Shown piece after piece: positions 1-64,000 of a stretch of DNA of 64,000 nucleotides. Position numbers and translations under genes: made by a program. Numbering within the stretch: position 1 is the first letter of the stretch; each line of letters opens with the position of its first letter. The notes beneath the pieces are model-generated. The model was not told where the DNA came from and searched no databases. It was given only the letters and a program-made list of their open reading frames with translations. The DNA comes from an uncultured Spartobacteria bacterium (GTDB taxonomy: Bacteria > Verrucomicrobiota > Verrucomicrobiia > Chthoniobacterales > Chthoniobacteraceae), in the NCBI GenBank assembly GCA_903933715.1, contig CAIZLD010000018.1:1-64000 (forward strand), written 5' to 3'.

Positions 1-176
1 GACACCACCGGATGAGGGGTTGGAAAGAATTCACCCCAAAGGGGTGGCAGAGCCATCGCCTCGTTTTCTGCCACCCCTTTGGGGTGAGGCGCGGTTTTGC
101 ATTGACCGGTGGTGTCGCTAACGCTCAACCACCGGTTATTCGCTGGCAACCCTCCGGGTTACGCGGCTTTTGAATG
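1..176. repeat. Long palindromic intergenic repeat, family A, copy 1 (left end cut by window)
   Basis: The element has an inner inverted repeat (CACCCCAAAGGGGTGGCAGA against TCTGCCACCCCTTTGGGGTG) and outer arms containing ACCACCGG. The same unit recurs in opposite orientation at 42572-42766, matching over almost the whole length (for example CGCTGGCAACCCTCCGGGTT). The start is truncated by the window edge. It lies just downstream of the diphosphate synthase gene. It resembles a REP/MITE-like element; no protein is encoded in it. Confidence 0.85.
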
Positions 177-186
177 TCGATTCAGC

Positions 187-1068
187 CTAATAGTCGCGGT
201 GGAGCAAATAGTCGGCCAGGGCTCGGAGTATTTCCCCCTTTTTGCCAAACGGTTTGAGCGCGGCCAGAGAAGCAGCCGTAAGGCGCTGGGCTTCCTTGCG
301 GGCTTTGGAGAGGCCGAGCAGCGCCGGATAGGTGGCCTTCTGAGCCGCCACATCTTTCCCCGCACTTTTGCCCAGCTTTTCACTCGTCTGGGTCACATCC
401 AGAATGTCGTCAATCACCTGGAAAGCCAACCCAAGATTCATCCCGAACGCGGTCAATGCCTCCAGTTTGCCCGGCGTGGCGTTCGCGCTCATGCCGCCGA
501 GACGGATGGAGGCGGTCAATAGAGCCGCGGTTTTGGCCTCGTGGATGAACCGCAAATCGCGCAACGAGAGATGCTGGCCTTCTCCTTCGAGATCGGCCAC
601 CTGACCCGCAATGAGCTGACGGCTCCCGGCGGCGTGAGCGAGCTCCCGGATCAGCGCTGCAACGGGATAGCGCGGGGTTCCCTCCGCGAGCGTCAACAGT
701 TCAAAAGCAAACGTGAGCAGCGCGTCTCCGGCCAGAACGGCGATCCCTTCCCCAAAAACTTTGTGGCTGGTGGGGCGGCCCCGGCGCAAATCGTCGTCGT
801 CCATGCACGGGAGATCGTCATGAATCAGCGAATAAGTATGAATGCATTCCACCGCGCAGGCTGCGGGAAGGCCGGGTGCGATTTCGCCTCCGCACGCTTG
901 GGCGGCGGCCAGGCAAAGCACCGGGCGGAGCCGTTTGCCTCCGGCAAAAAGCGAATACCGCATCGCCTTGTGGATGGTGGCCGGTTTGACCTGGGCTTTG
1001 GGGAGGAACAGGTCGAGAGCCCGGTCCACCACGGCAGTTTGTTCGTGGAGGTAATCTTTCAAAATCAT
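187..1068 (-). CDS. ispA: Polyprenyl (farnesyl/geranylgeranyl-type) diphosphate synthase
   Basis: Condenses isopentenyl diphosphate with allylic diphosphates to give C15-C20 precursors for quinones, carotenoids or undecaprenyl lipids, in the cytosol. The first Asp-rich motif DDLPCMDDDD has the four-residue insert usual for bacterial IspA-type enzymes, followed by RRGRPTSH. The second Asp-rich motif is QVIDDILD. Length (about 293 aa) is normal. The ATG at 1068 (MILKDYLHEQ) is chosen because the open frame further upstream begins only with TTG at 1143 and adds 25 non-family residues. No clear Shine-Dalgarno is present. Chain length (C15 or C20) cannot be decided from sequence alone, so the symbol is a family-level call. 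Confidence 0.9.
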   Translation of the reverse strand: MILKDYLHEQTAVVDRALDLFLPKAQVKPATIHKAMRYSLFAGGKRLRPVLCLAAAQACGGEIAPGLPAACAVECIHTYSLIHDDLPCMDDDDLRRGRPTSHKVFGEGIAVLAGDALLTFAFELLTLAEGTPRYPVAALIRELAHAAGSRQLIAGQVADLEGEGQHLSLRDLRFIHEAKTAALLTASIRLGGMSANATPGKLEALTAFGMNLGLAFQVIDDILDVTQTSEKLGKSAGKDVAAQKATYPALLGLSKARKEAQRLTAASLAALKPFGKKGEILRALADYLLHRDY

Positions 1069-1288
1069 GACGAGATGGAATTTGAAAGGAGAGAACCGTT
1101 CTTGGCAAGCCGGGGGTTGAACTAAATCGACCCTCAACTTCAAAGGCGTTCAAGGTGTGAAGCTGCAAAAACAAAGAGTTTGCTTGCGCAGGGGTTGACC
1201 TTTTTCGCAAAGTCAAAACCGCAACTTGTGCGCACCGATGGGGCTGGCCCTTGCGGTGGTCGGAAGGACGCTGTATTCAATTTTATTT

Positions 1289-2017
1289 ATGAAAAAATTT
1301 TGGAATCTCGCAATCTTGGTGCTGGCTGCAACCCTGGTTTTCCAATTGTACCAAGCCGGGAAGCTCGATAACATCCGCGCGAGCGTGATTTCGCTCATGA
1401 TGCCCGCCAACAAAAATCTCGGGCCGGTTGAGACCAGCACGAAGGTTGTGCCTGCGGCACCTGTCTTTGCGGCGGATTCCGAAAGCACGCAAGCTGAACC
1501 TGCCACCACTCCTTTCATTGTTTCCACCCCTGAGCCCGCCCAACCCGTTGCTGCTGCCTCGACCCCCTCCGAGGAGGTTGCCAGCCCGGCGGCTACCCCG
1601 GTAGCCACCCCAACGCCTGAGAAGCCCGTGGATATCAGCATGCTGGATCGCCGGTTTTGGCCCCGCACGGTTACGCTGAAGAAAGCAATGAATTTCTATA
1701 TCACCAACAAAGGTCAGCTCGTGGGTCAAATCGCCGCTCCCGCCGGTGCCGTCGTCAAGCTGGTGGAAATCAGTGGGATTCAATTGAAGCTGGCGATGCC
1801 CACCGGATCGGACCCTCTATTGGTTGACGCAGCCGATACCGATATTCAGGAGCGGGCGCGTGAAATCGTTAAAGCGGTCGGGCCCGCTGCGATGGAACAG
1901 CCCCGCGCGATCGGTAGCACACCGGCCTCTGCAACTCCGGCTTCTACAACTCCCGCCCCCACGCCTTGGGTTCCGAGGCTCAACGAGCGTCCCCGCAACC
2001 CTTTCCAAAAGCACTAG
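1289..2017 (+). CDS. Membrane-anchored Pro/Ala/Thr-rich hypothetical protein
   Basis: About 242 aa. It starts with a signal-anchor (MKKFWNLAILVLAATLVF), then a low-complexity Ala/Thr/Pro/Glu linker (roughly residues 50-115). A small folded region follows (about 120-195) with KGQLVGQIAAPAGAVVKLVE, then a second Ala/Pro/Thr tail. The ATG at 1289 is preferred over in-frame 1226 because the signal-anchor begins there. I recognise no family. The layout suggests a periplasmic domain tethered to the inner membrane by a flexible linker. It is divergent from the diphosphate synthase and upstream of glycyl-tRNA synthetase, with no evidence of a shared function. Confidence 0.75.
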   Translation: MKKFWNLAILVLAATLVFQLYQAGKLDNIRASVISLMMPANKNLGPVETSTKVVPAAPVFAADSESTQAEPATTPFIVSTPEPAQPVAAASTPSEEVASPAATPVATPTPEKPVDISMLDRRFWPRTVTLKKAMNFYITNKGQLVGQIAAPAGAVVKLVEISGIQLKLAMPTGSDPLLVDAADTDIQERAREIVKAVGPAAMEQPRAIGSTPASATPASTTPAPTPWVPRLNERPRNPFQKH

Positions 2018-2103
2018 GAATCCCGCCCCGCGCGGCTTTTCACAAAAGTTGCGCCTTTTCCACTTGCCAACCGGCGGCCGGGATGGTGGGTTTAACACCC
2101 CTT

Positions 2104-3744
2104 ATGAGTGAGTCTGCCCAACAGCCAGTGAAACCCACCGAACGGATGGAAAAAATCGTGTCGCTCTGCAAGCGCCGCGGGTTCATCTTTCAATCCAGCG
2201 AAATCTACGGCGGCATCAACGGGTTCTGGGATTACGGTCCGTTGGGGGCCGAACTCAAGCGCAACGTCAAAGAGCTTTGGTGGAAAAGCATGACCAAGCT
2301 GCGCGAGGATGTGGTGGGCCTGGATGCCAGCATCATCCTCCACCCGGCGGTCTGGAAAGCGAGTGGCCATTGTGACACTTTCGCCGACCCGATGGTCGAC
2401 TGCCTGCTCACCAAAAAACGGTTCCGCGCCGACCAGATCGAGCCGCAGAACGGGATTGTCTATTCCTATACCGGCGCAAAAGACGAGGCGACCGGCAAAG
2501 AGAGCAAAGAGCCGTTCTCGGCCCTGCTTGCTTCCGGTAAACCGGCGGAAAGCGCCCGTAAAGTCGCCACCCAATTTTATGCCCAGCGTGGTCTGGCCAA
2601 TCCCGTGCTGTTGGGCGAATCGACGGAGAAAGTCGAGAACACGACCCAGTTCAATCCGGAGAACGGGGCTCAACTCACCGAGCCGCGCATGTTCAACCTG
2701 ATGTTCAAGAGCCACGCCGGGCCCGTGGAGAGCGAGGAAAATGCCGTCTACCTCCGGCCCGAAACCGCGCAAGCCATCTTTGTCCAGTTTAAGAACGTGC
2801 TGGAGACCTCGCGCCAGAAAGTGCCTTTCGGCATCGCGCAGATCGGCAAGGCGTTCCGCAACGAAATCAACCCGCGCAATTACACCTTCCGCTCCCGTGA
2901 ATTCGAGCAGATGGAACTCGAGTTTTTCATCAAGCCGGACGACGTGGTGGAAAAACAATGCGGCTCCGTCGCGACCTTGCCCGAGAATGGCGCGCCCACC
3001 GAGCCCCAGGCCAACTGGGGTTGGGAATCGTGGCACGCCTATTGGGTCGAACAGCGGATGCGCTGGTACGAGAGCATCGGCCTGAGCCGCGACACGCTCG
3101 AACAATACTGGCAGAAGAAGGACGAACTGGCTCATTACGCCCGGGCCACCGTGGATATTTTGTACAAATTTCCGTTTGGCACCCAGGAGCTTGAAGGGAT
3201 TGCCGCCCGGGGTAACTACGACCTGACCCAGCATCAAACCCATTCGGGCAAGTCGATGGAATACTTCGACCAGGAGGCCAAGGCGAAATTCATTCCCCAC
3301 GTCATCGAACCGTCTGCGGGCGTTGACCGGCTTCTGCTTGCGCTGCTTTGCAACGCGTACGACGAGGAGGAAGTCGTGGACGAAAAAGGGAACAAGGAAA
3401 TCCGGACCGTCATGCGGTTCCATCCGCGCGTGGCCCCGATCAAAGTGGGCGTATTCCCGCTCCTTCGCAATAAGCCCGCGTTGGTCGAGAAAGCGCTCGA
3501 AGTGCGCGACCTGCTCCGCCCCTGGATGAATGTTTTTTACGACGACGGCGGGGCCATTGGCCGCCGCTATCGCCGCCAGGACGAGGCCGGGACCCCGTTT
3601 GGCGTCACGATCGACTTCGACACTCTGGGCGAGAACGGCCCGGAACTTGAAGGCACCGTTACGTTGCGCCATCGCGATTCAATGAAGCAGGAGCGGGTCA
3701 AAATCAGCGATTTGCTGGCAATCCTTCAGGCGCAAGTGCAATAG
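2104..3744 (+). CDS. glyS: Glycyl-tRNA synthetase (class II, alpha2 type)
   Basis: Charges tRNA-Gly with glycine in the cytosol. It is a single-chain, eukaryote/archaeal-like dimeric GlyRS rather than the alpha2beta2 form. Class II landmarks are visible: NGFWDYGPLGAELKRN near the N-terminus, RPETAQAIFVQFKNV, motif 2 FRNEINPRN followed by TFRSREFEQMELEFF, and motif 3 PSAGVDRLLLAL. The C-terminal anticodon-binding domain includes KVGVFPLLRNK and YDDGGAIGRRYRRQDEAGTP. Length is 546 aa from the ATG at 2104; the open frame extends upstream to 1966 but that part overlaps the preceding gene and is not family-like. The prophage is integrated shortly after its stop codon. Confidence 0.96.
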   Translation: MSESAQQPVKPTERMEKIVSLCKRRGFIFQSSEIYGGINGFWDYGPLGAELKRNVKELWWKSMTKLREDVVGLDASIILHPAVWKASGHCDTFADPMVDCLLTKKRFRADQIEPQNGIVYSYTGAKDEATGKESKEPFSALLASGKPAESARKVATQFYAQRGLANPVLLGESTEKVENTTQFNPENGAQLTEPRMFNLMFKSHAGPVESEENAVYLRPETAQAIFVQFKNVLETSRQKVPFGIAQIGKAFRNEINPRNYTFRSREFEQMELEFFIKPDDVVEKQCGSVATLPENGAPTEPQANWGWESWHAYWVEQRMRWYESIGLSRDTLEQYWQKKDELAHYARATVDILYKFPFGTQELEGIAARGNYDLTQHQTHSGKSMEYFDQEAKAKFIPHVIEPSAGVDRLLLALLCNAYDEEEVVDEKGNKEIRTVMRFHPRVAPIKVGVFPLLRNKPALVEKALEVRDLLRPWMNVFYDDGGAIGRRYRRQDEAGTPFGVTIDFDTLGENGPELEGTVTLRHRDSMKQERVKISDLLAILQAQVQ

Positions 3745-3759
3745 AGCGGTTTCAATATC

Positions 3760-3829
3760 CCTTGGTGGATCGCGACCAACGGGCGCGATTTGGGCCGGCG
3801 CTTCCCATCGCGCCCGGAGGTCGCGATCC
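3760..3829. repeat. Palindromic intergenic repeat, family B, copy 1 (interrupted by prophage)
   Basis: Left arm GGTGGATCGCGACC (3764-3777), inner arms GGGCGCGAT and ATCGCGCCC, right arm GGTCGCGATCC (3819-3829). A related copy at 52348-52410 reads through to GGTCGCGATCCACCAAGG. In copy 1 the last ACC of the right arm is replaced by TCT, consistent with prophage DNA starting here. Confidence 0.75.
3820..3829. other. Candidate attL core GTCGCGATCC
   Basis: The 10-mer GTCGCGATCC occurs here and at 41524-41533. Joining the left flank to the sequence after the right copy gives GGTCGCGATCCACC, which exactly completes the palindrome whose other arm is GGTGGATCGCGACC at 3764-3777. The core is short, so this remains a candidate. 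Confidence 0.45.
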
Positions 3830-3971
3830 TCTCGCCCCGAGATTTTTTTAGCCTCTATTTTTGGGCTGAAACACTCTTAGAATCAAGGGTTGGAGCCGTT
3901 TTCTTGGCGGTTTCCATTTTTTCTATATTCCTCCATTTTGCCCGGTTTTCATCCATTCCCCTCACTTTTGA

Positions 3972-3989
3972 CGTGAAGTAAACGTGAAG
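3972..3989. promoter_or_regulatory. Candidate left integrase arm-type sites (two CGTGAAG boxes)
   Basis: CGTGAAG at 3972-3978 and 3983-3989, repeated with an 11-bp period, 20 bp before the integrase start. The same pair with the same 11-bp period lies near the right end (41466-41483). The shared pattern at both ends fits arm sites for the integrase or Xis. Confidence 0.5.
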
Positions 3990-4009
3990 TTGTGGAAGTG
4001 TGAGGGAGC

Positions 4010-5257
4010 ATGAAAATTCGGCGGGTTAAACAGAAGTCGGGCTGGAAGGGATGGCAGGTCGATTTCGGCATGGTCACACAGCCGGACGGAACGCGCCGTC
4101 GCGTCCAGAAATGCTTTTCCACCCAGGCGGATGCCCAGAAGGCTCTGGGGGATGCGAAGGATAAACGCCAGGTCTATGGTGACTCGGCAATGACTTTGAC
4201 CGAGGACGAGCGTGTGCGCTTCGTCGCCGCCCGGGATCAACTCGCCACGGCCGGCGCGACCATTGAGGAGGCCGTGGCCGCGTTCATGCGCACTGCCAAG
4301 GCTGTCTGCGATCCGCAGCCCTTGGGAACGCTTCTGGACCGCTGCATTGAAGACAAGGCGGCCGTTGGAAAGCGGCACCTGTATGTCCGCAAGCTCTGGA
4401 GTTCTTGCAATTCGTTCATCGCTCCGCGAAAAGACCAGCTCGCGCACACTGTCACCCCAGCCGAGGTGCAGGCGTGGATTTCCGGGAATGGCTGGGCTCC
4501 AAAGACCCAGCGGGTGTATCTCGGCGATCTGCACACGCTGTTTGCCTGGGCGAATTCGAAGAGGATCATGGCGACGAACCCCGCTTCGCAAAGGGGGCCG
4601 GATCGTATTGTCCTTTTGCCGATGGAAGACAAGGAAATCGGCCGGCTGAGCGTCAACCAGGTTAAGCGGCTGGTTCGCGCGGCGGCGCGTGTGCCGGGGC
4701 CAAAGGAGGAGGATTTCCGCCCCCTGCTCTGGTATGTCGTCATCGCCACATTCGCGGGAGTGCGGCCAAAGGAGGTCGCGCGGATGGACCGGGCCGATGT
4801 GGACCTCGAAGAGCGGCATGTCGTTGTCCAGGGGCGGCACTCGAAGACCCGCCAGCGGCGCACGGTCGATTTGACCGCCGAGGCGTGCGCCTGGCTTGCG
4901 CTCGATCCACGGCGGACCGGGAAGATCGTTCCGAAGAATTTAAAGAAGCGCTGGCTGCGGCTGCGGCGGTCCGCTGGGCTTGAGCCGTGGCCGCACGACG
5001 GGGCGCGGCACACCTTTGCGTCCATGCATTACGCCCAGCATCAAGACGAGGCGTTGCTTAAGGCCCAGATGGGCCACTCGGAAGACGAGGACACCCTCAT
5101 GCAATCTTACCGAGCCCTGGCCACGCGCAAAGAGGCGGTAGAGTTTTGGGGATTCATGCCTTCGGCCCGGCGTATGGCGCTTTGGAAACAGATCCCGCCT
5201 TCTTTCGCTGGGCGAAAGCACAATCGCCCGCGGTTGCGCGTTTATGTCCCTCGGTAA
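4010..5257 (+). CDS. int: Phage tyrosine recombinase (integrase)
   Basis: Catalyses site-specific integration and excision. 415 aa: an N-terminal arm-binding region (MKIRRVKQKSGWKGWQ...), a core-binding SAM-like region (about 80-190) and the C-terminal catalytic domain (about 215-380). Catalytic residues seen are R252 (FAGVRPKEV), K279 (HSKTRQRR), R333 (GARHTFAS), H356 (MGHSE) and nucleophile Y367 (MQSYRAL). The box II histidine normally three residues before R333 is Asp330, with His329 just before it, so the motif is shifted or divergent. GAGGGAG lies just upstream of the ATG. It sits at the left prophage end beside the proposed att site, as expected. Confidence 0.95.
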   Translation: MKIRRVKQKSGWKGWQVDFGMVTQPDGTRRRVQKCFSTQADAQKALGDAKDKRQVYGDSAMTLTEDERVRFVAARDQLATAGATIEEAVAAFMRTAKAVCDPQPLGTLLDRCIEDKAAVGKRHLYVRKLWSSCNSFIAPRKDQLAHTVTPAEVQAWISGNGWAPKTQRVYLGDLHTLFAWANSKRIMATNPASQRGPDRIVLLPMEDKEIGRLSVNQVKRLVRAAARVPGPKEEDFRPLLWYVVIATFAGVRPKEVARMDRADVDLEERHVVVQGRHSKTRQRRTVDLTAEACAWLALDPRRTGKIVPKNLKKRWLRLRRSAGLEPWPHDGARHTFASMHYAQHQDEALLKAQMGHSEDEDTLMQSYRALATRKEAVEFWGFMPSARRMALWKQIPPSFAGRKHNRPRLRVYVPR

Positions 5258-5319
5258 TTAAGGGCCGGTGCGCCAGAAACGGAGCGTGGGCTCCGGGGTC
5301 GAGTAGTTTCCCAATCGCA

Positions 5320-5823
5320 TTACCTGCAAAAAGGGTTCCTGGAGTTTCCCGAGCGCTGGTCCAATGCTGTGCCTTTCGGCGTCCACGGCTGTTTTACGGG
5401 CGGCATTTTGCGCGTGGCTTCCCAATATGCCACAACTGGATCTCGGGCGGCGGAAAGTTTGAAGGCAGGCACTGTTCGTGTCGCTCCAGTAATCGTGGTA
5501 TACCGAAAAATCCCATCAGGCTCTAGCATTCCAGCCCAGTCAGCATTGTCCACAATTTCGGAAAGGCCGCGGATAAAAATAAGCCCACAGGGAGACATCC
5601 TGGTATTTGCAAATGGAATCTCCATTCCATTGCGTGTTTGATTCCCGGGCTGAATTTGATCCCCGGGTTCCCAGTCCCATCGGTTTCCATTAGCCAACGA
5701 CCCTTTTTCTGTGCTTTGGTAGATCGTCACTTCAAAGTGCCGTGCGGCAGAAGCTTCTATCGGTGTTTGCGCGAAGCTCCAGATGGGAAGCATTGCCGCG
5801 AGAACCAGACAAAAAATTTTCAT
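5320..5823 (-). CDS. Exported hypothetical protein (prophage cargo)
   Basis: About 167 aa with a clear signal peptide (MKIFCLVLAAMLPIWSFAQT, cleavage probably after SFA). The ATG at 5823 is chosen because it opens the signal peptide and is preceded by AAAGGAATTCT, a reasonable Shine-Dalgarno; the open frame upstream of it is not gene-like. No domain is recognised. It is the last of three minus-strand genes between the integrase and the control region, the classical place for lysogenic-conversion cargo. Predicted to act in the periplasm or outside the cell; function unknown. Confidence 0.75.
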   Translation of the reverse strand: MKIFCLVLAAMLPIWSFAQTPIEASAARHFEVTIYQSTEKGSLANGNRWDWEPGDQIQPGNQTRNGMEIPFANTRMSPCGLIFIRGLSEIVDNADWAGMLEPDGIFRYTTITGATRTVPAFKLSAARDPVVAYWEATRKMPPVKQPWTPKGTALDQRSGNSRNPFCR

Positions 5824-5842
5824 AGAATTCCTTTCAGTGTTT

Positions 5843-6082
5843 TTAAGCCCGCTCGACGATGCAGCCACAACCTTTGCAGCGCCAGACCTTGCGCCGTTTG
5901 GCTCCACAAAATAGCCCAGCCAAGGCAAGCGGGATGCCGATGATCGCCCCGCCGCCTGACAAACAGAGGCCAATTCCTGCAAAGAACAGTGTGATTCCGA
6001 TCAGGAACCAGAAACAACCCCCTCCCCCGGAAATCGTGCGTTTCCTCATTTCGCCGCCACATTGTTTGCAGGTCAGATTCAT
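5843..6082 (-). CDS. Small zinc-ribbon membrane protein (prophage cargo)
   Basis: 79 aa. The N-terminal CKQCGG and C-terminal CKGCGC pairs could together form a treble-clef or zinc-ribbon metal site. Between them are two hydrophobic segments (FWFLIGITLFFAGIGLCL and AIIGIPLALAGLFCGA), so both Cys pairs would face the same side of the inner membrane. It lies 3 nt after the upstream exported protein gene and 19 nt before the downstream one, so the three are probably one operon. Function unknown. Confidence 0.7.
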   Translation of the reverse strand: MNLTCKQCGGEMRKRTISGGGGCFWFLIGITLFFAGIGLCLSGGGAIIGIPLALAGLFCGAKRRKVWRCKGCGCIVERA

Positions 6083-6085
6083 TTC

Positions 6086-6553
6086 CTAAAACCCTTGCAG
6101 CGTTTTGGTTTCCTCATCTTTGGTTTCCGCTTCAAGTCGCTCAATGTATGACTTCGTGGAAACCATAAGTTGGTGATCGAATTGACGATAGTACGCCCAC
6201 AATGTTCCATCATCTGTATGCCACTCTGAGTTTATGGAAAGCGCCTCAGATTTTATCCATTTTTTTCCACTCCCATTGGCCTGCATGAAGAGTTCGAGTT
6301 CGTTTTCGCTGATCTCATCGGGAATTTTTAAGGCATTGCACTTTTGTTTAACAAAGAACAGATAATCGGCTTTGCCTTGGAAGAAATGAACCGCTATTAA
6401 GAACCCAGCTTTATTGAAATATAGAGTGTCCGCGGTTGATTGAGCTCCTGGTGTGCCATATCGTTGCGCGCATTGCGCGGGTGTTTCTCCTAGGCGAGCC
6501 CGGCTCGTGGTTGCGAATGCAATTAAGAGGAAAAAGAGGGATAATTTTTTCAT
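6086..6553 (-). CDS. Exported hypothetical protein (prophage cargo)
   Basis: 155 aa with a signal peptide (MKKLSLFFLLIAFATTSRA), then a short domain containing ETPAQCAQRYGTP and QGKADYLFFVKQKCNALKIP. The two cysteines could form a disulfide. The ETPAQCAQRYGTP stretch resembles an N-terminal motif I have seen in small exported proteins of Verrucomicrobiota, but I can assign no function. It is the first gene of the three-gene minus-strand cluster and visibly more AT-rich than neighbouring phage genes, which suggests separate acquisition. Confidence 0.7.
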   Translation of the reverse strand: MKKLSLFFLLIAFATTSRARLGETPAQCAQRYGTPGAQSTADTLYFNKAGFLIAVHFFQGKADYLFFVKQKCNALKIPDEISENELELFMQANGSGKKWIKSEALSINSEWHTDDGTLWAYYRQFDHQLMVSTKSYIERLEAETKDEETKTLQGF

Positions 6554-6682
6554 AGTGCGTTCAGTTTCATTCGATGATTTTCCAGGATCGCGTTCCGTCC
6601 GATTTAATAATCAAACAGAGTGCGGGTTTTCCTACCTGATTTCCATCGCTATTTTGGAGAGACTGGTTTTTGTTGAAGCGGG

Positions 6683-6949
6683 CTACGCGGAGCGTTTTAG
6701 CTTTTTGCGCTCAACGGTCTCGCCGCGAGCGGCTGCCAATGGGAGCGGAGTGCGCTCTTTCCGGTCAATGACGTCCTGAATGACGGGAGGGACAATCCTT
6801 CCCGACGGGTTGTCCACCATTTTCAGGCATGACTCAACGAGCATGCGGGTGAAATCCGGAGTGGTGCGCTCGACTATTGCCGCAAACTGACAGATTTGCG
6901 CGAAAAGTGCGTCGTCGCATTTGAAATTGACTTGGTTGATTTTGCTCAT
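6683..6949 (-). CDS. Small ribbon-helix-helix-like protein (candidate repressor)
   Basis: 88 aa. The N-terminal half (INQVNFKCDDALFAQI, then FAAIVERTTPDFTRMLVESCL) has the strand-helix-helix spacing of MetJ/Arc/CopG DNA-binding dimers; the C-terminus is basic (ERKKLKR). It is transcribed divergently from the early operon across an 83-bp control region holding tandem GTATCTTTC-like repeats. It is therefore a candidate for controlling lysogeny, but the fold assignment is by eye only. Confidence 0.55.
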   Translation of the reverse strand: MSKINQVNFKCDDALFAQICQFAAIVERTTPDFTRMLVESCLKMVDNPSGRIVPPVIQDVIDRKERTPLPLAAARGETVERKKLKRSA

Positions 6950-7008
6950 TCCTGCATTCCTCCAAACTTCAAAAGAAATTTACTTCATTTTTTCGCTTGT
7001 CCGCGAGG

Positions 7009-7050
7009 ATATCTTTGGTATCTTTCGTATCTATGAGCGATAACGATACC
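7009..7050. promoter_or_regulatory. Tandem 9-bp repeats in divergent control region (candidate operators)
   Basis: Three head-to-tail units ATATCTTTG, GTATCTTTC and GTATCTATG (7009-7035) run into the start codon at 7033. An inverted GATACC follows at 7045-7050 (the reverse complement of GGTATC). The cluster sits at the start of the early operon opposite a small RHH-like gene, where a repressor would be expected to bind. Confidence 0.5.
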
Positions 7051-7224
7051 AAATCGGCTGCGGATATAGCTCCGCGCTTACAAAACATTGCGGTGCCTGA
7101 TGATCTGCATCGGCTTCTAAAACTCGCCGCATGCCAGCACGGAATGACCTTGCGGCAGTTTGTTTTGCCAGCGCTTCAGGAACTCGCCGCAGGAGCGGCA
7201 ACAGGAAACGCGCTAAAGCCATGA
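7033..7224 (+). CDS. Small ribbon-helix-helix-like protein, first gene of early operon
   Basis: 63 aa from the ATG at 7033 (MSDNDTKSAAD). The stretch QNIAVPDDLHRLLKL followed by HGMTLRQFVLPALQEL fits a strand-helix-helix DNA-binding subunit. Its stop overlaps the start of the BRO-type gene (ATGA, 7221-7224), so translation is coupled. Together with the divergent 6683-6949 gene it may form a two-protein switch over the repeats between them. No family name can be given. Confidence 0.55.
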   Translation: MSDNDTKSAADIAPRLQNIAVPDDLHRLLKLAACQHGMTLRQFVLPALQELAAGAATGNALKP

Positions 7225-8087
7225 ATAATAGCATGCTCTCCATATTTGAGTTCAACGACTCCCCCGTTCGCGTCTCAGCAGGGCAGGATGGGGCCACGTG
7301 GTTTGTGGCTGCGGATGTGTGCCGCGTTCTGGAGATTGGAAATCATCGGCAGGCAACCGCAGGTCTTGAAAATGACGAAAAGGATGGCGTCAGTATTAGT
7401 GACGCCATAGGTCGCATTCAGGAGACAACGTGTATCTCCGAGTCCGGCCTCTACGCGCTGATTTTCAAATCGCGCAAACCGCAGGCGAAGGCGTTCCGCA
7501 AATGGGTGACGGGCGAGGTGCTTCCCGCGATCCGTAAATCCGGCCGCTTTGAGGCTCCCGCCTCGGCCACCCCTGCCCCGCTCTCTCTGGAGTCGGTGCT
7601 CGAACACGCTTTCCAAGCCTCCGCGAGACTCTTGGACGGAACGCTCCAGGCATCGGCGGCCAAGACGATCCTGAGCCTGACGCAGGAATGCCGCAGACTT
7701 CTGGCGCTCCAACATAAGACCAGCCCGGCGGTGCCAACCCTGCCCCGGATGGGCCGCTACGACACGAACACGGCGGCGCGCCTTTCCAGCCAGACGGACC
7801 GGGAGTGCCAGGCGCTCTTGAGGGCGGTGGCCGAAAGGTTGTCATCCGCCGCGTTGGTCCCGATGCAAGAGGTTTTCCAGTGGGCGCGCAAGGAACGGCT
7901 GTTGCAGTCCATCGTGGGGGACGGGCGGCTGACGATGGTCGCCTCCCAGCGGTTTGGCCGGGCGATGCGCTCGCATCTCGGAAGCGTCCTGACCTGCGCC
8001 GATGGCCGCAAGTTCAGGGTCTTTTGGAGCCGCCGGAATTCCGGCGTCTTTTATTCATTCGAGTTTTTGAAGGAGGAATCTTTATGA
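7221..8087 (+). CDS. BRO-N domain phage antirepressor
   Basis: 288 aa from the ATG at 7221. The N-terminal domain (about residues 5-115) is typical BRO-N: the VRVSAGQDGATWFVAADVCRVL segment, then a stretch ending ISESGLYALIFKSRKPQAK, then FRKWVTGEVLPAIRKSGRF. Such domains bind DNA and occur in phage antirepressors. The C-terminal region (about 150-288) is not recognised; it contains a helical part and WARKERLLQSIVGDGRLTM, which may be a second DNA-binding or effector module. It overlaps both neighbours by 4 nt. The expected role is relief of repression or early gene regulation. Confidence 0.85.
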   Translation: MNNSMLSIFEFNDSPVRVSAGQDGATWFVAADVCRVLEIGNHRQATAGLENDEKDGVSISDAIGRIQETTCISESGLYALIFKSRKPQAKAFRKWVTGEVLPAIRKSGRFEAPASATPAPLSLESVLEHAFQASARLLDGTLQASAAKTILSLTQECRRLLALQHKTSPAVPTLPRMGRYDTNTAARLSSQTDRECQALLRAVAERLSSAALVPMQEVFQWARKERLLQSIVGDGRLTMVASQRFGRAMRSHLGSVLTCADGRKFRVFWSRRNSGVFYSFEFLKEESL

Positions 8088-8677
8088 ACATTCGCAAATT
8101 TCAAACCGGCGAGCCGCCGCATGATCGCCCGGTGTGGATCGAAGGGAACCTGTTGCAGCATGATGTTGAGGGCTGCTTTACAGAGGTTGAACCCATTGCC
8201 ACAACTGCCATCTGGCTCGAAGGGGATGGCATCGCTCCCGGTTGGCATTATCCCAGGAATCGCCTCTCTATCATCAATTTCCTAGGGGATGAGTTGATCG
8301 TCCATCGCTGGGCTGAACTCGGAGATCTTCAGGCCGAGCCGACGCCGGGGCCGTGGAAGGTGTTCGACGATCGCACCACGCGCACGGTTCTCCGGGTGGT
8401 GTCTTCTGCCCCAGACAGCCGGAATTCAGAGGTTGCCGTGCTCTATTGCGCCCGGGGAGATTCCGAATTTGAATCCCCCGTTGGGGTGGTGCGGGGTGAT
8501 TTTCACCGCATCGCCAACGCAAACCTGCTTGCTGCCGCTCCCGAGCTGCTCGCGGCGCTGAAGGCTGCTGAGGCTTTTATCGGCGGATTTGAGGGCGACG
8601 AGGCGCAGGAGGGGACTGATGCGCTGCTAGAGCAGATTCGCACCGCCATCTCCAAGGCCGAAGGGAGGATCGCGTGA
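8084..8677 (+). CDS. Hypothetical early phage protein
   Basis: 197 aa. The ATG at 8084 follows a strong AAGGAGGAAT Shine-Dalgarno inside the end of the BRO gene, giving a 4-nt overlap. The N-terminus (FQTGEPPHDRPVWIEG...) and a middle part with TPGPWKVFDDRTTRTVLRV look globular. The C-terminal part (IANANLLAAAPELLAALKAAEAFIGG) is the alanine-rich helix often seen at the end of small phage early proteins (ANA-LIAAAPELLEAL type). Function unknown. Confidence 0.75.
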   Translation: MNIRKFQTGEPPHDRPVWIEGNLLQHDVEGCFTEVEPIATTAIWLEGDGIAPGWHYPRNRLSIINFLGDELIVHRWAELGDLQAEPTPGPWKVFDDRTTRTVLRVVSSAPDSRNSEVAVLYCARGDSEFESPVGVVRGDFHRIANANLLAAAPELLAALKAAEAFIGGFEGDEAQEGTDALLEQIRTAISKAEGRIA

Positions 8678-9789
8678 GCCGCCTCCATGGGGTCAAGCTG
8701 GACGGGGTTGAGGAATTGGCTTCCGGCGCCGTTGTTATCTTAGACGGTGTGGGGGTCGAGGCTGCGGAGCTCGCGTGGATCGACGCGACGGTAGAAATGC
8801 TCCCCGCCGATATCATCAAAGGGCTGCGGCAGCGGTTCGAGCAACTCTCCCGCGGGGAGACCTGGCGGACGGTAACGCTACACGCGCCCCAGCTCGTCAA
8901 TGATTCGCTGGCCACTTCGTCGCGAGCCGGGGCTACCTCGGGAATCTCCCTCGATGCGGAGGATCGGGAAGCGCTCGCGGGCAAAGTTGTCGCGATGGAC
9001 ACGCGTCCCGATCACATTCCGGCGCTCCCGGGGGAGAGCCTGCGCGGTGCCGGTGATTTTGTCCCGTCCGCAACTGCGCCCAGGGAATCTGAGATCCAGC
9101 GCCTCCAGCGCGAGGCCCGGGAGGCGAAGCTGGCCCACAACATCGTCCGCCGGGATCGCATTCGCGTCGCCCGCCTCGCGCTCGGCCTCTCTTACGCGGA
9201 GATCGGCCGCCGGGCGGGGCTGAGTAAGTCGGCGCTCGAAAACGTGCTCGCGTTCGGCACCGGCGCTTTGCCCGCCGTCATATCAGCCATGGGGCTTGAC
9301 CCGGAATGGGTTGAGACCGGCGCGGGCGAAATGATTTTGCAGAAAAACCAACCCAAAAAAACAGCGAAAGAACCAACCATGAAAGCTCAATTAACCGCGG
9401 AAGACCAGGCGCTCAATGAGCGCGTTTTTGAAAACATCAAGCGGCTGCGCATTTCGCGCGGCTTGGGAATCAGGGATTTTGCAAAGCAGATCGGCCTTTC
9501 GGAGCCTCAGTTTTACAGCGCCAAAAAACGGGGGTTTGGCCCGGAGTCCCGCGCGGCAATTCTCAATCTTTTCGGGGTATCTGAAGCCTCGCTCACCGCC
9601 GCTCCAGGGCTTCCTCAAACTTCCTCGGCGCCCCGGATTAGTAATCCTGCACCGGTTCGATCAATCCCAGCCTCGACGCTTTGCGTGGCCTGTGAGCGGC
9701 TGCAAGCGGCTGCGGTCGCGGTCGAAATTTCCAGGAAGACATTCCAGGATGCGCTCGCCGAGGTAAACCGCATGAGCTCCACCATTTAG
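8674..9789 (+). CDS. Double helix-turn-helix regulatory protein
   Basis: 371 aa from a GTG that overlaps the previous stop (GTGA, 8674-8677). Two XRE-like HTH regions are visible: RIRVARLALGLSYAEIGRRA with AGLSKSALENVL (about 162-195), and NIKRLRISRGLGIRDFAKQI with GLSEPQFYSAKK (about 250-285). They are joined by a Lys-rich linker (NQPKKTAKEPTMKAQ). An in-frame ATG at 9379 would yield a shorter protein with only the second HTH. The N-terminal 140 residues are unrecognised. It may be a transcriptional regulator of the lysogeny decision or of late expression; it could also be a fusion of two ancestral repressor genes. Confidence 0.65.
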   Translation: MSRLHGVKLDGVEELASGAVVILDGVGVEAAELAWIDATVEMLPADIIKGLRQRFEQLSRGETWRTVTLHAPQLVNDSLATSSRAGATSGISLDAEDREALAGKVVAMDTRPDHIPALPGESLRGAGDFVPSATAPRESEIQRLQREAREAKLAHNIVRRDRIRVARLALGLSYAEIGRRAGLSKSALENVLAFGTGALPAVISAMGLDPEWVETGAGEMILQKNQPKKTAKEPTMKAQLTAEDQALNERVFENIKRLRISRGLGIRDFAKQIGLSEPQFYSAKKRGFGPESRAAILNLFGVSEASLTAAPGLPQTSSAPRISNPAPVRSIPASTLCVACERLQAAAVAVEISRKTFQDALAEVNRMSSTI

Positions 9790-9802
9790 AGGACAAGCAG
9801 CC

Positions 9803-10042
9803 ATGGAAACCTTAAACATTTTTACCTGGATATTTGTCGGCTGCACGGCGGCCGGCGCAATCGCGGGCTGGATTGTCTGCTCGATCTTCGCGGCTCGCCG
9901 CCACACCCAGCAACTGGAGTTTGCCTACCGCCTTGGCGAGGAGGATGGAGTGTTTCGCTCTCAAAAGGAGGCTCTGCAAAAGGCACAACGGGTTTGTGAG
10001 AAGTGCCCCCTGGCGCAGGCCTCGGAGGAAGGAGAGATATGA
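9803..10042 (+). CDS. Small single-pass membrane protein
   Basis: 79 aa: an N-terminal transmembrane segment (IFVGCTAAGAIAGWIVCSIFA), then a charged cytoplasmic helix and a C-terminal CEKC pair that may bind metal. Its stop overlaps the start of the next HTH gene (ATGA). No family recognised. Confidence 0.6.
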   Translation: METLNIFTWIFVGCTAAGAIAGWIVCSIFAARRHTQQLEFAYRLGEEDGVFRSQKEALQKAQRVCEKCPLAQASEEGEI

Positions 10043-10245
10043 GCGCAATCGCCGATACGCTCCTGACCAAGAAGGATGTGGCCGGGCGCCTCAATGTCTC
10101 AGTTGCCACGGTCGAGCGGCTTGTGGCCCGTGGAAAGCTGCCGTGCGTGGATATGGGGTATCGCACGAAACGCTTCCGCCCGGCCGATCTGGACCGGCTC
10201 CAGGCCCGGCTCGCCGGGGATACGCAACCGAGGACTTGGCTGTGA
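10039..10245 (+). CDS. Excisionase-like HTH protein (MerR-type winged helix)
   Basis: 68 aa from the ATG at 10039. The sequence TLLTKKDVAGRLNVSVATVE, continuing RLVARGKLPCV and KRFRPADLDRLQARL, is the classic small DNA-binding domain shared by phage excisionases and HTH_17 proteins. It would bind near att and direct the integrase toward excision, or act as a small regulator. It is not adjacent to int, which is unusual for xis, so the role is inferred from fold only. Starts within the stop of the preceding gene (ATGA) and overlaps the following GTG start. Confidence 0.75.
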   Translation: MSAIADTLLTKKDVAGRLNVSVATVERLVARGKLPCVDMGYRTKRFRPADLDRLQARLAGDTQPRTWL

Positions 10246-10421
10246 GAACTGTTATCCCGCTCCACGCGTGGCCTCTCCGTATTGAGCGCGTGCTCGAATG
10301 TGGAGCCTACATTGTGCGGCATGAGCGCCGCGTCGATGTCATGCATGTGCGCGCCGCATTTGAGCTCCGTAATTGGCTCGCCAGCCAAGCCGCAAAGCGC
10401 GGCCGCTCTCCAATCGTCTAA
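10242..10421 (+). CDS. Small hypothetical protein (GTG start)
   Basis: 59 aa beginning at a GTG that overlaps the previous stop (GTGA), the same coupling seen through this operon. The product (RTVIPLHAWPLRIERVLECG...) has a basic, predicted alpha/beta character with the C-terminal helix ELRNWLASQAAKRG. It fills a gap otherwise free of genes in this tightly packed operon, which supports it being real. Function unknown. Confidence 0.5.
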   Translation: MRTVIPLHAWPLRIERVLECGAYIVRHERRVDVMHVRAAFELRNWLASQAAKRGRSPIV

Positions 10422-10427
10422 TACCCC

Positions 10428-10775
10428 ATGAATTCTCCCTCCATGCATTTGCGGGCCATTGTGGCCAGGAACCGATTCAACCCTCCCGAAAGCGGGCGGC
10501 CGTTCGTGGAGTCGGAATACGTACTGGACGAAACGCAGGGCGAATTGGAGTTGTCTCCCGTCCCGGAGGTGAAGTGGACCACGGATCGCACCCGTGCGCA
10601 TGAAATGCCGTGGCCCGAGGCGGACCGGCTCGCGAGCCAGCTCGGGTTCCCTGCCCAGGCTTACGTGATCGGCGCGCCAGCGGAGCGTGTAGCAAAGCCT
10701 GCGGCGAGCGCGGCATGTCCTCACATCTCCCCCTCAGAAGTTTTTGAGCGACTTGAAAGGCAGCATTTAGCATGA
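10428..10775 (+). CDS. Hypothetical early phage protein
   Basis: 115 aa, ATG at 10428, ending with an overlap of the next start (10772). No recognised domain; a middle segment PVPEVKWTTDRTRAHEMPW and the C-terminal helix SPSEVFERLERQHL are predicted globular. Position in the coupled early operon supports expression. Confidence 0.6.
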   Translation: MNSPSMHLRAIVARNRFNPPESGRPFVESEYVLDETQGELELSPVPEVKWTTDRTRAHEMPWPEADRLASQLGFPAQAYVIGAPAERVAKPAASAACPHISPSEVFERLERQHLA

Positions 10776-11302
10776 GCAACTCCTCCACCTCCGATTTACT
10801 GGTTTTCACCGCCAATCTCGAACTTGCGTTGCGCAACTATTATACCCGTACCGGCGGAGGCGACCTGGTGTGTGTCGATATGCCGTTCGACGATCTGCTT
10901 GCGGCCGAGGCGGACGGCTGCGAAGGCGAACCAGGTGATTTCGAAATGGCCCAGCGCCGCGCGGCGGTTGCTGGCTTGTTCCGCTATCTGCTTGCCGAGG
11001 GGCCGCACCCTCTGAAGCTGATGAAACGGCTGTTTGCCGTGGGGCGGGGGCTTGGGCAGCCGTTCTTCCGCGACCTGACGATGGGCGAGGCGGCGCTGAT
11101 GTTTAGCGAGACGAAGGCCGCGCACTCCTGGCGGCTCAAAGTGCTCTCCGGGATGATCAAGCTGCGCGGGATGCACGGGTATCGGCTGAGCGGGCAGAAG
11201 ACGCCCGGGGCCAGTGCGCATTACGCGGCCGCCCAGCGCGGCAACCAAAATCGCCGGAAGAAAAAAGCAGGAATTCGGAAACGCAAAACCAAACCAATTT
11301 GA
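10772..11302 (+). CDS. Hypothetical early protein with basic C-terminal tail
   Basis: 176 aa. A largely helical domain (LVFTANLELALRNYYTRTGG through MKRLFAVGRGLGQPFFRDL), then a strongly basic tail rich in Asn/Arg/Lys (RGNQNRRKKKAGIRKRKTKP) likely to contact nucleic acid. Overlaps the previous gene by 4 nt and immediately precedes the ParB-like gene. Unknown family; a DNA- or RNA-binding accessory role is plausible but not shown. Confidence 0.6.
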   Translation: MSNSSTSDLLVFTANLELALRNYYTRTGGGDLVCVDMPFDDLLAAEADGCEGEPGDFEMAQRRAAVAGLFRYLLAEGPHPLKLMKRLFAVGRGLGQPFFRDLTMGEAALMFSETKAAHSWRLKVLSGMIKLRGMHGYRLSGQKTPGASAHYAAAQRGNQNRRKKKAGIRKRKTKPI

Positions 11303-11348
11303 GCGGCTATCTCAGCTCGATCATCAACTTTTAACCAACCCAAAAACC

Positions 11349-13676
11349 ATGAAATGGATCAAATACAATAAGCTAACCGCCGATCAAAAAGCGGAGTTAA
11401 CCACTGAGTTTGTCCGGCCCCTCCCGGCGGCCGGATTTGAATATGAATACGACGCCTCGGGCAAGCTCATTGCGCGGCGCTCGCTCAAAGGGAAAAAGGT
11501 CGAAGCGGTCGGGGGAAAACTGGGGCTTGATCAAACCGATTCTCCGTCAGAGCCCGCTGATTCCGTAGCGCACGTGCGCTATGGCAGTGAGAAATTTGCG
11601 CATAAGGTTGAGATCTCGATGATGCGCCGCGAGGATATCGAACCTTGGGCGGAGCAGCCCCGGCGGCGTTTCGACCCGGAGAAACTGGAGGAGTTGGTGA
11701 CCTCAATGCGGGCCCATGGGTTCCTGGAACATGCTCCGTTGCTGGTTCGGAGATTGATCACTCCCCCGGGCAGCCCTTACGCTTTGCGGTTTGAGATTGT
11801 CGCCGGTGAACGGCGCTGGCGGGCTGCCGGGGTCGCGGGGATCGAAACGGTTCCCTGCATTATTCGGAATTTGTCAGACGCCGAGGCGCATGAATTGGCG
11901 ATGGTGGAAAATCTGCAACGCGACGACCTGACGGCGCTCGAGGAGGCGGAAGGTTATCAAGCGCTGTTGCGGCTGCGGTCGGAGACGGGAGAGCTGGTGC
12001 ATTCAATCGCTTCGCTTTCGGAAAAGATCGGCCGCTCGGCCCGCCATGTTTCGGAGCGCCTATCGCTTTGCCGGCTGCGCGGGGAAAAGGCGGGTGCGGC
12101 CCTCGAGCAGGGCGATCTGCCCTACAGCCAGGCGCGCTTGATTGCCTCGGTCCAGAGCCGGACCTTGCGCGACGAGCTGACGGGCCGGGTTCTCAAAAAC
12201 ACGATGGGCACTTCGCCGATGCCGGTGAAGGATCTTGAGCGGATTTTGCGCGATGAATATCAACGCGAACTGCGCGGCGTTCGCTTTGACCAGGCTGATG
12301 CCGAATTGCTGCCGCTCCAGGTAGACGCGGCCGGGGTCCGGCTCGCCGGCGGTGCGTGTCTCGACTGTCCGCACAATACCAAAAACGCCGTGGGCGAAGT
12401 GCCTCGCGAAGGGAGCAAGGGGGCACGCCATATGTGCCTGAACCCGGAATGTTACGGGGACAAGGAGGTTGCCCGGCATGAGCGCTGGCGTGCGAGTGTG
12501 GAGGATAAGAATCTCAAGCGCTCGGCATTGCCGGCGGAGGAGAATGCTGCGCTGTTTAGCGGCTATGATCCCAAGCGGCTGGCGTGGGATAGCGGGTATG
12601 TGGAATTGTCCGGCACGATCGATTGCTGGCGACTGCTCCGTGAGGGGCTCGATAGAGACAAGATGCCCACCTGGGGAGAGATCACGGCGGGGCTGATCCC
12701 TGTGGTGATCGCAGAAGACCGCGAGGGGAATATCCACGAGGTTGCGCGGCAGGAGCTCGCCATCGAGGCGGCGCGGCAGGCGCGGCCGGATTTGTTCCGC
12801 AAAGCATTGCCTGCCGGGGCTGCCGGAGCTGATGATGAAGACGAAAACGAGATTGATTTTGATGCGGCAGAAGCGGCTCGGGACCGCGCAAAAGAAAAGA
12901 GCAAGCTGGTATCGAGGCTGACGGAGAAGGCGATTATCGAGGCGCTTTTGGCGGCCAAAAACATCGCGAACGTCTGGGATGCGTTGCTTCTTGCGCTGAT
13001 GGCGCAGGATGAATATTACGCCGATAGCACGGCCGCGCAATCCATCGCCGAGGAACTCGGGTGGGTAGAGGCTGAGGAAGCCGAGAACGAAGAGAATGGC
13101 GCGGATAACTTCCTACTTGCTCGGGTCGCCGAGTTTCCAGAGCGGCAACGCGCGGCGATCGTAGTGCAGTTGGTGCTGCGGCAGTTCGAGGCGGTCCATG
13201 AAGAGATAACCGATGCGTTTACGGGAGCGCTGGCGGTTGATCTCTCCGGGGTGGAAGCGGCTGCTGAGGCTCAAATGGCGGCTAAGGAACAGGGCGCGGA
13301 CGCGGTTCCGGCAATGGAACTTGTGTGGTCCCGCCTCGGCTGTGATTATGTGGAGGATTTCGAGTGGGTGAACGGCACTTGCAAGAATCCTGATATTGCA
13401 GCATTGGAATTCCCTGGGCTTGAGGGTGATTTCTGGATCGAGGTCGCGCGCGGCAAGAAGGGTTGGTTCGCGGGCTGGGCCGCGGTGTTTGCCGACGGAA
13501 GCAAGGCCGGATTCTGCGCCTGTGAGACGGGCACGAAGTATGGCACACGTGCGCTGGCCGCCCGCTCTGCGCTCCTGGAGCTTCAGGAATGCTTTGAGAC
13601 CGATGCGTCGATTTCCGGGGATCACGTGACGGCGATTGAAGCGCTGGTTGAGCAGGTGGAAGCAGGCTCAAAATGA
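11349..13676 (+). CDS. Large ParB-like DNA-binding protein
   Basis: 775 aa from the ATG at 11349. A ParB N-terminal domain (about 90-185) has PWAEQPRRRFDPEKLEELV, then MRAHGFLEHAPLLVRR, the nucleotide-binding GERRWRAA, and MVENLQRDDLTALEEAEGYQ. An HTH follows (IGRSARHVSERLSLCRL). Next come four cysteines in two pairs (GACLDCPHNT; MCLNPECYGDK), a putative zinc site found in this ParB subgroup. The C-terminal half (about 480-775) is acidic then globular and unrecognised. It is far longer than chromosomal ParB (about 300 aa) and no parA is adjacent, so it may act in phage replication or gene control rather than classical segregation. A palindrome lies within its own coding sequence (11563-11584). 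Confidence 0.85.
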   Translation: MKWIKYNKLTADQKAELTTEFVRPLPAAGFEYEYDASGKLIARRSLKGKKVEAVGGKLGLDQTDSPSEPADSVAHVRYGSEKFAHKVEISMMRREDIEPWAEQPRRRFDPEKLEELVTSMRAHGFLEHAPLLVRRLITPPGSPYALRFEIVAGERRWRAAGVAGIETVPCIIRNLSDAEAHELAMVENLQRDDLTALEEAEGYQALLRLRSETGELVHSIASLSEKIGRSARHVSERLSLCRLRGEKAGAALEQGDLPYSQARLIASVQSRTLRDELTGRVLKNTMGTSPMPVKDLERILRDEYQRELRGVRFDQADAELLPLQVDAAGVRLAGGACLDCPHNTKNAVGEVPREGSKGARHMCLNPECYGDKEVARHERWRASVEDKNLKRSALPAEENAALFSGYDPKRLAWDSGYVELSGTIDCWRLLREGLDRDKMPTWGEITAGLIPVVIAEDREGNIHEVARQELAIEAARQARPDLFRKALPAGAAGADDEDENEIDFDAAEAARDRAKEKSKLVSRLTEKAIIEALLAAKNIANVWDALLLALMAQDEYYADSTAAQSIAEELGWVEAEEAENEENGADNFLLARVAEFPERQRAAIVVQLVLRQFEAVHEEITDAFTGALAVDLSGVEAAAEAQMAAKEQGADAVPAMELVWSRLGCDYVEDFEWVNGTCKNPDIAALEFPGLEGDFWIEVARGKKGWFAGWAAVFADGSKAGFCACETGTKYGTRALAARSALLELQECFETDASISGDHVTAIEALVEQVEAGSK
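11563..11584. promoter_or_regulatory. 22-bp palindrome with CACGTG core, copy 1 (candidate ParB site)
   Basis: Half-site CCGTAGCGCAC followed by GTGCGCTATGG; one position breaks perfect symmetry. The same sequence, preceded by the same TTCC flank, occurs as a perfect palindrome at 22859-22880. Chromosomal parS sites also have a CACGTG centre. It lies inside the ParB-like gene. Confidence 0.5.
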
Positions 13677-14707
13677 ACTTTTCCCGGTTGTCCATCGCTG
13701 AGGAGTTGCTCGGGCACGCTCTGGGGCCAGGCGGGATCGCGCCTTGCCCCGGGCGTGAACGGCACACGCACGGCAACGGGGCGCGGGATTTCCGCGTGAC
13801 GCTGGACGGCGCCCCGACGGGGTTTTGCTATCACCAGTCGTGTAGCGATGAGGTGGCCGCGTTCAACAAGGAGCTGCGGCGGCGGATTTGGTTTGCCGAG
13901 AATTCGGGCCGCGCCGCGCCTCGGGGGCACTGGGGGGCTGAGGTGGCCCCGGAACCCCGGAGCGAGACCAAGAAGCGCCCGGATCTGGATCGGGAGTTGA
14001 TCGCGACGGTGATTCGCGGCGTGCCAGCGATTGATGAAGCCTGGCTGCGCGGCCGCTCGCGGGTCGATGTGGCCGGGATGAAATCCGGGGCGTTCCTGGA
14101 TCATCTCTTCACCGCCGATGAGAAGGTCTTGATATTCACGTCGCAAATGTCCCAGGGGGATTTTGCCTGGTGGCGCGGGCACGGCGGCTTTCGCCTGGCG
14201 AAGGAGCGCGGCGTGTCGGCCGTGAAGAGCGCATTGCCGACGGGCGCCCCCGAGGGTGTGTGGTTTCTCGTGCAGCCGGTGACGGGCCAATGGGCTATCA
14301 ACAACAAGGCGGTCGCCCACGGCGGCGAGGCCCGTTGGACGCGCCGCAGTGAGTGCAATGTGACGGCGTGGCGGTATTATGTATTGGAGAGCGACGAGCT
14401 CGATACGGAGACCTGGCTGCGGATTGTGGTGAATCTGCCGTTGCCGATCGCGGCGATCTATACGTCGGGCAAACGCTCAATTCATGCGCTGGTGAAATGG
14501 CCCGAGAATTCCAAGGCGCAGTGGGATGCCGCCCGGGATGTGATCCGGCAGGTGGTCTGCCCGCTGGGGGCGGACCCTGCGGCTTTGACGGCGGTGCGCT
14601 TGTCAAGGCTCCCTGGCTGCAAGCGCGGCGGACAAATGCAGCAACTTCTTTATTTGAACCCTGAACCTAAACAAGAGGCGATCCGGTTGCTTCCGGCGCT
14701 GAGATAG
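13673..14707 (+). CDS. Archaeo-eukaryotic-type (AEP) primase-like replication protein
   Basis: 344 aa, overlapping the parB-like stop by 4 nt. The N-terminus has a CHC-type zinc-binding pattern (CPGRERHTHG, then GFCYHQSC). The C-terminal half has motifs usual in phage and plasmid AEP primases: IYTSGKRSIHALVKW and LGADPAALTAVRLSRLPGCK. It would synthesise primers for phage DNA replication. An Asp/Glu catalytic motif is not certain by eye, so the exact catalytic residues are unassigned. It lies two small genes before the SF3-like ATPase, forming a primase plus helicase module. Confidence 0.7.
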   Translation: MNFSRLSIAEELLGHALGPGGIAPCPGRERHTHGNGARDFRVTLDGAPTGFCYHQSCSDEVAAFNKELRRRIWFAENSGRAAPRGHWGAEVAPEPRSETKKRPDLDRELIATVIRGVPAIDEAWLRGRSRVDVAGMKSGAFLDHLFTADEKVLIFTSQMSQGDFAWWRGHGGFRLAKERGVSAVKSALPTGAPEGVWFLVQPVTGQWAINNKAVAHGGEARWTRRSECNVTAWRYYVLESDELDTETWLRIVVNLPLPIAAIYTSGKRSIHALVKWPENSKAQWDAARDVIRQVVCPLGADPAALTAVRLSRLPGCKRGGQMQQLLYLNPEPKQEAIRLLPALR

Positions 14708-14722
14708 GACGAAAGAAAAACC

Positions 14723-14905
14723 ATGAGCGAACATTTAGAACAAACTCCCGGAGAGGCTTGGATGCGATTTTCCGCAGCCTTTCAGGCTCTCAACGGATTT
14801 CCTCCGACAAAGAATGACTCCCGCTCCGTTGACGCGTTCAGGATCTGGACGATTGGCTACATGGCCGGGGTTCAAGACTCCGAGGCTAAACGGAAACAGC
14901 CATGA
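14723..14905 (+). CDS. Small hypothetical protein in replication module
   Basis: 60 aa, ATG at 14723 after GACGAAAGAAAAACC. Helical, with FRIWTIGYMAGVQDSE; no recognised family. Its stop overlaps the next start (ATGA at 14902-14905), so it is translated with the ASCH gene. Confidence 0.55.
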   Translation: MSEHLEQTPGEAWMRFSAAFQALNGFPPTKNDSRSVDAFRIWTIGYMAGVQDSEAKRKQP

Positions 14906-15561
14906 AAGAGAGACCAATTTTATTCAGCGCGCCGATGGTGCGTGCGATTCTGGCGGGGAACAAGACGCAGACGCGGCGGATTGTGAAGCCGCAGCCGGAA
15001 GTAGCTGATCGATTAGGTGTTCCTGCGGAATTACCAGATGTATTTAAAATCCGTCGCTCTCCGATTTTTAGCGATGCGCTGTCCAACGATTCGTTTTGCA
15101 AAGAGTTCGCCCCTTATGGAGTTCCGCGGGAGCGGCTTTGGGTCCGGGAGGCCTGGCGATTGAGCACCGCTACGAGCGAAACGCTGATCCAATACCGCGC
15201 CGATGGGGCCTTTGCGGATTTCCACGATTTAATTGAGGACAATAATATCGATCTCGGAGATGAGGCCTTGGACAAGGTTTTTAATCACGCGAACGAATGG
15301 AGACCGTCAATATTTATGTCGCGCTGGGCATCCCGCCTTACGCTGGGTATTACCGACGTGCGCGTGGAGCGGTTGCAGGATATCAGCGAATCCGATGTGC
15401 AGGCTGAAGGATTCCCATACCATCCGATGCAACTTGAGGGCGCAAAGCGGCGCTGGTATCGCGCGCTTTGGGAATCCCTCAACGGCCCCGGTTCGTGGGA
15501 CGTCAATCCCTGGGTGTGGGTGATCTCGTTCTCTCGCGTAAATTCCGATTCCGCTCTTTAG
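14902..15561 (+). CDS. ASCH-domain phage protein
   Basis: 219 aa. The N-terminus (RPILFSAPMVRAILAGNKTQ followed by TRRIVKPQP) is the hallmark of phage ASCH-type proteins; PYGVPRERLWVREAWR and FMSRWASRLTLGITDVRVER are further conserved segments. ASCH domains have a PUA-like fold and are thought to bind RNA or modified bases; the role in phages is not settled. Translation is coupled to the 60-aa gene before it, and the stop lies 4 nt before the ATPase start. Confidence 0.8.
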   Translation: MKERPILFSAPMVRAILAGNKTQTRRIVKPQPEVADRLGVPAELPDVFKIRRSPIFSDALSNDSFCKEFAPYGVPRERLWVREAWRLSTATSETLIQYRADGAFADFHDLIEDNNIDLGDEALDKVFNHANEWRPSIFMSRWASRLTLGITDVRVERLQDISESDVQAEGFPYHPMQLEGAKRRWYRALWESLNGPGSWDVNPWVWVISFSRVNSDSAL

Positions 15562-15565
15562 CTAC

Positions 15566-17191
15566 ATGGATCAAGGCCAACAAGTCACTGTCCCTATCGC
15601 TCTGCTGCAACGCCTCGCGCCGCTGGCCGAGCAGATGGGGATTGAAGCGGATCTTCCGGGGATTACCCGGATCGCGCCCACGATCGATGTGGGCATGCCG
15701 ATCCGCACGCTTGCGCTCGAACTGGGGCAGTTGCTGAGCAGGCAACTCTTATTCGTGCGCGGCGAGGATGTGGTGACTGTGGACGCTGAGACCGGGGATG
15801 TCCGACGGATGTCGCCGATGCGTTTTTGCGGCTGGATCGAAGAGTTTTGTGCGATCCGGTCAAGCGGCCGCTCGCAACGGACGCGGGATTCGCTGACGCG
15901 GGAAGATGCGGCGCAGATTTTGGAGCAGGATATTTTTCGCGGCTGCCTGCGGCCGCTTGAGGCGGTGCACACGATGCGCCTCCCGGTTTTGAGAGCCGAT
16001 GGCTCGACGGTTTTGCTTGAGCCAGGGTATGACGCCGAGAGCAAGATTTACACGGTTGAGCTGCTTAAGTATGAGCAGGATTGGACCATTGACCAGGCGC
16101 ACGAGTGGTTGGAATTGCATGGCCAGGCGTATCCCTGGGCGTGGCCGGAAGGGGCCGATGAGGCGAATCAACATCTCAAGGAAAACCGGAGCTGGGCGGT
16201 TCAGGTTTTTGCGATGCTGGGGGTGTTTTGCAAAGCGATGTTTAAGCCCCGCTCGTTGCGGCCGATGATCACCTATATCGGGAACCAGCCTGGCACGGGC
16301 AAGAGCACGCTGGTGGCCATGGATCTAATGCCGGTGTTTGGGCATGCCTCTACGACCGATACGCCCAAGACTGACGAGAACATGGCCAAGACACTCGAAA
16401 CGGTGGCCCGCACGCGGCAGGCTTATTTGTTTTTGGACGATGTCCGCTATGGTCTCGACTCGGCACCGCTGAATCGGTTTATCACGTCGTCGTCTCACAG
16501 CGGCCGGTGCATGGGCGGGAACTCGGAAATGTTCCTGGTCGATAACGTGACGCAGGTTTTCGCAACGGGGAATGCGTTGAAGACGACTTCGGACTTGATG
16601 CGGCGATCGCTGATTGTAGAGCTGTTCCTGGCGGCCGAGGTGCAGGGCCGGAAGTTCGACCTGGTGATCACGCCGCAGTATTTGGCCCGGGAGGAGATCC
16701 GCTCAAAATTTTTGTCGGCGCTCTGGGCGCTGGTTCGCAATTACGACGACCAGGTTAAGGAGATGGGGGAGATGGCGGAGGCCTTACGCTTTCACCCGCA
16801 GCCGCTTGCGTCCTTTGAGGATTTCTCCGGGCTGATTGGCCAGATGGTCATTGCGGGCGGCCTGACGGATCCGCTCAAGGCACCCGAGATCGCGCCCAAC
16901 GAGAATGAGGACGATATGCGGGCGCTGTTGATCCGCGTGGCCACGGAAGCCGAGGGACCGGCGACCTTTGATCGCAAGGCTCTGGTGGAGTTCGCCCGTG
17001 AGTTCGGGCTGCTCGAAAGCCTGGTGGGCACAAAGGAGGATGGTGAGTTGGACTCGAAGAGCACGAAACGCTGGGGGCGCCAGCTCCAGGCATGGAGAGG
17101 CCGCGAGCTGGTGGACGGCAAGGGCCGGCGGTTTAGGTTTGCTCACAAGCGCCAAAAGACCGGTGCTACTTATCCGCTCACGTTCCTGTAG
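15566..17191 (+). CDS. SF3-like helicase / AAA-type replicative ATPase
   Basis: 541 aa. Walker A GNQPGTGKST (residues 239-248, Lys246) and Walker B AYLFLDDV (about 286-293, Asp291/Asp292) are followed by a sensor-like VTQVFATGNALKTTSDLMRR. The N-terminal 230 residues are divergent; the C-terminus is a predicted winged-helix (KSTKRWGRQLQAWRGRELV). Together with the upstream AEP primase-like protein this makes the prophage replication initiator/helicase module, and the iteron-like array directly downstream supports that. Helicase activity is inferred from motifs and position. Confidence 0.75.
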   Translation: MDQGQQVTVPIALLQRLAPLAEQMGIEADLPGITRIAPTIDVGMPIRTLALELGQLLSRQLLFVRGEDVVTVDAETGDVRRMSPMRFCGWIEEFCAIRSSGRSQRTRDSLTREDAAQILEQDIFRGCLRPLEAVHTMRLPVLRADGSTVLLEPGYDAESKIYTVELLKYEQDWTIDQAHEWLELHGQAYPWAWPEGADEANQHLKENRSWAVQVFAMLGVFCKAMFKPRSLRPMITYIGNQPGTGKSTLVAMDLMPVFGHASTTDTPKTDENMAKTLETVARTRQAYLFLDDVRYGLDSAPLNRFITSSSHSGRCMGGNSEMFLVDNVTQVFATGNALKTTSDLMRRSLIVELFLAAEVQGRKFDLVITPQYLAREEIRSKFLSALWALVRNYDDQVKEMGEMAEALRFHPQPLASFEDFSGLIGQMVIAGGLTDPLKAPEIAPNENEDDMRALLIRVATEAEGPATFDRKALVEFAREFGLLESLVGTKEDGELDSKSTKRWGRQLQAWRGRELVDGKGRRFRFAHKRQKTGATYPLTFL

Positions 17192-17223
17192 GGGCGGCCG
17201 CCGGGCCGGGGCAGGATCAACGG

Positions 17224-17244
17224 ACCCTCGGAATCGCCGAGGGT
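17224..17244. terminator. Hairpin after the early/replication operon (possible terminator)
   Basis: ACCCTCGG - AATCG - CCGAGGGT: a perfect 8-bp GC-rich stem with a 5-nt loop, 33 nt after the ATPase stop. There is no U-tract, so it may be a Rho-assisted terminator or an origin structure instead. Confidence 0.4.
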
Positions 17245-17391
17245 CGATCAAAGGCGCGGGAGCGTTCGTTCCCATACGCCGCAGGCGTCTCAACTGATAG
17301 ATCGCGCACGGCCGCTCGCCGGCGCGGCAGCGCCTTCGTTTCCATAGCGCGCATGCGCCACGCCCATTGTCTTAGCATCGAGCCCCGCTGA

Positions 17392-17714
17392 CTCGTCATC
17401 GTCTCGTCACCAGCGCCCCCGCTCGCCTGCCCATTCGCGCCGCCGACGATTTTAATAGCGAAGCTTATTAGAACGTCTCGTCACCTTTTCAAGCACTCGT
17501 CACCGTCTCGTCATTTCATAAGTCCCTGATTCTGAGTATATGGTGCTAAGTGTGTAGAGAGTGTATTGAGAGTAACCATTATAAAAAGACAGTGCTGCTA
17601 GGAGCGTAGCGGATAAAATGACCGTCACCGCGCATTTTCGACCGAATACCCCCTACCCCGGTAAGGAATCTCTTCGAAGTGACCTCGCAAACGACAGTTG
17701 TTGAGTCTCGTCAC
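17392..17714. repeat. Iteron-like CTCGTCA repeat array
   Basis: CTCGTCAT/C at 17392-17399, 17403-17410, 17477-17484, 17496-17503, 17507-17514 and 17707-17714, all in direct orientation. Three are CTCGTCACC at full length or nearly so. Two pairs are spaced exactly 11 bp (17392/17403 and 17496/17507), about one helical turn. Direct repeats beside a replication initiator module are the usual layout of an iteron origin. Confidence 0.55.
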
Positions 17715-17774
17715 TCATTTTCGCAGGCCGGGGGTAAAAAACTTCTGACAATTTGACAATCTTGCCCCGGTAAG

Positions 17775-18635
17775 ATGCTGCCGCCCCATGATGTCGATTT
17801 GCCGGTTCCCCCCCCCGCTGGGGTTGAATCCGGCGGCGCGTCGGGTAGTGAAGAGGGGTCGGGGCTTTCTGGTGACGAGTCCGGAAAAAATTCGTTTGCT
17901 TTGTCTTGTGGAGAGCCGCGCGTGCGATTGAAGCGTGGGCAACTCGACCGTTGGTCGGCTGTGTATGGGACGGAGCATCGTCAGTTGCGGCGCTGGGTTA
18001 AGCAGGGTGAGGCCTCGGGGGATAATTGTCCCTTGGATGATCCGATCCAGATGCCCGCCTGGTGGGCACGTAATATGCGGTATCAGGTGCCGGGGAAGAT
18101 CCTGGCTGCGGCAAAGGCATGCGATCCGCCTCCCGAATCATCTCCTGTTGTTGAGGCTCCCGCCAAAGGCCTAGGTGAGATGGAGCCCGGGGCGGTAGAT
18201 CTCGGGGGGCTGGTTGTGGCGGAAGGGGATGAGGTTCGCCAGGCGGAGCGGTTGGTTCAGGCTGCATACGGGCTCCTGGTCGAAGCTTACGCGGGCCGCG
18301 GTGGCGAGGTCGATCTACTCCAACGCCGGTGGGAGAAGGCGCAGGATGCTTTGCGCAAGGCGAAGATACAGCAAGAGGAATTGCTGAAACGGCGGCGCGA
18401 GTTGATTTCCCGCGCGGCCGTGCAACGGGATCACGATACCGCCTGCGAGTTGCTGAGACAAATGCGGGGGTCAATGGTTCGGCAAATCTTGGAGCTGTGC
18501 CCGCTGCTTGATCCTCCGGCTCGCGCCCAGGTCACGTCGGCGATTGAAAGCGTCCGGGAAAAAGAGGAGCGCGTTTTCCGCAACCTTGATTCGATGAAGC
18601 AACCCTCCGATGTTTTGCAACTCCTCGCTTCCTAA
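17775..18635 (+). CDS. Putative small terminase subunit
   Basis: 286 aa. An N-terminal Pro/Gly/Ser-rich tail is followed by an HTH-like segment (RWSAVYGTEHRQLRRWVKQG, about 57-76), a Pro-rich linker, and a long charged coiled coil (about 150-280; LLQRRWEKAQDALRKAKIQQ, then EELLKRRRELIS). DNA binding plus coiled-coil oligomerisation and its place just before the large subunit point to the terminase small subunit, which recognises the packaging site. Identity rests on position and architecture, not on a family motif. The ATG at 17775 is 16 nt after the first TTTGACA box; the gene end overlaps the next by 26 nt. Confidence 0.55.
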   Translation: MLPPHDVDLPVPPPAGVESGGASGSEEGSGLSGDESGKNSFALSCGEPRVRLKRGQLDRWSAVYGTEHRQLRRWVKQGEASGDNCPLDDPIQMPAWWARNMRYQVPGKILAAAKACDPPPESSPVVEAPAKGLGEMEPGAVDLGGLVVAEGDEVRQAERLVQAAYGLLVEAYAGRGGEVDLLQRRWEKAQDALRKAKIQQEELLKRRRELISRAAVQRDHDTACELLRQMRGSMVRQILELCPLLDPPARAQVTSAIESVREKEERVFRNLDSMKQPSDVLQLLAS

Positions 18636-20553
18636 ATCATTTGCCAGGGCTTTTGCGGAAGTTCCGGACGAGACGATCTGGGAGTTCGCCGATCGCGAAG
18701 TGACGCTGGTTAATGAGGACGCGGCCGAGCCGGGGCCGTATCGCTCAGCAAAGACACCTTGGGTACGGCGGCTCCAGGAGTTAATCCAGCATCCGTTCAC
18801 CTATGAGTGGGACTGGGGCTCTGGCTCGTTCGTTCGGATTCCGGTGACGGAGGTAACGATCGAGAAAAGCTCCCAGAGTGGTTTTTCTGAAGGGGCGATG
18901 AACGGTATTCGATGGAAGGCGAAGCATCGCCCGTGCAACACGATCTACGCCATCGACTCGGAGAGCGAGGCCAAGAAAGTGGCCCGGCGCCTCCTCCGCT
19001 CCCTCCAGTTGTTGGACGCCAATATTTTTACCGGCGATGCGGATGATATCAAGTCGCTCGAATTCCTGCTCCGTGGGATGGAGCTCAATTTCTACGGTTC
19101 CTTTGCCGCTGGAAAGTTTGCAAACAAACAAGCTCCGCTTTTGATCGCTGATGAGGTTGAGGAGCATGGCCAGGCAACCGGCGACACCTCGACCCTGCGC
19201 AACCTGATGAGCCGAAAAAAGACCGCTGCCAATGGGTTGCAGATCAATCTTTCGAAGCCAAAGAAGGATACCGGGCCGATTCACAAGGCGTTCTTGCGCG
19301 GCAACCAGGAAGAGTTTTTCATCAAGTGCCCGCACTGTGGCGAGCTGCAACCGATTACGTTTTTCAATGATGAGGAGCGCGAGATTCCGTTCGGGAAAAA
19401 AGTCATTGAAATTCAGGATGAGCAAACAGGGCGCGTGGTCTTCCGTTCGTTCGAACTGCTCCCGCGCGGCCAAACCAGAAAGCTGAAAGCGGGCAAAATA
19501 CGATTCGACCATTGCAAGGATGAGCTGGGGCAGTGGGACAAGCTGCGCGTTTCTCGTGAGACGTATTATGAATGCGGGGGCTGCCAGGGGAGGATTGAGG
19601 AGTGGCAAAAACAAGGGCTCGTCGATTCCGGTTTTTGGCTGGCAACGGCCATCGGGACCCCCGGGGTAATTAGCCAGCATATCGGCGATCAATATTCCAG
19701 CGATGTCGCGTCAAGCTGGGGAGCCATCGCACTTGATTTTCTCGACGCTCTGGCGGGCGGCCCCACGGAATTGCAAGGCTGGTATAATCACCGCCTCGGC
19801 CTTCCGTTCCACGATGAAATCAGCACGACGGAACAAAAAGATATTACGGGAAATATCGCCGGAGCTGTGGGCGACACCTGCATTCCTTACCGCCGCGGCG
19901 TTGTGCCGTTCGAGCCCATCGCGCTGATTCTCGGGAGCGACATCGGCGGCAATTACGCCAAGTGGGCCATGATCGCGGTCGCCCCCAATCTGGAAGACGT
20001 CGCGGTGATTGACTGGGGGGCCGAGCTCGATCCCGATGCCGTTGCGGAGATCATCATCCGTGAGACTTGGAAGAATCCCGATGCCGCAAAAGTTTATCGG
20101 ATTTCGACGGGGTTCCAGGATGCGAAATATCGCAAGACCGACTCTTACAAAGCGTGTCTCGCCGTGCGCGGCCGCCGGATGATTCCGTGCGCCGGTTTGG
20201 GCGGGACGGCTGCGCGAGTCAACAAGGCCTGGAGTTACACGCAGATTCCCTCCTACCCGCAAGGGTTCAAGCAACTCACTTTCAACGACCGCGATGCCAA
20301 GGATGAATTTTACGTTTCGCGGCTCAAGAAAAAACTCCGGCGTGTCTGGTTCCCGGTCGATGTCGCGCAAGATCCTGAGTTTGTTGAGGAGCTTTGCGCG
20401 GAGGAATTGATCCGGGTTAAGGGGCACGTCATCTGGAATCCGCATCCCGGCGCGAATCATTACGGTGATTGCGTAAAGTTGGCGATCACCGGACTGCGCT
20501 ATCTGACGCGCAAGCAGCGGACCCAGCGCGAACCGGTCGCCGCTGAGGTTTGA
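18610..20553 (+). CDS. terL: Terminase large subunit (GpA family)
   Basis: 647 aa. ATP-driven DNA translocase and nuclease of the packaging motor. The ATPase half has a GpA-type adenylate motif (EKSSQSGFSEGAMNGI, near residue 80) and an acidic LLIADEVEEHG. A Zn-finger-like pair CPHCGEL and YYECGGCQGR sits between the domains. The nuclease half begins with ILGSDIGGNYAKWAMIAV, giving an RNase H-like metal-binding Asp. GpA-type terminases usually make cohesive ends. The ATG at 18610 overlaps the small-subunit gene; its stop is part of a TTTGACA box. Confidence 0.92.
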   Translation: MFCNSSLPKSFARAFAEVPDETIWEFADREVTLVNEDAAEPGPYRSAKTPWVRRLQELIQHPFTYEWDWGSGSFVRIPVTEVTIEKSSQSGFSEGAMNGIRWKAKHRPCNTIYAIDSESEAKKVARRLLRSLQLLDANIFTGDADDIKSLEFLLRGMELNFYGSFAAGKFANKQAPLLIADEVEEHGQATGDTSTLRNLMSRKKTAANGLQINLSKPKKDTGPIHKAFLRGNQEEFFIKCPHCGELQPITFFNDEEREIPFGKKVIEIQDEQTGRVVFRSFELLPRGQTRKLKAGKIRFDHCKDELGQWDKLRVSRETYYECGGCQGRIEEWQKQGLVDSGFWLATAIGTPGVISQHIGDQYSSDVASSWGAIALDFLDALAGGPTELQGWYNHRLGLPFHDEISTTEQKDITGNIAGAVGDTCIPYRRGVVPFEPIALILGSDIGGNYAKWAMIAVAPNLEDVAVIDWGAELDPDAVAEIIIRETWKNPDAAKVYRISTGFQDAKYRKTDSYKACLAVRGRRMIPCAGLGGTAARVNKAWSYTQIPSYPQGFKQLTFNDRDAKDEFYVSRLKKKLRRVWFPVDVAQDPEFVEELCAEELIRVKGHVIWNPHPGANHYGDCVKLAITGLRYLTRKQRTQREPVAAEV

Positions 20554-20567
20554 CAGCCCCAAGCAGT

Positions 20568-20954
20568 ATGAGCCTTCCTGATACTTACACCGCCTCGCTC
20601 CCGGAAGATTTTGAGCAGATTATGGGGGGATCCGCGAAAGCAAAATCAGCCATTGAATTGATCGCAGAAGAACGCCATCGGCAGATCGACACAAAAGGAT
20701 TTTCAGCAGCACATGATGATGAGCACGATTTTGGCCAAATCGCAGCGGCTGCCGGATGCTATGCGCTTGCCGGTTGGAGTAATACCACTTCTCAAGAGTT
20801 GTGGCCATGGGAGGAGCCGAATCCGTGGAAAGATCAGGATCGTTGGAATATCACCCCTGCGGAACGCATCAATGAACTGGTGAAAGCAGGAGCGCTGATC
20901 GCCGCGGAGATTGATCGGCTCCAACGTTCGATGTTAAATCCCTCAAAGGTTTGA
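20568..20954 (+). CDS. Conserved small phage protein (EERxRQ...DD type)
   Basis: 128 aa from the ATG at 20568, 12 nt after a TTTGACA box; a TTG at 20550 in the same frame is a less likely start. The pattern ELIAEERHRQIDTKGF, AHDDEH, WPWEEPNPWK and LVKAGALIAAEIDRLQR is widespread in phage genomes, sometimes labelled MazG-like or nucleotide pyrophosphohydrolase-related, though function is unproven. Its placement between terminase and portal genes rather than in an early operon is unusual. Confidence 0.7.
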   Translation: MSLPDTYTASLPEDFEQIMGGSAKAKSAIELIAEERHRQIDTKGFSAAHDDEHDFGQIAAAAGCYALAGWSNTTSQELWPWEEPNPWKDQDRWNITPAERINELVKAGALIAAEIDRLQRSMLNPSKV

Positions 20955-20970
20955 CAAGTCCGCCCGTTAA

Positions 20971-21324
20971 ATGGACGCGGACCAACAGCTAGCGATTGCC
21001 CACTACCGAATGATGTTTCCCAATGCTGCGGCATTGGGGACGGATGCCGCCGATTGGCTCGCCGAATACAACCGCGTATCGTCTTGCGGGCTGGCGGCAA
21101 CACTGATCACCGGCTCCACGTTCGAGGGTGGCGGCGCAACCGGGCAGCGCAACTTCTCGCAGACGGTTTTGATTCAAGGCCTCCTCATTGTCCGCGCCGA
21201 GCTCGATCCCTTGTTTGATGACGTCGCGTTCGCTCCGCCCAAAATCCGCCGCCGGCAGCGGATGGGGATCACGGTGCAATTCGGGACCGGCTCTGGTTCC
21301 TACGCGACCAACGGAAATTATTGA
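20971..21324 (+). CDS. Hypothetical head-region protein
   Basis: 117 aa, start 14 nt after a TTTGACA box, stop 1 nt before the portal start. The position between terminase and portal is where lambda-like phages place the small head-tail joining protein (gpW), but I see no gpW motif. An N-terminal helix (QQLAIAHYRMMFPNAAAL, DAADWLAEYNR) is followed by a beta-rich C-terminus. Function unknown. Confidence 0.6.
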   Translation: MDADQQLAIAHYRMMFPNAAALGTDAADWLAEYNRVSSCGLAATLITGSTFEGGGATGQRNFSQTVLIQGLLIVRAELDPLFDDVAFAPPKIRRRQRMGITVQFGTGSGSYATNGNY

Positions 21325-21327
21325 TCT

Positions 21328-22851
21328 ATGATTCTTGGACCTTCTGGCCAGCCTGTTTCATCCCGCCCCGCCCGTGCTTTGTCCTGGGACAATGCTTACG
21401 AAGCCGCCAAGCGTACCGGCTATCGCGGCTATTTTTATTTTCCGTCGCTGGAGCCTCAAGACCAGCAAGGCGATTTTACGCGTGAGCAGATCGCGAAGAA
21501 AATTAACTGGCTCTACAACAACGTGGGGGCGGTCTCTGCCGTCATCGACGGGCTCGGCCTGGACGAATGCGATACGGGCCTCTGGCCCAAGGCCAATACC
21601 AGCAACGCGGAATTCAACTCGGTTGTGACCGATGCGTTCCACAACGAATGCGGCGATGCCCGCGTATTCAACTCCGCAGGTAAGGACGATTTCTATTCCG
21701 CGCAATGGTTGATCCGCCGATCCATTCGGCTTTACGGCGATCTCTTTGGCCAGCTCTTGCGGCCGGGGACCGAATCCGGCCCTCCGCAAATGCATTTCGT
21801 CCCCTCCTGGCAGGTGGGGAACGCATTGACCACGACGATTGATCAAGGGCTCTGGCGCGACGGCGTCATGACCAATCGGCTCGGCCGGGCGATTAAATAT
21901 CGCACGCTCACCAATGCCGCGCGCTCGCAGTGGGCGGATGTCCCGGCCGAGGACATGCTGCATTTCCACGACAAATTTCTGCCTGGTCAACAGCGCGGGA
22001 TTTCCGGCCTCGCGGCGGTCGCTCGCAAACTCTACTCGATCGACGACATCGAGAAGGCGGAGACCAGCGGCACACTCTTGCGCGCGCGCATGGCCTACGC
22101 GATCACCAATCGAGACGGCGGAGACGGCGATATTAGCCTCCTCCCTGGTGCCAGCGAAACCGAGGAGGTTGAGACCAAAGACGGTGGCAAGCTGATCGTC
22201 CAGAAGATCGTCGCACGCGATGGCAGCGAAGTCGATGTCGCCGATCTCCCGCCCGGAAAAGACATCAAAGTCGTGGAGTCGCAACGCGGAGTGATTACCG
22301 CAGAGTTTCTCAAATACCTGCTGACCGACGTGGCTCTCTGCACTCTCTACCCGCCCGAGTATGTATTCTTCCTTGGGGGTATCACGCAAGGGACCGTGGG
22401 GCGCCTGGTCCAGAATCGGGCGCAGCGCATCATCAACGTTGTCCGCTCATTTCAGCTCGCCCCGCAATTTGTCGAGCGCTGGTATGTCTACTGGCTTTGG
22501 CAGCGCATCGCCGCCGGGGTCTTCGACAAAGTCGCCGGAGGCATTCCTGGCGACTGGTGGCGGCATAAAATCATTCTCCCGCGCGACATGACCGTCGATG
22601 TTGGCCGGGAGGGGCGGCTTTACGACGACCGGCTCGCGACCGGGAAGATCTCCGATCAGGACTACCACGGGATGCAGGGCCGCGACAACGAGGACGTCGA
22701 GGACGAGATCATCGCCAGCGCGATCCGCCGCCGTCAAAAAGTCGAAGCCGCCGCAAAAAAAGCCGGGGTCACGCTGACATTTGAACAAGTGTTCCTAGCC
22801 CCAGCCGGGACCGCCCCGGTGCAGATCATCCAAGAGCAACCGCCTGAATAA
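21328..22851 (+). CDS. Portal protein (lambda-type)
   Basis: 507 aa; forms the dodecameric DNA channel at the capsid vertex. Typical segments are the N-terminal YEAAKRTGYRGYFYFPSL, INWLYNNVGAVSAVIDGLGL, IRRSIRLYGDLFGQLLRPG, and the C-terminal WYVYWLWQRIAAGVF and ATGKISDQDYHGMQGRD. Length and order (after terminase, before the S49 protease) match lambda gpB-type portals. No Shine-Dalgarno or TTTGACA box precedes the ATG at 21328, which follows the previous stop closely. Confidence 0.9.
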   Translation: MILGPSGQPVSSRPARALSWDNAYEAAKRTGYRGYFYFPSLEPQDQQGDFTREQIAKKINWLYNNVGAVSAVIDGLGLDECDTGLWPKANTSNAEFNSVVTDAFHNECGDARVFNSAGKDDFYSAQWLIRRSIRLYGDLFGQLLRPGTESGPPQMHFVPSWQVGNALTTTIDQGLWRDGVMTNRLGRAIKYRTLTNAARSQWADVPAEDMLHFHDKFLPGQQRGISGLAAVARKLYSIDDIEKAETSGTLLRARMAYAITNRDGGDGDISLLPGASETEEVETKDGGKLIVQKIVARDGSEVDVADLPPGKDIKVVESQRGVITAEFLKYLLTDVALCTLYPPEYVFFLGGITQGTVGRLVQNRAQRIINVVRSFQLAPQFVERWYVYWLWQRIAAGVFDKVAGGIPGDWWRHKIILPRDMTVDVGREGRLYDDRLATGKISDQDYHGMQGRDNEDVEDEIIASAIRRRQKVEAAAKKAGVTLTFEQVFLAPAGTAPVQIIQEQPPE

Positions 22852-22858
22852 CCCATTT

Positions 22859-22880
22859 CCGTAGCGCACGTGCGCTACGG
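22859..22880. promoter_or_regulatory. 22-bp perfect palindrome with CACGTG core, copy 2
   Basis: CCGTAGCGCAC followed by its exact inverse GTGCGCTACGG, in the short gap between the portal and protease genes, 13 nt before the protease ATG. Copy 1 lies within the ParB-like gene at 11563-11584. It could be a ParB-like binding site, an operator or a processing hairpin. Confidence 0.55.
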
Positions 22881-22893
22881 GATTTCCATTTTT

Positions 22894-23823
22894 ATGAACC
22901 TCCATTTACTCGCCAGAATCCTTGCCCAGCCCTGGGCTGTGCAACACTCGCACCTCGCGCTCTTGACCCAGATGGTGATCGCTCCCGAGCATCATGCCGC
23001 GGCCCGCCGGGAGTCCGCCGAAACAACTCCGGCTCGCGCCCGGGCTGGCGCGGCCGCCCGGATCGTCACCACGCCCTGGGGCACGCGCCGCCAGATCGCC
23101 TGCGCGCCCAATGTGGTCCCGCTCAACTGGGAGGCGGCCTGCGCATGCGATGAGGATGCGCTCCCGGAAATCCCGAATAATGTCACCTGCATTTTGGTCT
23201 GGGGTATCCTTGGCCGCGCTTGGACTTCTGACGATAAATGGTATCTTGACCCGATTGAAGTTGATTCGATTACCGCCGAAATCAACGCGGCACCTCCCGG
23301 GAATACGGTAGTCCTTTGGTTCCGATCTCCCGGCGGGATCACCAAAGGAATTCCGGAGAACGCTGCCTCGCTTCGATCTCTCGGCAAGGGTCGCCGGATA
23401 CTGGCATGGTCGGATGAATGTTGTGCTAGCGCGGCGATATGGCTCGCCAGCCAATGCGAGCGGATCAACGCCACGCCGACGGCAGACCTCGGAAGCATCG
23501 GGGTCTATATTTCATTGTACGACTGGACCGAATACCTAGAGAAATCCGGGTGCAAGCTTGAACTATTCAAGGCAGGATCGATGAAGGCAATGGGGCTCCC
23601 GGGCAATCCGCTTTCGGGCGAGGAATCGGCCCATTTGCAAGGGATCGTGGATATTACCTACAACCAATTTTGCAGCGATGTCACCCGGATGCGTGCCGTG
23701 CCAGAGACCGCAATGCAGGGGCAATGTCTCCGTGGGGCCGATGCGCACGCCGCCGTGTTAGTGGACGGCTTTTTCCCGTCCTCGGCCGCCTATTTTGCTG
23801 CGGTTGGCCAGGGTAAGGTTTGA
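22894..23823 (+). CDS. S49 (SppA-type) prohead protease
   Basis: 309 aa from the ATG at 22894. Capsid maturation protease of the ClpP/crotonase fold. The catalytic Ser is S179 in CCASAAIWLAS, and the Lys of the dyad is K226 in ELFKAGSMKAMG; PLSGEESAHLQ matches the conserved segment after it. The fold is announced by TVVLWFRSPGGITKGIPENA. Placement between portal and capsid genes matches lambda gpC. In some phages the C-terminus also encodes the scaffold; here a separate coiled-coil gene follows. The stop codon is inside a TTTGACA box. Confidence 0.9.
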   Translation: MNLHLLARILAQPWAVQHSHLALLTQMVIAPEHHAAARRESAETTPARARAGAAARIVTTPWGTRRQIACAPNVVPLNWEAACACDEDALPEIPNNVTCILVWGILGRAWTSDDKWYLDPIEVDSITAEINAAPPGNTVVLWFRSPGGITKGIPENAASLRSLGKGRRILAWSDECCASAAIWLASQCERINATPTADLGSIGVYISLYDWTEYLEKSGCKLELFKAGSMKAMGLPGNPLSGEESAHLQGIVDITYNQFCSDVTRMRAVPETAMQGQCLRGADAHAAVLVDGFFPSSAAYFAAVGQGKV

Positions 23824-23863
23824 CAACTCCGCGTGATCTGACTGTTCGAACAGAAAAAACAAC

Positions 23864-24466
23864 ATGAAAAATATCTGCACCTCCCTTCTTTTCGCCCCCC
23901 GCCTCCTGCTTTCCCCCGATGCTGCCAGCCCCGGCGGCGGAAGTTCCCCCAAAGCAGAAACGCCCGCCGCTCCGAGGACGCTGGCAGAGGCGCTTACGGC
24001 CTTGGCTGCGGCCCAGGCCGCTCAGGCGACTGCGGCCTCTGAGTCGGCAACAGCGCAAGCATCGGTAACCTCAATCACCGCCGAGCGAGACCAGATCAAG
24101 GCCCAGTTCGAAACGGCGACCGCGGCCGCAACTGCGGCAAATACAGAGCGCGACCAGGCGCGGGCCGAGCTGGCCACTGCGCAGGCTTCCATTGGCGCAT
24201 TGACCACGGATCTCGCCGCGGCCAACGCCGCTCACGCGAAGGCGAGCGAAAACGTTTCGCGTCTCGAAAAGCTTTGCGGCCTGAAGGGAATTGATCCGAA
24301 AGCCGCCGTTAGCAGCGTGGAATCCAGCGAAGCGGCCTCGGGCGATGGCGCCGCTCTGGCTCAGCAATGGGCAGACCTCCGCGCCTCCGGGAAATTCATC
24401 GAAGCCGCTGAGTTCCGCAAGGCGAATCAGGTTGCGCTCGATGCGTTCGCCGCATCCGCGAAGTAA
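23864..24466 (+). CDS. Ala-rich coiled-coil protein (putative scaffold)
   Basis: 200 aa. Almost entirely alanine-rich helical coil (residues about 45-135, with the repeated pattern AAQAAQATAASESATAQ and SITAERDQIKAQFETA), ending with a compact basic/acidic segment (QQWADLRASGKFIEAAEFRK). Between protease and capsid genes this is the position and composition of a scaffolding protein. A head-decoration or assembly role cannot be excluded. The TTTGACA box is 38 nt upstream. Confidence 0.6.
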   Translation: MKNICTSLLFAPRLLLSPDAASPGGGSSPKAETPAAPRTLAEALTALAAAQAAQATAASESATAQASVTSITAERDQIKAQFETATAAATAANTERDQARAELATAQASIGALTTDLAAANAAHAKASENVSRLEKLCGLKGIDPKAAVSSVESSEAASGDGAALAQQWADLRASGKFIEAAEFRKANQVALDAFAASAK

Positions 24467-24521
24467 CCGGAGTCTTTGACACAGCAAACATTTCAACGCA
24501 GCAACTCTCCCAAAACTCAAT

Positions 24522-25451
24522 ATGCCCAATACTATCTCCGCCGATCTCCAGCGCCAAGCCCGCCTCGATGCCGTTATCCGTGGCTTCCGCCGCCGCATTG
24601 TCCCGATCCTCTCCTTCGCCCTCACTGCCAATAATGTCGCGCTCGAGGGAACCAATGAAGTCGTCGTTCCGTTTTACAACCTGGACACCACGGCCTCAAC
24701 CGACTTTGTCCCGGCCGACGGATATGTGGCCGAAGACTCGACTACCGGCTCGCGGAAAGTGACGATCAACAAGCGCAAATACAAGTCGCTCAAAGTGACG
24801 TCGGCTGAACTGGCGCGGCAGCCGCTGCTTGATCCCGCGATGCTCCTGGAGATCAAGGGCGAGAAACTCGCGGAAGATGTGGTGAACGATATTTTTTCCG
24901 TGATCACTGCCGCGAATTTCGGAGACGCAGCGCTGGAGACGGCAGCCGCCGCCTTCGACTCTGACGACATCGCCGATTTGCGCGGCGTGTGCAACGTGGC
25001 ACAATGGCCCACCGCCGGCCGGGCGCTCTGCCTTAACGCCGATCTCGACACCGCCCTTTTCAAGGACGACTCGATCAAAAACGCCGCCGCGTTTGGTTCT
25101 CCTGATGCGATCCAAAAAGGGATCATCCCCAACATCTCCGGGTTCAACTATTTCAGCTCCCCTGGAATGCCAGCCAATGGCGAACGTTTGATTGGTTTCG
25201 CCGCCTTCCAGAGCGCGATCCTGGTCGGGTTCTCTCCGATCAAGCCGCATCCGAACGTGATGAAGGCCATGGCGGCCTACGAGCTGATTCCCGTTGAGGT
25301 CGCCCCCGGCGTCACGATCATGCTCGAATACCGCGCCATGGGCGACGCGTTCATGGATGCTTCGCTTGAAGTGGTCGAATGCAACTACGGCTACGACAAG
25401 GGCAATGAGTCCGCAATCAAGCGGATTGTCGCCCCCGCTCCCGTCGGCTAA
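24522..25451 (+). CDS. Major capsid protein
   Basis: 309 aa, typical size for the HK97-fold shell subunit. Conserved-looking features are an N-terminal helix (ADLQRQARLDAVIRGFRRRI), an E-loop region with NEVVVPFYNLDTTASTDFVP, KYKSLKVTSAELARQPLLDP, and a C-terminal P-domain with PVEVAPGVTIMLEYRAMGDA. It sits immediately after the protease and putative scaffold. The exact family is not identifiable by eye, so the call depends on order, length and predicted fold. Confidence 0.8.
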   Translation: MPNTISADLQRQARLDAVIRGFRRRIVPILSFALTANNVALEGTNEVVVPFYNLDTTASTDFVPADGYVAEDSTTGSRKVTINKRKYKSLKVTSAELARQPLLDPAMLLEIKGEKLAEDVVNDIFSVITAANFGDAALETAAAAFDSDDIADLRGVCNVAQWPTAGRALCLNADLDTALFKDDSIKNAAAFGSPDAIQKGIIPNISGFNYFSSPGMPANGERLIGFAAFQSAILVGFSPIKPHPNVMKAMAAYELIPVEVAPGVTIMLEYRAMGDAFMDASLEVVECNYGYDKGNESAIKRIVAPAPVG

Positions 25452-25464
25452 TCGCTAACGACCT

Positions 25465-25845
25465 ATGGCACGCACCGCAATCACCATGGGTTTCCCGGCC
25501 GTCGGGAAACCCGTCCTTATCGCCGGCCCGGAAACTCCGTTGCACGAGCACCTGGCGGCGCTGAAAACCCTCCGGACCACCGGCACCCACGAAGACTTCG
25601 TGCGGGTCGAGTTGTGGCAATCCGGGAGTGGGATTACCCGCACCGTCAAGCTTTCTGCGTCTTCCAAAGGCCGCGGAAAGAAACCCTACCCTCTTAAAAA
25701 GAATTCCACCCGAGCCGCTGCATCGCGGGGCTCCCTCCCGCCGGTGCAGTCCAGCTCTCCGGAGGCTTGTGCTCCTCCGGAGAGCGCCCCAGGGGGGGAA
25801 GAGAACGAAGACGGCCCGGTCTTAAATCCGCCCCCCGTCAGTTAA
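25465..25845 (+). CDS. Hypothetical head protein
   Basis: 126 aa. An N-terminal beta-rich part (TAITMGFPAVGKPVLIAGPE, continuing LHEHLAALKTLRTTG) is followed by a basic and then Pro/Ser-rich C-terminal tail that looks disordered. It may be a head-decoration or completion protein, inferred only from position after the capsid gene. The terminator after it ends the head-gene unit. Confidence 0.55.
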   Translation: MARTAITMGFPAVGKPVLIAGPETPLHEHLAALKTLRTTGTHEDFVRVELWQSGSGITRTVKLSASSKGRGKKPYPLKKNSTRAAASRGSLPPVQSSSPEACAPPESAPGGEENEDGPVLNPPPVS

Positions 25846-25870
25846 TTGGATCGAGCATGTATCATGGTTG

Positions 25871-25908
25871 GCAGGCCCGGCTCTTCACGAGTCGGGCCTG
25901 TTTTCTTT
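25871..25908 (+). terminator. Rho-independent-type terminator
   Basis: GCAGGCCCG-GCTC, loop TTCAC, GAG-TCGGGCCTG then TTTTCTTT. A strong stem with a short mismatch, followed by a T-run. It sits between the head and head-tail connector genes and overlaps the start of a TTTGACA box at 25906. Confidence 0.75.
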
Positions 25909-25925
25909 GACACCCCCCGGGAAGC

Positions 25926-26264
25926 ATGAACCCTCTTGCCGCGCAAATGGCTGCTTTCCGGCAGCAAGCCCAGGATCAGGAAGACGCGCTGAATCCCTGC
26001 CGCATCCGGGTCAATAGCGGCCCGTGGATTCCGGCCGCCAGTGCAACGATTCAGGCGGACGAATTGAGTCTCGCCATCGGCGGGGTCCAGGAGGTTAGCA
26101 ATCGCGCCTTTCGCATCCGGAAGAGCTTGCTTCCGTCGCGTCCTGCCGAAGCAAAGACGCAGATTGAGGAAGAGGGAGGGAAAATCTACCGCGTCAAGAC
26201 GGTCTCGGGAGACAAGGAAACCTCCCCTGCCTGGCTGGTAACTTGCGAAGCTTACGCCAAATGA
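25926..26264 (+). CDS. Hypothetical head-tail connector-region protein
   Basis: 112 aa, ATG 13 nt after a TTTGACA box. N-terminal helix LAAQMAAFRQQAQDQEDAL, then a beta-rich domain (RIRVNSGPWIPAASATIQAD ... KIYRVKTVSGDK). Possibly a head-tail joining or stopper protein (lambda gpFII-like position). Overlaps the next start (ATGA). Confidence 0.55.
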   Translation: MNPLAAQMAAFRQQAQDQEDALNPCRIRVNSGPWIPAASATIQADELSLAIGGVQEVSNRAFRIRKSLLPSRPAEAKTQIEEEGGKIYRVKTVSGDKETSPAWLVTCEAYAK

Positions 26265-26773
26265 ATGATCAAATTTTCGCCACTGAAATCAAAGCGATTT
26301 TCGACCAGGAGCTTCTTTCTCTTCTTGGGCGCGAAGCGGTCGACGCAACGCACGATACCCCGGAGATCATCGGCTACCCGTTTCACATTACCGTCGGGCA
26401 AACCGCAGATTCCGGCGCCCGCCCGCTTCTGGTGATCTACGGAGAATACAAGACGTATCCTCGCGGATACCGGATGGGCAAACTGCATCTCATGTTGCGC
26501 AGCCATTTTGGCGACGAAGGCGCATTGCCAGCGCCGCCCGCCGAGTTCACACATCAAGCCCGGTTTGAGACGATCTACAAATTTCTTTTTGGGACGGTTG
26601 AGAATGATGCCTCCCAGCGTTCCGCCGTCCGCTTTTTGGTGTCGCAACGGGAAAAGGTTGAGATGTTCGACTACGGTCTGACTGCCGAGGAGTCCATCGA
26701 ATGCTTGGTCGATGGAGAGGAGCTGGTGACTACCATCCACATGGACGTCGCATTCCGGCACCTCCAAGTTTGA
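26261..26773 (+). CDS. Hypothetical tail-terminator-region protein
   Basis: 170 aa from the ATG at 26261, coupled to the previous gene. An alpha/beta protein with ATEIKAIFDQELLSLLG and an extended strand pattern (PLLVIYGEYKTYPRGYRMGK, HMDVAFRHL at the end). Size, fold character and order suggest a tail completion or terminator protein. Its stop lies in a TTTGACA box (LQV then TGA). Confidence 0.5.
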   Translation: MNDQIFATEIKAIFDQELLSLLGREAVDATHDTPEIIGYPFHITVGQTADSGARPLLVIYGEYKTYPRGYRMGKLHLMLRSHFGDEGALPAPPAEFTHQARFETIYKFLFGTVENDASQRSAVRFLVSQREKVEMFDYGLTAEESIECLVDGEELVTTIHMDVAFRHLQV

Positions 26774-26789
26774 CAAGCGCCGCAACTAT

Positions 26790-27119
26790 ATGCCCACCGT
26801 ACTCACTAAAGGCTTCATTGATACCGACGGCACCGCAAACGGTGACTACGTCGACGAAATCTCAGTCGACACGAGCGTCGAGCTGATCACCCGCAAAGGC
26901 ACTGATGGTGTGACCAAAAAGGTTGACTCGGTTGATCCGACTTCCGAATTTTCGATCAAGGGAGGCGGCGCGCCAACGCTGGCGCTCGGGGTCGGCGCGG
27001 TTTCCATCAAGGAGTTGGAAGGCGGCGTCAAGGCGGTTGAGAAAAAGAACCACACGCAAAAGCGCGGAGAATACGACGAGTTTTCCACCAACGGAAAGCA
27101 TTTCCCTGGCGCCTCCTAA
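26790..27119 (+). CDS. Small hypothetical tail protein
   Basis: 109 aa, ATG 14 nt after a TTTGACA box. Beta-rich with NGDYVDEISVDTSVELITRK and FSIKGGGAPTLALGVGAVSI. It occupies the tail-tube gene position but is rather short for a tube subunit; a tail-tube-like or head-tail adaptor role is a guess. Confidence 0.5.
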   Translation: MPTVLTKGFIDTDGTANGDYVDEISVDTSVELITRKGTDGVTKKVDSVDPTSEFSIKGGGAPTLALGVGAVSIKELEGGVKAVEKKNHTQKRGEYDEFSTNGKHFPGAS

Positions 27120-27133
27120 GCCGCTGGTTTCTC

Positions 27134-27682
27134 ATGCTCGGCCAATTCGTCCAGATTTTTGATTCCGAAGATCCGCTGCGCAGTGATACCACCCTGCTGA
27201 TCGCGGCGCTGCTCACCCTGGGTATCCCGCCGATGGAGCCCGGATTTTTTCACACGGCGCGTGAGGCCGTCCGCGGGGAACTCAAGACGCAAGCGATCTG
27301 GACGCTGCATCATCAAAGTCCCGATCGCCGTTTTTCGGCGCGGCTGATGGAAGCCGCGTGGGACAACGCCGCCTGGCTTTCGACCAATCCGACGCATCCT
27401 TTGGCGATCCTGCGCGGCGCGATCACCTGGCACCGTGCTTTTAATTCCTCCCCCAGGTTTTCGCTCGACGAGCTGCGGCGGATCGAGACCCCGGACACGT
27501 GGGCGGAGGCGGGCGTTCGCAACCTCATTTATCTTTTGCGGCAGCTTCCCTGCGCGGATCCGCGCCGCATCGTCCGGTTCGGACCGACGTGGGCGGCGTT
27601 CGTCCCGGCATCGCTTTCCGAATCCAAAAAAACCCGGCTCCTCAAATACGTTGAGAGCCCCTCCAAACGCGGACAACTATGA
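27134..27682 (+). CDS. Hypothetical tail-module protein
   Basis: 182 aa, predicted mostly helical: LLIAALLTLGIPPMEPGFFH, TQAIWTLHHQSPDRRFSARL, DELRRIETPDTWAEAGVRNL. No recognised domain. It overlaps the start of the chaperone gene by 4 nt and probably takes part in tail assembly. Confidence 0.6.
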   Translation: MLGQFVQIFDSEDPLRSDTTLLIAALLTLGIPPMEPGFFHTAREAVRGELKTQAIWTLHHQSPDRRFSARLMEAAWDNAAWLSTNPTHPLAILRGAITWHRAFNSSPRFSLDELRRIETPDTWAEAGVRNLIYLLRQLPCADPRRIVRFGPTWAAFVPASLSESKKTRLLKYVESPSKRGQL

Positions 27683-28149
27683 ACGCAGAAACCAAACAAG
27701 GCCTCGCAATTCTTGACGTGCTTACCCAGGACGTTGCCCCCGGCCCGCGCGCCGCGAGCTGGCATATCATGAATTCCGCCCAGCTCCTCGATTTGCAAAT
27801 CGGCAAAGGCCCGGAGGTTTGGGGCGCCCTTACGCCGCTCCAAATGCAGGACAACCTCAATGCGTTTCTCTTTGTCTCCCGCGCGCCGCTGGAGACTGTG
27901 ACTCGCGGCGTGCGTTATTTTTGCCGATGCTGCGAGACAATGAGTCGGGAGGCAGCGTGGGAGGAATTTGACGTAAAATTTATGAGCCCGTTCATGGCTC
28001 AGATCAGCCCGGAGGCGATGATGGAGGCTTACGCCGAAATCGAAAAACTTGATGAGCATGTGCCGGTGGAGGCCACGCCTCCCGAGCACCAAAAGCCGGA
28101 GTCCCCGGACCCAAACGGATTGAGCCAGGCTACTACGCCAGCCGCGTAG
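27679..28149 (+). CDS. Tail assembly chaperone, zero-frame product (G-like)
   Basis: 156 aa. Helical protein with FCRCCETMSREAAWEEFDVK and SPEAMMEAYAEIEKLDEHV. It lies two genes before the tape measure, the usual site of the lambda G / GT pair. Codons 145-146 form a canonical slippery heptamer C-CCA-AAC (28110-28116), ten codons before the stop, and the -1 frame stays open for 92 more codons. Most ribosomes would give the short form; a minority would give the long form. The Pro/Glu-rich end (PPEHQKPESPDP) is a flexible linker between the two domains. Confidence 0.75.
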   Translation: MNAETKQGLAILDVLTQDVAPGPRAASWHIMNSAQLLDLQIGKGPEVWGALTPLQMQDNLNAFLFVSRAPLETVTRGVRYFCRCCETMSREAAWEEFDVKFMSPFMAQISPEAMMEAYAEIEKLDEHVPVEATPPEHQKPESPDPNGLSQATTPAA

Positions 28150-28394
28150 CTGCCCTGGCTTCCGAGTTCGGTTGGTCCGAAGAATACATTCTCCACAAAC
28201 TCACGTTCCAGCGGGCCGAGCAATATTACCATTGCATTTTGAGGAGAAATGGATGGAAGACAACCGTCCCGATTGTGCATGAGGCCGCAGAGGCTCAGCT
28301 TGCTGCAATCGAGGCCGCCGAGCAAGCCATGTCTGAGTCCAGCCCCGTGGTGAACCCTGAAATGGAGGCCGCGTTTAAGCGCTGGGGAATATGA
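28116..28394 (+). CDS. -1 frameshift extension of tail assembly chaperone (GT-like)
   Basis: After slippage on C-CCA-AAC the reading continues as Arg-Ile-Glu-Pro-Gly-Tyr-Tyr and stays open to a TGA at 28392-28394, adding 92 residues. The extension contains RVAALASEFGWSEEYILHKL and FQRAEQYYHCILRRNGW, which resembles the T-domain of tail chaperones (the alanine/GW-containing helical pattern). It has no credible start codon of its own and its stop overlaps the ATG of the next gene at 28391. No ordinary gene occupies this stretch. Frameshifting is inferred from sequence, not observed. Confidence 0.75.
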   Translation, partial: RIEPGYYASRVAALASEFGWSEEYILHKLTFQRAEQYYHCILRRNGWKTTVPIVHEAAEAQLAAIEAAEQAMSESSPVVNPEMEAAFKRWGI

Positions 28395-29050
28395 AACTTC
28401 GAGCCGCCGATTTAAAACATAGCCTTTCGCAGTTCGCATCCATCGCCAAGCGCGAGAAAAAGGATGCGGTGCGAATGGTAGCAAAGGGGTTTGTGAAAGA
28501 CATCGTCGCGGTGACACCTCCCGGATCCAAAGATGTGGAAGGAAAGAAAGCCCAAAAGCAGGGCGAGGCATCCATCCGACTGGATCTTGCGCGCATTATG
28601 GTTGTGCCGGAAAAGGGCGCGCTGAAAGGGCCGGGGCCAGAGAGCGCCAGCTCGGTCCACAAGGCGCAGCGGAATCCCAGCGATGGCCGGGTCTACGCAT
28701 TGCGAAAGGGTAAACGCAAGCCGGTCGATGCCGCTCAACTCCGCGCGCTGGAAAAGCTTTTGTTTTCCCGGGTTGGCTTTTTGGCGAGCGGTTGGAATTC
28801 AATGGCGATCCGGCTTGGGGTCAATCTGCCCGCATGGGTCAAGCGACATGGGACCAAGGCCGGAATCGTGAAGGTGGTCGAGACGGATACCCGCTTCCGG
28901 ATCGAGGGGGTCAACGGGACCGCCTATGTTGGCAACGTGAAGGATTACCTTCGCCGGATCGACTGGACGGTTGGATTGCAGGCTACCAAGCTGGAAAACC
29001 AGTGCCTTGCTATTTTGAAAAAAGCGATCAAATCGAGCGGCTTCAAATAG
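28391..29050 (+). CDS. Hypothetical tail-module protein
   Basis: 219 aa. Basic and mainly helical N-terminus (LKHSLSQFASIAKREKKDAV), a Gly/Pro-rich middle (PPGSKDVEGKKAQKQGEAS), and QLRALEKLLFSRVGFLASGW. The C-terminal region NVKDYLRRIDWTVGLQATKL is globular. It may be a minor tail or neck protein of the HK97 gp10 type; this is uncertain because that gene normally precedes the chaperone. The start overlaps the stop of the frameshift product. Confidence 0.6.
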   Translation: MKLRAADLKHSLSQFASIAKREKKDAVRMVAKGFVKDIVAVTPPGSKDVEGKKAQKQGEASIRLDLARIMVVPEKGALKGPGPESASSVHKAQRNPSDGRVYALRKGKRKPVDAAQLRALEKLLFSRVGFLASGWNSMAIRLGVNLPAWVKRHGTKAGIVKVVETDTRFRIEGVNGTAYVGNVKDYLRRIDWTVGLQATKLENQCLAILKKAIKSSGFK

Positions 29051-29079
29051 GCAGTGCGCTTTGACATTCGCGCGTGGTC

Positions 29080-30615
29080 ATGTCCGCCGCACGCGCTACC
29101 GCCATTTTCGATGCCGAGGATTCCCAACTGCGGGCTGCGTATCTCCGAGCCGACAAGGGGCTCATGATGATGCAGAAGCGGTTCGCCGCGGTGAAAAGCT
29201 TTTTGGTCGGAATGGCTCCTGTTGCCGCCGTCATGGGTGGTATCGCAAAAGTGAGCAATGTCCTCGACGCGGGAAAAGAGCTGGCAGACACGAGTATGGC
29301 TACCGGCTTGGCTACGGCCGACATCCTTAAAATGCGCAAGGAATTCAAACTTGCGGGGCGGGATGCATCGGAGATCGCTCCGGCAGTCCAGAAAATGCAA
29401 AAGGCGCTGGTCAACGGCACCGGGGATAAGGCTCTTCAAAAACTCGGGCTCAATCTTCAGGCATTGCGAAAGCTTTCCCCTGCCGAACAATTTCACCAAA
29501 TCGGGAAAGCGATTGCAGGCATGGCTGATCCCGCTGAACGAACCGCCGCAGCGATGGCGATCTTCGGGAAAACCGGAGCAACCATGCTTCCGGTATTCCA
29601 GCAAAAAGGGTTTGGAGATGCCAAGCTCAAAAAAGGCGACCAGCTCATGGCGCAGGATGCCGAGCTTTTTGCGGAGACAAAAAATAAAATCACAACGCTC
29701 AAGCCGCAGCTCGACTCCCTCTTTATCGGCATGGCGGATAAGATCATCCCGGTATTTCGCCCGCTGTTGGATCGGATTGAAAAATATGATTTTGCCACAA
29801 AGGGGCAAGAGCTTGGTGACCCGATTGCGCAGGCAATCCAGCTAGTTTCCGACGGGGAAACGTGGAGCAGCATGGTAGTCTGGACCAAGTTGGCTGCGGC
29901 GCAATGTATGGCTGCGCTTGAGGAAGGTTTTGCGAGTCTCCCCGACCTGCTTGTTAAGCATGGCCCGAAATTTCTGAGCCTGCTTATGGAAGGGTTTGTA
30001 GCACTCGGGAAGTATTTTGTGTCAACCGTCGATAGTGTCGTCTCAAAGATCATTAATGCGAGTACCACTCTCCGCCGCAACGATCCCGCCCGTGCGGCGG
30101 GTGCGGCGATATTGGATGGCCTCGGTCATCCAGTGCTTGCCGGAATGCTCCGCGCGATTCCCCCGAAAGAGGTAGAACGCAAAACCAATAATCAAAAAAA
30201 CGGGGTGAGCGGTTCGCCAGAAGACGAATTGAGGAATAAAACGAAGAAGATTTCCTCAGATGCTTCAAAATCGTCTTCTGGAAAAGACGACAATTATTGG
30301 GCTAAGGTCGCAAAGGAACTTCAAAAGGAATCCGATGCCTTCATGGATCCTAATTACGCGAAAATGCAGAAAAAGTCTGAGGAGTCCCGTGCCAATGCGA
30401 AAGGCACGCCCGGCGCGGCGGAGGTTGATAAATCCTACTCGGCCCCTGTTGTTTCCTCGCTTCAGCGCATCGGCGGCGATGCTGGTGCAGGCGGCGGGAG
30501 CATGGAAAATTTAATGCGCGATAGCGTATCGGTCGCCCGGTCCAGCATGTCGATTCTCCAAGGGATTCACGATTCGCTTACCTCGCAAAAACCGGCCTAC
30601 GCCCTGTTAGCTTAA
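29080..30615 (+). CDS. Tape measure protein
   Basis: 511 aa from the ATG at 29080 (GTG at 29074 is the alternative), 13 nt after a TTTGACA box. It sets tail length and has typical features: an N-terminal coil (RAAYLRADKGLMMMQKRFAA), hydrophobic helices (FLVGMAPVAAVMGGIAKVSN), a conserved SMATGLATADILKMRKEFKL segment, then AMAIFGKTGATMLPVFQQKG and later hydrophobic helices. Its modest length implies a short non-contractile tail; at roughly 0.15 nm per residue this would be about 75-80 nm (rule-of-thumb estimate). Confidence 0.88.
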   Translation: MSAARATAIFDAEDSQLRAAYLRADKGLMMMQKRFAAVKSFLVGMAPVAAVMGGIAKVSNVLDAGKELADTSMATGLATADILKMRKEFKLAGRDASEIAPAVQKMQKALVNGTGDKALQKLGLNLQALRKLSPAEQFHQIGKAIAGMADPAERTAAAMAIFGKTGATMLPVFQQKGFGDAKLKKGDQLMAQDAELFAETKNKITTLKPQLDSLFIGMADKIIPVFRPLLDRIEKYDFATKGQELGDPIAQAIQLVSDGETWSSMVVWTKLAAAQCMAALEEGFASLPDLLVKHGPKFLSLLMEGFVALGKYFVSTVDSVVSKIINASTTLRRNDPARAAGAAILDGLGHPVLAGMLRAIPPKEVERKTNNQKNGVSGSPEDELRNKTKKISSDASKSSSGKDDNYWAKVAKELQKESDAFMDPNYAKMQKKSEESRANAKGTPGAAEVDKSYSAPVVSSLQRIGGDAGAGGGSMENLMRDSVSVARSSMSILQGIHDSLTSQKPAYALLA

Positions 30616-30616
30616 A

Positions 30617-31321
30617 ATGAACGCAATCGACACGTTTAGAGATAACGGTGCGAATTTCAGCTACGATTCCAAAACGGGGATTTGGAAATTCGATGTGCCT
30701 TACGTGGTCGCCACGCTGGAAGAGTTGGCAACTTTTAATCCAACGTTTCTGCCGCTTGGCTTACCGGCTGGCGCGCGCCGCGGCGGCGAGCGAAAGGACG
30801 GCCAATGGGATTTGGTTATTTCGCACGAAGGCGCCGCAGGTTCCATCGCAACCGCCGGGTTCGGCGAAGGCTCGAAAGACACGGCCGAGCTTGATTATAT
30901 CACGCAAGAAGACCCGATTGAGACCTTCGAGAAATTCCAGGATTTAGCTACAAAATACAAAGCGCGATTCGCATCGGATGATCCCGACCGCCTGGTGGGT
31001 TGGCCTAAAACGCTCTTAGTGGACGGGAAGGGTGGAAAGAATCCGCTATATGGCACGACTCATTTTTTGAACCCTGCTGCGATTTGGCGTGTGACGCTAG
31101 TCCGCCAGTCCTTGCCTTCCGCCCTGCTTAAAGATCTCAGAAAGATCTGCACTCCAATCATTCCAAGTGGGTTGTCGAACTTCTCGGCCCCCATTTTGGA
31201 GACGGATCAGAATTGGTTAAAGCGGAGTGTTAAGGCCTCTTATCGCGGGAATGTCTGGGTCATCGTAATCGAGTGGCAGGCCAGCGGGAAGGGTGGCTGG
31301 GTCAAGGATATCTACGGTTAA
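30617..31321 (+). CDS. Hypothetical tail-tip protein (distal-tail position)
   Basis: 234 aa. Beta-rich, with TGIWKFDVPYVVATLEELA, QWDLVISHEGAAGSIATAGF and a C-terminal VWVIVIEWQASGKGGWV. First gene after the tape measure, the usual position of distal tail or baseplate hub proteins. No family recognised. Confidence 0.6.
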   Translation: MNAIDTFRDNGANFSYDSKTGIWKFDVPYVVATLEELATFNPTFLPLGLPAGARRGGERKDGQWDLVISHEGAAGSIATAGFGEGSKDTAELDYITQEDPIETFEKFQDLATKYKARFASDDPDRLVGWPKTLLVDGKGGKNPLYGTTHFLNPAAIWRVTLVRQSLPSALLKDLRKICTPIIPSGLSNFSAPILETDQNWLKRSVKASYRGNVWVIVIEWQASGKGGWVKDIYG

Positions 31322-31341
31322 TCAAGACAGGAGGATCATAA

Positions 31342-31959
31342 ATGCCATCCGGCCCTAATTTTTCTTCTGGCTCCTATCTCGAAGCGCGGCAGCTTGTCGA
31401 ACTTTCCGAATTGATGCGCGATGTCCTGAAGAGCCGCATGGTTTCAGGCCGCGGCGTTCATTTGGCGCACATGCCGGACGGGGTTATGCCCCGAGTCGCC
31501 GTTGCCACCGTCACCGGGATCCAGCACAATTTCCAGGTGCGGCTCGAAGAGGATGAGGAGGGAAAAATCCGCGTGCGGGTCGCATTTGGCTTGGTTGAGG
31601 GGATCGAGCCGGTGATCGGCGATCGCCGAATTAGCGAGCCGGATGAAAACGGGGAGGTGCCGTATCTCACCGTTTCCCCCGGAGATTTTGCGCCCCGTGG
31701 AAACTGCGAGCGCGCGTTGATTTATCTCCGTTACACGCTTTCGAGCCCGTCGGGTGCGGTGAGCAAGGTGGAGCCTGTTGCATCATCCCGGAAGCCCGAG
31801 GGTAAGCCTTGGATTTGGCATCGGCTGCTCGCCATCCTGATTCGGAAAGACAAGGACAGTCCGGCCACCGTTTCGCAGCAACTGTTTTTTAACCAGGGGT
31901 TCACGCTGACGAACATCAAGGGCGGCTACGGAACCCCGTGGCCGAGGAGTCAACCGTAA
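31342..31959 (+). CDS. Hypothetical tail-tip protein
   Basis: 205 aa. The ATG at 31342 has a good Shine-Dalgarno (ACAGGAGGATC), in contrast to the TTTGACA-type starts. Contains an acidic beta-rich segment (RLEEDEEGKIRVRVAFGLVE) and DFAPRGNCERALIYLRYTL. Located among tail-tip genes; unknown family. Confidence 0.6.
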   Translation: MPSGPNFSSGSYLEARQLVELSELMRDVLKSRMVSGRGVHLAHMPDGVMPRVAVATVTGIQHNFQVRLEEDEEGKIRVRVAFGLVEGIEPVIGDRRISEPDENGEVPYLTVSPGDFAPRGNCERALIYLRYTLSSPSGAVSKVEPVASSRKPEGKPWIWHRLLAILIRKDKDSPATVSQQLFFNQGFTLTNIKGGYGTPWPRSQP

Positions 31960-31960
31960 T

Positions 31961-32860
31961 ATGCAAGAGTCCGGCGCTCTGGAACGCTTGGAACGACTGC
32001 GGCGCGGAGATCCCGCGTTGATCTCCGCCGCCGATCTCAACTGGCTGGTGACGTGGGCGAACCGCTCCCGAAAACTCGATGCACGCTACGGCCGGGGCGT
32101 TAACACGCCGTTTCCGCATCCGTGGAAAGTGCAGGCCTCTCGCTGCGCGGAGATTGAGCGCGGTTGGCGGCTCGACGTCGCCGCCGGCGTCGTGAACGAC
32201 ATCATCCCCGGCATCCTTTACCGGAGAAAGGATGATCCGCGCGGCTGGGAGATGCCAGAAGACTACGTGGAGTCTCCGGCGAAAGGCGAGCTGGGCTGGA
32301 ACGCTGATTGGGTTGAGCGGGATCTGCTCGATGATCTCAATGATCCGCCATGGCTTTTAATGGTTTCGCCCGCGTTGGGGTCAAAAGCTGACCCCGCCTG
32401 GACATTCATTCCCCGGGCTCGTTGGATTCCGTATTTTGCAGCGCAGGTGGGCATGGAAAACGCGCAGATCTTCCGTGCTTTTGTCATGGTGTCGCAGGAC
32501 ACGCGTCGAAGTGCGATCGCGAGCGGCACGTGGCTGCGCGGGATGAAGCCGCCCGCCGTCAACAAATTCCGAATCGGCACACTCCCCGCGCGTCCAGGGA
32601 TGAGCCTTCCCCTCGCGGGTGTCTGGCTGGAATTAGCAACGCTCTGGCTGGTGAGGCCTGATCCGGATGCGCCCGAGGCCGATGCGGTCTATGTCCAGCA
32701 GGCGGAGTTTTGGCCCGCCTGGTGCGTCCAGGTGAAGCCGTCGCTTGATCTGGGTGCCGGAATCGGCGTCCCGGCCGTGGATATGCTGCTCGATATGGTG
32801 CAGCGCGATGTTGATCTTTTATTCGACCGTTCGGCCACGGTAATGAATTGGACGGTTTGA
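31961..32860 (+). CDS. Hypothetical tail-tip protein
   Basis: 299 aa. Starts 1 nt after the previous stop. Includes ALISAADLNWLVTWANRSRK, DPPWLLMVSPALG and PRARWIPYFAAQVGMENAQI; Trp-rich. No recognised domain. Its stop lies in a TTTGACA box (WTV then TGA). Confidence 0.6.
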   Translation: MQESGALERLERLRRGDPALISAADLNWLVTWANRSRKLDARYGRGVNTPFPHPWKVQASRCAEIERGWRLDVAAGVVNDIIPGILYRRKDDPRGWEMPEDYVESPAKGELGWNADWVERDLLDDLNDPPWLLMVSPALGSKADPAWTFIPRARWIPYFAAQVGMENAQIFRAFVMVSQDTRRSAIASGTWLRGMKPPAVNKFRIGTLPARPGMSLPLAGVWLELATLWLVRPDPDAPEADAVYVQQAEFWPAWCVQVKPSLDLGAGIGVPAVDMLLDMVQRDVDLLFDRSATVMNWTV

Positions 32861-32876
32861 CACGCCCTCGTTGGCA

Positions 32877-33026
32877 ATGGCCGCGTCTGATACCACTCCA
32901 GTCCTTAACCTGATTTCCGATTTTCCCTACGTCATCAAGCCGTTCCCGCTGGTGACGCTTAGATCGTATGGGGCGCTGGTTCTCCCGGCCGCTCCCAAAA
33001 AAAATGTAGAGGAGGCTTTGGAATAA
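32877..33026 (+). CDS. Small hypothetical protein in tail module
   Basis: 49 aa beginning MAASDTTPVLNLISDFPY and ending KKNVEEALE. The ATG is 14 nt after a TTTGACA box at 32856, the spacing seen for other late genes, which supports it as a real gene despite its size. The stop is 1 nt before the next start, whose Shine-Dalgarno (GAGGAGG) lies inside this gene. Function unknown. Confidence 0.6.
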   Translation: MAASDTTPVLNLISDFPYVIKPFPLVTLRSYGALVLPAAPKKNVEEALE

Positions 33027-33027
33027 T

Positions 33028-35655
33028 ATGGCGCGCGTAATGCCCATTTGGTGTGATCTGGATCGATCGCTCGGGGTTGTCGGTCCAACGGACGCCACAA
33101 CTGCCCAATATCGCTTTTTCCAAAACGATACCATCTCCCTTGTCCTCCACGGCTTGCGGGAAAACACCTCCAGCGTCCTTGCGGGCTCTCCCTACGAAAC
33201 GGCCAGCATCGAGTGGAACAAGCTGGTGGCCACGCTCAGCCTGGTTGATGCCGCGCCCGCTGGCGGCACGTTTAAGGTGCGGGTAACGGGCGTCAATTTA
33301 ACCTACGAGGATACGCCCGAGCTGGAATCAGACGTCCTCAAAGTGGATCTCGAAGCCGCGCTCAATGGCCTTGCTTTGGTATCAGCCCTTGGCGGCGTGA
33401 GCGTGGTCGAGGGCGGCGCGCCGAATATTTACCGAATTCAAAAGACCGATCCGTCCGCGCAATTCACTTTTTCCGTGGTCGAGAACAAACTCTCCCCGGT
33501 CTGTTTCTGCGATGTTCGCGTCGATCCCGACACGGCCGGAAAATGCGAGCTGAAACTTTATCGCGCCCCGGTTGCGTTGACGGACGCTTTTTCGCTCCCA
33601 ATGCCCCCGGCCATTGCCGCTCCTGTTCGCGTTCGCGTCGGGAGTGCCACGCGCAACGAAGTCCAGCGCATCATCATCCCGAACGGTGCGCTGGGGCAAT
33701 TTGCTCTGGACTTCAACGGCCTTGCCGGGAAGCTGATCTCCGTCTCAGGGATTAAAGCTTCGGGGTTCGCTGCCGCATTGAACGATCCCTACACGGCGGC
33801 CAATTCCGCGGACATTCGTTTCGCCGTGACCAGCCCGACCGCCCGGGTTTTCGATATTGAGTTCATCGGCGCGTTTGCAAAAACCGAGCAACCGCTTTTC
33901 TCGGTCGAGATGTTCGACCAAACCCCGCTTGATCTTCCGCAGGCCGAGATGCAAATCACCTCGCTGCGCGTTGAGGATTTGCTCGATACGGCCGCGAGCG
34001 CAGGATTGCTGTTTGAGATCGCGGCGTTCGATTCCAACGGCGCCAAGACGACGCTCATTCAGCAACCTGTCACGATCGTCAACAACGCCATCGACTCCAG
34101 CTCCATTACCCAGGCCGAACAGCAACCGCTTCTCACCCGGACGGAGACGGTCTACCAATACGTTGACCCGTCCCAGCCGATGCTGGCGGGGATTTTCGGG
34201 CATCCGTTCGCCCCGGAAGATGCGGCGCAGGATTACACATTCATTCACGACTTCGGCACCTGGCGGCCGATTGTCGAGGTGTATCGCAAGACCTCTGAGG
34301 TGCCCGAGGTATGGACCCGCGTTCCGTCCAATCATTTCACCGTGGAGGCAGTCACCGCAAACCAGGTGCGCGTTTACGGGTTCGATTTTGAGGTCGAGGC
34401 CAACAAGCTGCACGTGGATGTCATTGATCCCGACGCCCGCGTGCTCGTCAACACGCATGAGCATTCGACGGATCAGGTGTACCGCGAAATCAACGGGGTC
34501 AAGACCCCTCTTTCCGGCATCCTGGACAGTCTCGCAAACATCCTTCCGACCGGCTGGCCAAATATTCCGGCGAATAAGCTCAGCGGCACGGTATCGCTTG
34601 ATAACCTCGACATCGAGGCGATTGCAAAATCGCTTTCCGGATCCACAAATTTCCCGACCACACTAAAAGAGCTTTTCGGAGATCCCGCAATCGCGGCAAC
34701 GGTGGCCGAGGCGCTCAAGGATTCAAGCACGTTTGCAGATACCCTCAAAGCCTTGCTGGCCACGTCCGATGTCGCGGCTGTAGTCTCCAAAGCACTCCAG
34801 GGCGATTCCGCCTTCGCAGCCGTCATCCGCGATATGTTTAGCACCTTGCTCGCCACGGGCGGTGTAATGCCTCCGGGGATCACGCTCATGCAGATCGCGG
34901 ACATTGACGAGCAATTCCCGGCGCGGATTCCCGCGACTGGCACTTCCGCCGGGCTTGCGCCGCTTTTACCTTCGGCGGTCACCGGCCTAACCGACAAAGG
35001 GGAACTCGCTGCATCGCTTCCCTCCGCCGCGAGCAGCAGCGGCTGGAAATATACGCTTTCCCGCGCGACTCAGGCTCCGCAAGTCCGCAATCTCCGCCCC
35101 CGGCAGCAGTTTCCGGCGGGCTCGGTTGTCGCATCGGACGGGCGCGCCTGGTATATCGCGGATATCGCCGATCAGACGGCATGGCCGCGTGAAATGACGC
35201 GTCGCATCCTGGTCCTCCCGCTTACCGAAACGATGTTTTCGCCGGGGTCAAAGTTCGCTTGCATCGCCACGTTTGGCGTAAACCTCGTCGGTAACTGCGA
35301 GGGGCAATATATGTTTGTGCTCAAAACCGGCGTTCCGGTCGGGGCGGCAGGATTTGGGGCAAACCTTGAAAACGTGTTGTGGGACGATCCGCTCATTGAG
35401 GAGCCAATTTTGCTTACCTCAGCCACGGTGTTTCACACCTTCGGCCTCACGCTCACCCACGCCCTGGACGGGACGATCACCGGCACGGCCACTCGTTACG
35501 CTCAGACCCTCCCCCTTGGAGCGCCCCTTGTGGGAGCGAAACGCATTGTCTATGCCGCCCTGGAGCGATTCGATACCGAAAACACCATCCTCCCGCCAAT
35601 CGGCCAAGTCAGTTTGAAATTGAAGGGGGCAAAAGCCTCGATCTGCCCTATTTAA
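33028..35655 (+). CDS. Large tail appendage / fibre-like structural protein
   Basis: 875 aa, preceded by GAGGAGG. The N-terminal 440 residues are beta-rich (FKVRVTGVNLTYEDTPELES; FRVRVGSAT-type strands). Around residues 370-480 is a segment with FIHDFGTWRPIVEVYRK and EVEANKLHVDVIDPDARVL that resembles tail appendage beta domains. About 540-620 are short helical near-repeats (LKELFGDPAIAATVAEALKD, TFADTLKALLATSDVAAVVS, DSAFAAVIRDMFSTLLATGG). A further beta domain ends the protein. Likely a tail-tip or side-fibre component; the specific role is unknown. Confidence 0.65.
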   Translation: MARVMPIWCDLDRSLGVVGPTDATTAQYRFFQNDTISLVLHGLRENTSSVLAGSPYETASIEWNKLVATLSLVDAAPAGGTFKVRVTGVNLTYEDTPELESDVLKVDLEAALNGLALVSALGGVSVVEGGAPNIYRIQKTDPSAQFTFSVVENKLSPVCFCDVRVDPDTAGKCELKLYRAPVALTDAFSLPMPPAIAAPVRVRVGSATRNEVQRIIIPNGALGQFALDFNGLAGKLISVSGIKASGFAAALNDPYTAANSADIRFAVTSPTARVFDIEFIGAFAKTEQPLFSVEMFDQTPLDLPQAEMQITSLRVEDLLDTAASAGLLFEIAAFDSNGAKTTLIQQPVTIVNNAIDSSSITQAEQQPLLTRTETVYQYVDPSQPMLAGIFGHPFAPEDAAQDYTFIHDFGTWRPIVEVYRKTSEVPEVWTRVPSNHFTVEAVTANQVRVYGFDFEVEANKLHVDVIDPDARVLVNTHEHSTDQVYREINGVKTPLSGILDSLANILPTGWPNIPANKLSGTVSLDNLDIEAIAKSLSGSTNFPTTLKELFGDPAIAATVAEALKDSSTFADTLKALLATSDVAAVVSKALQGDSAFAAVIRDMFSTLLATGGVMPPGITLMQIADIDEQFPARIPATGTSAGLAPLLPSAVTGLTDKGELAASLPSAASSSGWKYTLSRATQAPQVRNLRPRQQFPAGSVVASDGRAWYIADIADQTAWPREMTRRILVLPLTETMFSPGSKFACIATFGVNLVGNCEGQYMFVLKTGVPVGAAGFGANLENVLWDDPLIEEPILLTSATVFHTFGLTLTHALDGTITGTATRYAQTLPLGAPLVGAKRIVYAALERFDTENTILPPIGQVSLKLKGAKASICPI

Positions 35656-35659
35656 GCTT

Positions 35660-37240
35660 ATGCCAGAAACTTTTTATTTTGTGCGCGGGCAGTTGGTCAA
35701 CGTGACACAGTCACCCGCTTCCAATATCTTTACCGGGAATATGCCGGGAGGGCTTTCGTTCTCGTCGTCGCTGAATGGAAGTAGTTATTTCGCGCAGGTG
35801 ACCGGGACGGTTAACGCGCCCGCGGGAACCTACCAAACCAGCTTCGCCACCTTTATCATCAGCGACCCTAATCCTCTCGATCCCCCTGTTATTTCCTGTG
35901 CAGAGGCCATTCTTTCCAATGGAGTCAATGTCGCAACCGTGGGCGCAGGTGCGATTAACCTCCAGTTCGCGGCCTCAAACTCCGGCTCAAATTGGCAGGC
36001 ATCGCTCCCATCCGGGTGCGGCATCAATTCGTTTGGGCATGTCTCCGGGACGCTCTCTCCGGGCTCCTACTCGATCGTGGTCCAATGCCAGAATTACGCG
36101 TGGACTCAAAACGATTACACTCACGGCCCAGCTCAGATCACCACCTACGCGCTGACATTAGTAGTAATTCCTGCCCTCCCGGTTGTCACGCTGAATTCAA
36201 ACTACTATGGGCCAACCTGGGGAGGTAACTACACGGTGGGCGATGACATGCCTAACGGGGCTCTGTTTAGCGTGCAGGACTACGCCAGGCCGGTCACTTG
36301 GACCGCAACAGGCCTGCCCGATGGTGTCAACATTAACCCCACCTCCGGCTACGTCACCGGCAAATTGACCGCGCCCGGTGAATATAATGTGACCGTGGAG
36401 GCCACCAATAGCACAGGTAGCGGGACGTTCGCGCAAACGATTATTGTCGCGGCGAACCAAAACGTTCCGGTTGTGACCCTCTCCGCCCAGCAGCCGGGCT
36501 ATACGGGTCAAGACAATGGCTACGGCCAAACGCGACCGCTTGCCTTTGAGGTTGGCGCGGCTGCAAAGATTTTCTTTGATACCACCAACGATCCCGCATC
36601 ATGGACCGCCGCCGATCTGCCGCTCGGGTTGACGATCGACCCGGATACCGGCGTTGTTTCCGGGCTGATCCGCGTGCCCGGCAGCTACCGTTTTTTTGTC
36701 ACCGCCACCAACGACGTGGGGTCGAGCGAGCCCTTGGGTGTCACGGTTACCGCAACCGGATCGGCTCAGGCGTTCCAGTTCGTGAGCGACGACCCTTCAT
36801 TGACGGATGTGCAGATCGACATCCGAACCGGTATCGTCACCAGCAGCTTGCCTCAGGCATTTAAGCAGCTCCAGCGTGTTCGGCTTGCATTAGTTTTCCT
36901 CGATTACGGCGCTCCTGTTGATCCGCCCGATCCCGCCGATGTGCTAATCGGCATCCGGAAGCAGGGCATGTATGACGGCGAATATTTATTTCCCTCTCCC
37001 GCTGCCGAATTGGTCCCGGCCGATCAGACCCACCCGGCTTATCTGCTGGCAGAATACACCGTGAATAATCCCGACATCAACGGGGAGATCATCGACGCGA
37101 TCGGTGCGTCGCTCCAGGGCGTCCCGGCACCAGTAGTCAACGCGATGGCGGAAGTGGCGTGGAAGCAGGACCAAATCCAGCGCATTTCAAAAACGTTCAC
37201 ACAGACCTACGAGCCTGCGATTACCGACACGGAAAATTAA
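35660..37240 (+). CDS. Tail protein with repeated putative Ig (He_PIG-like) domains
   Basis: 526 aa. At least three beta-sandwich repeats each contain the pattern LP-GL/V-x-I-x-P-x-T/S-G-x-V/I-x-G, for example ATGLPDGVNINPTSGYVTGK, ADLPLGLTIDPDTGVVSGLI and an earlier NSFGHVSGTLSPGSYSI. The C-terminal 140 residues (VQIDIRTGIVTSSLPQAFKQ ...) differ and may attach to the tail. Such domains on phage virions commonly bind cell-surface carbohydrate. It sits between two other large fibre-like genes. Confidence 0.75.
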   Translation: MPETFYFVRGQLVNVTQSPASNIFTGNMPGGLSFSSSLNGSSYFAQVTGTVNAPAGTYQTSFATFIISDPNPLDPPVISCAEAILSNGVNVATVGAGAINLQFAASNSGSNWQASLPSGCGINSFGHVSGTLSPGSYSIVVQCQNYAWTQNDYTHGPAQITTYALTLVVIPALPVVTLNSNYYGPTWGGNYTVGDDMPNGALFSVQDYARPVTWTATGLPDGVNINPTSGYVTGKLTAPGEYNVTVEATNSTGSGTFAQTIIVAANQNVPVVTLSAQQPGYTGQDNGYGQTRPLAFEVGAAAKIFFDTTNDPASWTAADLPLGLTIDPDTGVVSGLIRVPGSYRFFVTATNDVGSSEPLGVTVTATGSAQAFQFVSDDPSLTDVQIDIRTGIVTSSLPQAFKQLQRVRLALVFLDYGAPVDPPDPADVLIGIRKQGMYDGEYLFPSPAAELVPADQTHPAYLLAEYTVNNPDINGEIIDAIGASLQGVPAPVVNAMAEVAWKQDQIQRISKTFTQTYEPAITDTEN

Positions 37241-37276
37241 GGGCGCTCCCGGGCGATTTGACACGCTCGCGATGTC

Positions 37277-39559
37277 ATGCGCATTGCCATCAATACCGAG
37301 AGCCACGGGGTGCTAATCACACCCACCCCTTTAATGTTCAAGGGGGGTTCACTGGAGCCGCTCACCGTGAGTTTTGCGCCAAGCGGCGGGGCGGCTCCGA
37401 TTCAGCTTGCGGCGGATGTGACGATCGAGTTTGGCGTGACCCACGGCGATTCCATTGTCTTGGCGTATGCCGCAAATTTTCAACGCGGCCCGGGGAATCT
37501 CTACCAGACGGAAGTTGGTTTTTCCGGAGAGACGCTGCTTGGTTTGCTCTCCTCGTCTCCGCTGCCTGTCGATTGCGAAATCGCGTGGGGCGTGGGAGAC
37601 CGCAAATACAAGTCGATCACATTCAAGGCCAACGTGGAGAGGTCTGTAATCCCCGACGCTGTTGTTCCCGAGCCCGATCCAGAAGTCTATGTTGCCACGA
37701 GCAAATTGCAGTCTTTTCTCGCGGTAAAAGCCCCCCTGGCGAGCCCTACCTTCACTGGCACGCCCACGGCACCCACGGCCGCCCCCGGAACCAATACGAC
37801 GCAGCTCGCAAACACTGCATTCGTCAAGATCGCGATCGACAACGTAATCGCGGGAGCGCCTGGAGCGCTCGATACGCTTAAAGAAATTTCCGACCAGCTC
37901 GCGAATGACGAAGATGCCGTTGCCGCGCTAACAGCCGCGCTCGCATCAAAAGCCACCGCCGCCCAGGGCGCGAAAGCGGACAGTGCATTGCAGCCCGACG
38001 GAAACGGCTCGCAGCTTACCGGGATCACCCCCGCGCAAATCGGAGCGGCAACCGCCGCCCAGGGCACGAAAGCGGACAGCGCGGTCCAGCCTTCCGGGCT
38101 GACTAAAGTAGCTGTGGGGCTTGGGAGCGCGGACGACACGAGCGATGCGAATAAGCCGATCAGTACCGCACAACAAGCCGCGCTGGATTCAAAAACCCCC
38201 GCTGCAACGCAAGCGGAAGTGGATGCGGGAAGCTCTACAACAAAGGCGGTATCTCCATCGGCTCTCAAAGCGGCCGGCGTATTCTACGACGACTTCCGCC
38301 GTGCCGATGTCACCGGGACGAACATCGGGACGGCAAACACCGGTAACGCATATACAGTTCTTGGGTCTGGTGCGGCAACTACGTCGATTTCAAGCAACAA
38401 GCTCACGTCGAACGGGACTAGCTATATTTGGCCCACATTGAATGCTCCTGTGCGCCGCTTCGGTTGCTCGTTCATTTACACCTCTGGAACCGGGGCCGGT
38501 GCTAACGTAAACGCCATGCTGATTTCCAAGGCGGGCGCAGGTAATTTAACTGACATGCTCCACGCGACTTGGAACAAGAGTAATATTGCCGTTGCGGATT
38601 GGAGAAACGGATCAAGCGGTGCGGCCATTGTTTCTGAGGTGTTTTCCGAGCCATTGGTCATGGGGAAGGAATACTCGGTTGAGATCGAGCTTGTTCCCGA
38701 ACTAAACAAAGTCATTTTACGTTCACCTTCAGGAAAAATATTGAGCGGGACCAACGAACACGTTGCCGAATACAACACGCCGTATATCGCGTTCGAGCAT
38801 GGGTTCAATTCGGATTCGGTTTATCTTCAGGCATTTACTAAATTGTGGGCCGTTGAAGAAGGGCTTGCTGGGTATATCGACCTGATTGGGCAGGCTCGCA
38901 GAGATTTCAGACTGCGCACGAATGATGGGTTTTATCGTAACCGCGACACCTATTTAATCCCGGCGACCGGGGCGACATGGACTAACCTTAACAGTGGTTC
39001 AGGTTCTATCAACCCATCCGGTGATTGTCTCTATTCTCACACAACAGCGGCATCCTCGTCTGTATCGAATTGGTGTGCAGGGAAAGTCGTTCCGGTGCTA
39101 CGCAACCGAAGACAGAATTTTTCGGGTTTTAACTGGAGCTTCCCAGTAAAATTTACATTCCGGTATTGCCATGTGGCTCAAACGGGATCGCTGTCCGCAG
39201 ATGACAAAGCGTGCATTCTTTTTGGGACTCCATACAACCGCACAACATCGGGAGACTTGGCGGGACGCGGTATCGGCTTGCAGATTGTAGGACAAACACT
39301 CTACGCGCAGGTTCACGACGGAACTACACTAACGACCTCGGCTTGGTCTTATGTAATCCCGACGTTTTGCGAAATCACTCTTGCCTATGACGGAGCGGGA
39401 ACGCTTACCGTCTACGTTAACGGCGTTTCTGTTGGCACGCTTGCTGGCGGCCCTCTAAGCTACAGTGTGCAGTATTACAACATCACGCACGCCATTTGGA
39501 ATACCAATGGAGGCGGGGCAAGCGTGTTCTCCGTTTTATCTCCAATCGACCAGGAATAA
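37277..39559 (+). CDS. Tail fibre / receptor-binding protein
   Basis: 760 aa, ATG 13 nt after a TTTGACA box. The N-terminal domain (about 1-140) probably attaches to the virion. A fibre-shaft region has the common APLASPTFTGTPTAPTAAPG signature, followed by helical/collagen-like repeats (ATAAQGAKADSALQPDGNG; ATAAQGTKADSAVQPSGL). The C-terminal half (about 330-760) is beta-rich and likely concanavalin/LamG-like (TFCEITLAYDGAGTLTVYVN, GVSVGTLAGGPLSYSVQYYN), a probable glycan-binding tip. It is the last large virion gene before the lysis cassette, as expected for the host-range determinant. Confidence 0.82.
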   Translation: MRIAINTESHGVLITPTPLMFKGGSLEPLTVSFAPSGGAAPIQLAADVTIEFGVTHGDSIVLAYAANFQRGPGNLYQTEVGFSGETLLGLLSSSPLPVDCEIAWGVGDRKYKSITFKANVERSVIPDAVVPEPDPEVYVATSKLQSFLAVKAPLASPTFTGTPTAPTAAPGTNTTQLANTAFVKIAIDNVIAGAPGALDTLKEISDQLANDEDAVAALTAALASKATAAQGAKADSALQPDGNGSQLTGITPAQIGAATAAQGTKADSAVQPSGLTKVAVGLGSADDTSDANKPISTAQQAALDSKTPAATQAEVDAGSSTTKAVSPSALKAAGVFYDDFRRADVTGTNIGTANTGNAYTVLGSGAATTSISSNKLTSNGTSYIWPTLNAPVRRFGCSFIYTSGTGAGANVNAMLISKAGAGNLTDMLHATWNKSNIAVADWRNGSSGAAIVSEVFSEPLVMGKEYSVEIELVPELNKVILRSPSGKILSGTNEHVAEYNTPYIAFEHGFNSDSVYLQAFTKLWAVEEGLAGYIDLIGQARRDFRLRTNDGFYRNRDTYLIPATGATWTNLNSGSGSINPSGDCLYSHTTAASSSVSNWCAGKVVPVLRNRRQNFSGFNWSFPVKFTFRYCHVAQTGSLSADDKACILFGTPYNRTTSGDLAGRGIGLQIVGQTLYAQVHDGTTLTTSAWSYVIPTFCEITLAYDGAGTLTVYVNGVSVGTLAGGPLSYSVQYYNITHAIWNTNGGGASVFSVLSPIDQE

Positions 39560-39562
39560 CTT

Positions 39563-39778
39563 ATGAATATCACAATCACGTCCCCTATTGACGGATCTGA
39601 AAATGCGTTGCGTAAAGCATTGGCCATGGCCGCGCCGTCGTTAGTTATTCAATCATGCCCAGCATCTCGCTCGGCTGAAGGCGTCACGCTTTTGATTGAG
39701 ACGGATCGGTCGCTTACCGAACAGGAATCCGTTGCGATTCGTGAGGAGTTTTTAAAAGCGTTGTTGGTAATTTCGTAA
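39563..39778 (+). CDS. Small hypothetical protein after tail fibre
   Basis: 71 aa: strands and a helix (SPIDGSENALRKALAMAAPS, TDRSLTEQESVAIREEFLKA). Possibly a fibre assembly chaperone by position; no motif supports that. Close spacing (3 nt) to both neighbours suggests the same transcript. Confidence 0.6.
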   Translation: MNITITSPIDGSENALRKALAMAAPSLVIQSCPASRSAEGVTLLIETDRSLTEQESVAIREEFLKALLVIS

Positions 39779-39781
39779 TCC

Positions 39782-40063
39782 ATGAGCGACGAGGAAAAAG
39801 ACAATCTACGACGGATCGAGGATAAACTCGAAGACCACTCCGAACTTCTCACGGAAATCCGCATCGCCGTTGATCGGCTCACTCATCAACCCGTATGCAA
39901 GTCGCCGAACCTGTGTATAGAATTGCAGGGGGTTCTCAAGGATCACGAAATACGAATCGCCCGGATGGAGGCAATCCGTAATTGGGCTCTCGGGGTTGTC
40001 GGAACCATCTCGCTCATCGCGTGGATTTGCTGGGACTTGCTCAAACTTTGGTTCAAGAAATGA
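39782..40063 (+). CDS. Coiled-coil protein with C-terminal membrane anchor (XhlA/holin-like)
   Basis: 93 aa: an N-terminal coil (EEKDNLRRIEDKLEDHSELL) followed by a single C-terminal transmembrane helix (WALGVVGTISLIAWICWDLL) and a basic end. The same layout occurs in XhlA/hemolysin-type proteins and antiholins of phage lysis cassettes. It is the first gene of the lysis cluster and overlaps the spanin-like gene (ATGA at 40060). Confidence 0.6.
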   Translation: MSDEEKDNLRRIEDKLEDHSELLTEIRIAVDRLTHQPVCKSPNLCIELQGVLKDHEIRIARMEAIRNWALGVVGTISLIAWICWDLLKLWFKK

Positions 40064-40482
40064 ATCTCCTCAAATATCTCCGGCTCATCCTCGTCCTCAA
40101 TCTATGCGGCTGTGCGTCGCATCGCACTGTTCAGGTTGCCCCTGCCGCCGCATACCTCGCCACTGAATCCGCTCGGTTGCAGGTTGCCCGCGCACGGATC
40201 GAGCTTGCCAAGCCTGCGCCCAGCGTGTCTGTTGCAACTGAAGCTCTTGCCAAGGCTGACGCGGCTCTCGCTGATGCCGGGGCAAAGATCGAGCAGATGC
40301 AGCAGGCTCAATCCGACATCGCCAAAGCCAAGGAGGATGCAGAGAAGCGCGAGCGCGAAGCCGATGATGCGCGGAGGTTTTGGCGTGCATGGACGTTCCG
40401 TCTTTCGGCTCTTTGCTTCGCATTCGGTATCTGGACGTTTCGCAAACCGATTCTCGCCCTTTGTGGCGCGCCAACTTTATGA
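40060..40482 (+). CDS. Candidate unimolecular spanin (lipoprotein plus C-terminal membrane segment)
   Basis: 140 aa from the ATG at 40060. N-terminal lipoprotein signal LRLILVLNLCGC with the lipidated Cys at C18, then a periplasmic Ala/Lys/Glu coiled coil (about 40-108: LATESARLQVARARIELAKP, KIEQMQQAQSDIAKAKEDAE). A C-terminal hydrophobic segment (FRLSALCFAFGIWTFRKPIL) would re-enter the inner membrane. Lipid anchor at one end and transmembrane helix at the other is the definition of a u-spanin, which fuses outer and inner membranes at the end of lysis. It overlaps both neighbours by 4 nt within the lysis cassette. Confidence 0.65.
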   Translation: MNLLKYLRLILVLNLCGCASHRTVQVAPAAAYLATESARLQVARARIELAKPAPSVSVATEALAKADAALADAGAKIEQMQQAQSDIAKAKEDAEKREREADDARRFWRAWTFRLSALCFAFGIWTFRKPILALCGAPTL

Positions 40483-40793
40483 CCCGCTCAGAACCATTCT
40501 GGAAATCTCGCACGCTGATGACGTTCATTGCAATCGCGGTCATGTGGGGCTTGTGGGAGCGGGCGTCGGCCATTCTGAGCAGCATCGAAGCGACCAAGGC
40601 CGCTCCGTTCGAGTCGCTCACGCAAACCGCTTTCTGGACGATCTCGCTTCTTGTGGCCGCACTTGCCGGGATCAAAGGCGTTGAGCGCATCTTCGCTTTC
40701 AAGCGCGAGGCCGTTAGCCAAACCGTCAACGCGCTGGAGCAGGTCATTGAGCGAACTCCAGCGCCAAAACATTTCGACGATCAAACGTTGTGA
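40479..40793 (+). CDS. Putative holin (two transmembrane segments)
   Basis: 104 aa from the ATG at 40479 (MTRSEPFWKSRTLMTFIAIA). Two hydrophobic segments (TLMTFIAIAVMWGLW and AFWTISLLVAALAGIKGV) and a charged C-terminal tail (EQVIERTPAPKHFDDQ) fit a class II-like holin, which would open the inner membrane to the endolysin. The position between spanin and endolysin genes supports it. Translation is coupled to the spanin (ATGA). Confidence 0.65.
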   Translation: MTRSEPFWKSRTLMTFIAIAVMWGLWERASAILSSIEATKAAPFESLTQTAFWTISLLVAALAGIKGVERIFAFKREAVSQTVNALEQVIERTPAPKHFDDQTL

Positions 40794-40966
40794 AAATTTC
40801 CGCACTAAGCGAGGCCGTATCCCGTTTGCAGGTCGGTGAACTGCTGATCCTGCATCGCTACGTCTGCCGACAAATCGCCCGCCGTTGCGAACGCGATTGC
40901 GGCGATTGTTGCCAAGCCGCCGAATGTCCCGGCAAAAAGAAAGCCAATGACCAGCAAGCGATTTGA
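40790..40966 (+). CDS. Small Cys-rich hypothetical protein (GTG start)
   Basis: 58 aa starting at a GTG overlapping the holin stop (GTGA) and ending 20 nt inside the endolysin gene. A helical N-terminus (KISALSEAVSRLQVGELLIL) is followed by a Cys cluster (VCRQIARRCERDCGDCCQAA). It fills the 153-nt gap before the endolysin, and coupling matches its neighbours, but no homolog is recognised and the start is non-ATG. Confidence 0.4.
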   Translation: MKISALSEAVSRLQVGELLILHRYVCRQIARRCERDCGDCCQAAECPGKKKANDQQAI

Positions 40967-41453
40967 GGCGTTCCTGTCGTTCATTCTCAAGTGGGAGTGT
41001 GTGCGCGACAAGCATGGCAACGTCATTGCTGAGCATGATCCTCAAGACCCTGGGGGACTGACAAAATACGGCATCGACAAGGCATCGCATCCCAAGGTCG
41101 ATATTGCGAATCTCACGCTCGCCCAAGCCACGGAGATTTATTTCCGGGAATGGCGGGCGTGTGGAGCCGAGTCGATGCCCCCCGGTCTTGGCGAGGTGTT
41201 CTTTAATGCCTGCGTGAATTGCGGCGTATGGCGGGCGCATAAGCTATTGCACGATCCCGGAACGCACAACACTGCGGACAATTTCCTCGACGCGCAGGAA
41301 TCCTTTTATCGGCGCCTCGTGGCTGCTAGAGTTCAGTCGCGCCGGGAGCATTCAGAAGACCCCGAGTGGCTTAATGACCACCCCGATCTTTCAAAATTCC
41401 TCAAGGGCTGGCTCAATCGCACGGCCGATTTGCGACGGCGAATAAAAGCATAA
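40947..41453 (+). CDS. Endolysin, glycoside hydrolase family 108
   Basis: 168 aa. Degrades peptidoglycan to release progeny. The GH108 signature is present: the catalytic Glu E17 in FILKWECVRD, then DPGGLTKYGID and an ATEIYFREWR segment; GLGEVFFNACVNCGVWRAHK and LNDHPDLSKFLKGWLNRTAD complete the domain with its C-terminal peptidoglycan-binding-like part. Normal family length. There is no signal peptide, so it needs the holin. Last phage gene before attR. Confidence 0.88.
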   Translation: MTSKRFEAFLSFILKWECVRDKHGNVIAEHDPQDPGGLTKYGIDKASHPKVDIANLTLAQATEIYFREWRACGAESMPPGLGEVFFNACVNCGVWRAHKLLHDPGTHNTADNFLDAQESFYRRLVAARVQSRREHSEDPEWLNDHPDLSKFLKGWLNRTADLRRRIKA

Positions 41454-41465
41454 AAATATTCACGG

Positions 41466-41483
41466 CGTGAAGCAGGCGTGAAG
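41466..41483. promoter_or_regulatory. Candidate right integrase arm-type sites (two CGTGAAG boxes)
   Basis: CGTGAAG at 41466-41472 and 41477-41483, with the 11-bp period also seen at 3972-3989 near the left end. Located 13 nt after the endolysin stop. Confidence 0.5.
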
Positions 41484-41523
41484 AAGCTTTTGTAAGTCAT
41501 TCAAAAACAATAAACGTCCGCCA

Positions 41524-41533
41524 GTCGCGATCC
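41524..41533. other. Candidate attR core GTCGCGATCC
   Basis: Matches 3820-3829 exactly. It is followed by ACC, which continues the family B palindrome as in the 52348-52410 copy (GGTCGCGATCCACC). The host sequence resumes after it. Confidence 0.45.
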
Positions 41534-41632
41534 ACCTGCCCTGTATTTGGCTCCGTTTAACACGGCCATTTGCACGTTTGGAACCTTTTTCCGATTGCCA
41601 TTTCGAGGTGGGGCTGCGAGGTTTTCCCATTC

Positions 41633-42568
41633 ATGGAAACCATTACTCTCGCACAGCTTCAGGAAATGTTCGCCGGGCTCCACTCTGAAACCGACTGGAA
41701 TCTCGACGGCGAAATGCTCTGGGGTTATTATTTTACCGCCGCAGCTCCGGAAATTTTGGAGAAGTTGGCCGAAAAGCTTGAAGCACGCGACTTTGATGCC
41801 GTCGAAATCACCAAGAGCGAGGACGAACCGGTCTTCATCCTGCAAGTCCAGCGGATCGAAAAGCATACCCCCGAATCGCTCTTTGCGCTCAATGCGCAAC
41901 TCGAAGAGGTGGTCGCCCAATTTGAAGGGGTCGAATACGACGGGATGGATGTGGACCCGATCCTCGACGACGACGAAGGCGGCTGCTGCTGCCGCGAGGA
42001 GCGCGTGGGCGGTTGCGAATCCGAAGAGGGTGGCTGCGGCGGCGATTGCAAATGCGAGGGGGAAGGCGAAGGGGAGCATCAATGCTGCGGCGGTTCCCGC
42101 CATTACCACGGCGAAAACGAGCCGATTGAAAATCCGGAGCTTCTTGCCGCGATCGAAACCATCACTCACGATAAATCCGAAGACGCCCAATACGCCCTCA
42201 CTCTGGCGTTGCAGCGCGGGCTTTACCTCGTCCCGGCTTTCTCGGGCCGTCTCGATACCGAACCGTCCGACGACGAAACGTTGCAAATCCTTGTCTGCAC
42301 CGATGAGAACGATGCGGAATTTCTCCCGCTTTTCACCGACGAAGCGGCGCTGAAGGCTTGGACCAGCGAAGATGTTTCGGCAATGGTCCTGACCGCGCCC
42401 GAGGCATGGGACTTAATCCTTTCGCAACCGGAATGCTCCGGCGGCGTGATCAATCCCGGCGATAAGGCCGTGCCGCTCAACCGCGAAATGGTCGGTTTGC
42501 TCCAGAAGATGATCCAAGGCGGCAATTCCGGCTGCTGCGGGCACGAGGGCGGCTGCTGCCAGGAGTAG
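41633..42568 (+). CDS. RraB-like / Cys-rich linker / SseB-like fusion protein
   Basis: 311 aa from the ATG at 41633. The N-terminal domain (about 1-105) looks like RraB (regulator of RNase E): DWNLDGEMLWGYYF, ILEKLAEKLEARDFDAVEIT, LEEVVAQFEGVEYDGMDVDP. The middle (about 115-158) is Cys/Gly/Glu-rich (GGCCCREERVGGCESEEGGC and beyond), with a second CCGHEGGCC cluster at the C-terminus. The C-terminal domain (about 170-295) resembles SseB N-terminal domains (LALQRGLYLVPAFSGRL, LPLFTDEAALKAWTSEDVSA, NPGDKAVPLNREMVGLLQ). The linker is probably metal-binding or redox-active (inference). First host gene right of the prophage. Confidence 0.65.
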   Translation: METITLAQLQEMFAGLHSETDWNLDGEMLWGYYFTAAAPEILEKLAEKLEARDFDAVEITKSEDEPVFILQVQRIEKHTPESLFALNAQLEEVVAQFEGVEYDGMDVDPILDDDEGGCCCREERVGGCESEEGGCGGDCKCEGEGEGEHQCCGGSRHYHGENEPIENPELLAAIETITHDKSEDAQYALTLALQRGLYLVPAFSGRLDTEPSDDETLQILVCTDENDAEFLPLFTDEAALKAWTSEDVSAMVLTAPEAWDLILSQPECSGGVINPGDKAVPLNREMVGLLQKMIQGGNSGCCGHEGGCCQE

Positions 42569-42571
42569 GCT

Positions 42572-42766
42572 CATTCAAAATGGCCGCAACCCGGAGGGTT
42601 GCCAGCGAATAGCCGGTGGTTGAGCGTTAGCGACACCACCGGTTCAATGCAACCCGCGCCTCACCCCAAAGGGGTGGCAGAGGGAATTGCCTCGTTTTCT
42701 GCCACCCCTTTGGGGTGAATTCTTTCAATGCCTCATCCGGTGGTGTCGCTAACGCTCAACCACCGG
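42572..42766. repeat. Long palindromic intergenic repeat, family A, copy 2 (inverted relative to copy 1)
   Basis: Outer arms CCGGTGGTTGAGCGTTAGCG (42613 on) and CCGGTGGTGTCGCTAACGCT (42737 on) mirror each other. The inner stem (42661-42681 and 42698-42718) is CACCCCAAAGGGGTGGCAGA and its inverse. The whole unit is the reverse complement of 1-176, except that the inner loop keeps the same orientation as copy 1. It lies between the stop of the RraB/SseB-like gene and the stop of tamA. Confidence 0.85.
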
Positions 42767-42834
42767 CTATGGGCTTCAAACCCTTTGGGTTTGGCTCCGA
42801 TCCGCCGCAGATTTTTGTGGTTGCTCTATAGATT

Positions 42835-45078
42835 CTAAAACGCGAAGCCGAAACTGAAATGGATCGCCCCGGCGGGCTGGTTTTTCGCGCGAACCGGGTT
42901 CCAGCCGTAATCCACCCGGATCGGGCCGATCGGAAGCCGGTAGCGCAACCCGGCGCCAATCGCAAAACCGGTCTGCCCCAAGCCTGAGTCGAGCCGTCGT
43001 CCGGTGGACCCGGCATCGGCAAAGAGCGCTCCGTCCAGGTTGTCGTGGATCGGAGTGTTCAGCTCCAAGTTGGCGACGGTGAACGTTTCGCCGCCTACCG
43101 GATAGCCGTTGCTGTCTTTGGGACCCAGGGTGCGATCGGAAAAACTCCGCACCGTCGTGCTGCCGCCGTTGAAAAAGCGTTCGTCGATCGGGAGAGTTTC
43201 GCTGGAGCCGAGCGGGGCAATGATCCCGCCGCGCACCCCGGCAGCCAGCATTGAGCTGCTCCCCACCGGCAGATAATAGGAGGCCCGCAAAGTGCCGCGC
43301 AAAAACTCCACCGAACTGCCCACGATATTGGTGGCAAAATCGCCCGTGGCGCTCACGACAAACCCGCGCCGAGGGTTAATGACGCTGTCGCGGGTGTCGT
43401 AGGTCGCGGAGACCCCCAGGCTGTCGGTGCGATAGTCGGTCGGCCCGACTTCCTTGGGATCGATTCCGTTGTTTTGGATTTGCAGGACTCGGGTGAGGAC
43501 GAACGCCCCAAGCTCAAGATGCTTTCCAAACTTGCGGGTCAGTTCGGGGCGTAATCCGGTTTCCGTTTTGGCATACCCTTCCAGCTCTTGATTGAGCGCA
43601 TAAAGGCGCACATTGAGCTTGTTGTCTCCCTCCAAAAACCACGGGTCGGAGTAGACCACCTCGCCCCGGAGGAGCTTCTGGGCCACTTCGGCGTCGATCG
43701 TGAGCGGCCGGCCGTTGCCGAAAAGATTACGATCGACATACCGGGTTCCGAAGATCAGGCCGTCAAGTTTGGTGTAGCCGAGCGAGAACCCGAGTTCGCG
43801 CGATTTGGCTTCCTCTATCTCAAATTGAAGCTGCACCTGGTGGTTCGGCAGCGCCTTTTGGGTGAGCTTCAAATTGCTGAACAGGCCGGTGCCCATCAGT
43901 TGCCGGTAGCGTTCCTCAACCTTCTCCGGGTCGTACACCTGGCCTCTCAAGGAGGCAAACCGGTGTTCCAGAAAGCTCGGGCGCAGCTTGCTCAAGCCGG
44001 TTTGGGTCACGCCGTCAAAATGGAAAAGGGGACCGGCTTCCACCATAAAGCGGATGGGAACCAAACCATTAACCGCGGGGGCCGGTTCGCTGGTGACTTT
44101 GGCGTTGAAGTAGCCCCGCGATCGGTAGAAATAGACGATTTTACGCTCCAGATTGGTCAGCGCAACCGGGGTGAACGGTTTGCGCGTGAAAACCTCCATC
44201 TCTTTGCGCAAAGCCCGCTCGGGGTAGAAAATAATGTCTCCCTGAAAGGTGATCCTGCCAAACCGATATTGAATCCCTTCCCGAATATCGATTTGGACAT
44301 CGGCCCTTGTTTTACCGGGAGAGAAGGTGATCCGGGGCGGCTCGACCGTCGCGTCGAGATAACCTTCCGAGCGATACAACCCGCGGATGCGTTCCACACC
44401 GCTTTTGATGTCGCTTTCCACAAACGGCAGCGGCGGTTTCGGAAAGCGTTCCCGGGTCGCCCCGGTGATGTAACCGGTCAAGGTTTCCTGCGGGAGATGG
44501 AGATTCCCGGAAAACGTGACGGTTCCCAGCTCGGTGAATGGCCCTTCGTGGATCGCCAAACGCAAGGTGTTGCCGGATTCGATATTCCATTTTACATCGG
44601 CTTCCGGGAAACCGTTGCGCCGATAAAATACCCCGAGAAAAAACGCGGCATCATCGGCCAGCGCCGGGGAAAGACCACTTTGTTCAATCGAGGTGAGCGG
44701 GTCGGTTAACGCGATATGAAGGGCGTCGGCGCTGAAATGGCGATTGCCTTCCAGGAGAACCCGGAGCTTTTTGAGAACAGGAGGTTTGCGGACCGGCGAC
44801 TCCAACGGGAGCGCGGGCTGATACGGTTGCACCGTCTCCGTTTCCAACGGGTTGACCGGGGCGACAGGAGGAAGCTCGGGGGCAGGTAATTCTTCGGGAA
44901 TTTCGGGATGCGCTGGCCGGGGCAAGGCGCGGTTTGGCGCGGGCAGGGGAGCTGGTAAAACGGGAGCCGGGGAGAGGCCGGGCAGGGGAGTCGGTTCCGG
45001 CGGGACGAGCGATTCCTGTGCCTGGATCGCCGCCACGAGAAGGACGGAAAAGGTGAGGAATAGGCGCCGGGGGGACAT
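42835..45078 (-). CDS. tamA: Omp85-family outer-membrane assembly protein (TamA-like)
   Basis: 747 aa. Signal peptide (MSPRRLFLTFSVLLVAAIQA), a Pro-rich linker (about 25-95), then POTRA domains (about 100-390; LRVLLEGNRHFSADALHIAL, YFNAKVTSEPAPAVNGLVPI, LGTVTFSGNLHLPQETLTGY). A 16-stranded Omp85 barrel follows (about 395-747) with EAKSRELGFSLGYTKLDGLI, DTRDSVINPRRGFVVSATGD and the C-terminal aromatic end HFSFGFAF. It lies 6 nt downstream of tamB in one operon, the classical pair that delivers some outer-membrane proteins and links the two membranes. It could alternatively be a second BamA, but the TamB partner argues for TamA. Confidence 0.85.
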   Translation of the reverse strand: MSPRRLFLTFSVLLVAAIQAQESLVPPEPTPLPGLSPAPVLPAPLPAPNRALPRPAHPEIPEELPAPELPPVAPVNPLETETVQPYQPALPLESPVRKPPVLKKLRVLLEGNRHFSADALHIALTDPLTSIEQSGLSPALADDAAFFLGVFYRRNGFPEADVKWNIESGNTLRLAIHEGPFTELGTVTFSGNLHLPQETLTGYITGATRERFPKPPLPFVESDIKSGVERIRGLYRSEGYLDATVEPPRITFSPGKTRADVQIDIREGIQYRFGRITFQGDIIFYPERALRKEMEVFTRKPFTPVALTNLERKIVYFYRSRGYFNAKVTSEPAPAVNGLVPIRFMVEAGPLFHFDGVTQTGLSKLRPSFLEHRFASLRGQVYDPEKVEERYRQLMGTGLFSNLKLTQKALPNHQVQLQFEIEEAKSRELGFSLGYTKLDGLIFGTRYVDRNLFGNGRPLTIDAEVAQKLLRGEVVYSDPWFLEGDNKLNVRLYALNQELEGYAKTETGLRPELTRKFGKHLELGAFVLTRVLQIQNNGIDPKEVGPTDYRTDSLGVSATYDTRDSVINPRRGFVVSATGDFATNIVGSSVEFLRGTLRASYYLPVGSSSMLAAGVRGGIIAPLGSSETLPIDERFFNGGSTTVRSFSDRTLGPKDSNGYPVGGETFTVANLELNTPIHDNLDGALFADAGSTGRRLDSGLGQTGFAIGAGLRYRLPIGPIRVDYGWNPVRAKNQPAGAIHFSFGFAF

Positions 45079-45084
45079 GGGGAT

Positions 45085-48000
45085 TTATTTAAAGCGGAGC
45101 AGGTAACGCAACTGCATGCGGACATCGCCCTGCATGTCCACGCCCGCGCCGACTTCATATTGATTGGACAGTTTGAATTTGCCCATCAATTCCTGCTTCC
45201 CGGTGCGCGGATCGACGGAGCCAACGTCGAGCGAGAACCGGTCCATCGGGTTATGGGTGTTGTCGTCGGGCGGCGGACGGTTGGGGCGGATTTTGCGGTA
45301 GAGATCCTGGAACAACAGAACGGCTGCGCGACCTGCCATGGCCTGGTTGTTCTGGGCAAAATCGCGCGTCGTGGCCCCCGTCGCCAGGAGCGCCATGATT
45401 TCCTCCTGCGGCAGCGACGGTTCACTCGTAAAGACGGTTTGCGGCTCGGAAGCGGTCCCATACAGGTAGACGTTGACGTTGTAATCGCGAATCCGCGAGG
45501 AGCCGTGGACGTCCAGCGTCGGGTTCAACGGCTGGTTGCCCGAAAAATAGAGCGCACCGTGATCGACCGACAACCGGCTGAACGGGAGCGAGGCGACGAA
45601 GTTTTCGATTCGGGCGGTCCCTTCCAGGGTGGGGGCCAGCCCGGTTCCACCCAGGTGCAGATTGCCTTCGATGGCGCCGTTGGCCAGGTTCCCTTTTACC
45701 AGAAACGGCTCGGCGGTCCGCACAGCCACGTCAAAGCTCCAGAGACTGAACGGCCGGGTTTCGGTGGCAAACTGGAATTCCCCACGCCTCATTTTGGGTG
45801 CGGGACGGCCCGGCAGACCGAGCGGGAGGATTTCGATCTCGCGGAAGAACCGGCTTTTATTGATCCCGACTTTGCCGGTGACGCGGGCGCTGTTCAACGG
45901 CCCTTGGAGGCGCAGGTCGGAATCGGCGCGCAGGGTGAGCGTGTCGTTGCGTGCCAGAAGGGTGCCTTGGGATTGGAAGCGCAGGTCGAGCAGCGGGTCG
46001 GCAAGCGGATCGAGCCGGATCACACCGGTGGCGGAGAACGGCCCGCCCGCCATATCGCCGCTGAACCGCCGGAAGGTCAGTTCGGTGCCCGAAAACCGGA
46101 GATCACCCAGGAAATGATTGATGCCGGGCAGGTTGGCGCTCCGAAACCGGATCGCAGGCAGGTCCAGGGCAACCCCGCCGTTGAACACCGGTTTTTCCAG
46201 CGTGCCGGAGGCGGACGCGTCGATGCTCAACCGCCCTTCGAGAAAGCGAACCCCGGGAATCAGCGGCCCGAAAATCGCCGCCGAGGAGGGGGGGAGTTTT
46301 ACGCTCGCCGTGAAGGGCGTCGATGGGTCGATCCGGCGTTGGATTAAAACCGTTCGGAGATTCAGCGGCATCCCGGCTTTGAACCAAAGCGGGCTTAACC
46401 CGGGCTGGGCGAGCGTGCCGGTGAGGGCAAGGCGGTTCTGGCTTAAAAGTAGCATGGCGCTCCCGGCGGCAGGAACGAGCTTGGCGGCTGAGGGGCTTTG
46501 GAGATTGCGCGCCTGTATTTTCACGTTGAACTCGGGCGAGCCGACGGTGCCGCCCGTGGTGAGGGAGCCGTCGAGGGTGCCGCTCAGGGCGAGGTTCGGG
46601 ACCAGAACGGCTTTGGCAAGGTCGATCTGCGCAAGCACCAGTTCCCCTTCGAGTCGGCCTGACTCCGGGATTACCGTTTCGGGGCGGGTCGGCGTCCGCA
46701 AATCGAGCGGCAGCGTGAGATTCCCGGTCAAAACCCCGTCTTTTCCGGCAGTCAGCCGGAGCTGTTCGATGCGCAACCGTTGATCGCGCATCCGCACCCC
46801 GGCCTGGAAGGTTCCCTGATCGGAAACGAGACGCAGTTGGGTGAGGTCAATACTTTCGGGCGAATAGATCCCGGCCAGTGCCCCCGTCACTCCGGTAAAG
46901 CTCCCGATCCGGCCTTGGCTCAAGGCAACCTGCCCTTCCCCGGTGTGCCGCATCCGGTCGATTTCCCCGGTGCCGTGCCAATTGAGCTGGAGCGACCCGG
47001 AGAGTGGAAAGGTCACGAACGGCTGGAAAACGGCGAGATTTTGGACTTGGCCGTCGAGGCGGGCTTCGTAGGCAAACGGCTTTTTGCAGGAAAGGCTGGC
47101 TTCCCCCCGGACTTGGTCTTTGCCGTTGAGGTCGAGCGCAAATCTTTCGATCTGCACGGTGGTGCCGGTGACCGGGAGATCAAATGAGAGGCTCCGGGCG
47201 GCGAATTCGTGGAAACGCAAACTTTTGGCATTCAGCAAAGCGTGCCCCGAAAGGGCTTCCCCCCAGTGAGCGCCGGGCTTTGGGAGCCGCAGAGGGTGCG
47301 AGAGCTGGATTTCGGAGCGCCCGTTTTCGACTCCGAAATCGCGCCCCTGAACCTGGGCGGCGTTTACCTGGCCTTCGAGAGAGATGATTTCTTTTTGAAG
47401 CGCCACGCGCCCTTGGCCGTTGACATGCCCCCCGGTGAAGGCGGCGTGAAGGCGGGGCAGATCGGGTGCGTTGAGCGCGAAGGCCGCTTCCATGGCGGGG
47501 AGGTGTGCCCGGTCAAAGCTGTGGGGCAGCGGCCATTCGCCGGAAAAAAGAAGGTGGTTGCTCCCGGCGGTGAACTGGAAGCTTTCGAGTTTTGCGATCT
47601 TCCCGGCCAGGGTCGCCTTCCCCGCGATTTCGCCCAAGTGGAACCCGCCCCAGACGGCATTCTCGATTGCGACGGTGGTTTGGCCTTCCCAGTTGGCCGG
47701 GTGGCGCGGGTCTCCGGCAACCTGCACCCAGGCGCGGGTGAGGCGGCCCGAGACTGGCGTTTGGGAGCCGATCCGTTTTCCAAATCGCTCCAGTGAAAGC
47801 CCGGACAAGCTGGCGGTCAGTTGGGCTTGGACCTGATCTCCGGCGCTTTCCCGCTGCCACAAAAAGAGCCCGAGGTCCGCCCCCAGCACCGTCCCTTCAA
47901 ACGAGAGATAAACGACCCCTTTGGAGCGCAACGAGGCATCGAGTTCCAGCCGGGCGACTTGCGCTTCTTCCCCCAGGTTAAAGTTGCGCATTACGAGGTG

Positions 48001-48648
48001 CCGGTTGACGTAGGTGGCGGTCGAATGGAGGTCGCGCCAGGAGCCGACGCGCGGGATTTCCATCGACGCGATGCGTACGTAGCCCGGCTGCACCGGATCC
48101 AGCAACGCTTTGACCCCTTGCCAGCGATAGGTTCCTTCCGGGGTTCGCAGCGTCAGATTGAAATTCTCGATCCAGGCCCGGTCGCTGTACATCGCCGGTT
48201 GCTGAAGGATGTCGTGCAAGACGTGGGCCAGCTTATGCTTCTGGTCTTCATTGCTGCGGACCGCATCGAGTACCAGGTTCGCGTTGTGCAGGTGGTAGCC
48301 GGTCAGGAAATCGCGTACCCCCCGGCGAAGGAGCGTCGGCAGGCTGTATTCGGCCTGCAACTCCTCGATGGTGATGGAATCTATCGGGGAACTCCCCGTC
48401 GGGGTGGCCTTCAGATTTTTGATCGTCAAGCGCGTCCAGACGCTCCCGTGTACCTCCAGTTCGAGCCGGACGTTCTCGCGGGCGGCCACCCGGATGGCGA
48501 TCTGCCGCAGCGCGGCGGTCAAAAGCGGTTGGTGAAATAGCAGTAAACCGGCCAGCAGGAGGAGCATCCCGCGGAAAAGAACCGGCCGCCTTTTTCCCCT
48601 TGGGGAAGGCGGTGCCGAGTCGGCCTCCGGTTCAGTAGGTTCGGGCAT
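45085..48648 (-). CDS. tamB: TamB-like inner-membrane translocation/assembly protein
   Basis: 1187 aa from the ATG at 48648 (a TTG at 48657 would add three residues). An N-terminal cytoplasmic Pro-rich stretch and one transmembrane segment (FRGMLLLLAGLLLFHQPLL) precede a very long beta-rich periplasmic body typical of AsmA/TamB bridge proteins. The C-terminal DUF490 domain includes FARNDTLTLRADSDLRLQGP-like strands, DYNVNVYLYGTASEPQTVF and SLPQEEIMALLATGATT, ending VDMQGDVRMQLRYLLRFK. TamB-like proteins span the periplasm and are implicated in lipid transport or outer-membrane biogenesis with TamA. Confidence 0.87.
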   Translation of the reverse strand: MPEPTEPEADSAPPSPRGKRRPVLFRGMLLLLAGLLLFHQPLLTAALRQIAIRVAARENVRLELEVHGSVWTRLTIKNLKATPTGSSPIDSITIEELQAEYSLPTLLRRGVRDFLTGYHLHNANLVLDAVRSNEDQKHKLAHVLHDILQQPAMYSDRAWIENFNLTLRTPEGTYRWQGVKALLDPVQPGYVRIASMEIPRVGSWRDLHSTATYVNRHLVMRNFNLGEEAQVARLELDASLRSKGVVYLSFEGTVLGADLGLFLWQRESAGDQVQAQLTASLSGLSLERFGKRIGSQTPVSGRLTRAWVQVAGDPRHPANWEGQTTVAIENAVWGGFHLGEIAGKATLAGKIAKLESFQFTAGSNHLLFSGEWPLPHSFDRAHLPAMEAAFALNAPDLPRLHAAFTGGHVNGQGRVALQKEIISLEGQVNAAQVQGRDFGVENGRSEIQLSHPLRLPKPGAHWGEALSGHALLNAKSLRFHEFAARSLSFDLPVTGTTVQIERFALDLNGKDQVRGEASLSCKKPFAYEARLDGQVQNLAVFQPFVTFPLSGSLQLNWHGTGEIDRMRHTGEGQVALSQGRIGSFTGVTGALAGIYSPESIDLTQLRLVSDQGTFQAGVRMRDQRLRIEQLRLTAGKDGVLTGNLTLPLDLRTPTRPETVIPESGRLEGELVLAQIDLAKAVLVPNLALSGTLDGSLTTGGTVGSPEFNVKIQARNLQSPSAAKLVPAAGSAMLLLSQNRLALTGTLAQPGLSPLWFKAGMPLNLRTVLIQRRIDPSTPFTASVKLPPSSAAIFGPLIPGVRFLEGRLSIDASASGTLEKPVFNGGVALDLPAIRFRSANLPGINHFLGDLRFSGTELTFRRFSGDMAGGPFSATGVIRLDPLADPLLDLRFQSQGTLLARNDTLTLRADSDLRLQGPLNSARVTGKVGINKSRFFREIEILPLGLPGRPAPKMRRGEFQFATETRPFSLWSFDVAVRTAEPFLVKGNLANGAIEGNLHLGGTGLAPTLEGTARIENFVASLPFSRLSVDHGALYFSGNQPLNPTLDVHGSSRIRDYNVNVYLYGTASEPQTVFTSEPSLPQEEIMALLATGATTRDFAQNNQAMAGRAAVLLFQDLYRKIRPNRPPPDDNTHNPMDRFSLDVGSVDPRTGKQELMGKFKLSNQYEVGAGVDMQGDVRMQLRYLLRFK

Positions 48649-48758
48649 GTTTCGCAAAAAACAGGATTAAGATAGCGGCACGGCCGCCAGGAGCAAGCGC
48701 GTAGGGCGATGGCTGCTTGCTTTGGAGAAATACCTGTCGCCGAGATCAGGAAAAAGTA

Positions 48759-48780
48759 AACCGATGTTTTACAATCGGTT
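48759..48780. other. Hairpin upstream of dnaE
   Basis: AACCGAT - GTTTTACA - ATCGGTT, a 7-bp stem, in the 207-bp gap between tamB and dnaE starts. A T-rich stretch follows (GGGGATTCTTTCTTTTTTTC). The two genes diverge, so it may be regulatory rather than a terminator. Confidence 0.4.
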
Positions 48781-48855
48781 GGGGATTCTTTCTTTTTTTC
48801 GAACCGAATCGATCCCTCTTCACGCCGCCCAAATTCGGCTTATATTACTTCGCCT

Positions 48856-51800
48856 ATGTCCGATTCTTTTGTCCATTTGCATCTGCACACGGAATATTCC
48901 ACCCTCGACGGCGCGGTGCGCATTCCTGCGTTGATGAAGAAGGCGAAGGAGTTTGATATGCCAGCCGTTGCGATCACCGATCACGGGGTGATGTATGGGG
49001 CGGTGGAGTTTTATCTGGCCGCGCAAAAGGCCGGGATCAAGCCGATCATCGGGTGCGAGGTTTACATGGCTCCCGGTTCCCTTTTTGAGCGCAAGGCGAC
49101 GAGCGCCCGGGATGCCGCGTTCCATTTCAACTTGCTGGCCGAAAACGAGGAGGGATACCAAAATTTGATCAAACTCGTCTCGATCGGCCAGCTCGACGGC
49201 ATGTATTACAAGCCGCGGATCGATCACGAGCACCTGGCCAAATATTCCAAAGGGTTGATCGGGTTGAGCGCCTGTCTGAAGGGGGAGGTGGCGATGGCGT
49301 TGCAGGAGGACCAATACGCCAAGGCGCTCGAGCGGGCGGCGATTTATCGGGATATCCTCGGGCCGCAGAATTTCTTTTTGGAAATGCACGATCACGGGAT
49401 GGAGCAGCAGCGCAAGGTGAACGCGTCGATGCCCCGGATCGCCAAGGAACTTGGGCTGGGACTCGTGGCGGCCAACGACGTCCATTATCTCAACCGCGAG
49501 GACCATGAGGCGCATGATGTTCTCATTTGCATCGGCACCGGCTCCAACGTGGCCGACGAGCGCCGGATGCATTACGGGCCGGAGCTTTATTTCAAATCTC
49601 CGGCGGAAATGCGGGCGCTTTTTGCCGATCACCCGGAGGCTTGCGACAACACGTTGCTTATTGCCGAGCGTTGCGGGTTCAAGCTCGACACCACGCCCAA
49701 GTACCCGAATTTTCAACCGCCCGCCGGGAAAACCCAAAACGAGTATTTGCGCGAGATCACCGAGGCAGGCATCCGGCGGCGCTACGGTTCCAAAGCCGAT
49801 AGCGAGGAGGTCCAAAAACGGTATGCCCTGGAACTCAATGTTCTGGAGACCCAGGGGTTCGTGAACTATTTTCTCATTGTCTGGGACTTCATCAACTGGG
49901 CCAAGGAACAAGGGATTCCGGTGGGGCCGGGACGCGGTTCGGCGGCCGGTTCGCTGATCGCCTACGCAATGGGGATCACCGATATTGAGCCGCTTAAATT
50001 CAAGCTGCTCTTCGAACGTTTCTTGAATCCCGAACGCGTCAGCCCGCCGGATATCGACGTCGATTTCTGCCCCAACGGGCGCGCCCGGGTCATCGACTAC
50101 GTGCGCCAGAAATACGGCGAACGGGCCGTTTCGCAAATCATCACGTTCGGCACGCTTGGGGCGAAATCGGTCATCCGCGACGTTTCCCGCGTCCTGGGCT
50201 GGAGCTACGGCGACGCCGACCGCGTGGCCAAGATGATTCCCAACGAACTCGGGATCACGCTCACCGGTTACGACGAGAAAGACAAAGAGACCGGCGAGAT
50301 GAAGCACGTCGATGGGGCAATTGACAAAAACCCGGAGCTCAAGGCCGCCGTCGATAATGAACCGGCCACGCGCCAGATGTGGGAAGCCGCGACGAAGCTC
50401 GAAGGGCTCACGCGCGGCGTCGGGGTCCACGCAGCGGGGGTGATCATCGGCTCGCACGATCTGAGCGATTTCATCCCGCTCACCCGCGCCAACGACGGCT
50501 CGATTGTCAGCCAATACTCGATGGCTCCGATCACCGAGGTCGGCATGCTCAAGTGCGACTTTTTGGGGCTCAAGACGCTCACGGTCATCACCGATGCGCA
50601 GATGTTGATCCGCCAAAAGAAACCGGAGTTCGACATCAGCGTGATCCCGCTCGACGACAAGCCGACCTACGACTTGCTGAACCGGGGTGAAACGACCGCC
50701 ATCTTCCAGTTGGAATCCGGCGGGATGGTCAACATCTGCCGGCAGTTCGACTTGAAAGATATCGAAGATATCAATGCCATTCTTGCGTTATACCGGCCGG
50801 GCCCGATGGAGCTGATCCCCGACTACATCAAGCGCAAGAAGGGGGCCAAGGTGAAATACGCCCACCCGCTTCTGGCCAAGGTGTGCGGCGAGACTTACGG
50901 CATTTTTGTTTACCAGGAACAGGTCATGCAGGCGGTGCAGGTACTCGCCGGATATACCTTGGGCGGCGCCGACTTGCTGCGTCGCGCGATGGGCAAGAAA
51001 GACAAGGCCAAGATGGCCAAGGAACGCGTGACGTTCGTCGAGGGATGCCAACGCCTCAACCAGATTCCCGAGGCCAAGGCGAACGAGATTTTCGACATGC
51101 TCGAAAAATTCGCCGGATACGGCTTCAACCGTTCCCATTCCGCCGCTTATGCGTGGGTGAGTTATCAGACCGCTTTCCTCAAAGCCAACTACCCCGTTGA
51201 ATTCATGGCGGCGGTGATGAGCAACGAAATTTCCAACACGGACAAAATCAGCGTGCTCGTAGCCGAGTGCGACCGGATGGGGATCAAAATCCTGGAGCCG
51301 GACGTCAACAAGAGCTTCCTGAAATTCTCGCCGGAAATGGTCGAGGGGGAGATCGAGCCGAAAGCCGACGGGACGCTCTATCATGGGGCGATCCGGTATG
51401 GGCTGGCGGCCATCAAGAACGTCGGCGAGGCGGCGATGGAAGCCGCGATTGCGGAGCGCGAAGCCAACGGGCCGTTCCTCTCGATGGAAGATTTCTGCGG
51501 CCGCGTCGATTCCAAAAAGCTCAACAAAAAAGGGCTCGAATGCTTGGTCAAATGCGGGGCTTTCGATTTTACCGGGATGGATCGGGCACAGCTTTTCAGC
51601 GAAATTGACGGAGCCATGGCGGCTGCTGCAAGCGCCCACCGGGACCGGGCTTCGGGGCAGGTTTCGCTCTTTGATATTTTTGAGGCGGCACCCAAGCCCA
51701 CCAAAAAAGCCGGTTCGACGGTCCAGCCGTGGAGCCTTTCGGAGAAGCTCGGCTACGAGAAAGAGTTGCTCGGGTTTTACGTGACCGGCCATCCGCTCGA

Positions 51801-52347
51801 CGAATACCGGACCACCCTGGAGAGCGGGAAATACGTCCCGGTTGCCAGCCTGCCCGAACAGGCGGACAAGAGCACGGTGACCCTTGCCGGAGCGCTTGCT
51901 TCGGTGGAGCGGAAATTCACCAAAAAGGATAGCAAACCGTTTGCCATCGTCGTGCTCGAAGACCTGACCGGCTCGTTGGAAGTGATGATTTGGAACGAGA
52001 CGTTTAATAAATCTCAGGCGCTTTTAAACCAGGGGGCGGTGGTCTCCATCACCGGGCGGCTGGATTTGCGCGAGGAAGGACCGCGCCTCACCGCCAACGA
52101 GGTGAAGGCGGTTGGCAAGCCGGAGCCGGTGGAAAAACCGCTCGTGCTGACGCTGGAACGAGGCGCGGCGCGGACGCAAGAGCTGGACGAAATCCGGGAC
52201 ATCATCCGGCAAAATCCGGGCCGCCGCCGGGTGCTGCTGCGCGTGACCGATGGGGAAAAGAAACCGGTCTGGATCAAACCGGCGGATGAATACCGGATCA
52301 ACCGCGACGCTGAGGCGAAGCTCGCCGCTTGGGTGTCGGGCAGGTAG
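48856..52347 (+). CDS. dnaE: DNA polymerase III alpha subunit
   Basis: 1163 aa. Replicative polymerase catalytic subunit. The PHP domain is at the N-terminus (HLHLHTEYSTLDGAVRIPAL, VAITDHGVMYGAVEFYLAAQ). The palm has PVGPGRGSAAGSLIAYAMGI and the catalytic PPDIDVDFCPNGRARVIDYV. Fingers and tau-binding regions contain VKYAHPLLAKVCGETYGIFV, YQEQVMQAVQVLAGYTLGGA and YGFNRSHSAAYAWVSYQTAF. A C-terminal OB domain has VTLAGALASVERKFTKKDSK. Length and order match DnaE1; no proofreading exonuclease domain is present, so it is not PolC. Confidence 0.97.
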   Translation: MSDSFVHLHLHTEYSTLDGAVRIPALMKKAKEFDMPAVAITDHGVMYGAVEFYLAAQKAGIKPIIGCEVYMAPGSLFERKATSARDAAFHFNLLAENEEGYQNLIKLVSIGQLDGMYYKPRIDHEHLAKYSKGLIGLSACLKGEVAMALQEDQYAKALERAAIYRDILGPQNFFLEMHDHGMEQQRKVNASMPRIAKELGLGLVAANDVHYLNREDHEAHDVLICIGTGSNVADERRMHYGPELYFKSPAEMRALFADHPEACDNTLLIAERCGFKLDTTPKYPNFQPPAGKTQNEYLREITEAGIRRRYGSKADSEEVQKRYALELNVLETQGFVNYFLIVWDFINWAKEQGIPVGPGRGSAAGSLIAYAMGITDIEPLKFKLLFERFLNPERVSPPDIDVDFCPNGRARVIDYVRQKYGERAVSQIITFGTLGAKSVIRDVSRVLGWSYGDADRVAKMIPNELGITLTGYDEKDKETGEMKHVDGAIDKNPELKAAVDNEPATRQMWEAATKLEGLTRGVGVHAAGVIIGSHDLSDFIPLTRANDGSIVSQYSMAPITEVGMLKCDFLGLKTLTVITDAQMLIRQKKPEFDISVIPLDDKPTYDLLNRGETTAIFQLESGGMVNICRQFDLKDIEDINAILALYRPGPMELIPDYIKRKKGAKVKYAHPLLAKVCGETYGIFVYQEQVMQAVQVLAGYTLGGADLLRRAMGKKDKAKMAKERVTFVEGCQRLNQIPEAKANEIFDMLEKFAGYGFNRSHSAAYAWVSYQTAFLKANYPVEFMAAVMSNEISNTDKISVLVAECDRMGIKILEPDVNKSFLKFSPEMVEGEIEPKADGTLYHGAIRYGLAAIKNVGEAAMEAAIAEREANGPFLSMEDFCGRVDSKKLNKKGLECLVKCGAFDFTGMDRAQLFSEIDGAMAAAASAHRDRASGQVSLFDIFEAAPKPTKKAGSTVQPWSLSEKLGYEKELLGFYVTGHPLDEYRTTLESGKYVPVASLPEQADKSTVTLAGALASVERKFTKKDSKPFAIVVLEDLTGSLEVMIWNETFNKSQALLNQGAVVSITGRLDLREEGPRLTANEVKAVGKPEPVEKPLVLTLERGAARTQELDEIRDIIRQNPGRRRVLLRVTDGEKKPVWIKPADEYRINRDAEAKLAAWVSGR

Positions 52348-52410
52348 GATAGGCGCGATTTGGGGCGTCGCGCTTTCCATCGCGCCCGGAGCGGTCGCGA
52401 TCCACCAAGG
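52348..52410. repeat. Palindromic intergenic repeat, family B, copy 2
   Basis: GGCGCGATTTGGGGCGTCGC, CATCGCGCCCGGAG and GGTCGCGATCCACCAAGG. This copy has an intact right arm ending ACCAAGG, whereas its left outer arm is missing. It begins right after the dnaE stop and helps define what the prophage-interrupted copy at 3760 lost. Confidence 0.7.
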
Positions 52411-52421
52411 AATATATCTCT

Positions 52422-52566
52422 CGTTCCCAAGTAGAACTTGGGAACGCCGGGTCCGCAGCAGTTGCACTGCCGCACGCGTTGAAGCTGAATCAAGCGGCGA
52501 TTGCGATGGCGTGTTTGCGAAGTGCAACTTCGCCGGAGGGTGCATTCCCAAGTAGAACTGGGAACG
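52422..52566. repeat. CGTTCCCAAG palindromic repeats, family C (two hairpins plus an inner one)
   Basis: CGTTCCCAAG-TAGAA-CTTGGGAACG at 52422-52446 and a slightly eroded copy ATTCCCAAG-TAGAA-CTGGGAACG at 52544-52566. Between them is a small palindrome GCGAAGT-GCA-ACTTCGC (52517-52533). The same CGTTCCCAAG/CTTGGGAACG arms form the tandem array at 59147-59389. Confidence 0.75.
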
Positions 52567-52581
52567 AGGGGGTCTCCGCTT

Positions 52582-53040
52582 CTAAAGCCCCTGCTTGGCT
52601 AGCGCGGTTTCCAAGGCTTTGCGGAATTCGGCCAGGTCGGCCTGGGTGGGACGATATCCTTCCTGCTCCGGCATTAAACCAAAGCGGCCGCTCCGGTCGA
52701 GCGACCATTCCGCCTTCACGCCGTCGCTGAACGTCACGCGGCCGCTGATGAGCGCGCCAGGTCGCACGATTTCATCGACGCTGATGCGAACGCCTCCCAA
52801 GGCCGGTTCGGGAGCGGACTCTTCCAGTGCGGAATCGGAGGCACCGGGGGCGTCTGCCGCTTTTTCCGGCTCCGCTTTTTCCTGCGGCACCAGTTTCAAA
52901 TCGTCCACCAGGAATCGGGCTTCCATGTAGGTCAAACGAATGCCGAACTCTTCGGCCAGGCGCTGTTGGACTTCGGAGAGTTTCGCTCCGTCGGCGATCC
53001 ATTGGGAGACTTCCTGTTTTTGTTCGTCGGTCAATTGCAT
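52582..53040 (-). CDS. Conserved hypothetical protein
   Basis: 152 aa. The N-terminal helical/HTH-like part (LTDEQKQEVSQWIADGAKLS, EVQQRLAEEFGIRLTYMEAR) is followed by an acidic Ala/Glu linker (about 50-80). A small C-terminal beta domain follows (SVDEIVRPGALISGRVTFSD, KAEWSLDRSGRFGLMPEQEG). The N-terminal segment resembles a DNA-binding domain conserved among Verrucomicrobiota proteins of unknown function; I cannot name it. Monocistronic by position. Confidence 0.65.
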   Translation of the reverse strand: MQLTDEQKQEVSQWIADGAKLSEVQQRLAEEFGIRLTYMEARFLVDDLKLVPQEKAEPEKAADAPGASDSALEESAPEPALGGVRISVDEIVRPGALISGRVTFSDGVKAEWSLDRSGRFGLMPEQEGYRPTQADLAEFRKALETALAKQGL

Positions 53041-53197
53041 GATGCGGTGAGTTTATGACAGGCGCGAAAAAAAAGGAAATCAGGAAGAAACGGAAATCCG
53101 CGAAAGGAATCCCGGGATGGGGGCAAGGTGGATTCTTATCTTAAAAACGAGCCGTATCTGGTTTTTTGTGCTTTTGCGCTTTTTTGCGGCTCATCTC

Positions 53198-54982
53198 TTA
53201 TTGCGCGGGGGTCACGCAGCGAAAGCCGGTGTTGTCACTACGATCGCCGGGCGGGGCATAGTAGCGGAAGGAAGAGAGAAGGATGTCGGGGGAAAAGATG
53301 TTCCAGGCTCCGCCGCGCAAGACCCGTTTTCTATGATTGCTTTCATACCAATCGTCGCACCATTGCCAGACGTTCCCCCCCATGTCGTAGAGGCCGTAGC
53401 GATTGGGCTCAAACGATCCCACCGGCGAGGTGTTTTCGAATGAGTCCGATCGTTTGGAACCGGCGTAGTTGCCGGCTCCCGGAGGTGGCGGCCAGACGGT
53501 TCCCCAAGGGTAGCTGTCTTTGATTTGCCCGTCTTTTTCATTCGGGGTGGTTCCGCTTTCAGGCGGCAATCCGGCCGCTTGGCTCCATTCCTCGTCGGTG
53601 GGCAGGCGATAGATCCTTTTTTCTTTTGCGCCAAGCCATTGGCAGAAGGCTTGCGCATCTTCAAAACTCACATTGACTACCGGGTGATCCGGCCCCTGCG
53701 TGAAGTTCGGTTCGGTCCATCTCTGCCCGGTCTCTTTCACAAAGGCCCGGTAATCCCTCACCCGTGTGTCCCAAATACAGAAAAGCAGTTTGGAAGAGGG
53801 GGCGGGTACGAATTTCATCCCGAGGCTGTTTTCGAAGGCGATTGCGACGGGGGTGGGTTTTGGGATCGGGGTAAGGCTGGCCGGGGGGAGGGGATTGAGC
53901 TTCGGGCGGCTCTGCTCTTTTGGGGAGGTGATCCAGAAAAACGCGCCGAACGCTCCAGCCGCCAGAAGCAACACCATGGCCTTCGGGAGCCAGTTTGCTT
54001 TGGATGGCTTGGGGACGGGTGCCGGGGAGGATAACGCGGGCCGCACGGGCGGAGCGGGGGATTGTGGAACGCTTCTCTCCGGGGGACGTGAAGGGAGGAC
54101 GTGCTTTTTGTGGGAATTCCAGCCGAAGCTTTCCCGCCATTCCCTGATATGGGCTGGGCGCTGCCTGGGTTTGACGCGCATTGCCCAATCCACCGCCTTC
54201 AAAAACCGGGGGCTGAACCCTTCGCGTTCCGTGGAACTCAACCAGGTGAAATCGTCATGGCTGATCCGATCCATGGAAGTGGACGGTTTTTCTCCCGTGA
54301 TCGCTCGCACTACAACGGTCCCCAGAGCGTAAATATCGGTCCACGGCCCTTGCTTGCCGTTGATCTGATATTGCTCGATGGGCGAGTAGCCGTGGGTGAC
54401 CAGAGAGGTCATTACCGATTGCTCCTCCAGCAATTTACGGGCCGAGCCGAAATCGAGCAGAACCGGGATGATGCCGGGCCGCAGAAGGATATTGGCCGGT
54501 TTGATGTCGCGGTGGAGCATTCCCGTTGCGTGGACTTCTTCGAGCCCGTCCATCAGCGGTTCGAGCACCCGGCGCATACTTGCCTCGTCCGGTTCGCGGC
54601 CGATGCGGTGCAGCCGTTCCTCGTAGCTTTCCCCTTCGAGATAATCCATCACCATGTAGACCGTCCCGTTGGCCTCGATCAGCCGATAGACTTCGACGAT
54701 GTTGGGATGCTTAAAACCGGCCAGGGCGCTGGCTTCCTCAAGAAATCTTTCCTTGGCCCATTCCCAATTGGACTCTTTGGAATCGCTTTGCACCACCACC
54801 TGGCTGCCTTCGATGCGGGTCACGATCGAATCCGGGATCAGCTCTTTGATGGCGACTTTTTTTCCCAGCTCCCGGTCAACCCCCAGGTAAGTAATCCCAA
54901 AGCTCCCTTTGCCGAGGAGTTGGATCAGTTCGTAGTTGGCCAACTGAAACCCATCCGGGAGAGCTAGTTGGTGTGTTTCCAT
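53198..54982 (-). CDS. Ser/Thr protein kinase with C-terminal formylglycine-generating-enzyme-like domain
   Basis: 594 aa from the ATG at 54982; an earlier in-frame ATG at 55045 is possible. The kinase domain (about 12-280) has LLGKGSFGITYLG (P-loop), VAIKE (Lys), LHRDIKPANILL (catalytic loop) and LLDFGSARKLL (DFG). A Pro-rich juxtamembrane stretch precedes one transmembrane segment (AMVLLLAAGAFGAFFWI, about 335-355). The extracytoplasmic FGE-sulfatase-like domain (about 385-594) has SLGMKFVPAP, HPVVNVSFEDAQAFCQWLGA and RLPTDEEWSQAAGLP. It lies 75 nt after the response-regulator gene on the same strand and may be co-transcribed. Confidence 0.88.
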   Translation of the reverse strand: METHQLALPDGFQLANYELIQLLGKGSFGITYLGVDRELGKKVAIKELIPDSIVTRIEGSQVVVQSDSKESNWEWAKERFLEEASALAGFKHPNIVEVYRLIEANGTVYMVMDYLEGESYEERLHRIGREPDEASMRRVLEPLMDGLEEVHATGMLHRDIKPANILLRPGIIPVLLDFGSARKLLEEQSVMTSLVTHGYSPIEQYQINGKQGPWTDIYALGTVVVRAITGEKPSTSMDRISHDDFTWLSSTEREGFSPRFLKAVDWAMRVKPRQRPAHIREWRESFGWNSHKKHVLPSRPPERSVPQSPAPPVRPALSSPAPVPKPSKANWLPKAMVLLLAAGAFGAFFWITSPKEQSRPKLNPLPPASLTPIPKPTPVAIAFENSLGMKFVPAPSSKLLFCIWDTRVRDYRAFVKETGQRWTEPNFTQGPDHPVVNVSFEDAQAFCQWLGAKEKRIYRLPTDEEWSQAAGLPPESGTTPNEKDGQIKDSYPWGTVWPPPPGAGNYAGSKRSDSFENTSPVGSFEPNRYGLYDMGGNVWQWCDDWYESNHRKRVLRGGAWNIFSPDILLSSFRYYAPPGDRSDNTGFRCVTPAQ

Positions 54983-55057
54983 TGCACGGGGAGGAACCGG
55001 GAGAGCCGCGAGGCGGAGCGACGTTGACTCGCCCGCCACATCCAACGAAAAGCGGGC

Positions 55058-55900
55058 TTATTTTTTCCGATCCTTGACGAGCGCCTCGATGGTGTCGAGC
55101 AGGTTGGAGCGGGTGAACGGTTTGGTGATGAAGCGGTCCATGCCGGCGTTGAGCGCGCGTTGCTTGTCGGAATAGGCGGTGAGAGCCACGATGGGGGTAT
55201 AGCTTCCGGTTACCGACTGGGCGGCCCGAATGGCTGCCGTGGCTGCCAAACCGTCCATGATGGGCATCTGGATGTCCATCAGGATCACGTCGAACTCCCG
55301 GGTGGTTGCCGCGTTTACCGCCTGTTTGCCGTCGGGGACAATCGTGATTTCGTGCTGGCGGCTGGCCAGGAACATGCGGACAACTTCCTGGTTTACCGGG
55401 TTGTCCTCGGCCACCAGGATGCGCAGACCGCGTTTGGCGTTGTTGATGAGTTCGTTGGAACGCTTTTTTTCTTCGCTGAGCAAGAGCTTCTTTTGCTGGG
55501 GAAGGTCCAGGTTCACTCGGATACGGGCTTGGACATCCTCAAAATTAAACGGCTTGGTAATGTAATCAACGCCGCCGCATTGCAGCGCTTTGACGAGCCC
55601 CTGGTCGTCGTTGATTCCGGTGATGAAAAGGATCGGAATATTCTGGAGTACCGTGTTGGCCTTCAGACATTTGCAAACTTCGTAGCCGTCCATTCCGGGC
55701 AGGTTGATGTCCAGCAAAATCAGATCCGGGGGCTGTTGCCATGCCTCTTGAAGGGCCATCGCGCCGTTCAGGGCTGTGCGGATCGAAAATCCGGCGGGTT
55801 TCAACATCGACGTGAGAAGCTGAAGAATCGAAAGATTATCATCAACAACCAGAATATCTGGGGATTTTATCTGGTTAGCTGTTGGATCTTGTTGGGCCAT
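55058..55900 (-). CDS. Dual-receiver response regulator
   Basis: 280 aa. Two CheY-like receiver domains and no output domain. REC1 (about 12-130) has DILVVDDNLS with DDN, LILLDINLPGMDGYE (phosphoacceptor Asp) and ITKPFNFEDV. REC2 (about 155-275) has LRILVAEDNPVNQEVVRMFL, VILMDIQMPIMDGLAA and FITKPFTRSNLL. Both contain the Asp, Thr/Ser and Lys needed for phosphorylation. No sensor kinase is in the window. Its neighbour on the same strand is the Ser/Thr kinase-FGE protein, which suggests joint signalling. Confidence 0.9.
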   Translation of the reverse strand: MAQQDPTANQIKSPDILVVDDNLSILQLLTSMLKPAGFSIRTALNGAMALQEAWQQPPDLILLDINLPGMDGYEVCKCLKANTVLQNIPILFITGINDDQGLVKALQCGGVDYITKPFNFEDVQARIRVNLDLPQQKKLLLSEEKKRSNELINNAKRGLRILVAEDNPVNQEVVRMFLASRQHEITIVPDGKQAVNAATTREFDVILMDIQMPIMDGLAATAAIRAAQSVTGSYTPIVALTAYSDKQRALNAGMDRFITKPFTRSNLLDTIEALVKDRKK

Positions 55901-56037
55901 GAACGTGGATTATGCCTGTTTTTTTTCTTTGGCGAATCAAAAAAATACAAGAATTTCAGGCGGAAAAGAGGATCCTTCGGATGAGCGGAATCCGGGCTCG
56001 GTTCGATATCGACACCAGGCTTTTATCGGATTAAATA

Positions 56038-57243
56038 GTGCCCTTCATGCAAAATTCTGCCGCGAAACCGAGCGTCCCGGTCGATCTTGAAATCAAAGAC
56101 GCGCAACTCATTTTCAACCGGGCATGGAAGCAGTTGGAGGCTGAATATGGCCGGGAGAACCTGCGTTTTCCCAAGGAGTTGATTCTGCTGGGCGGCGCTC
56201 CCGGGGCAGGCAAGGGGACCAATACCGATTTCATCCGTTCCCTGCGCGACATCAGCGCGGAACCGATCGTCGTGAGCAAACTGCTCAACAGCCCCGAGGC
56301 GCTCAAAATCAAGTCGCAGGGCGGCATGGTGGGAGACCGGGAAGTGGTCAGCATTCTTTTCAAAAAACTGCTCGAACCGGAGCAGCAAAACGGGGCCGTG
56401 CTCGATGGGTTTCCCCGGACCAAGGTGCAGGTGGAATGTCTCAAAATGCTTTATGATGAGATGATCGCGCTGCGCCGGGAATTTACGGGAACACCGCTTG
56501 CCGCCGCTTTCAAACAGCCGAGTTTCCACATCATGGTTCTCTTTGTGGACGAATCGGAGAGCATTGTGCGGCAGTTGCATCGCGGCCGCCAGGTGATTGC
56601 GCATAACGAGGAGGTGCACCGTTCCGGAATTGGCGAACTCTGGGAGGAGCGGACGACCGATTTCAACGAGGGGCTCGCCCGCAACCGGTACCGGGTTTTC
56701 AAGGAGCAGACTTACGACGCGCTGGTTTCCCTCAACCAGATTTTCCATTACCATTTCATCAACGCCCAGGCGCCGCTCAAGGTCGTCCAGCAGAACATCG
56801 TCCGCGAACTGGAATACCAAAGTTCGCTCGAACTCGACCCGCGCACCTACGATCTTTTGCGCCGGTTGCCGCTGGCGAGCGAGATCGTGGTGCATGCCCG
56901 GCAGGATCTCGTGCGCCGCCTGGACAACTACGTGGTCGCCGATCCGGAAACTTTCGAGCGCGTGATCCGGTTCATCGAAGAGAAAATGATGCCGACCGTG
57001 GTCTCCCATGCCATTTCGGGCCGGGCCTATCTCAATTCCGAAGATCCGCTCTTTGAGGAGCCTTCGGCAATCGCCATGCTGATCGACCTTTTCTCAGAAC
57101 GCGGTTTCCATGCCAGCGTGGATATTCGCCGGCAGCAAATTCCGGGCAAAGTGAATCTCCAAACCGGCGAGATTATCTGCCGCGAGAAGAAAGTATTCCG
57201 CTTCGATATCCGCTTCAAAGGGTCGGAGATCCGGCGCGGCTAG
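56038..57243 (+). CDS. Adenylate kinase-like nucleoside monophosphate kinase with C-terminal extension
   Basis: 401 aa (ATG at 56038, or at 56047). Walker A LGGAPGAGKGTNTDF and the NMP-kinase signature VLDGFPRTKVQ are clear, followed by MVLFVDESESIVRQLHRGRQ for the LID region. Normal adenylate kinases are about 210-220 aa; the extra ~180 residues at the C-terminus include RVIRFIEEKMMPTVVSHAIS and PSAIAMLIDLFSERGFHASV. This larger form is probably a distinct phylum-specific paralog, so substrate identity is uncertain. Confidence 0.75.
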   Translation: MPFMQNSAAKPSVPVDLEIKDAQLIFNRAWKQLEAEYGRENLRFPKELILLGGAPGAGKGTNTDFIRSLRDISAEPIVVSKLLNSPEALKIKSQGGMVGDREVVSILFKKLLEPEQQNGAVLDGFPRTKVQVECLKMLYDEMIALRREFTGTPLAAAFKQPSFHIMVLFVDESESIVRQLHRGRQVIAHNEEVHRSGIGELWEERTTDFNEGLARNRYRVFKEQTYDALVSLNQIFHYHFINAQAPLKVVQQNIVRELEYQSSLELDPRTYDLLRRLPLASEIVVHARQDLVRRLDNYVVADPETFERVIRFIEEKMMPTVVSHAISGRAYLNSEDPLFEEPSAIAMLIDLFSERGFHASVDIRRQQIPGKVNLQTGEIICREKKVFRFDIRFKGSEIRRG

Positions 57244-57270
57244 TATCTCGGTTTTTTTCGGAAGAAGAGA

Positions 57271-57343
57271 ATCCGCAGATTGCGCAGATGAACGCAGATT
57301 GATACTGAAATAATCGGCGAAAATCTGCGCAATCTGCGGTTAA
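57271..57343. repeat. CGCAGATT repeat pair, family D (inverted, no gene between)
   Basis: CCGCAGATTGCGCAGATG and ACGCAGATT (57271-57300) face AATCTGCGCAATCTGCGG (57323-57340), separated by about 20 bp. These are the same arms that bound the GxxExxY gene at 60897-61331, here with no ORF between them. Confidence 0.7.
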
Positions 57344-57433
57344 CTCCCCGGTCTTGCATACGCGGCAGGCTTTTCCATGACGTTCGGGCCGGGGTTTCCT
57401 TTAGGTTCTTGATCTGGAAGGCAGATTTCCATA

Positions 57434-58021
57434 ATGTTATGGAATATGCTCCAATCCATCCCTTCCAAGCGCGAGAAAGGATTCAGCTTGGTTGGCGTCC
57501 TGATGTCGCTTGGAGTGATGGCCGTGGCATTTGTCCCTCTTTTGGGGATGCTCCCGCTGACGCTGAGCCTTTTCCGCAATTCGATGGACACCGCGATCGG
57601 ATCGCAAATCGCCCAAAAGATCATCAACGAGGCAATCCAGACCGATTTCGACACGCTGATCGATAATGCCCATCTTAAACGGGATAGCAGCGGGGATGTG
57701 ACTCCGGCTAATTTCACCTTTCGTGAGCCGTACCGCTATTTTGACGATCAGGGAAACGAACTCCCGGATGCGACACGGGCGGTTTTTCATGTGCTGACCC
57801 GGATCAATCCCCAGGTGCCGCTCCCCAGCATCGGATCGAACCAGGATCTCCGAAATCTCGCGCAAGTGACCGTTCAGGTGATCAGAAATCCCGGCAACCA
57901 GACGATCCCGTTGATTGAAAATCACGATTCGGACCAGAGCATTCCGCTACGCAACCTGGTGGACCCGGCCAGGAAGATCCCGACTTATACCGCTGTGGCG
58001 CTCGTGCCCCGCAATCAATGA
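57434..58021 (+). CDS. Pseudopilin, Verru_Chthon cassette protein B-like
   Basis: 195 aa (ATG at 57434 or 57446). A prepilin leader ending EKG and the hydrophobic N-terminal helix FSLVGVLMSLGVMAVAFVPL are visible; cleavage is expected between Gly and Phe. Normally position +5 of mature pilins is Glu; here it is Gly. The body (about 45-195) is small and globular (IAQKIINEAIQTDFDTLIDN, FREPYRYFDDQGNELPDATR). The arrangement matches Verru_Chthon cassette B pseudopilins, which usually sit beside A, C and D genes; none is present here. Confidence 0.7.
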   Translation: MLWNMLQSIPSKREKGFSLVGVLMSLGVMAVAFVPLLGMLPLTLSLFRNSMDTAIGSQIAQKIINEAIQTDFDTLIDNAHLKRDSSGDVTPANFTFREPYRYFDDQGNELPDATRAVFHVLTRINPQVPLPSIGSNQDLRNLAQVTVQVIRNPGNQTIPLIENHDSDQSIPLRNLVDPARKIPTYTAVALVPRNQ

Positions 58022-58099
58022 TCGGCACGCAACCGGGGCGAATGGGTGGCGCGCCTTGAGTTGCAAGCGGCCCGATTTGCTGGCAAGCTGCATTTTCTC

Positions 58100-58798
58100 A
58101 TGTCAGTACAACCGCTCAAAACCCATTTGTTTCTTTTTGATATCGACGGCACCTTGATCGCTTCGGGCGGCGCGGGAGAGTTTTCGATGAGGCTTGCGGT
58201 CAAAGAAATGTTTGGGGTGGATAACGGGCTCGAAGGCGTGGAAATCGCCGGGCGCACCGATCACCTCATCACTCAAAACGTTTTCAAAAAATTCGGCGTG
58301 CAATGGACGCCGGAGCTGGCTGCCGAATTTCTGGACCTCTATCTCGGGCACCTGGCGGTCGAATTGCCTCGAAAAAATGGCCGTTTGCTGCCGGGAATCA
58401 TTCAGCTATTGGAGGAACTCAAAGCTCGCCCGCAAGTGGCGTTGGCATTGCTGACAGGAAATCTATGGAGCGGAGCGCGGATCAAGCTCTCGCACTACGG
58501 CGTCTGGAATTATTTTGAATTTGGAGCGTATGCCGACGACGACGCGGACCGCAATCGGCTGGGGCCGTTTGCGCAGGCGCGGGCAAAGCAGGCGCACGGT
58601 ATCGATTTTCCGCCGGAGCGCACGTTTGTGGTGGGCGACACGCCGCACGATATCGAGTGTGGCCGCGCCATTGGGGCAAAAACGGTGGCCGTGGCGACGG
58701 GCGGATGTTCGCGGGAGCAGCTTGCGGCGCACCATCCCGATTTTCTCTTCGATGATTTGAGCGAGGTCGCCGCAGTGCTCTCTAAGCTAGGAGTATAG
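58100..58798 (+). CDS. HAD-superfamily phosphatase (phosphoglycolate phosphatase-like)
   Basis: 232 aa from the ATG at 58100. HAD motif I FLFDIDGTLIASGGAG, motif II VALALLTGNLWSG, motif III Lys around HYGVWNYF/GAYADD, and motif IV ERTFVVGDTPHDIECGRAIG are all present. A helical cap (about 30-95) is inserted after motif I. Cap type and DGTL sequence fit the Gph-like subfamily acting on small phosphorylated metabolites; the substrate is not determined. In-frame ATG at 58046 is less likely because it adds non-family residues. Confidence 0.9.
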   Translation: MSVQPLKTHLFLFDIDGTLIASGGAGEFSMRLAVKEMFGVDNGLEGVEIAGRTDHLITQNVFKKFGVQWTPELAAEFLDLYLGHLAVELPRKNGRLLPGIIQLLEELKARPQVALALLTGNLWSGARIKLSHYGVWNYFEFGAYADDDADRNRLGPFAQARAKQAHGIDFPPERTFVVGDTPHDIECGRAIGAKTVAVATGGCSREQLAAHHPDFLFDDLSEVAAVLSKLGV

Positions 58799-58883
58799 CA
58801 TCGGGCGGCGCGCATTGGAGGTTGACTTCCAGGTAATTCAGGTTAATTCCGGGTAGGAGTCGTCAACCTTGGAGATATCTGAT

Positions 58884-59120
58884 ATGTGTAAAGCTAATGT
58901 AGCTGACAAAAAACCGGCGGTGATCAAACTTGAGGCCGGGACGTATTACTGGTGCGCATGTGGCGATTCCAAAGGACAGCCGTTTTGCGACGGTTCGCAC
59001 AAGGGGGGGAGCTTTCATCCCACCAAGATTGTGCTCAACGAGCCGACGCAAATGGCGCTCTGCAATTGCAAGCAGACACAGAATCCGCCGTACTGCGACG
59101 GCGCCCACGGGAAACTCTGA
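58884..59120 (+). CDS. CDGSH iron-sulfur domain protein
   Basis: 78 aa. Two CDGSH-type [2Fe-2S] motifs: CACGDSKGQPFCDGSH and CNCKQTQNPPYCDGAH, each with three Cys and one His ligand. The spacing is canonical for the bacterial tandem CDGSH family (mitoNEET-related). The ATG at 58884 is chosen over an in-frame TTG at 58869. Cytosolic redox or Fe-S shuttle role is inferred from the family. An 8-bp inverted repeat (AGGTTGAC/GTCAACCT, 58819 and 58862) precedes it and could be an operator. Confidence 0.9.
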   Translation: MCKANVADKKPAVIKLEAGTYYWCACGDSKGQPFCDGSHKGGSFHPTKIVLNEPTQMALCNCKQTQNPPYCDGAHGKL

Positions 59121-59146
59121 TTCGCGAGTTTGTCCCTCGTTTTGTC

Positions 59147-59389
59147 CCTCGTTCCCAAGTTGCACTTGGGAACGTCTAACTTTCGGTGGGTTCTTCGGGC
59201 AGGCTTCCCTCGTTCCCAAGTTGCACTTGGGAACGTCTAACTTTGGTGGGTTCTTCGGGCAGGCTTCCCTCGTTCCCAAGTTGCACTTGGGAACGTCTAA
59301 CTTTTGGTGGGTTCTTCGGGGGGCTTTCCCTCGTTCCCAAGTTGCACTTGGGAACGTCTAACTTTGGTGGGTTCTTCGGGGGGCTTACG
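59147..59389. repeat. Tandem family C repeats (four units of about 61 bp)
   Basis: Units begin CCTCGTTCCCAAG at 59147, 59208, 59268 and 59329. Each carries a hairpin CGTTCCCAAG-TTGCA-CTTGGGAACG, then GTCTAACTTT and a GGTGGGTTCTTCGGG tail. Units differ only at a few positions, so they are recent duplications. They lie between convergent CDGSH and gltD genes; the last unit reaches the gltD stop codon. Confidence 0.85.
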
Positions 59390-60863
59390 GCAGATCGGTC
59401 GCGCCCATCAGGTAACGGTCAATCTCACGCGCAACCCCACGGCCTTCGTTAAAGGCCCAGACGACGAGGCTCTGTCCGCGACGGCAGTCGCCTGCGGCAA
59501 AGACGCCGGGGAGATTCGTCGTGTACTTTTCAAATTCGGCTTTGATGTTGCTCCGCGGATCGCGCTCCAGCTTGAGCGCTTCGGGCAGGGCTTGGTCCGG
59601 CCCGAGGAAACCCAAAGCGAGCAGCACGAGATCCGCCCGGACGATCTGGTCCGAACCGGCAACTTCCTGCGGCACAAATTGGCCTTTTTCGTTCTTGGCC
59701 CATTCGATCTGAACGAGGTGCACTTCCTTCACGTTGCCGCACTCGTCGCCCATGAACCGTTTGGCGGTGGTGAGGAAAATACGCGGGTCGGCTCCAAATT
59801 TCGCGGCGGCTTCTTCCTGGCCGTAGTCGGTTTTGAGAACCTTGGGCCATTCGGGCCACGGATTGTTGGCGGCGCGTTCGAGCGGCGGCTTGGGCATGAT
59901 TTCCACCTGCGTGACGCTGACCGCGCCGTGCCGGATGGAGGTGCCGACGCAGTCGGTGCCGGTGTCGCCGCCGCCGATGACGATGACGTGCTTGCCCTCG
60001 GCGCTGATCGGCGCGGGAGCTTTATCCAGGAGAGCTTTAGTGTTTGCGGTGAGGAATTCCATCGCGAGGTGGATTCCTTTCAGGTCGCGGCCTTCGATCG
60101 GGAGATCGCGGCCGAGGGTCGCGCCGGTGCAGAGGGCCACGGCGTCGAAACCGGCTTTCAATTTTTCAACGGAAACGGTTTTGCCAACTTCGGTGTTGCA
60201 AACGAAAGTGACTCCTTCGGCTTCGAGCTGCTTAACGCGGCGCAGGACGACCTGTTCTTTGTCGAGCTTCATGTTGGGGATGCCATACATGAGGAGGCCG
60301 CCGGGACGGTCGGCGCGTTCAAAAACCGTGACGGTGTGGCCCGCTTTGTTGAGCTGGGCGGCCGCGCATAATCCGGCGGGACCGGAACCGACGACCGCGA
60401 CCTTCTTGCCGGTGCGGACGGTGGGCGGTTGAGGCGTGACCCAACCTTCTTCCCAGCCTTTGTCGATGATCGAGACCTCGATGTTCTTGATCGTCACGGG
60501 GGCGTCGTTCAGGCCGACGGTGCAGGAGCCTTCGCACGGGGCAGGGCAGACGCGGCCGGTGAAATCGGGGAAATTATTGGTCTTGTGGAGCCGTTCCAAG
60601 GCTTCGCGCCAAAGGCCGCGATAGACGAGGTCGTTCCACTCGGGAATCAGGTTATGAATGGGACAGCCGCTGGCCATGCCGCTGATGAGCATGCCGGTGT
60701 GACAGTAGGGAATGCCGCAATCCATGCACCGGGCGGCCTGCGTGCGCAGATCTTTCGGGTCCATGTGTTCGTGGAATTCATTCCAGTCTTTAATGCGTTC
60801 CAGAGCCGGACGATCCAGCGGCAGTTCGCGGAGATATTCGAGGAATCCTGTGGGCTTGCCCAT
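59385..60863 (-). CDS. gltD: Glutamate synthase, small (beta) subunit
   Basis: 492 aa. Supplies electrons from NADPH to the large subunit in glutamine-dependent glutamate synthesis. The N-terminal Fe-S region has [24 protein letters not shown] and CPAPCEGSC for the [4Fe-4S] clusters. The FAD Rossmann is [20 protein letters not shown] and the NADPH site is [20 protein letters not shown]. The order gltB then gltD is the usual operon, but here a GxxExxY gene lies between them. Confidence 0.96.
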
Positions 60864-60883
60864 TTTTCGTAATGTTTAGAGTG

Positions 60884-61312
60884 TTATTCCAGAGAGTTAT
60901 CCGCAGATTTCGCAGATTCTCGCAGATTATGAACCAGACGTTTATATTCAAGGCTCGGAGAACCGAAGTTTAGAAGAATTCCCCGGTTATATCCGGTAGC
61001 TTTCAGTTCATTGATTGTTTGAGCTTCATCGGCAGTCGTAAATCTGGAAATGGCCTTCGTTTCCACGACTAGAGAATCATAGCAAATAAAATCGGCACGA
61101 TATCCGCAGCGCAGCCGCTGACCTTTATAAAAAACGGGGAGTTCGACCTCGCGCTGATACGGGATTTCCTGAGAAACAAACTCGAAAACCAAGGCTTCCT
61201 GGTAAACGGCTTCCAAAAAGCCATGCCCCAGCTGCCGATGGACCTCCATTGCCGCTCCAATTACCGCATAAGTCTGCGGGTCTTGTTTCATGTTCTGTTT
61301 AATCTGCGTCAT
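60884..61312 (-). CDS. GxxExxY family protein
   Basis: 142 aa (ATG at 61312; a second ATG at 61291 gives 135 aa). The family motif GHGFLEAVYQEAL and the PDDEXK-like segment GYRADFICYDSLVVETKAIS are present, followed by TTADEAQTINELKATGYNRG and LNFGSPSLEYKRLV. A nuclease-like fold is predicted, but enzymatic function is not established. The gene is carried between CGCAGATT inverted repeats: the start lies within the right repeat and the last codons are the left repeat. It sits between gltB and gltD, unrelated in function. Confidence 0.9.
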   Translation of the reverse strand: MTQIKQNMKQDPQTYAVIGAAMEVHRQLGHGFLEAVYQEALVFEFVSQEIPYQREVELPVFYKGQRLRCGYRADFICYDSLVVETKAISRFTTADEAQTINELKATGYNRGILLNFGSPSLEYKRLVHNLRESAKSADNSLE

Positions 61313-61331
61313 CTGCGAAATCTGCGGATAA
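60897..61331. mobile_element. GxxExxY gene unit bounded by 21-bp terminal inverted repeats
   Basis: Left arm TTATCCGCAGATTTCGCAGA plus T (60897-60917) is the exact inverse of 61311-61331. The repeats continue imperfectly inward (TCTCGCAGATT; AATCTGCGTC). The unit is 435 bp, includes nearly all of the GxxExxY gene and has no transposase. Target-site duplication is not evident. Related arms without a gene occur at 57271-57343. Confidence 0.65.
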
Positions 61332-61342
61332 AACCTCCGGGA

Positions 61343-64000
<2,658 letters not shown>

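Follow-up and report, generated by a model that had tools for sequence, protein, structure and literature searches.

TTTGACA is a real and strongly conserved phage element, specific to gene junctions and tied to start codons, in a prophage of the Verrucomicrobiota and in its relatives. We propose, at a probability of roughly 0.7, that this box is a phage-specific late promoter of unusual geometry that would give rise to leaderless late mRNAs. The box would lie at about −20 to −14, with no sigma-70 −10 element, and the RNA would start 14–15 nt after its last base. A start codon located at nt 14 would then yield a leaderless mRNA with 5'-AUG or 5'-GUG, and the other boxes would yield an A/C-rich leader of a few to about 40 nt. 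With several of these promoters distributed along the late operon, a few right behind terminators, head and tail genes would be placed in separate late units. No earlier description of a TTTGACA phage promoter was found in the open literature, and to our knowledge gene regulation in phages of Verrucomicrobiota is almost unstudied. If the proposal is true, a 7-bp element forecasts RNA 5' ends to the base, so that late operons of many uncultured phages could be annotated and start codons corrected (GTG at 13 nt). Moreover, it would represent promoter recognition of a geometry unlike that of sigma-70, sigma-54 or T7 promoters.

A one-sided box at late gene junctions

The window (the whole 64,000-nt stretch of DNA analysed) contains a prophage-like late operon in which TerL, portal, head maturation protease, major capsid, tape measure and tail fibre genes were recognised. 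TTTGACA occurs ten times, each time at a late gene junction and on the + strand, at exactly the ten coordinates of the original prediction, and is absent from the − strand (Table 1). The shuffled control proposed there as a check gave 6.3 copies, both strands summed (dinucleotide shuffles of the whole window), against ten one-sided copies seen. Its other descriptive claims hold as well: eight boxes end 12–16 nt before a start codon and two end about 40 nt before one, a C/G-rich stretch is present 3' of the box, and in five of ten cases the box includes the TGA stop of the preceding gene. For the tape measure gene the ORF list gives GTG 29074, and the spacing is counted to ATG 29080. Between the last early gene and box 1 lie ∼560 nt without a called gene (17192–17751). 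TGACAA adjoins box 1 on its 5' side, as it does in relatives L168 and L170.

Table 1. Boxes and associated features of the window; spacing is from box end to start codon, and RNA starts are predictions.
Feature	Position	Strand	Spacing (nt)	Context
Candidate reader F29	10772–11302	+		early 176-aa protein; low-confidence model with sigma region 4 rows
Box 1	17752–17758	+	16	5' of 17775–18635, which overlaps TerS family F9; putative first late promoter, RNA start near 17772
Box 2	20549–20555	+	12	provides TerL TGA; 5' of 20568–20954
Box 3	20950–20956	+	14	provides preceding TGA; 5' of 20971–21324, then portal gene
Box 4	23819–23825	+	38	provides preceding TGA; 5' of 23864–24466 (family F4)
Box 5	24475–24481	+	40	5' of major capsid gene 24522–25451; putative RNA start near 24495 (cAAcg)
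Intrinsic terminator	25870–25902	+		14-bp stem; strongest predicted in late region; T tract enters box 6
Box 6	25906–25912	+	13	putative leaderless start at ATG 25926
Box 7	26769–26775	+	14	provides preceding TGA; 5' of 26790–27119 (family F5)
Box 8	29060–29066	+	13	ATG 29080, tape measure gene
Box 9	32856–32862	+	14	provides preceding TGA; 5' of small ORF ending 33026, then 33028–35655
Box 10	37257–37263	+	13	ATG 37277, tail fibre

Conservation in related prophages, on which the original prediction had staked the significance of the box, is pronounced. In 79 related viral contigs TTTGACA was found 384 times on the late strand and 5 times on the opposite one, a further 11 contigs gave 49:2, and the pooled relatives (1.37 Mb) gave 509:9 with a bias to junctions. 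Several boxes, on the coding strand only, are carried by a terminase relative (L014, 54% identity) and by each of six portal relatives (L015–L020, 44–48%). Boxes are likewise borne by prophages from the same order; one of these contigs belongs to a Chthoniobacter flavus MAG and others to Spartobacteria/Verrucomicrobia MAGs, which makes Chthoniobacterales the probable host order. A single copy is present in an unrelated Acetobacter phage, whose opposite strand lacks the heptamer. The same prediction had stated that equal frequency away from gene starts would count against the box, and it is host DNA that displays this pattern: the 38 copies in 406 kb with 309 called genes (12 sense, 14 antisense, 12 intergenic) show no strand preference, and none precedes a called gene start at the phage spacing.

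Among all 7-mers located 13–17 nt 5' of RTG codons TTTGACA ranks first (75 occurrences, compared with 5 in a control interval). All seven positions of the box are exact, with single-base variants hardly used and TTTGACT the best tolerated, and conservation is confined to these 7 bp, with none 5' of TTTGACA. A prophage of 67% GC (G070:C3; L069, L070) is without TTTGACA and carries TTTGAC with C, G or T as the next base (strand ratio 11:0), ∼13 nt, counted from TTTGAC, 5' of several start codons; judged by its sequence, this is the same element with the seventh base drifted. In a set of 12 phages boxes recur at the same junctions (F15, 7/8; F4, 10/13; F16, 5/7; capsid, 7/13), and others never carry one (TerL, 0/12; F6, 0/11; F11, 0/11; also F10, F13 and F14). 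Boxes are nearly restricted to the late operon, from the non-coding stretch 5' of the small terminase gene onward.

Spacing, start codons and the predicted RNA 5' end

Two features of the sequence downstream of the box point to a fixed RNA 5' end. The first is the spacing. The 505 boxes collected were reduced to 224 by dereplication, and 217 of these, which are drawn from related phages and hence not fully independent, have a start codon within 61 nt. Seven spacings fall below 13 nt and 73 at 13 nt, followed by 24, 18, 18 and 10 at 14, 15, 16 and 17 nt and a long tail beyond; the lower edge is sharp at exactly 13 nt, and a neutral rule for picking starts left the result unchanged. At 13 nt the start codon is GTG in 38 cases and ATG in 35, as compared with 9 and 127 from 14 nt upward (Fisher p 1.9e-13). 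Both the floor and the tolerance of GTG would be expected if the start codon itself were the RNA 5' end, i.e. if these mRNAs were leaderless. In mycobacteria a 5'-terminal ATG or GTG on the RNA suffices for translation, GTG being as good as ATG (PMC4633059). There, however, leaderless transcripts come from the cell's own promoters, whereas here they would come from a phage box without a −10 element, with 5' ends predicted from spacing and GTG use.

The second feature is seen where the start codon is remote. About a quarter of the boxes (n = 59) have their start codon 20–56 nt away, and in these a purine occupies nt 14 in 71% and nt 15 in 83%, with C at nt 15 in 3%; a pyrimidine-purine step at nt 13/14 is present in 54%, the highest among the positions tested. 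The simplest reading is that nt 14–15 would be the RNA 5' end, which we take to be a transcription start; transcription from the box would presumably be late in timing. AT content rises modestly at nt 8–11 after the box (−6 to −3), and the RNA that begins at nt 14 has less predicted structure than shuffled sequence. One would not expect a melting region to be GC-rich, as is the spacer immediately 5' of the putative leaderless starts.

A hairpin with a T tract lies within 50 nt 5' of 31 of 215 boxes but of only 14 of 1085 random positions, although the excess is modest relative to random TTT positions (95 of 1085). For at least 15 of the 31 the predicted hairpin is −20 kcal/mol or lower, and at many the T tract merges into the box; the 3' end of the window terminator reads TTCTTTGACA. 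Terminators placed just 5' of boxes favor a promoter over RNA processing, since transcription that has been stopped must restart and the box is a possible place for it.

Alternative readings and known systems

Processing of a long late transcript, in which UUUGACA guides an endonuclease to cut 13–14 nt downstream, would produce the same 5' ends and explain as well as a promoter does why spacings have their floor at 13 nt, why GTG is tolerated there and why a purine is registered to the box. We consider it the main rival but improbable, as boxes right after strong terminators would seldom be transcribed from upstream. Small hairpins between box and start are slightly in excess in the 13-nt spacers, and some (GCCGCTcgcgtAGCGGC, CGCCttcGGCG) are persuasive by eye, but upon folding the excess over shuffles was just 0.5 kcal/mol, and it was not significant in the 14–17 nt class.

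The original prediction had also suggested an element for translation initiation that takes the place of a Shine-Dalgarno (SD) sequence; termination-reinitiation through the TGA in the box is a variant of this. The fixed spacing to start codons, the TGA overlap in half of the window boxes and the scarcity of SD sequences in box genes agree with it. The SD contrast drawn by the original prediction is weaker than claimed, however: in the 12 phages SD-like 4-mers precede 5 of 81 box genes (control position 8/81) versus 68 of 358 boxless late genes (control 65/358), and 5-mers precede 2 of 81 versus 38 of 358 (control 21/358). The host has a canonical anti-SD and low SD use (43 of 309 genes, control 36), in agreement with the SD scarcity published for Verrucomicrobia (PMC10783764). 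A translation element leaves unexplained, however, why a purine is registered to the box at nt 14–15 when the start codon is 20–56 nt off, and both the exactness of the box at seven positions and its absence from host starts speak against it. Pairing of the box with 16S rRNA was dropped, there being no TGTCAAA in the host 16S rRNA region. We regard a direct role in translation as quite improbable; under the promoter reading the box would affect translation only by way of leaderless mRNAs.

Two other matches in host DNA were considered. An excess of TTTGACAN{9,14}ATG (32 versus 6) suggested a host-wide motif, but sampled host gene starts lack a box at the phage spacing, and the excess probably follows codon composition (TTT GAC). 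TTTGACA also occurs once in the host 16S-23S spacer (L009:3574–3580, CTGTTCTTTGACATC), where it resembles rRNA boxA and is probably unrelated to the phage box. A boxA/nut antitermination site of the rRNA type was rejected for the phage boxes, which have no conserved CTCTT-like 5' half and follow terminators.

The closest systems in appearance are two found in mycobacteriophages, namely the start-associated sequences (SAS) of Cluster K and the stoperators of Cluster A (L5-like) phages, and both differ from the box in length, position and gene class. Like the box, the SAS is a short asymmetric repeat in one orientation just 5' of starts, sometimes holds the upstream stop codon and is nearly absent from the host; yet it is a 13-bp sequence, GGGATAGGAGCCC, with an SD core, 3–7 bp from the start of non-structural genes only (PMC3203893), whereas the box has a different sequence of 7 bp, lies mostly at least 13 nt from the start and precedes structural genes. 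Stoperators are likewise numerous, asymmetric and oriented with transcription within short gaps between genes, but they have 13 bp, are the target of the immunity repressor and occur at the early operator as well (PMC9283540). In the box 7 bp are conserved, at a fixed register to the start codon, and the window phage has no copies in its early region, the place to expect an operator. That the box is a repressor-bound stoperator or operator is thus very improbable, and neither this option nor a recombination-prone module boundary, both raised by the original prediction, explains the exact 13-nt floor or the order terminator, box, gene.

Finally, TTGACA is the consensus −35 hexamer of sigma-70 promoters, but an ordinary −35 role is scarcely credible, since a −10-like hexamer, which belongs 16–18 nt after TTGACA, was found 15–19 nt after just 3 of the 217 boxes, fewer than the 14 and 10 counted in control intervals, and the RNA start would fall within the gene. 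The original prediction was right on this point; it had on the same ground set promoters aside, and a promoter of another geometry, with a start 14–15 nt downstream, does fit.

Candidate readers and further phage regions

As boxes are nearly restricted to the late operon, their reader is likely to be an early phage product, and we infer that it is phage-encoded. T7 promoters are recognised by a phage RNA polymerase, and their conserved sequence of ∼23 bp extends through the start site. T7-type late promoters resemble the box in being repeated within a late structural operon and in their rigid consensus; the box, however, has 7 bp. A search for T7-type RNA polymerase (PF00940) gave no match in 10 phage records, nor in any control genome. 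Sigma70_r2 (PF04542) likewise gave no match in 10 phage records, which may be incomplete, whereas the controls matched. We know of no polymerase or sigma factor with the geometry of the box.

In ordinary promoters TTGACA is bound by sigma region 4. Two early protein families, F19, found across most of the larger phage group, and F29, with homologues in two near relatives and distantly in prophage G070, each have a C-terminal HTH-like region in models of low confidence (pLDDT 67 and 64, respectively). The best structural rows for the F29 model are sigma region 4 (AlgU, Z 5.8; sigma-E, Z 5.5), in a Z range common for frequent arrangements, and the rows for F19 were a mixture of HTH, TFIIB and sigma region 4, none with Z above 5.5. 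On these models F29 is a weak candidate for the reader, to be taken as a lead only. A joint alignment and inspection by eye hinted that F19 and F29 are homologous, but a profile comparison of the two gave 0.5% and did not demonstrate homology, and a profile comparison among early proteins restricted to four families found nothing. Neither family is present in box phages G199 and G200. A wider and somewhat unlikely version of our proposal is that a phage-encoded factor, which might be a small free-standing HTH protein like sigma region 4, may redirect bacterial RNA polymerase to start 14–15 nt past a single −10-less TTTGACA; this would be a general switch to late genes, with leaderless late mRNAs, in a large group of Verrucomicrobiota phages.

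Some further phage regions are of note. A long palindrome at L076:5493–5543 (G028:C38), with ends TTTGACAC and GTGTCAAA, is a rare case of boxes on two strands. A 57.5-kb viral contig (G203; L201–L203) has terminases and structural gene sets in duplicate, from either a pair of neighbouring related phages or a join made in assembly. In the genome of the window itself, a second prophage-like region (G000:C22:1–28000; L064, L199) has boxes at 5916, 12774 and 19550, with spacings of 13, 13 and 16 nt. A lone box at G000:C39:21245 lies 15 nt before a 395-aa gene, and a separate stretch of that contig (36000–47500) has a helicase-like phage gene and encodes a protein that resembles F19; these (L310, L311) are possibly a third phage remnant.
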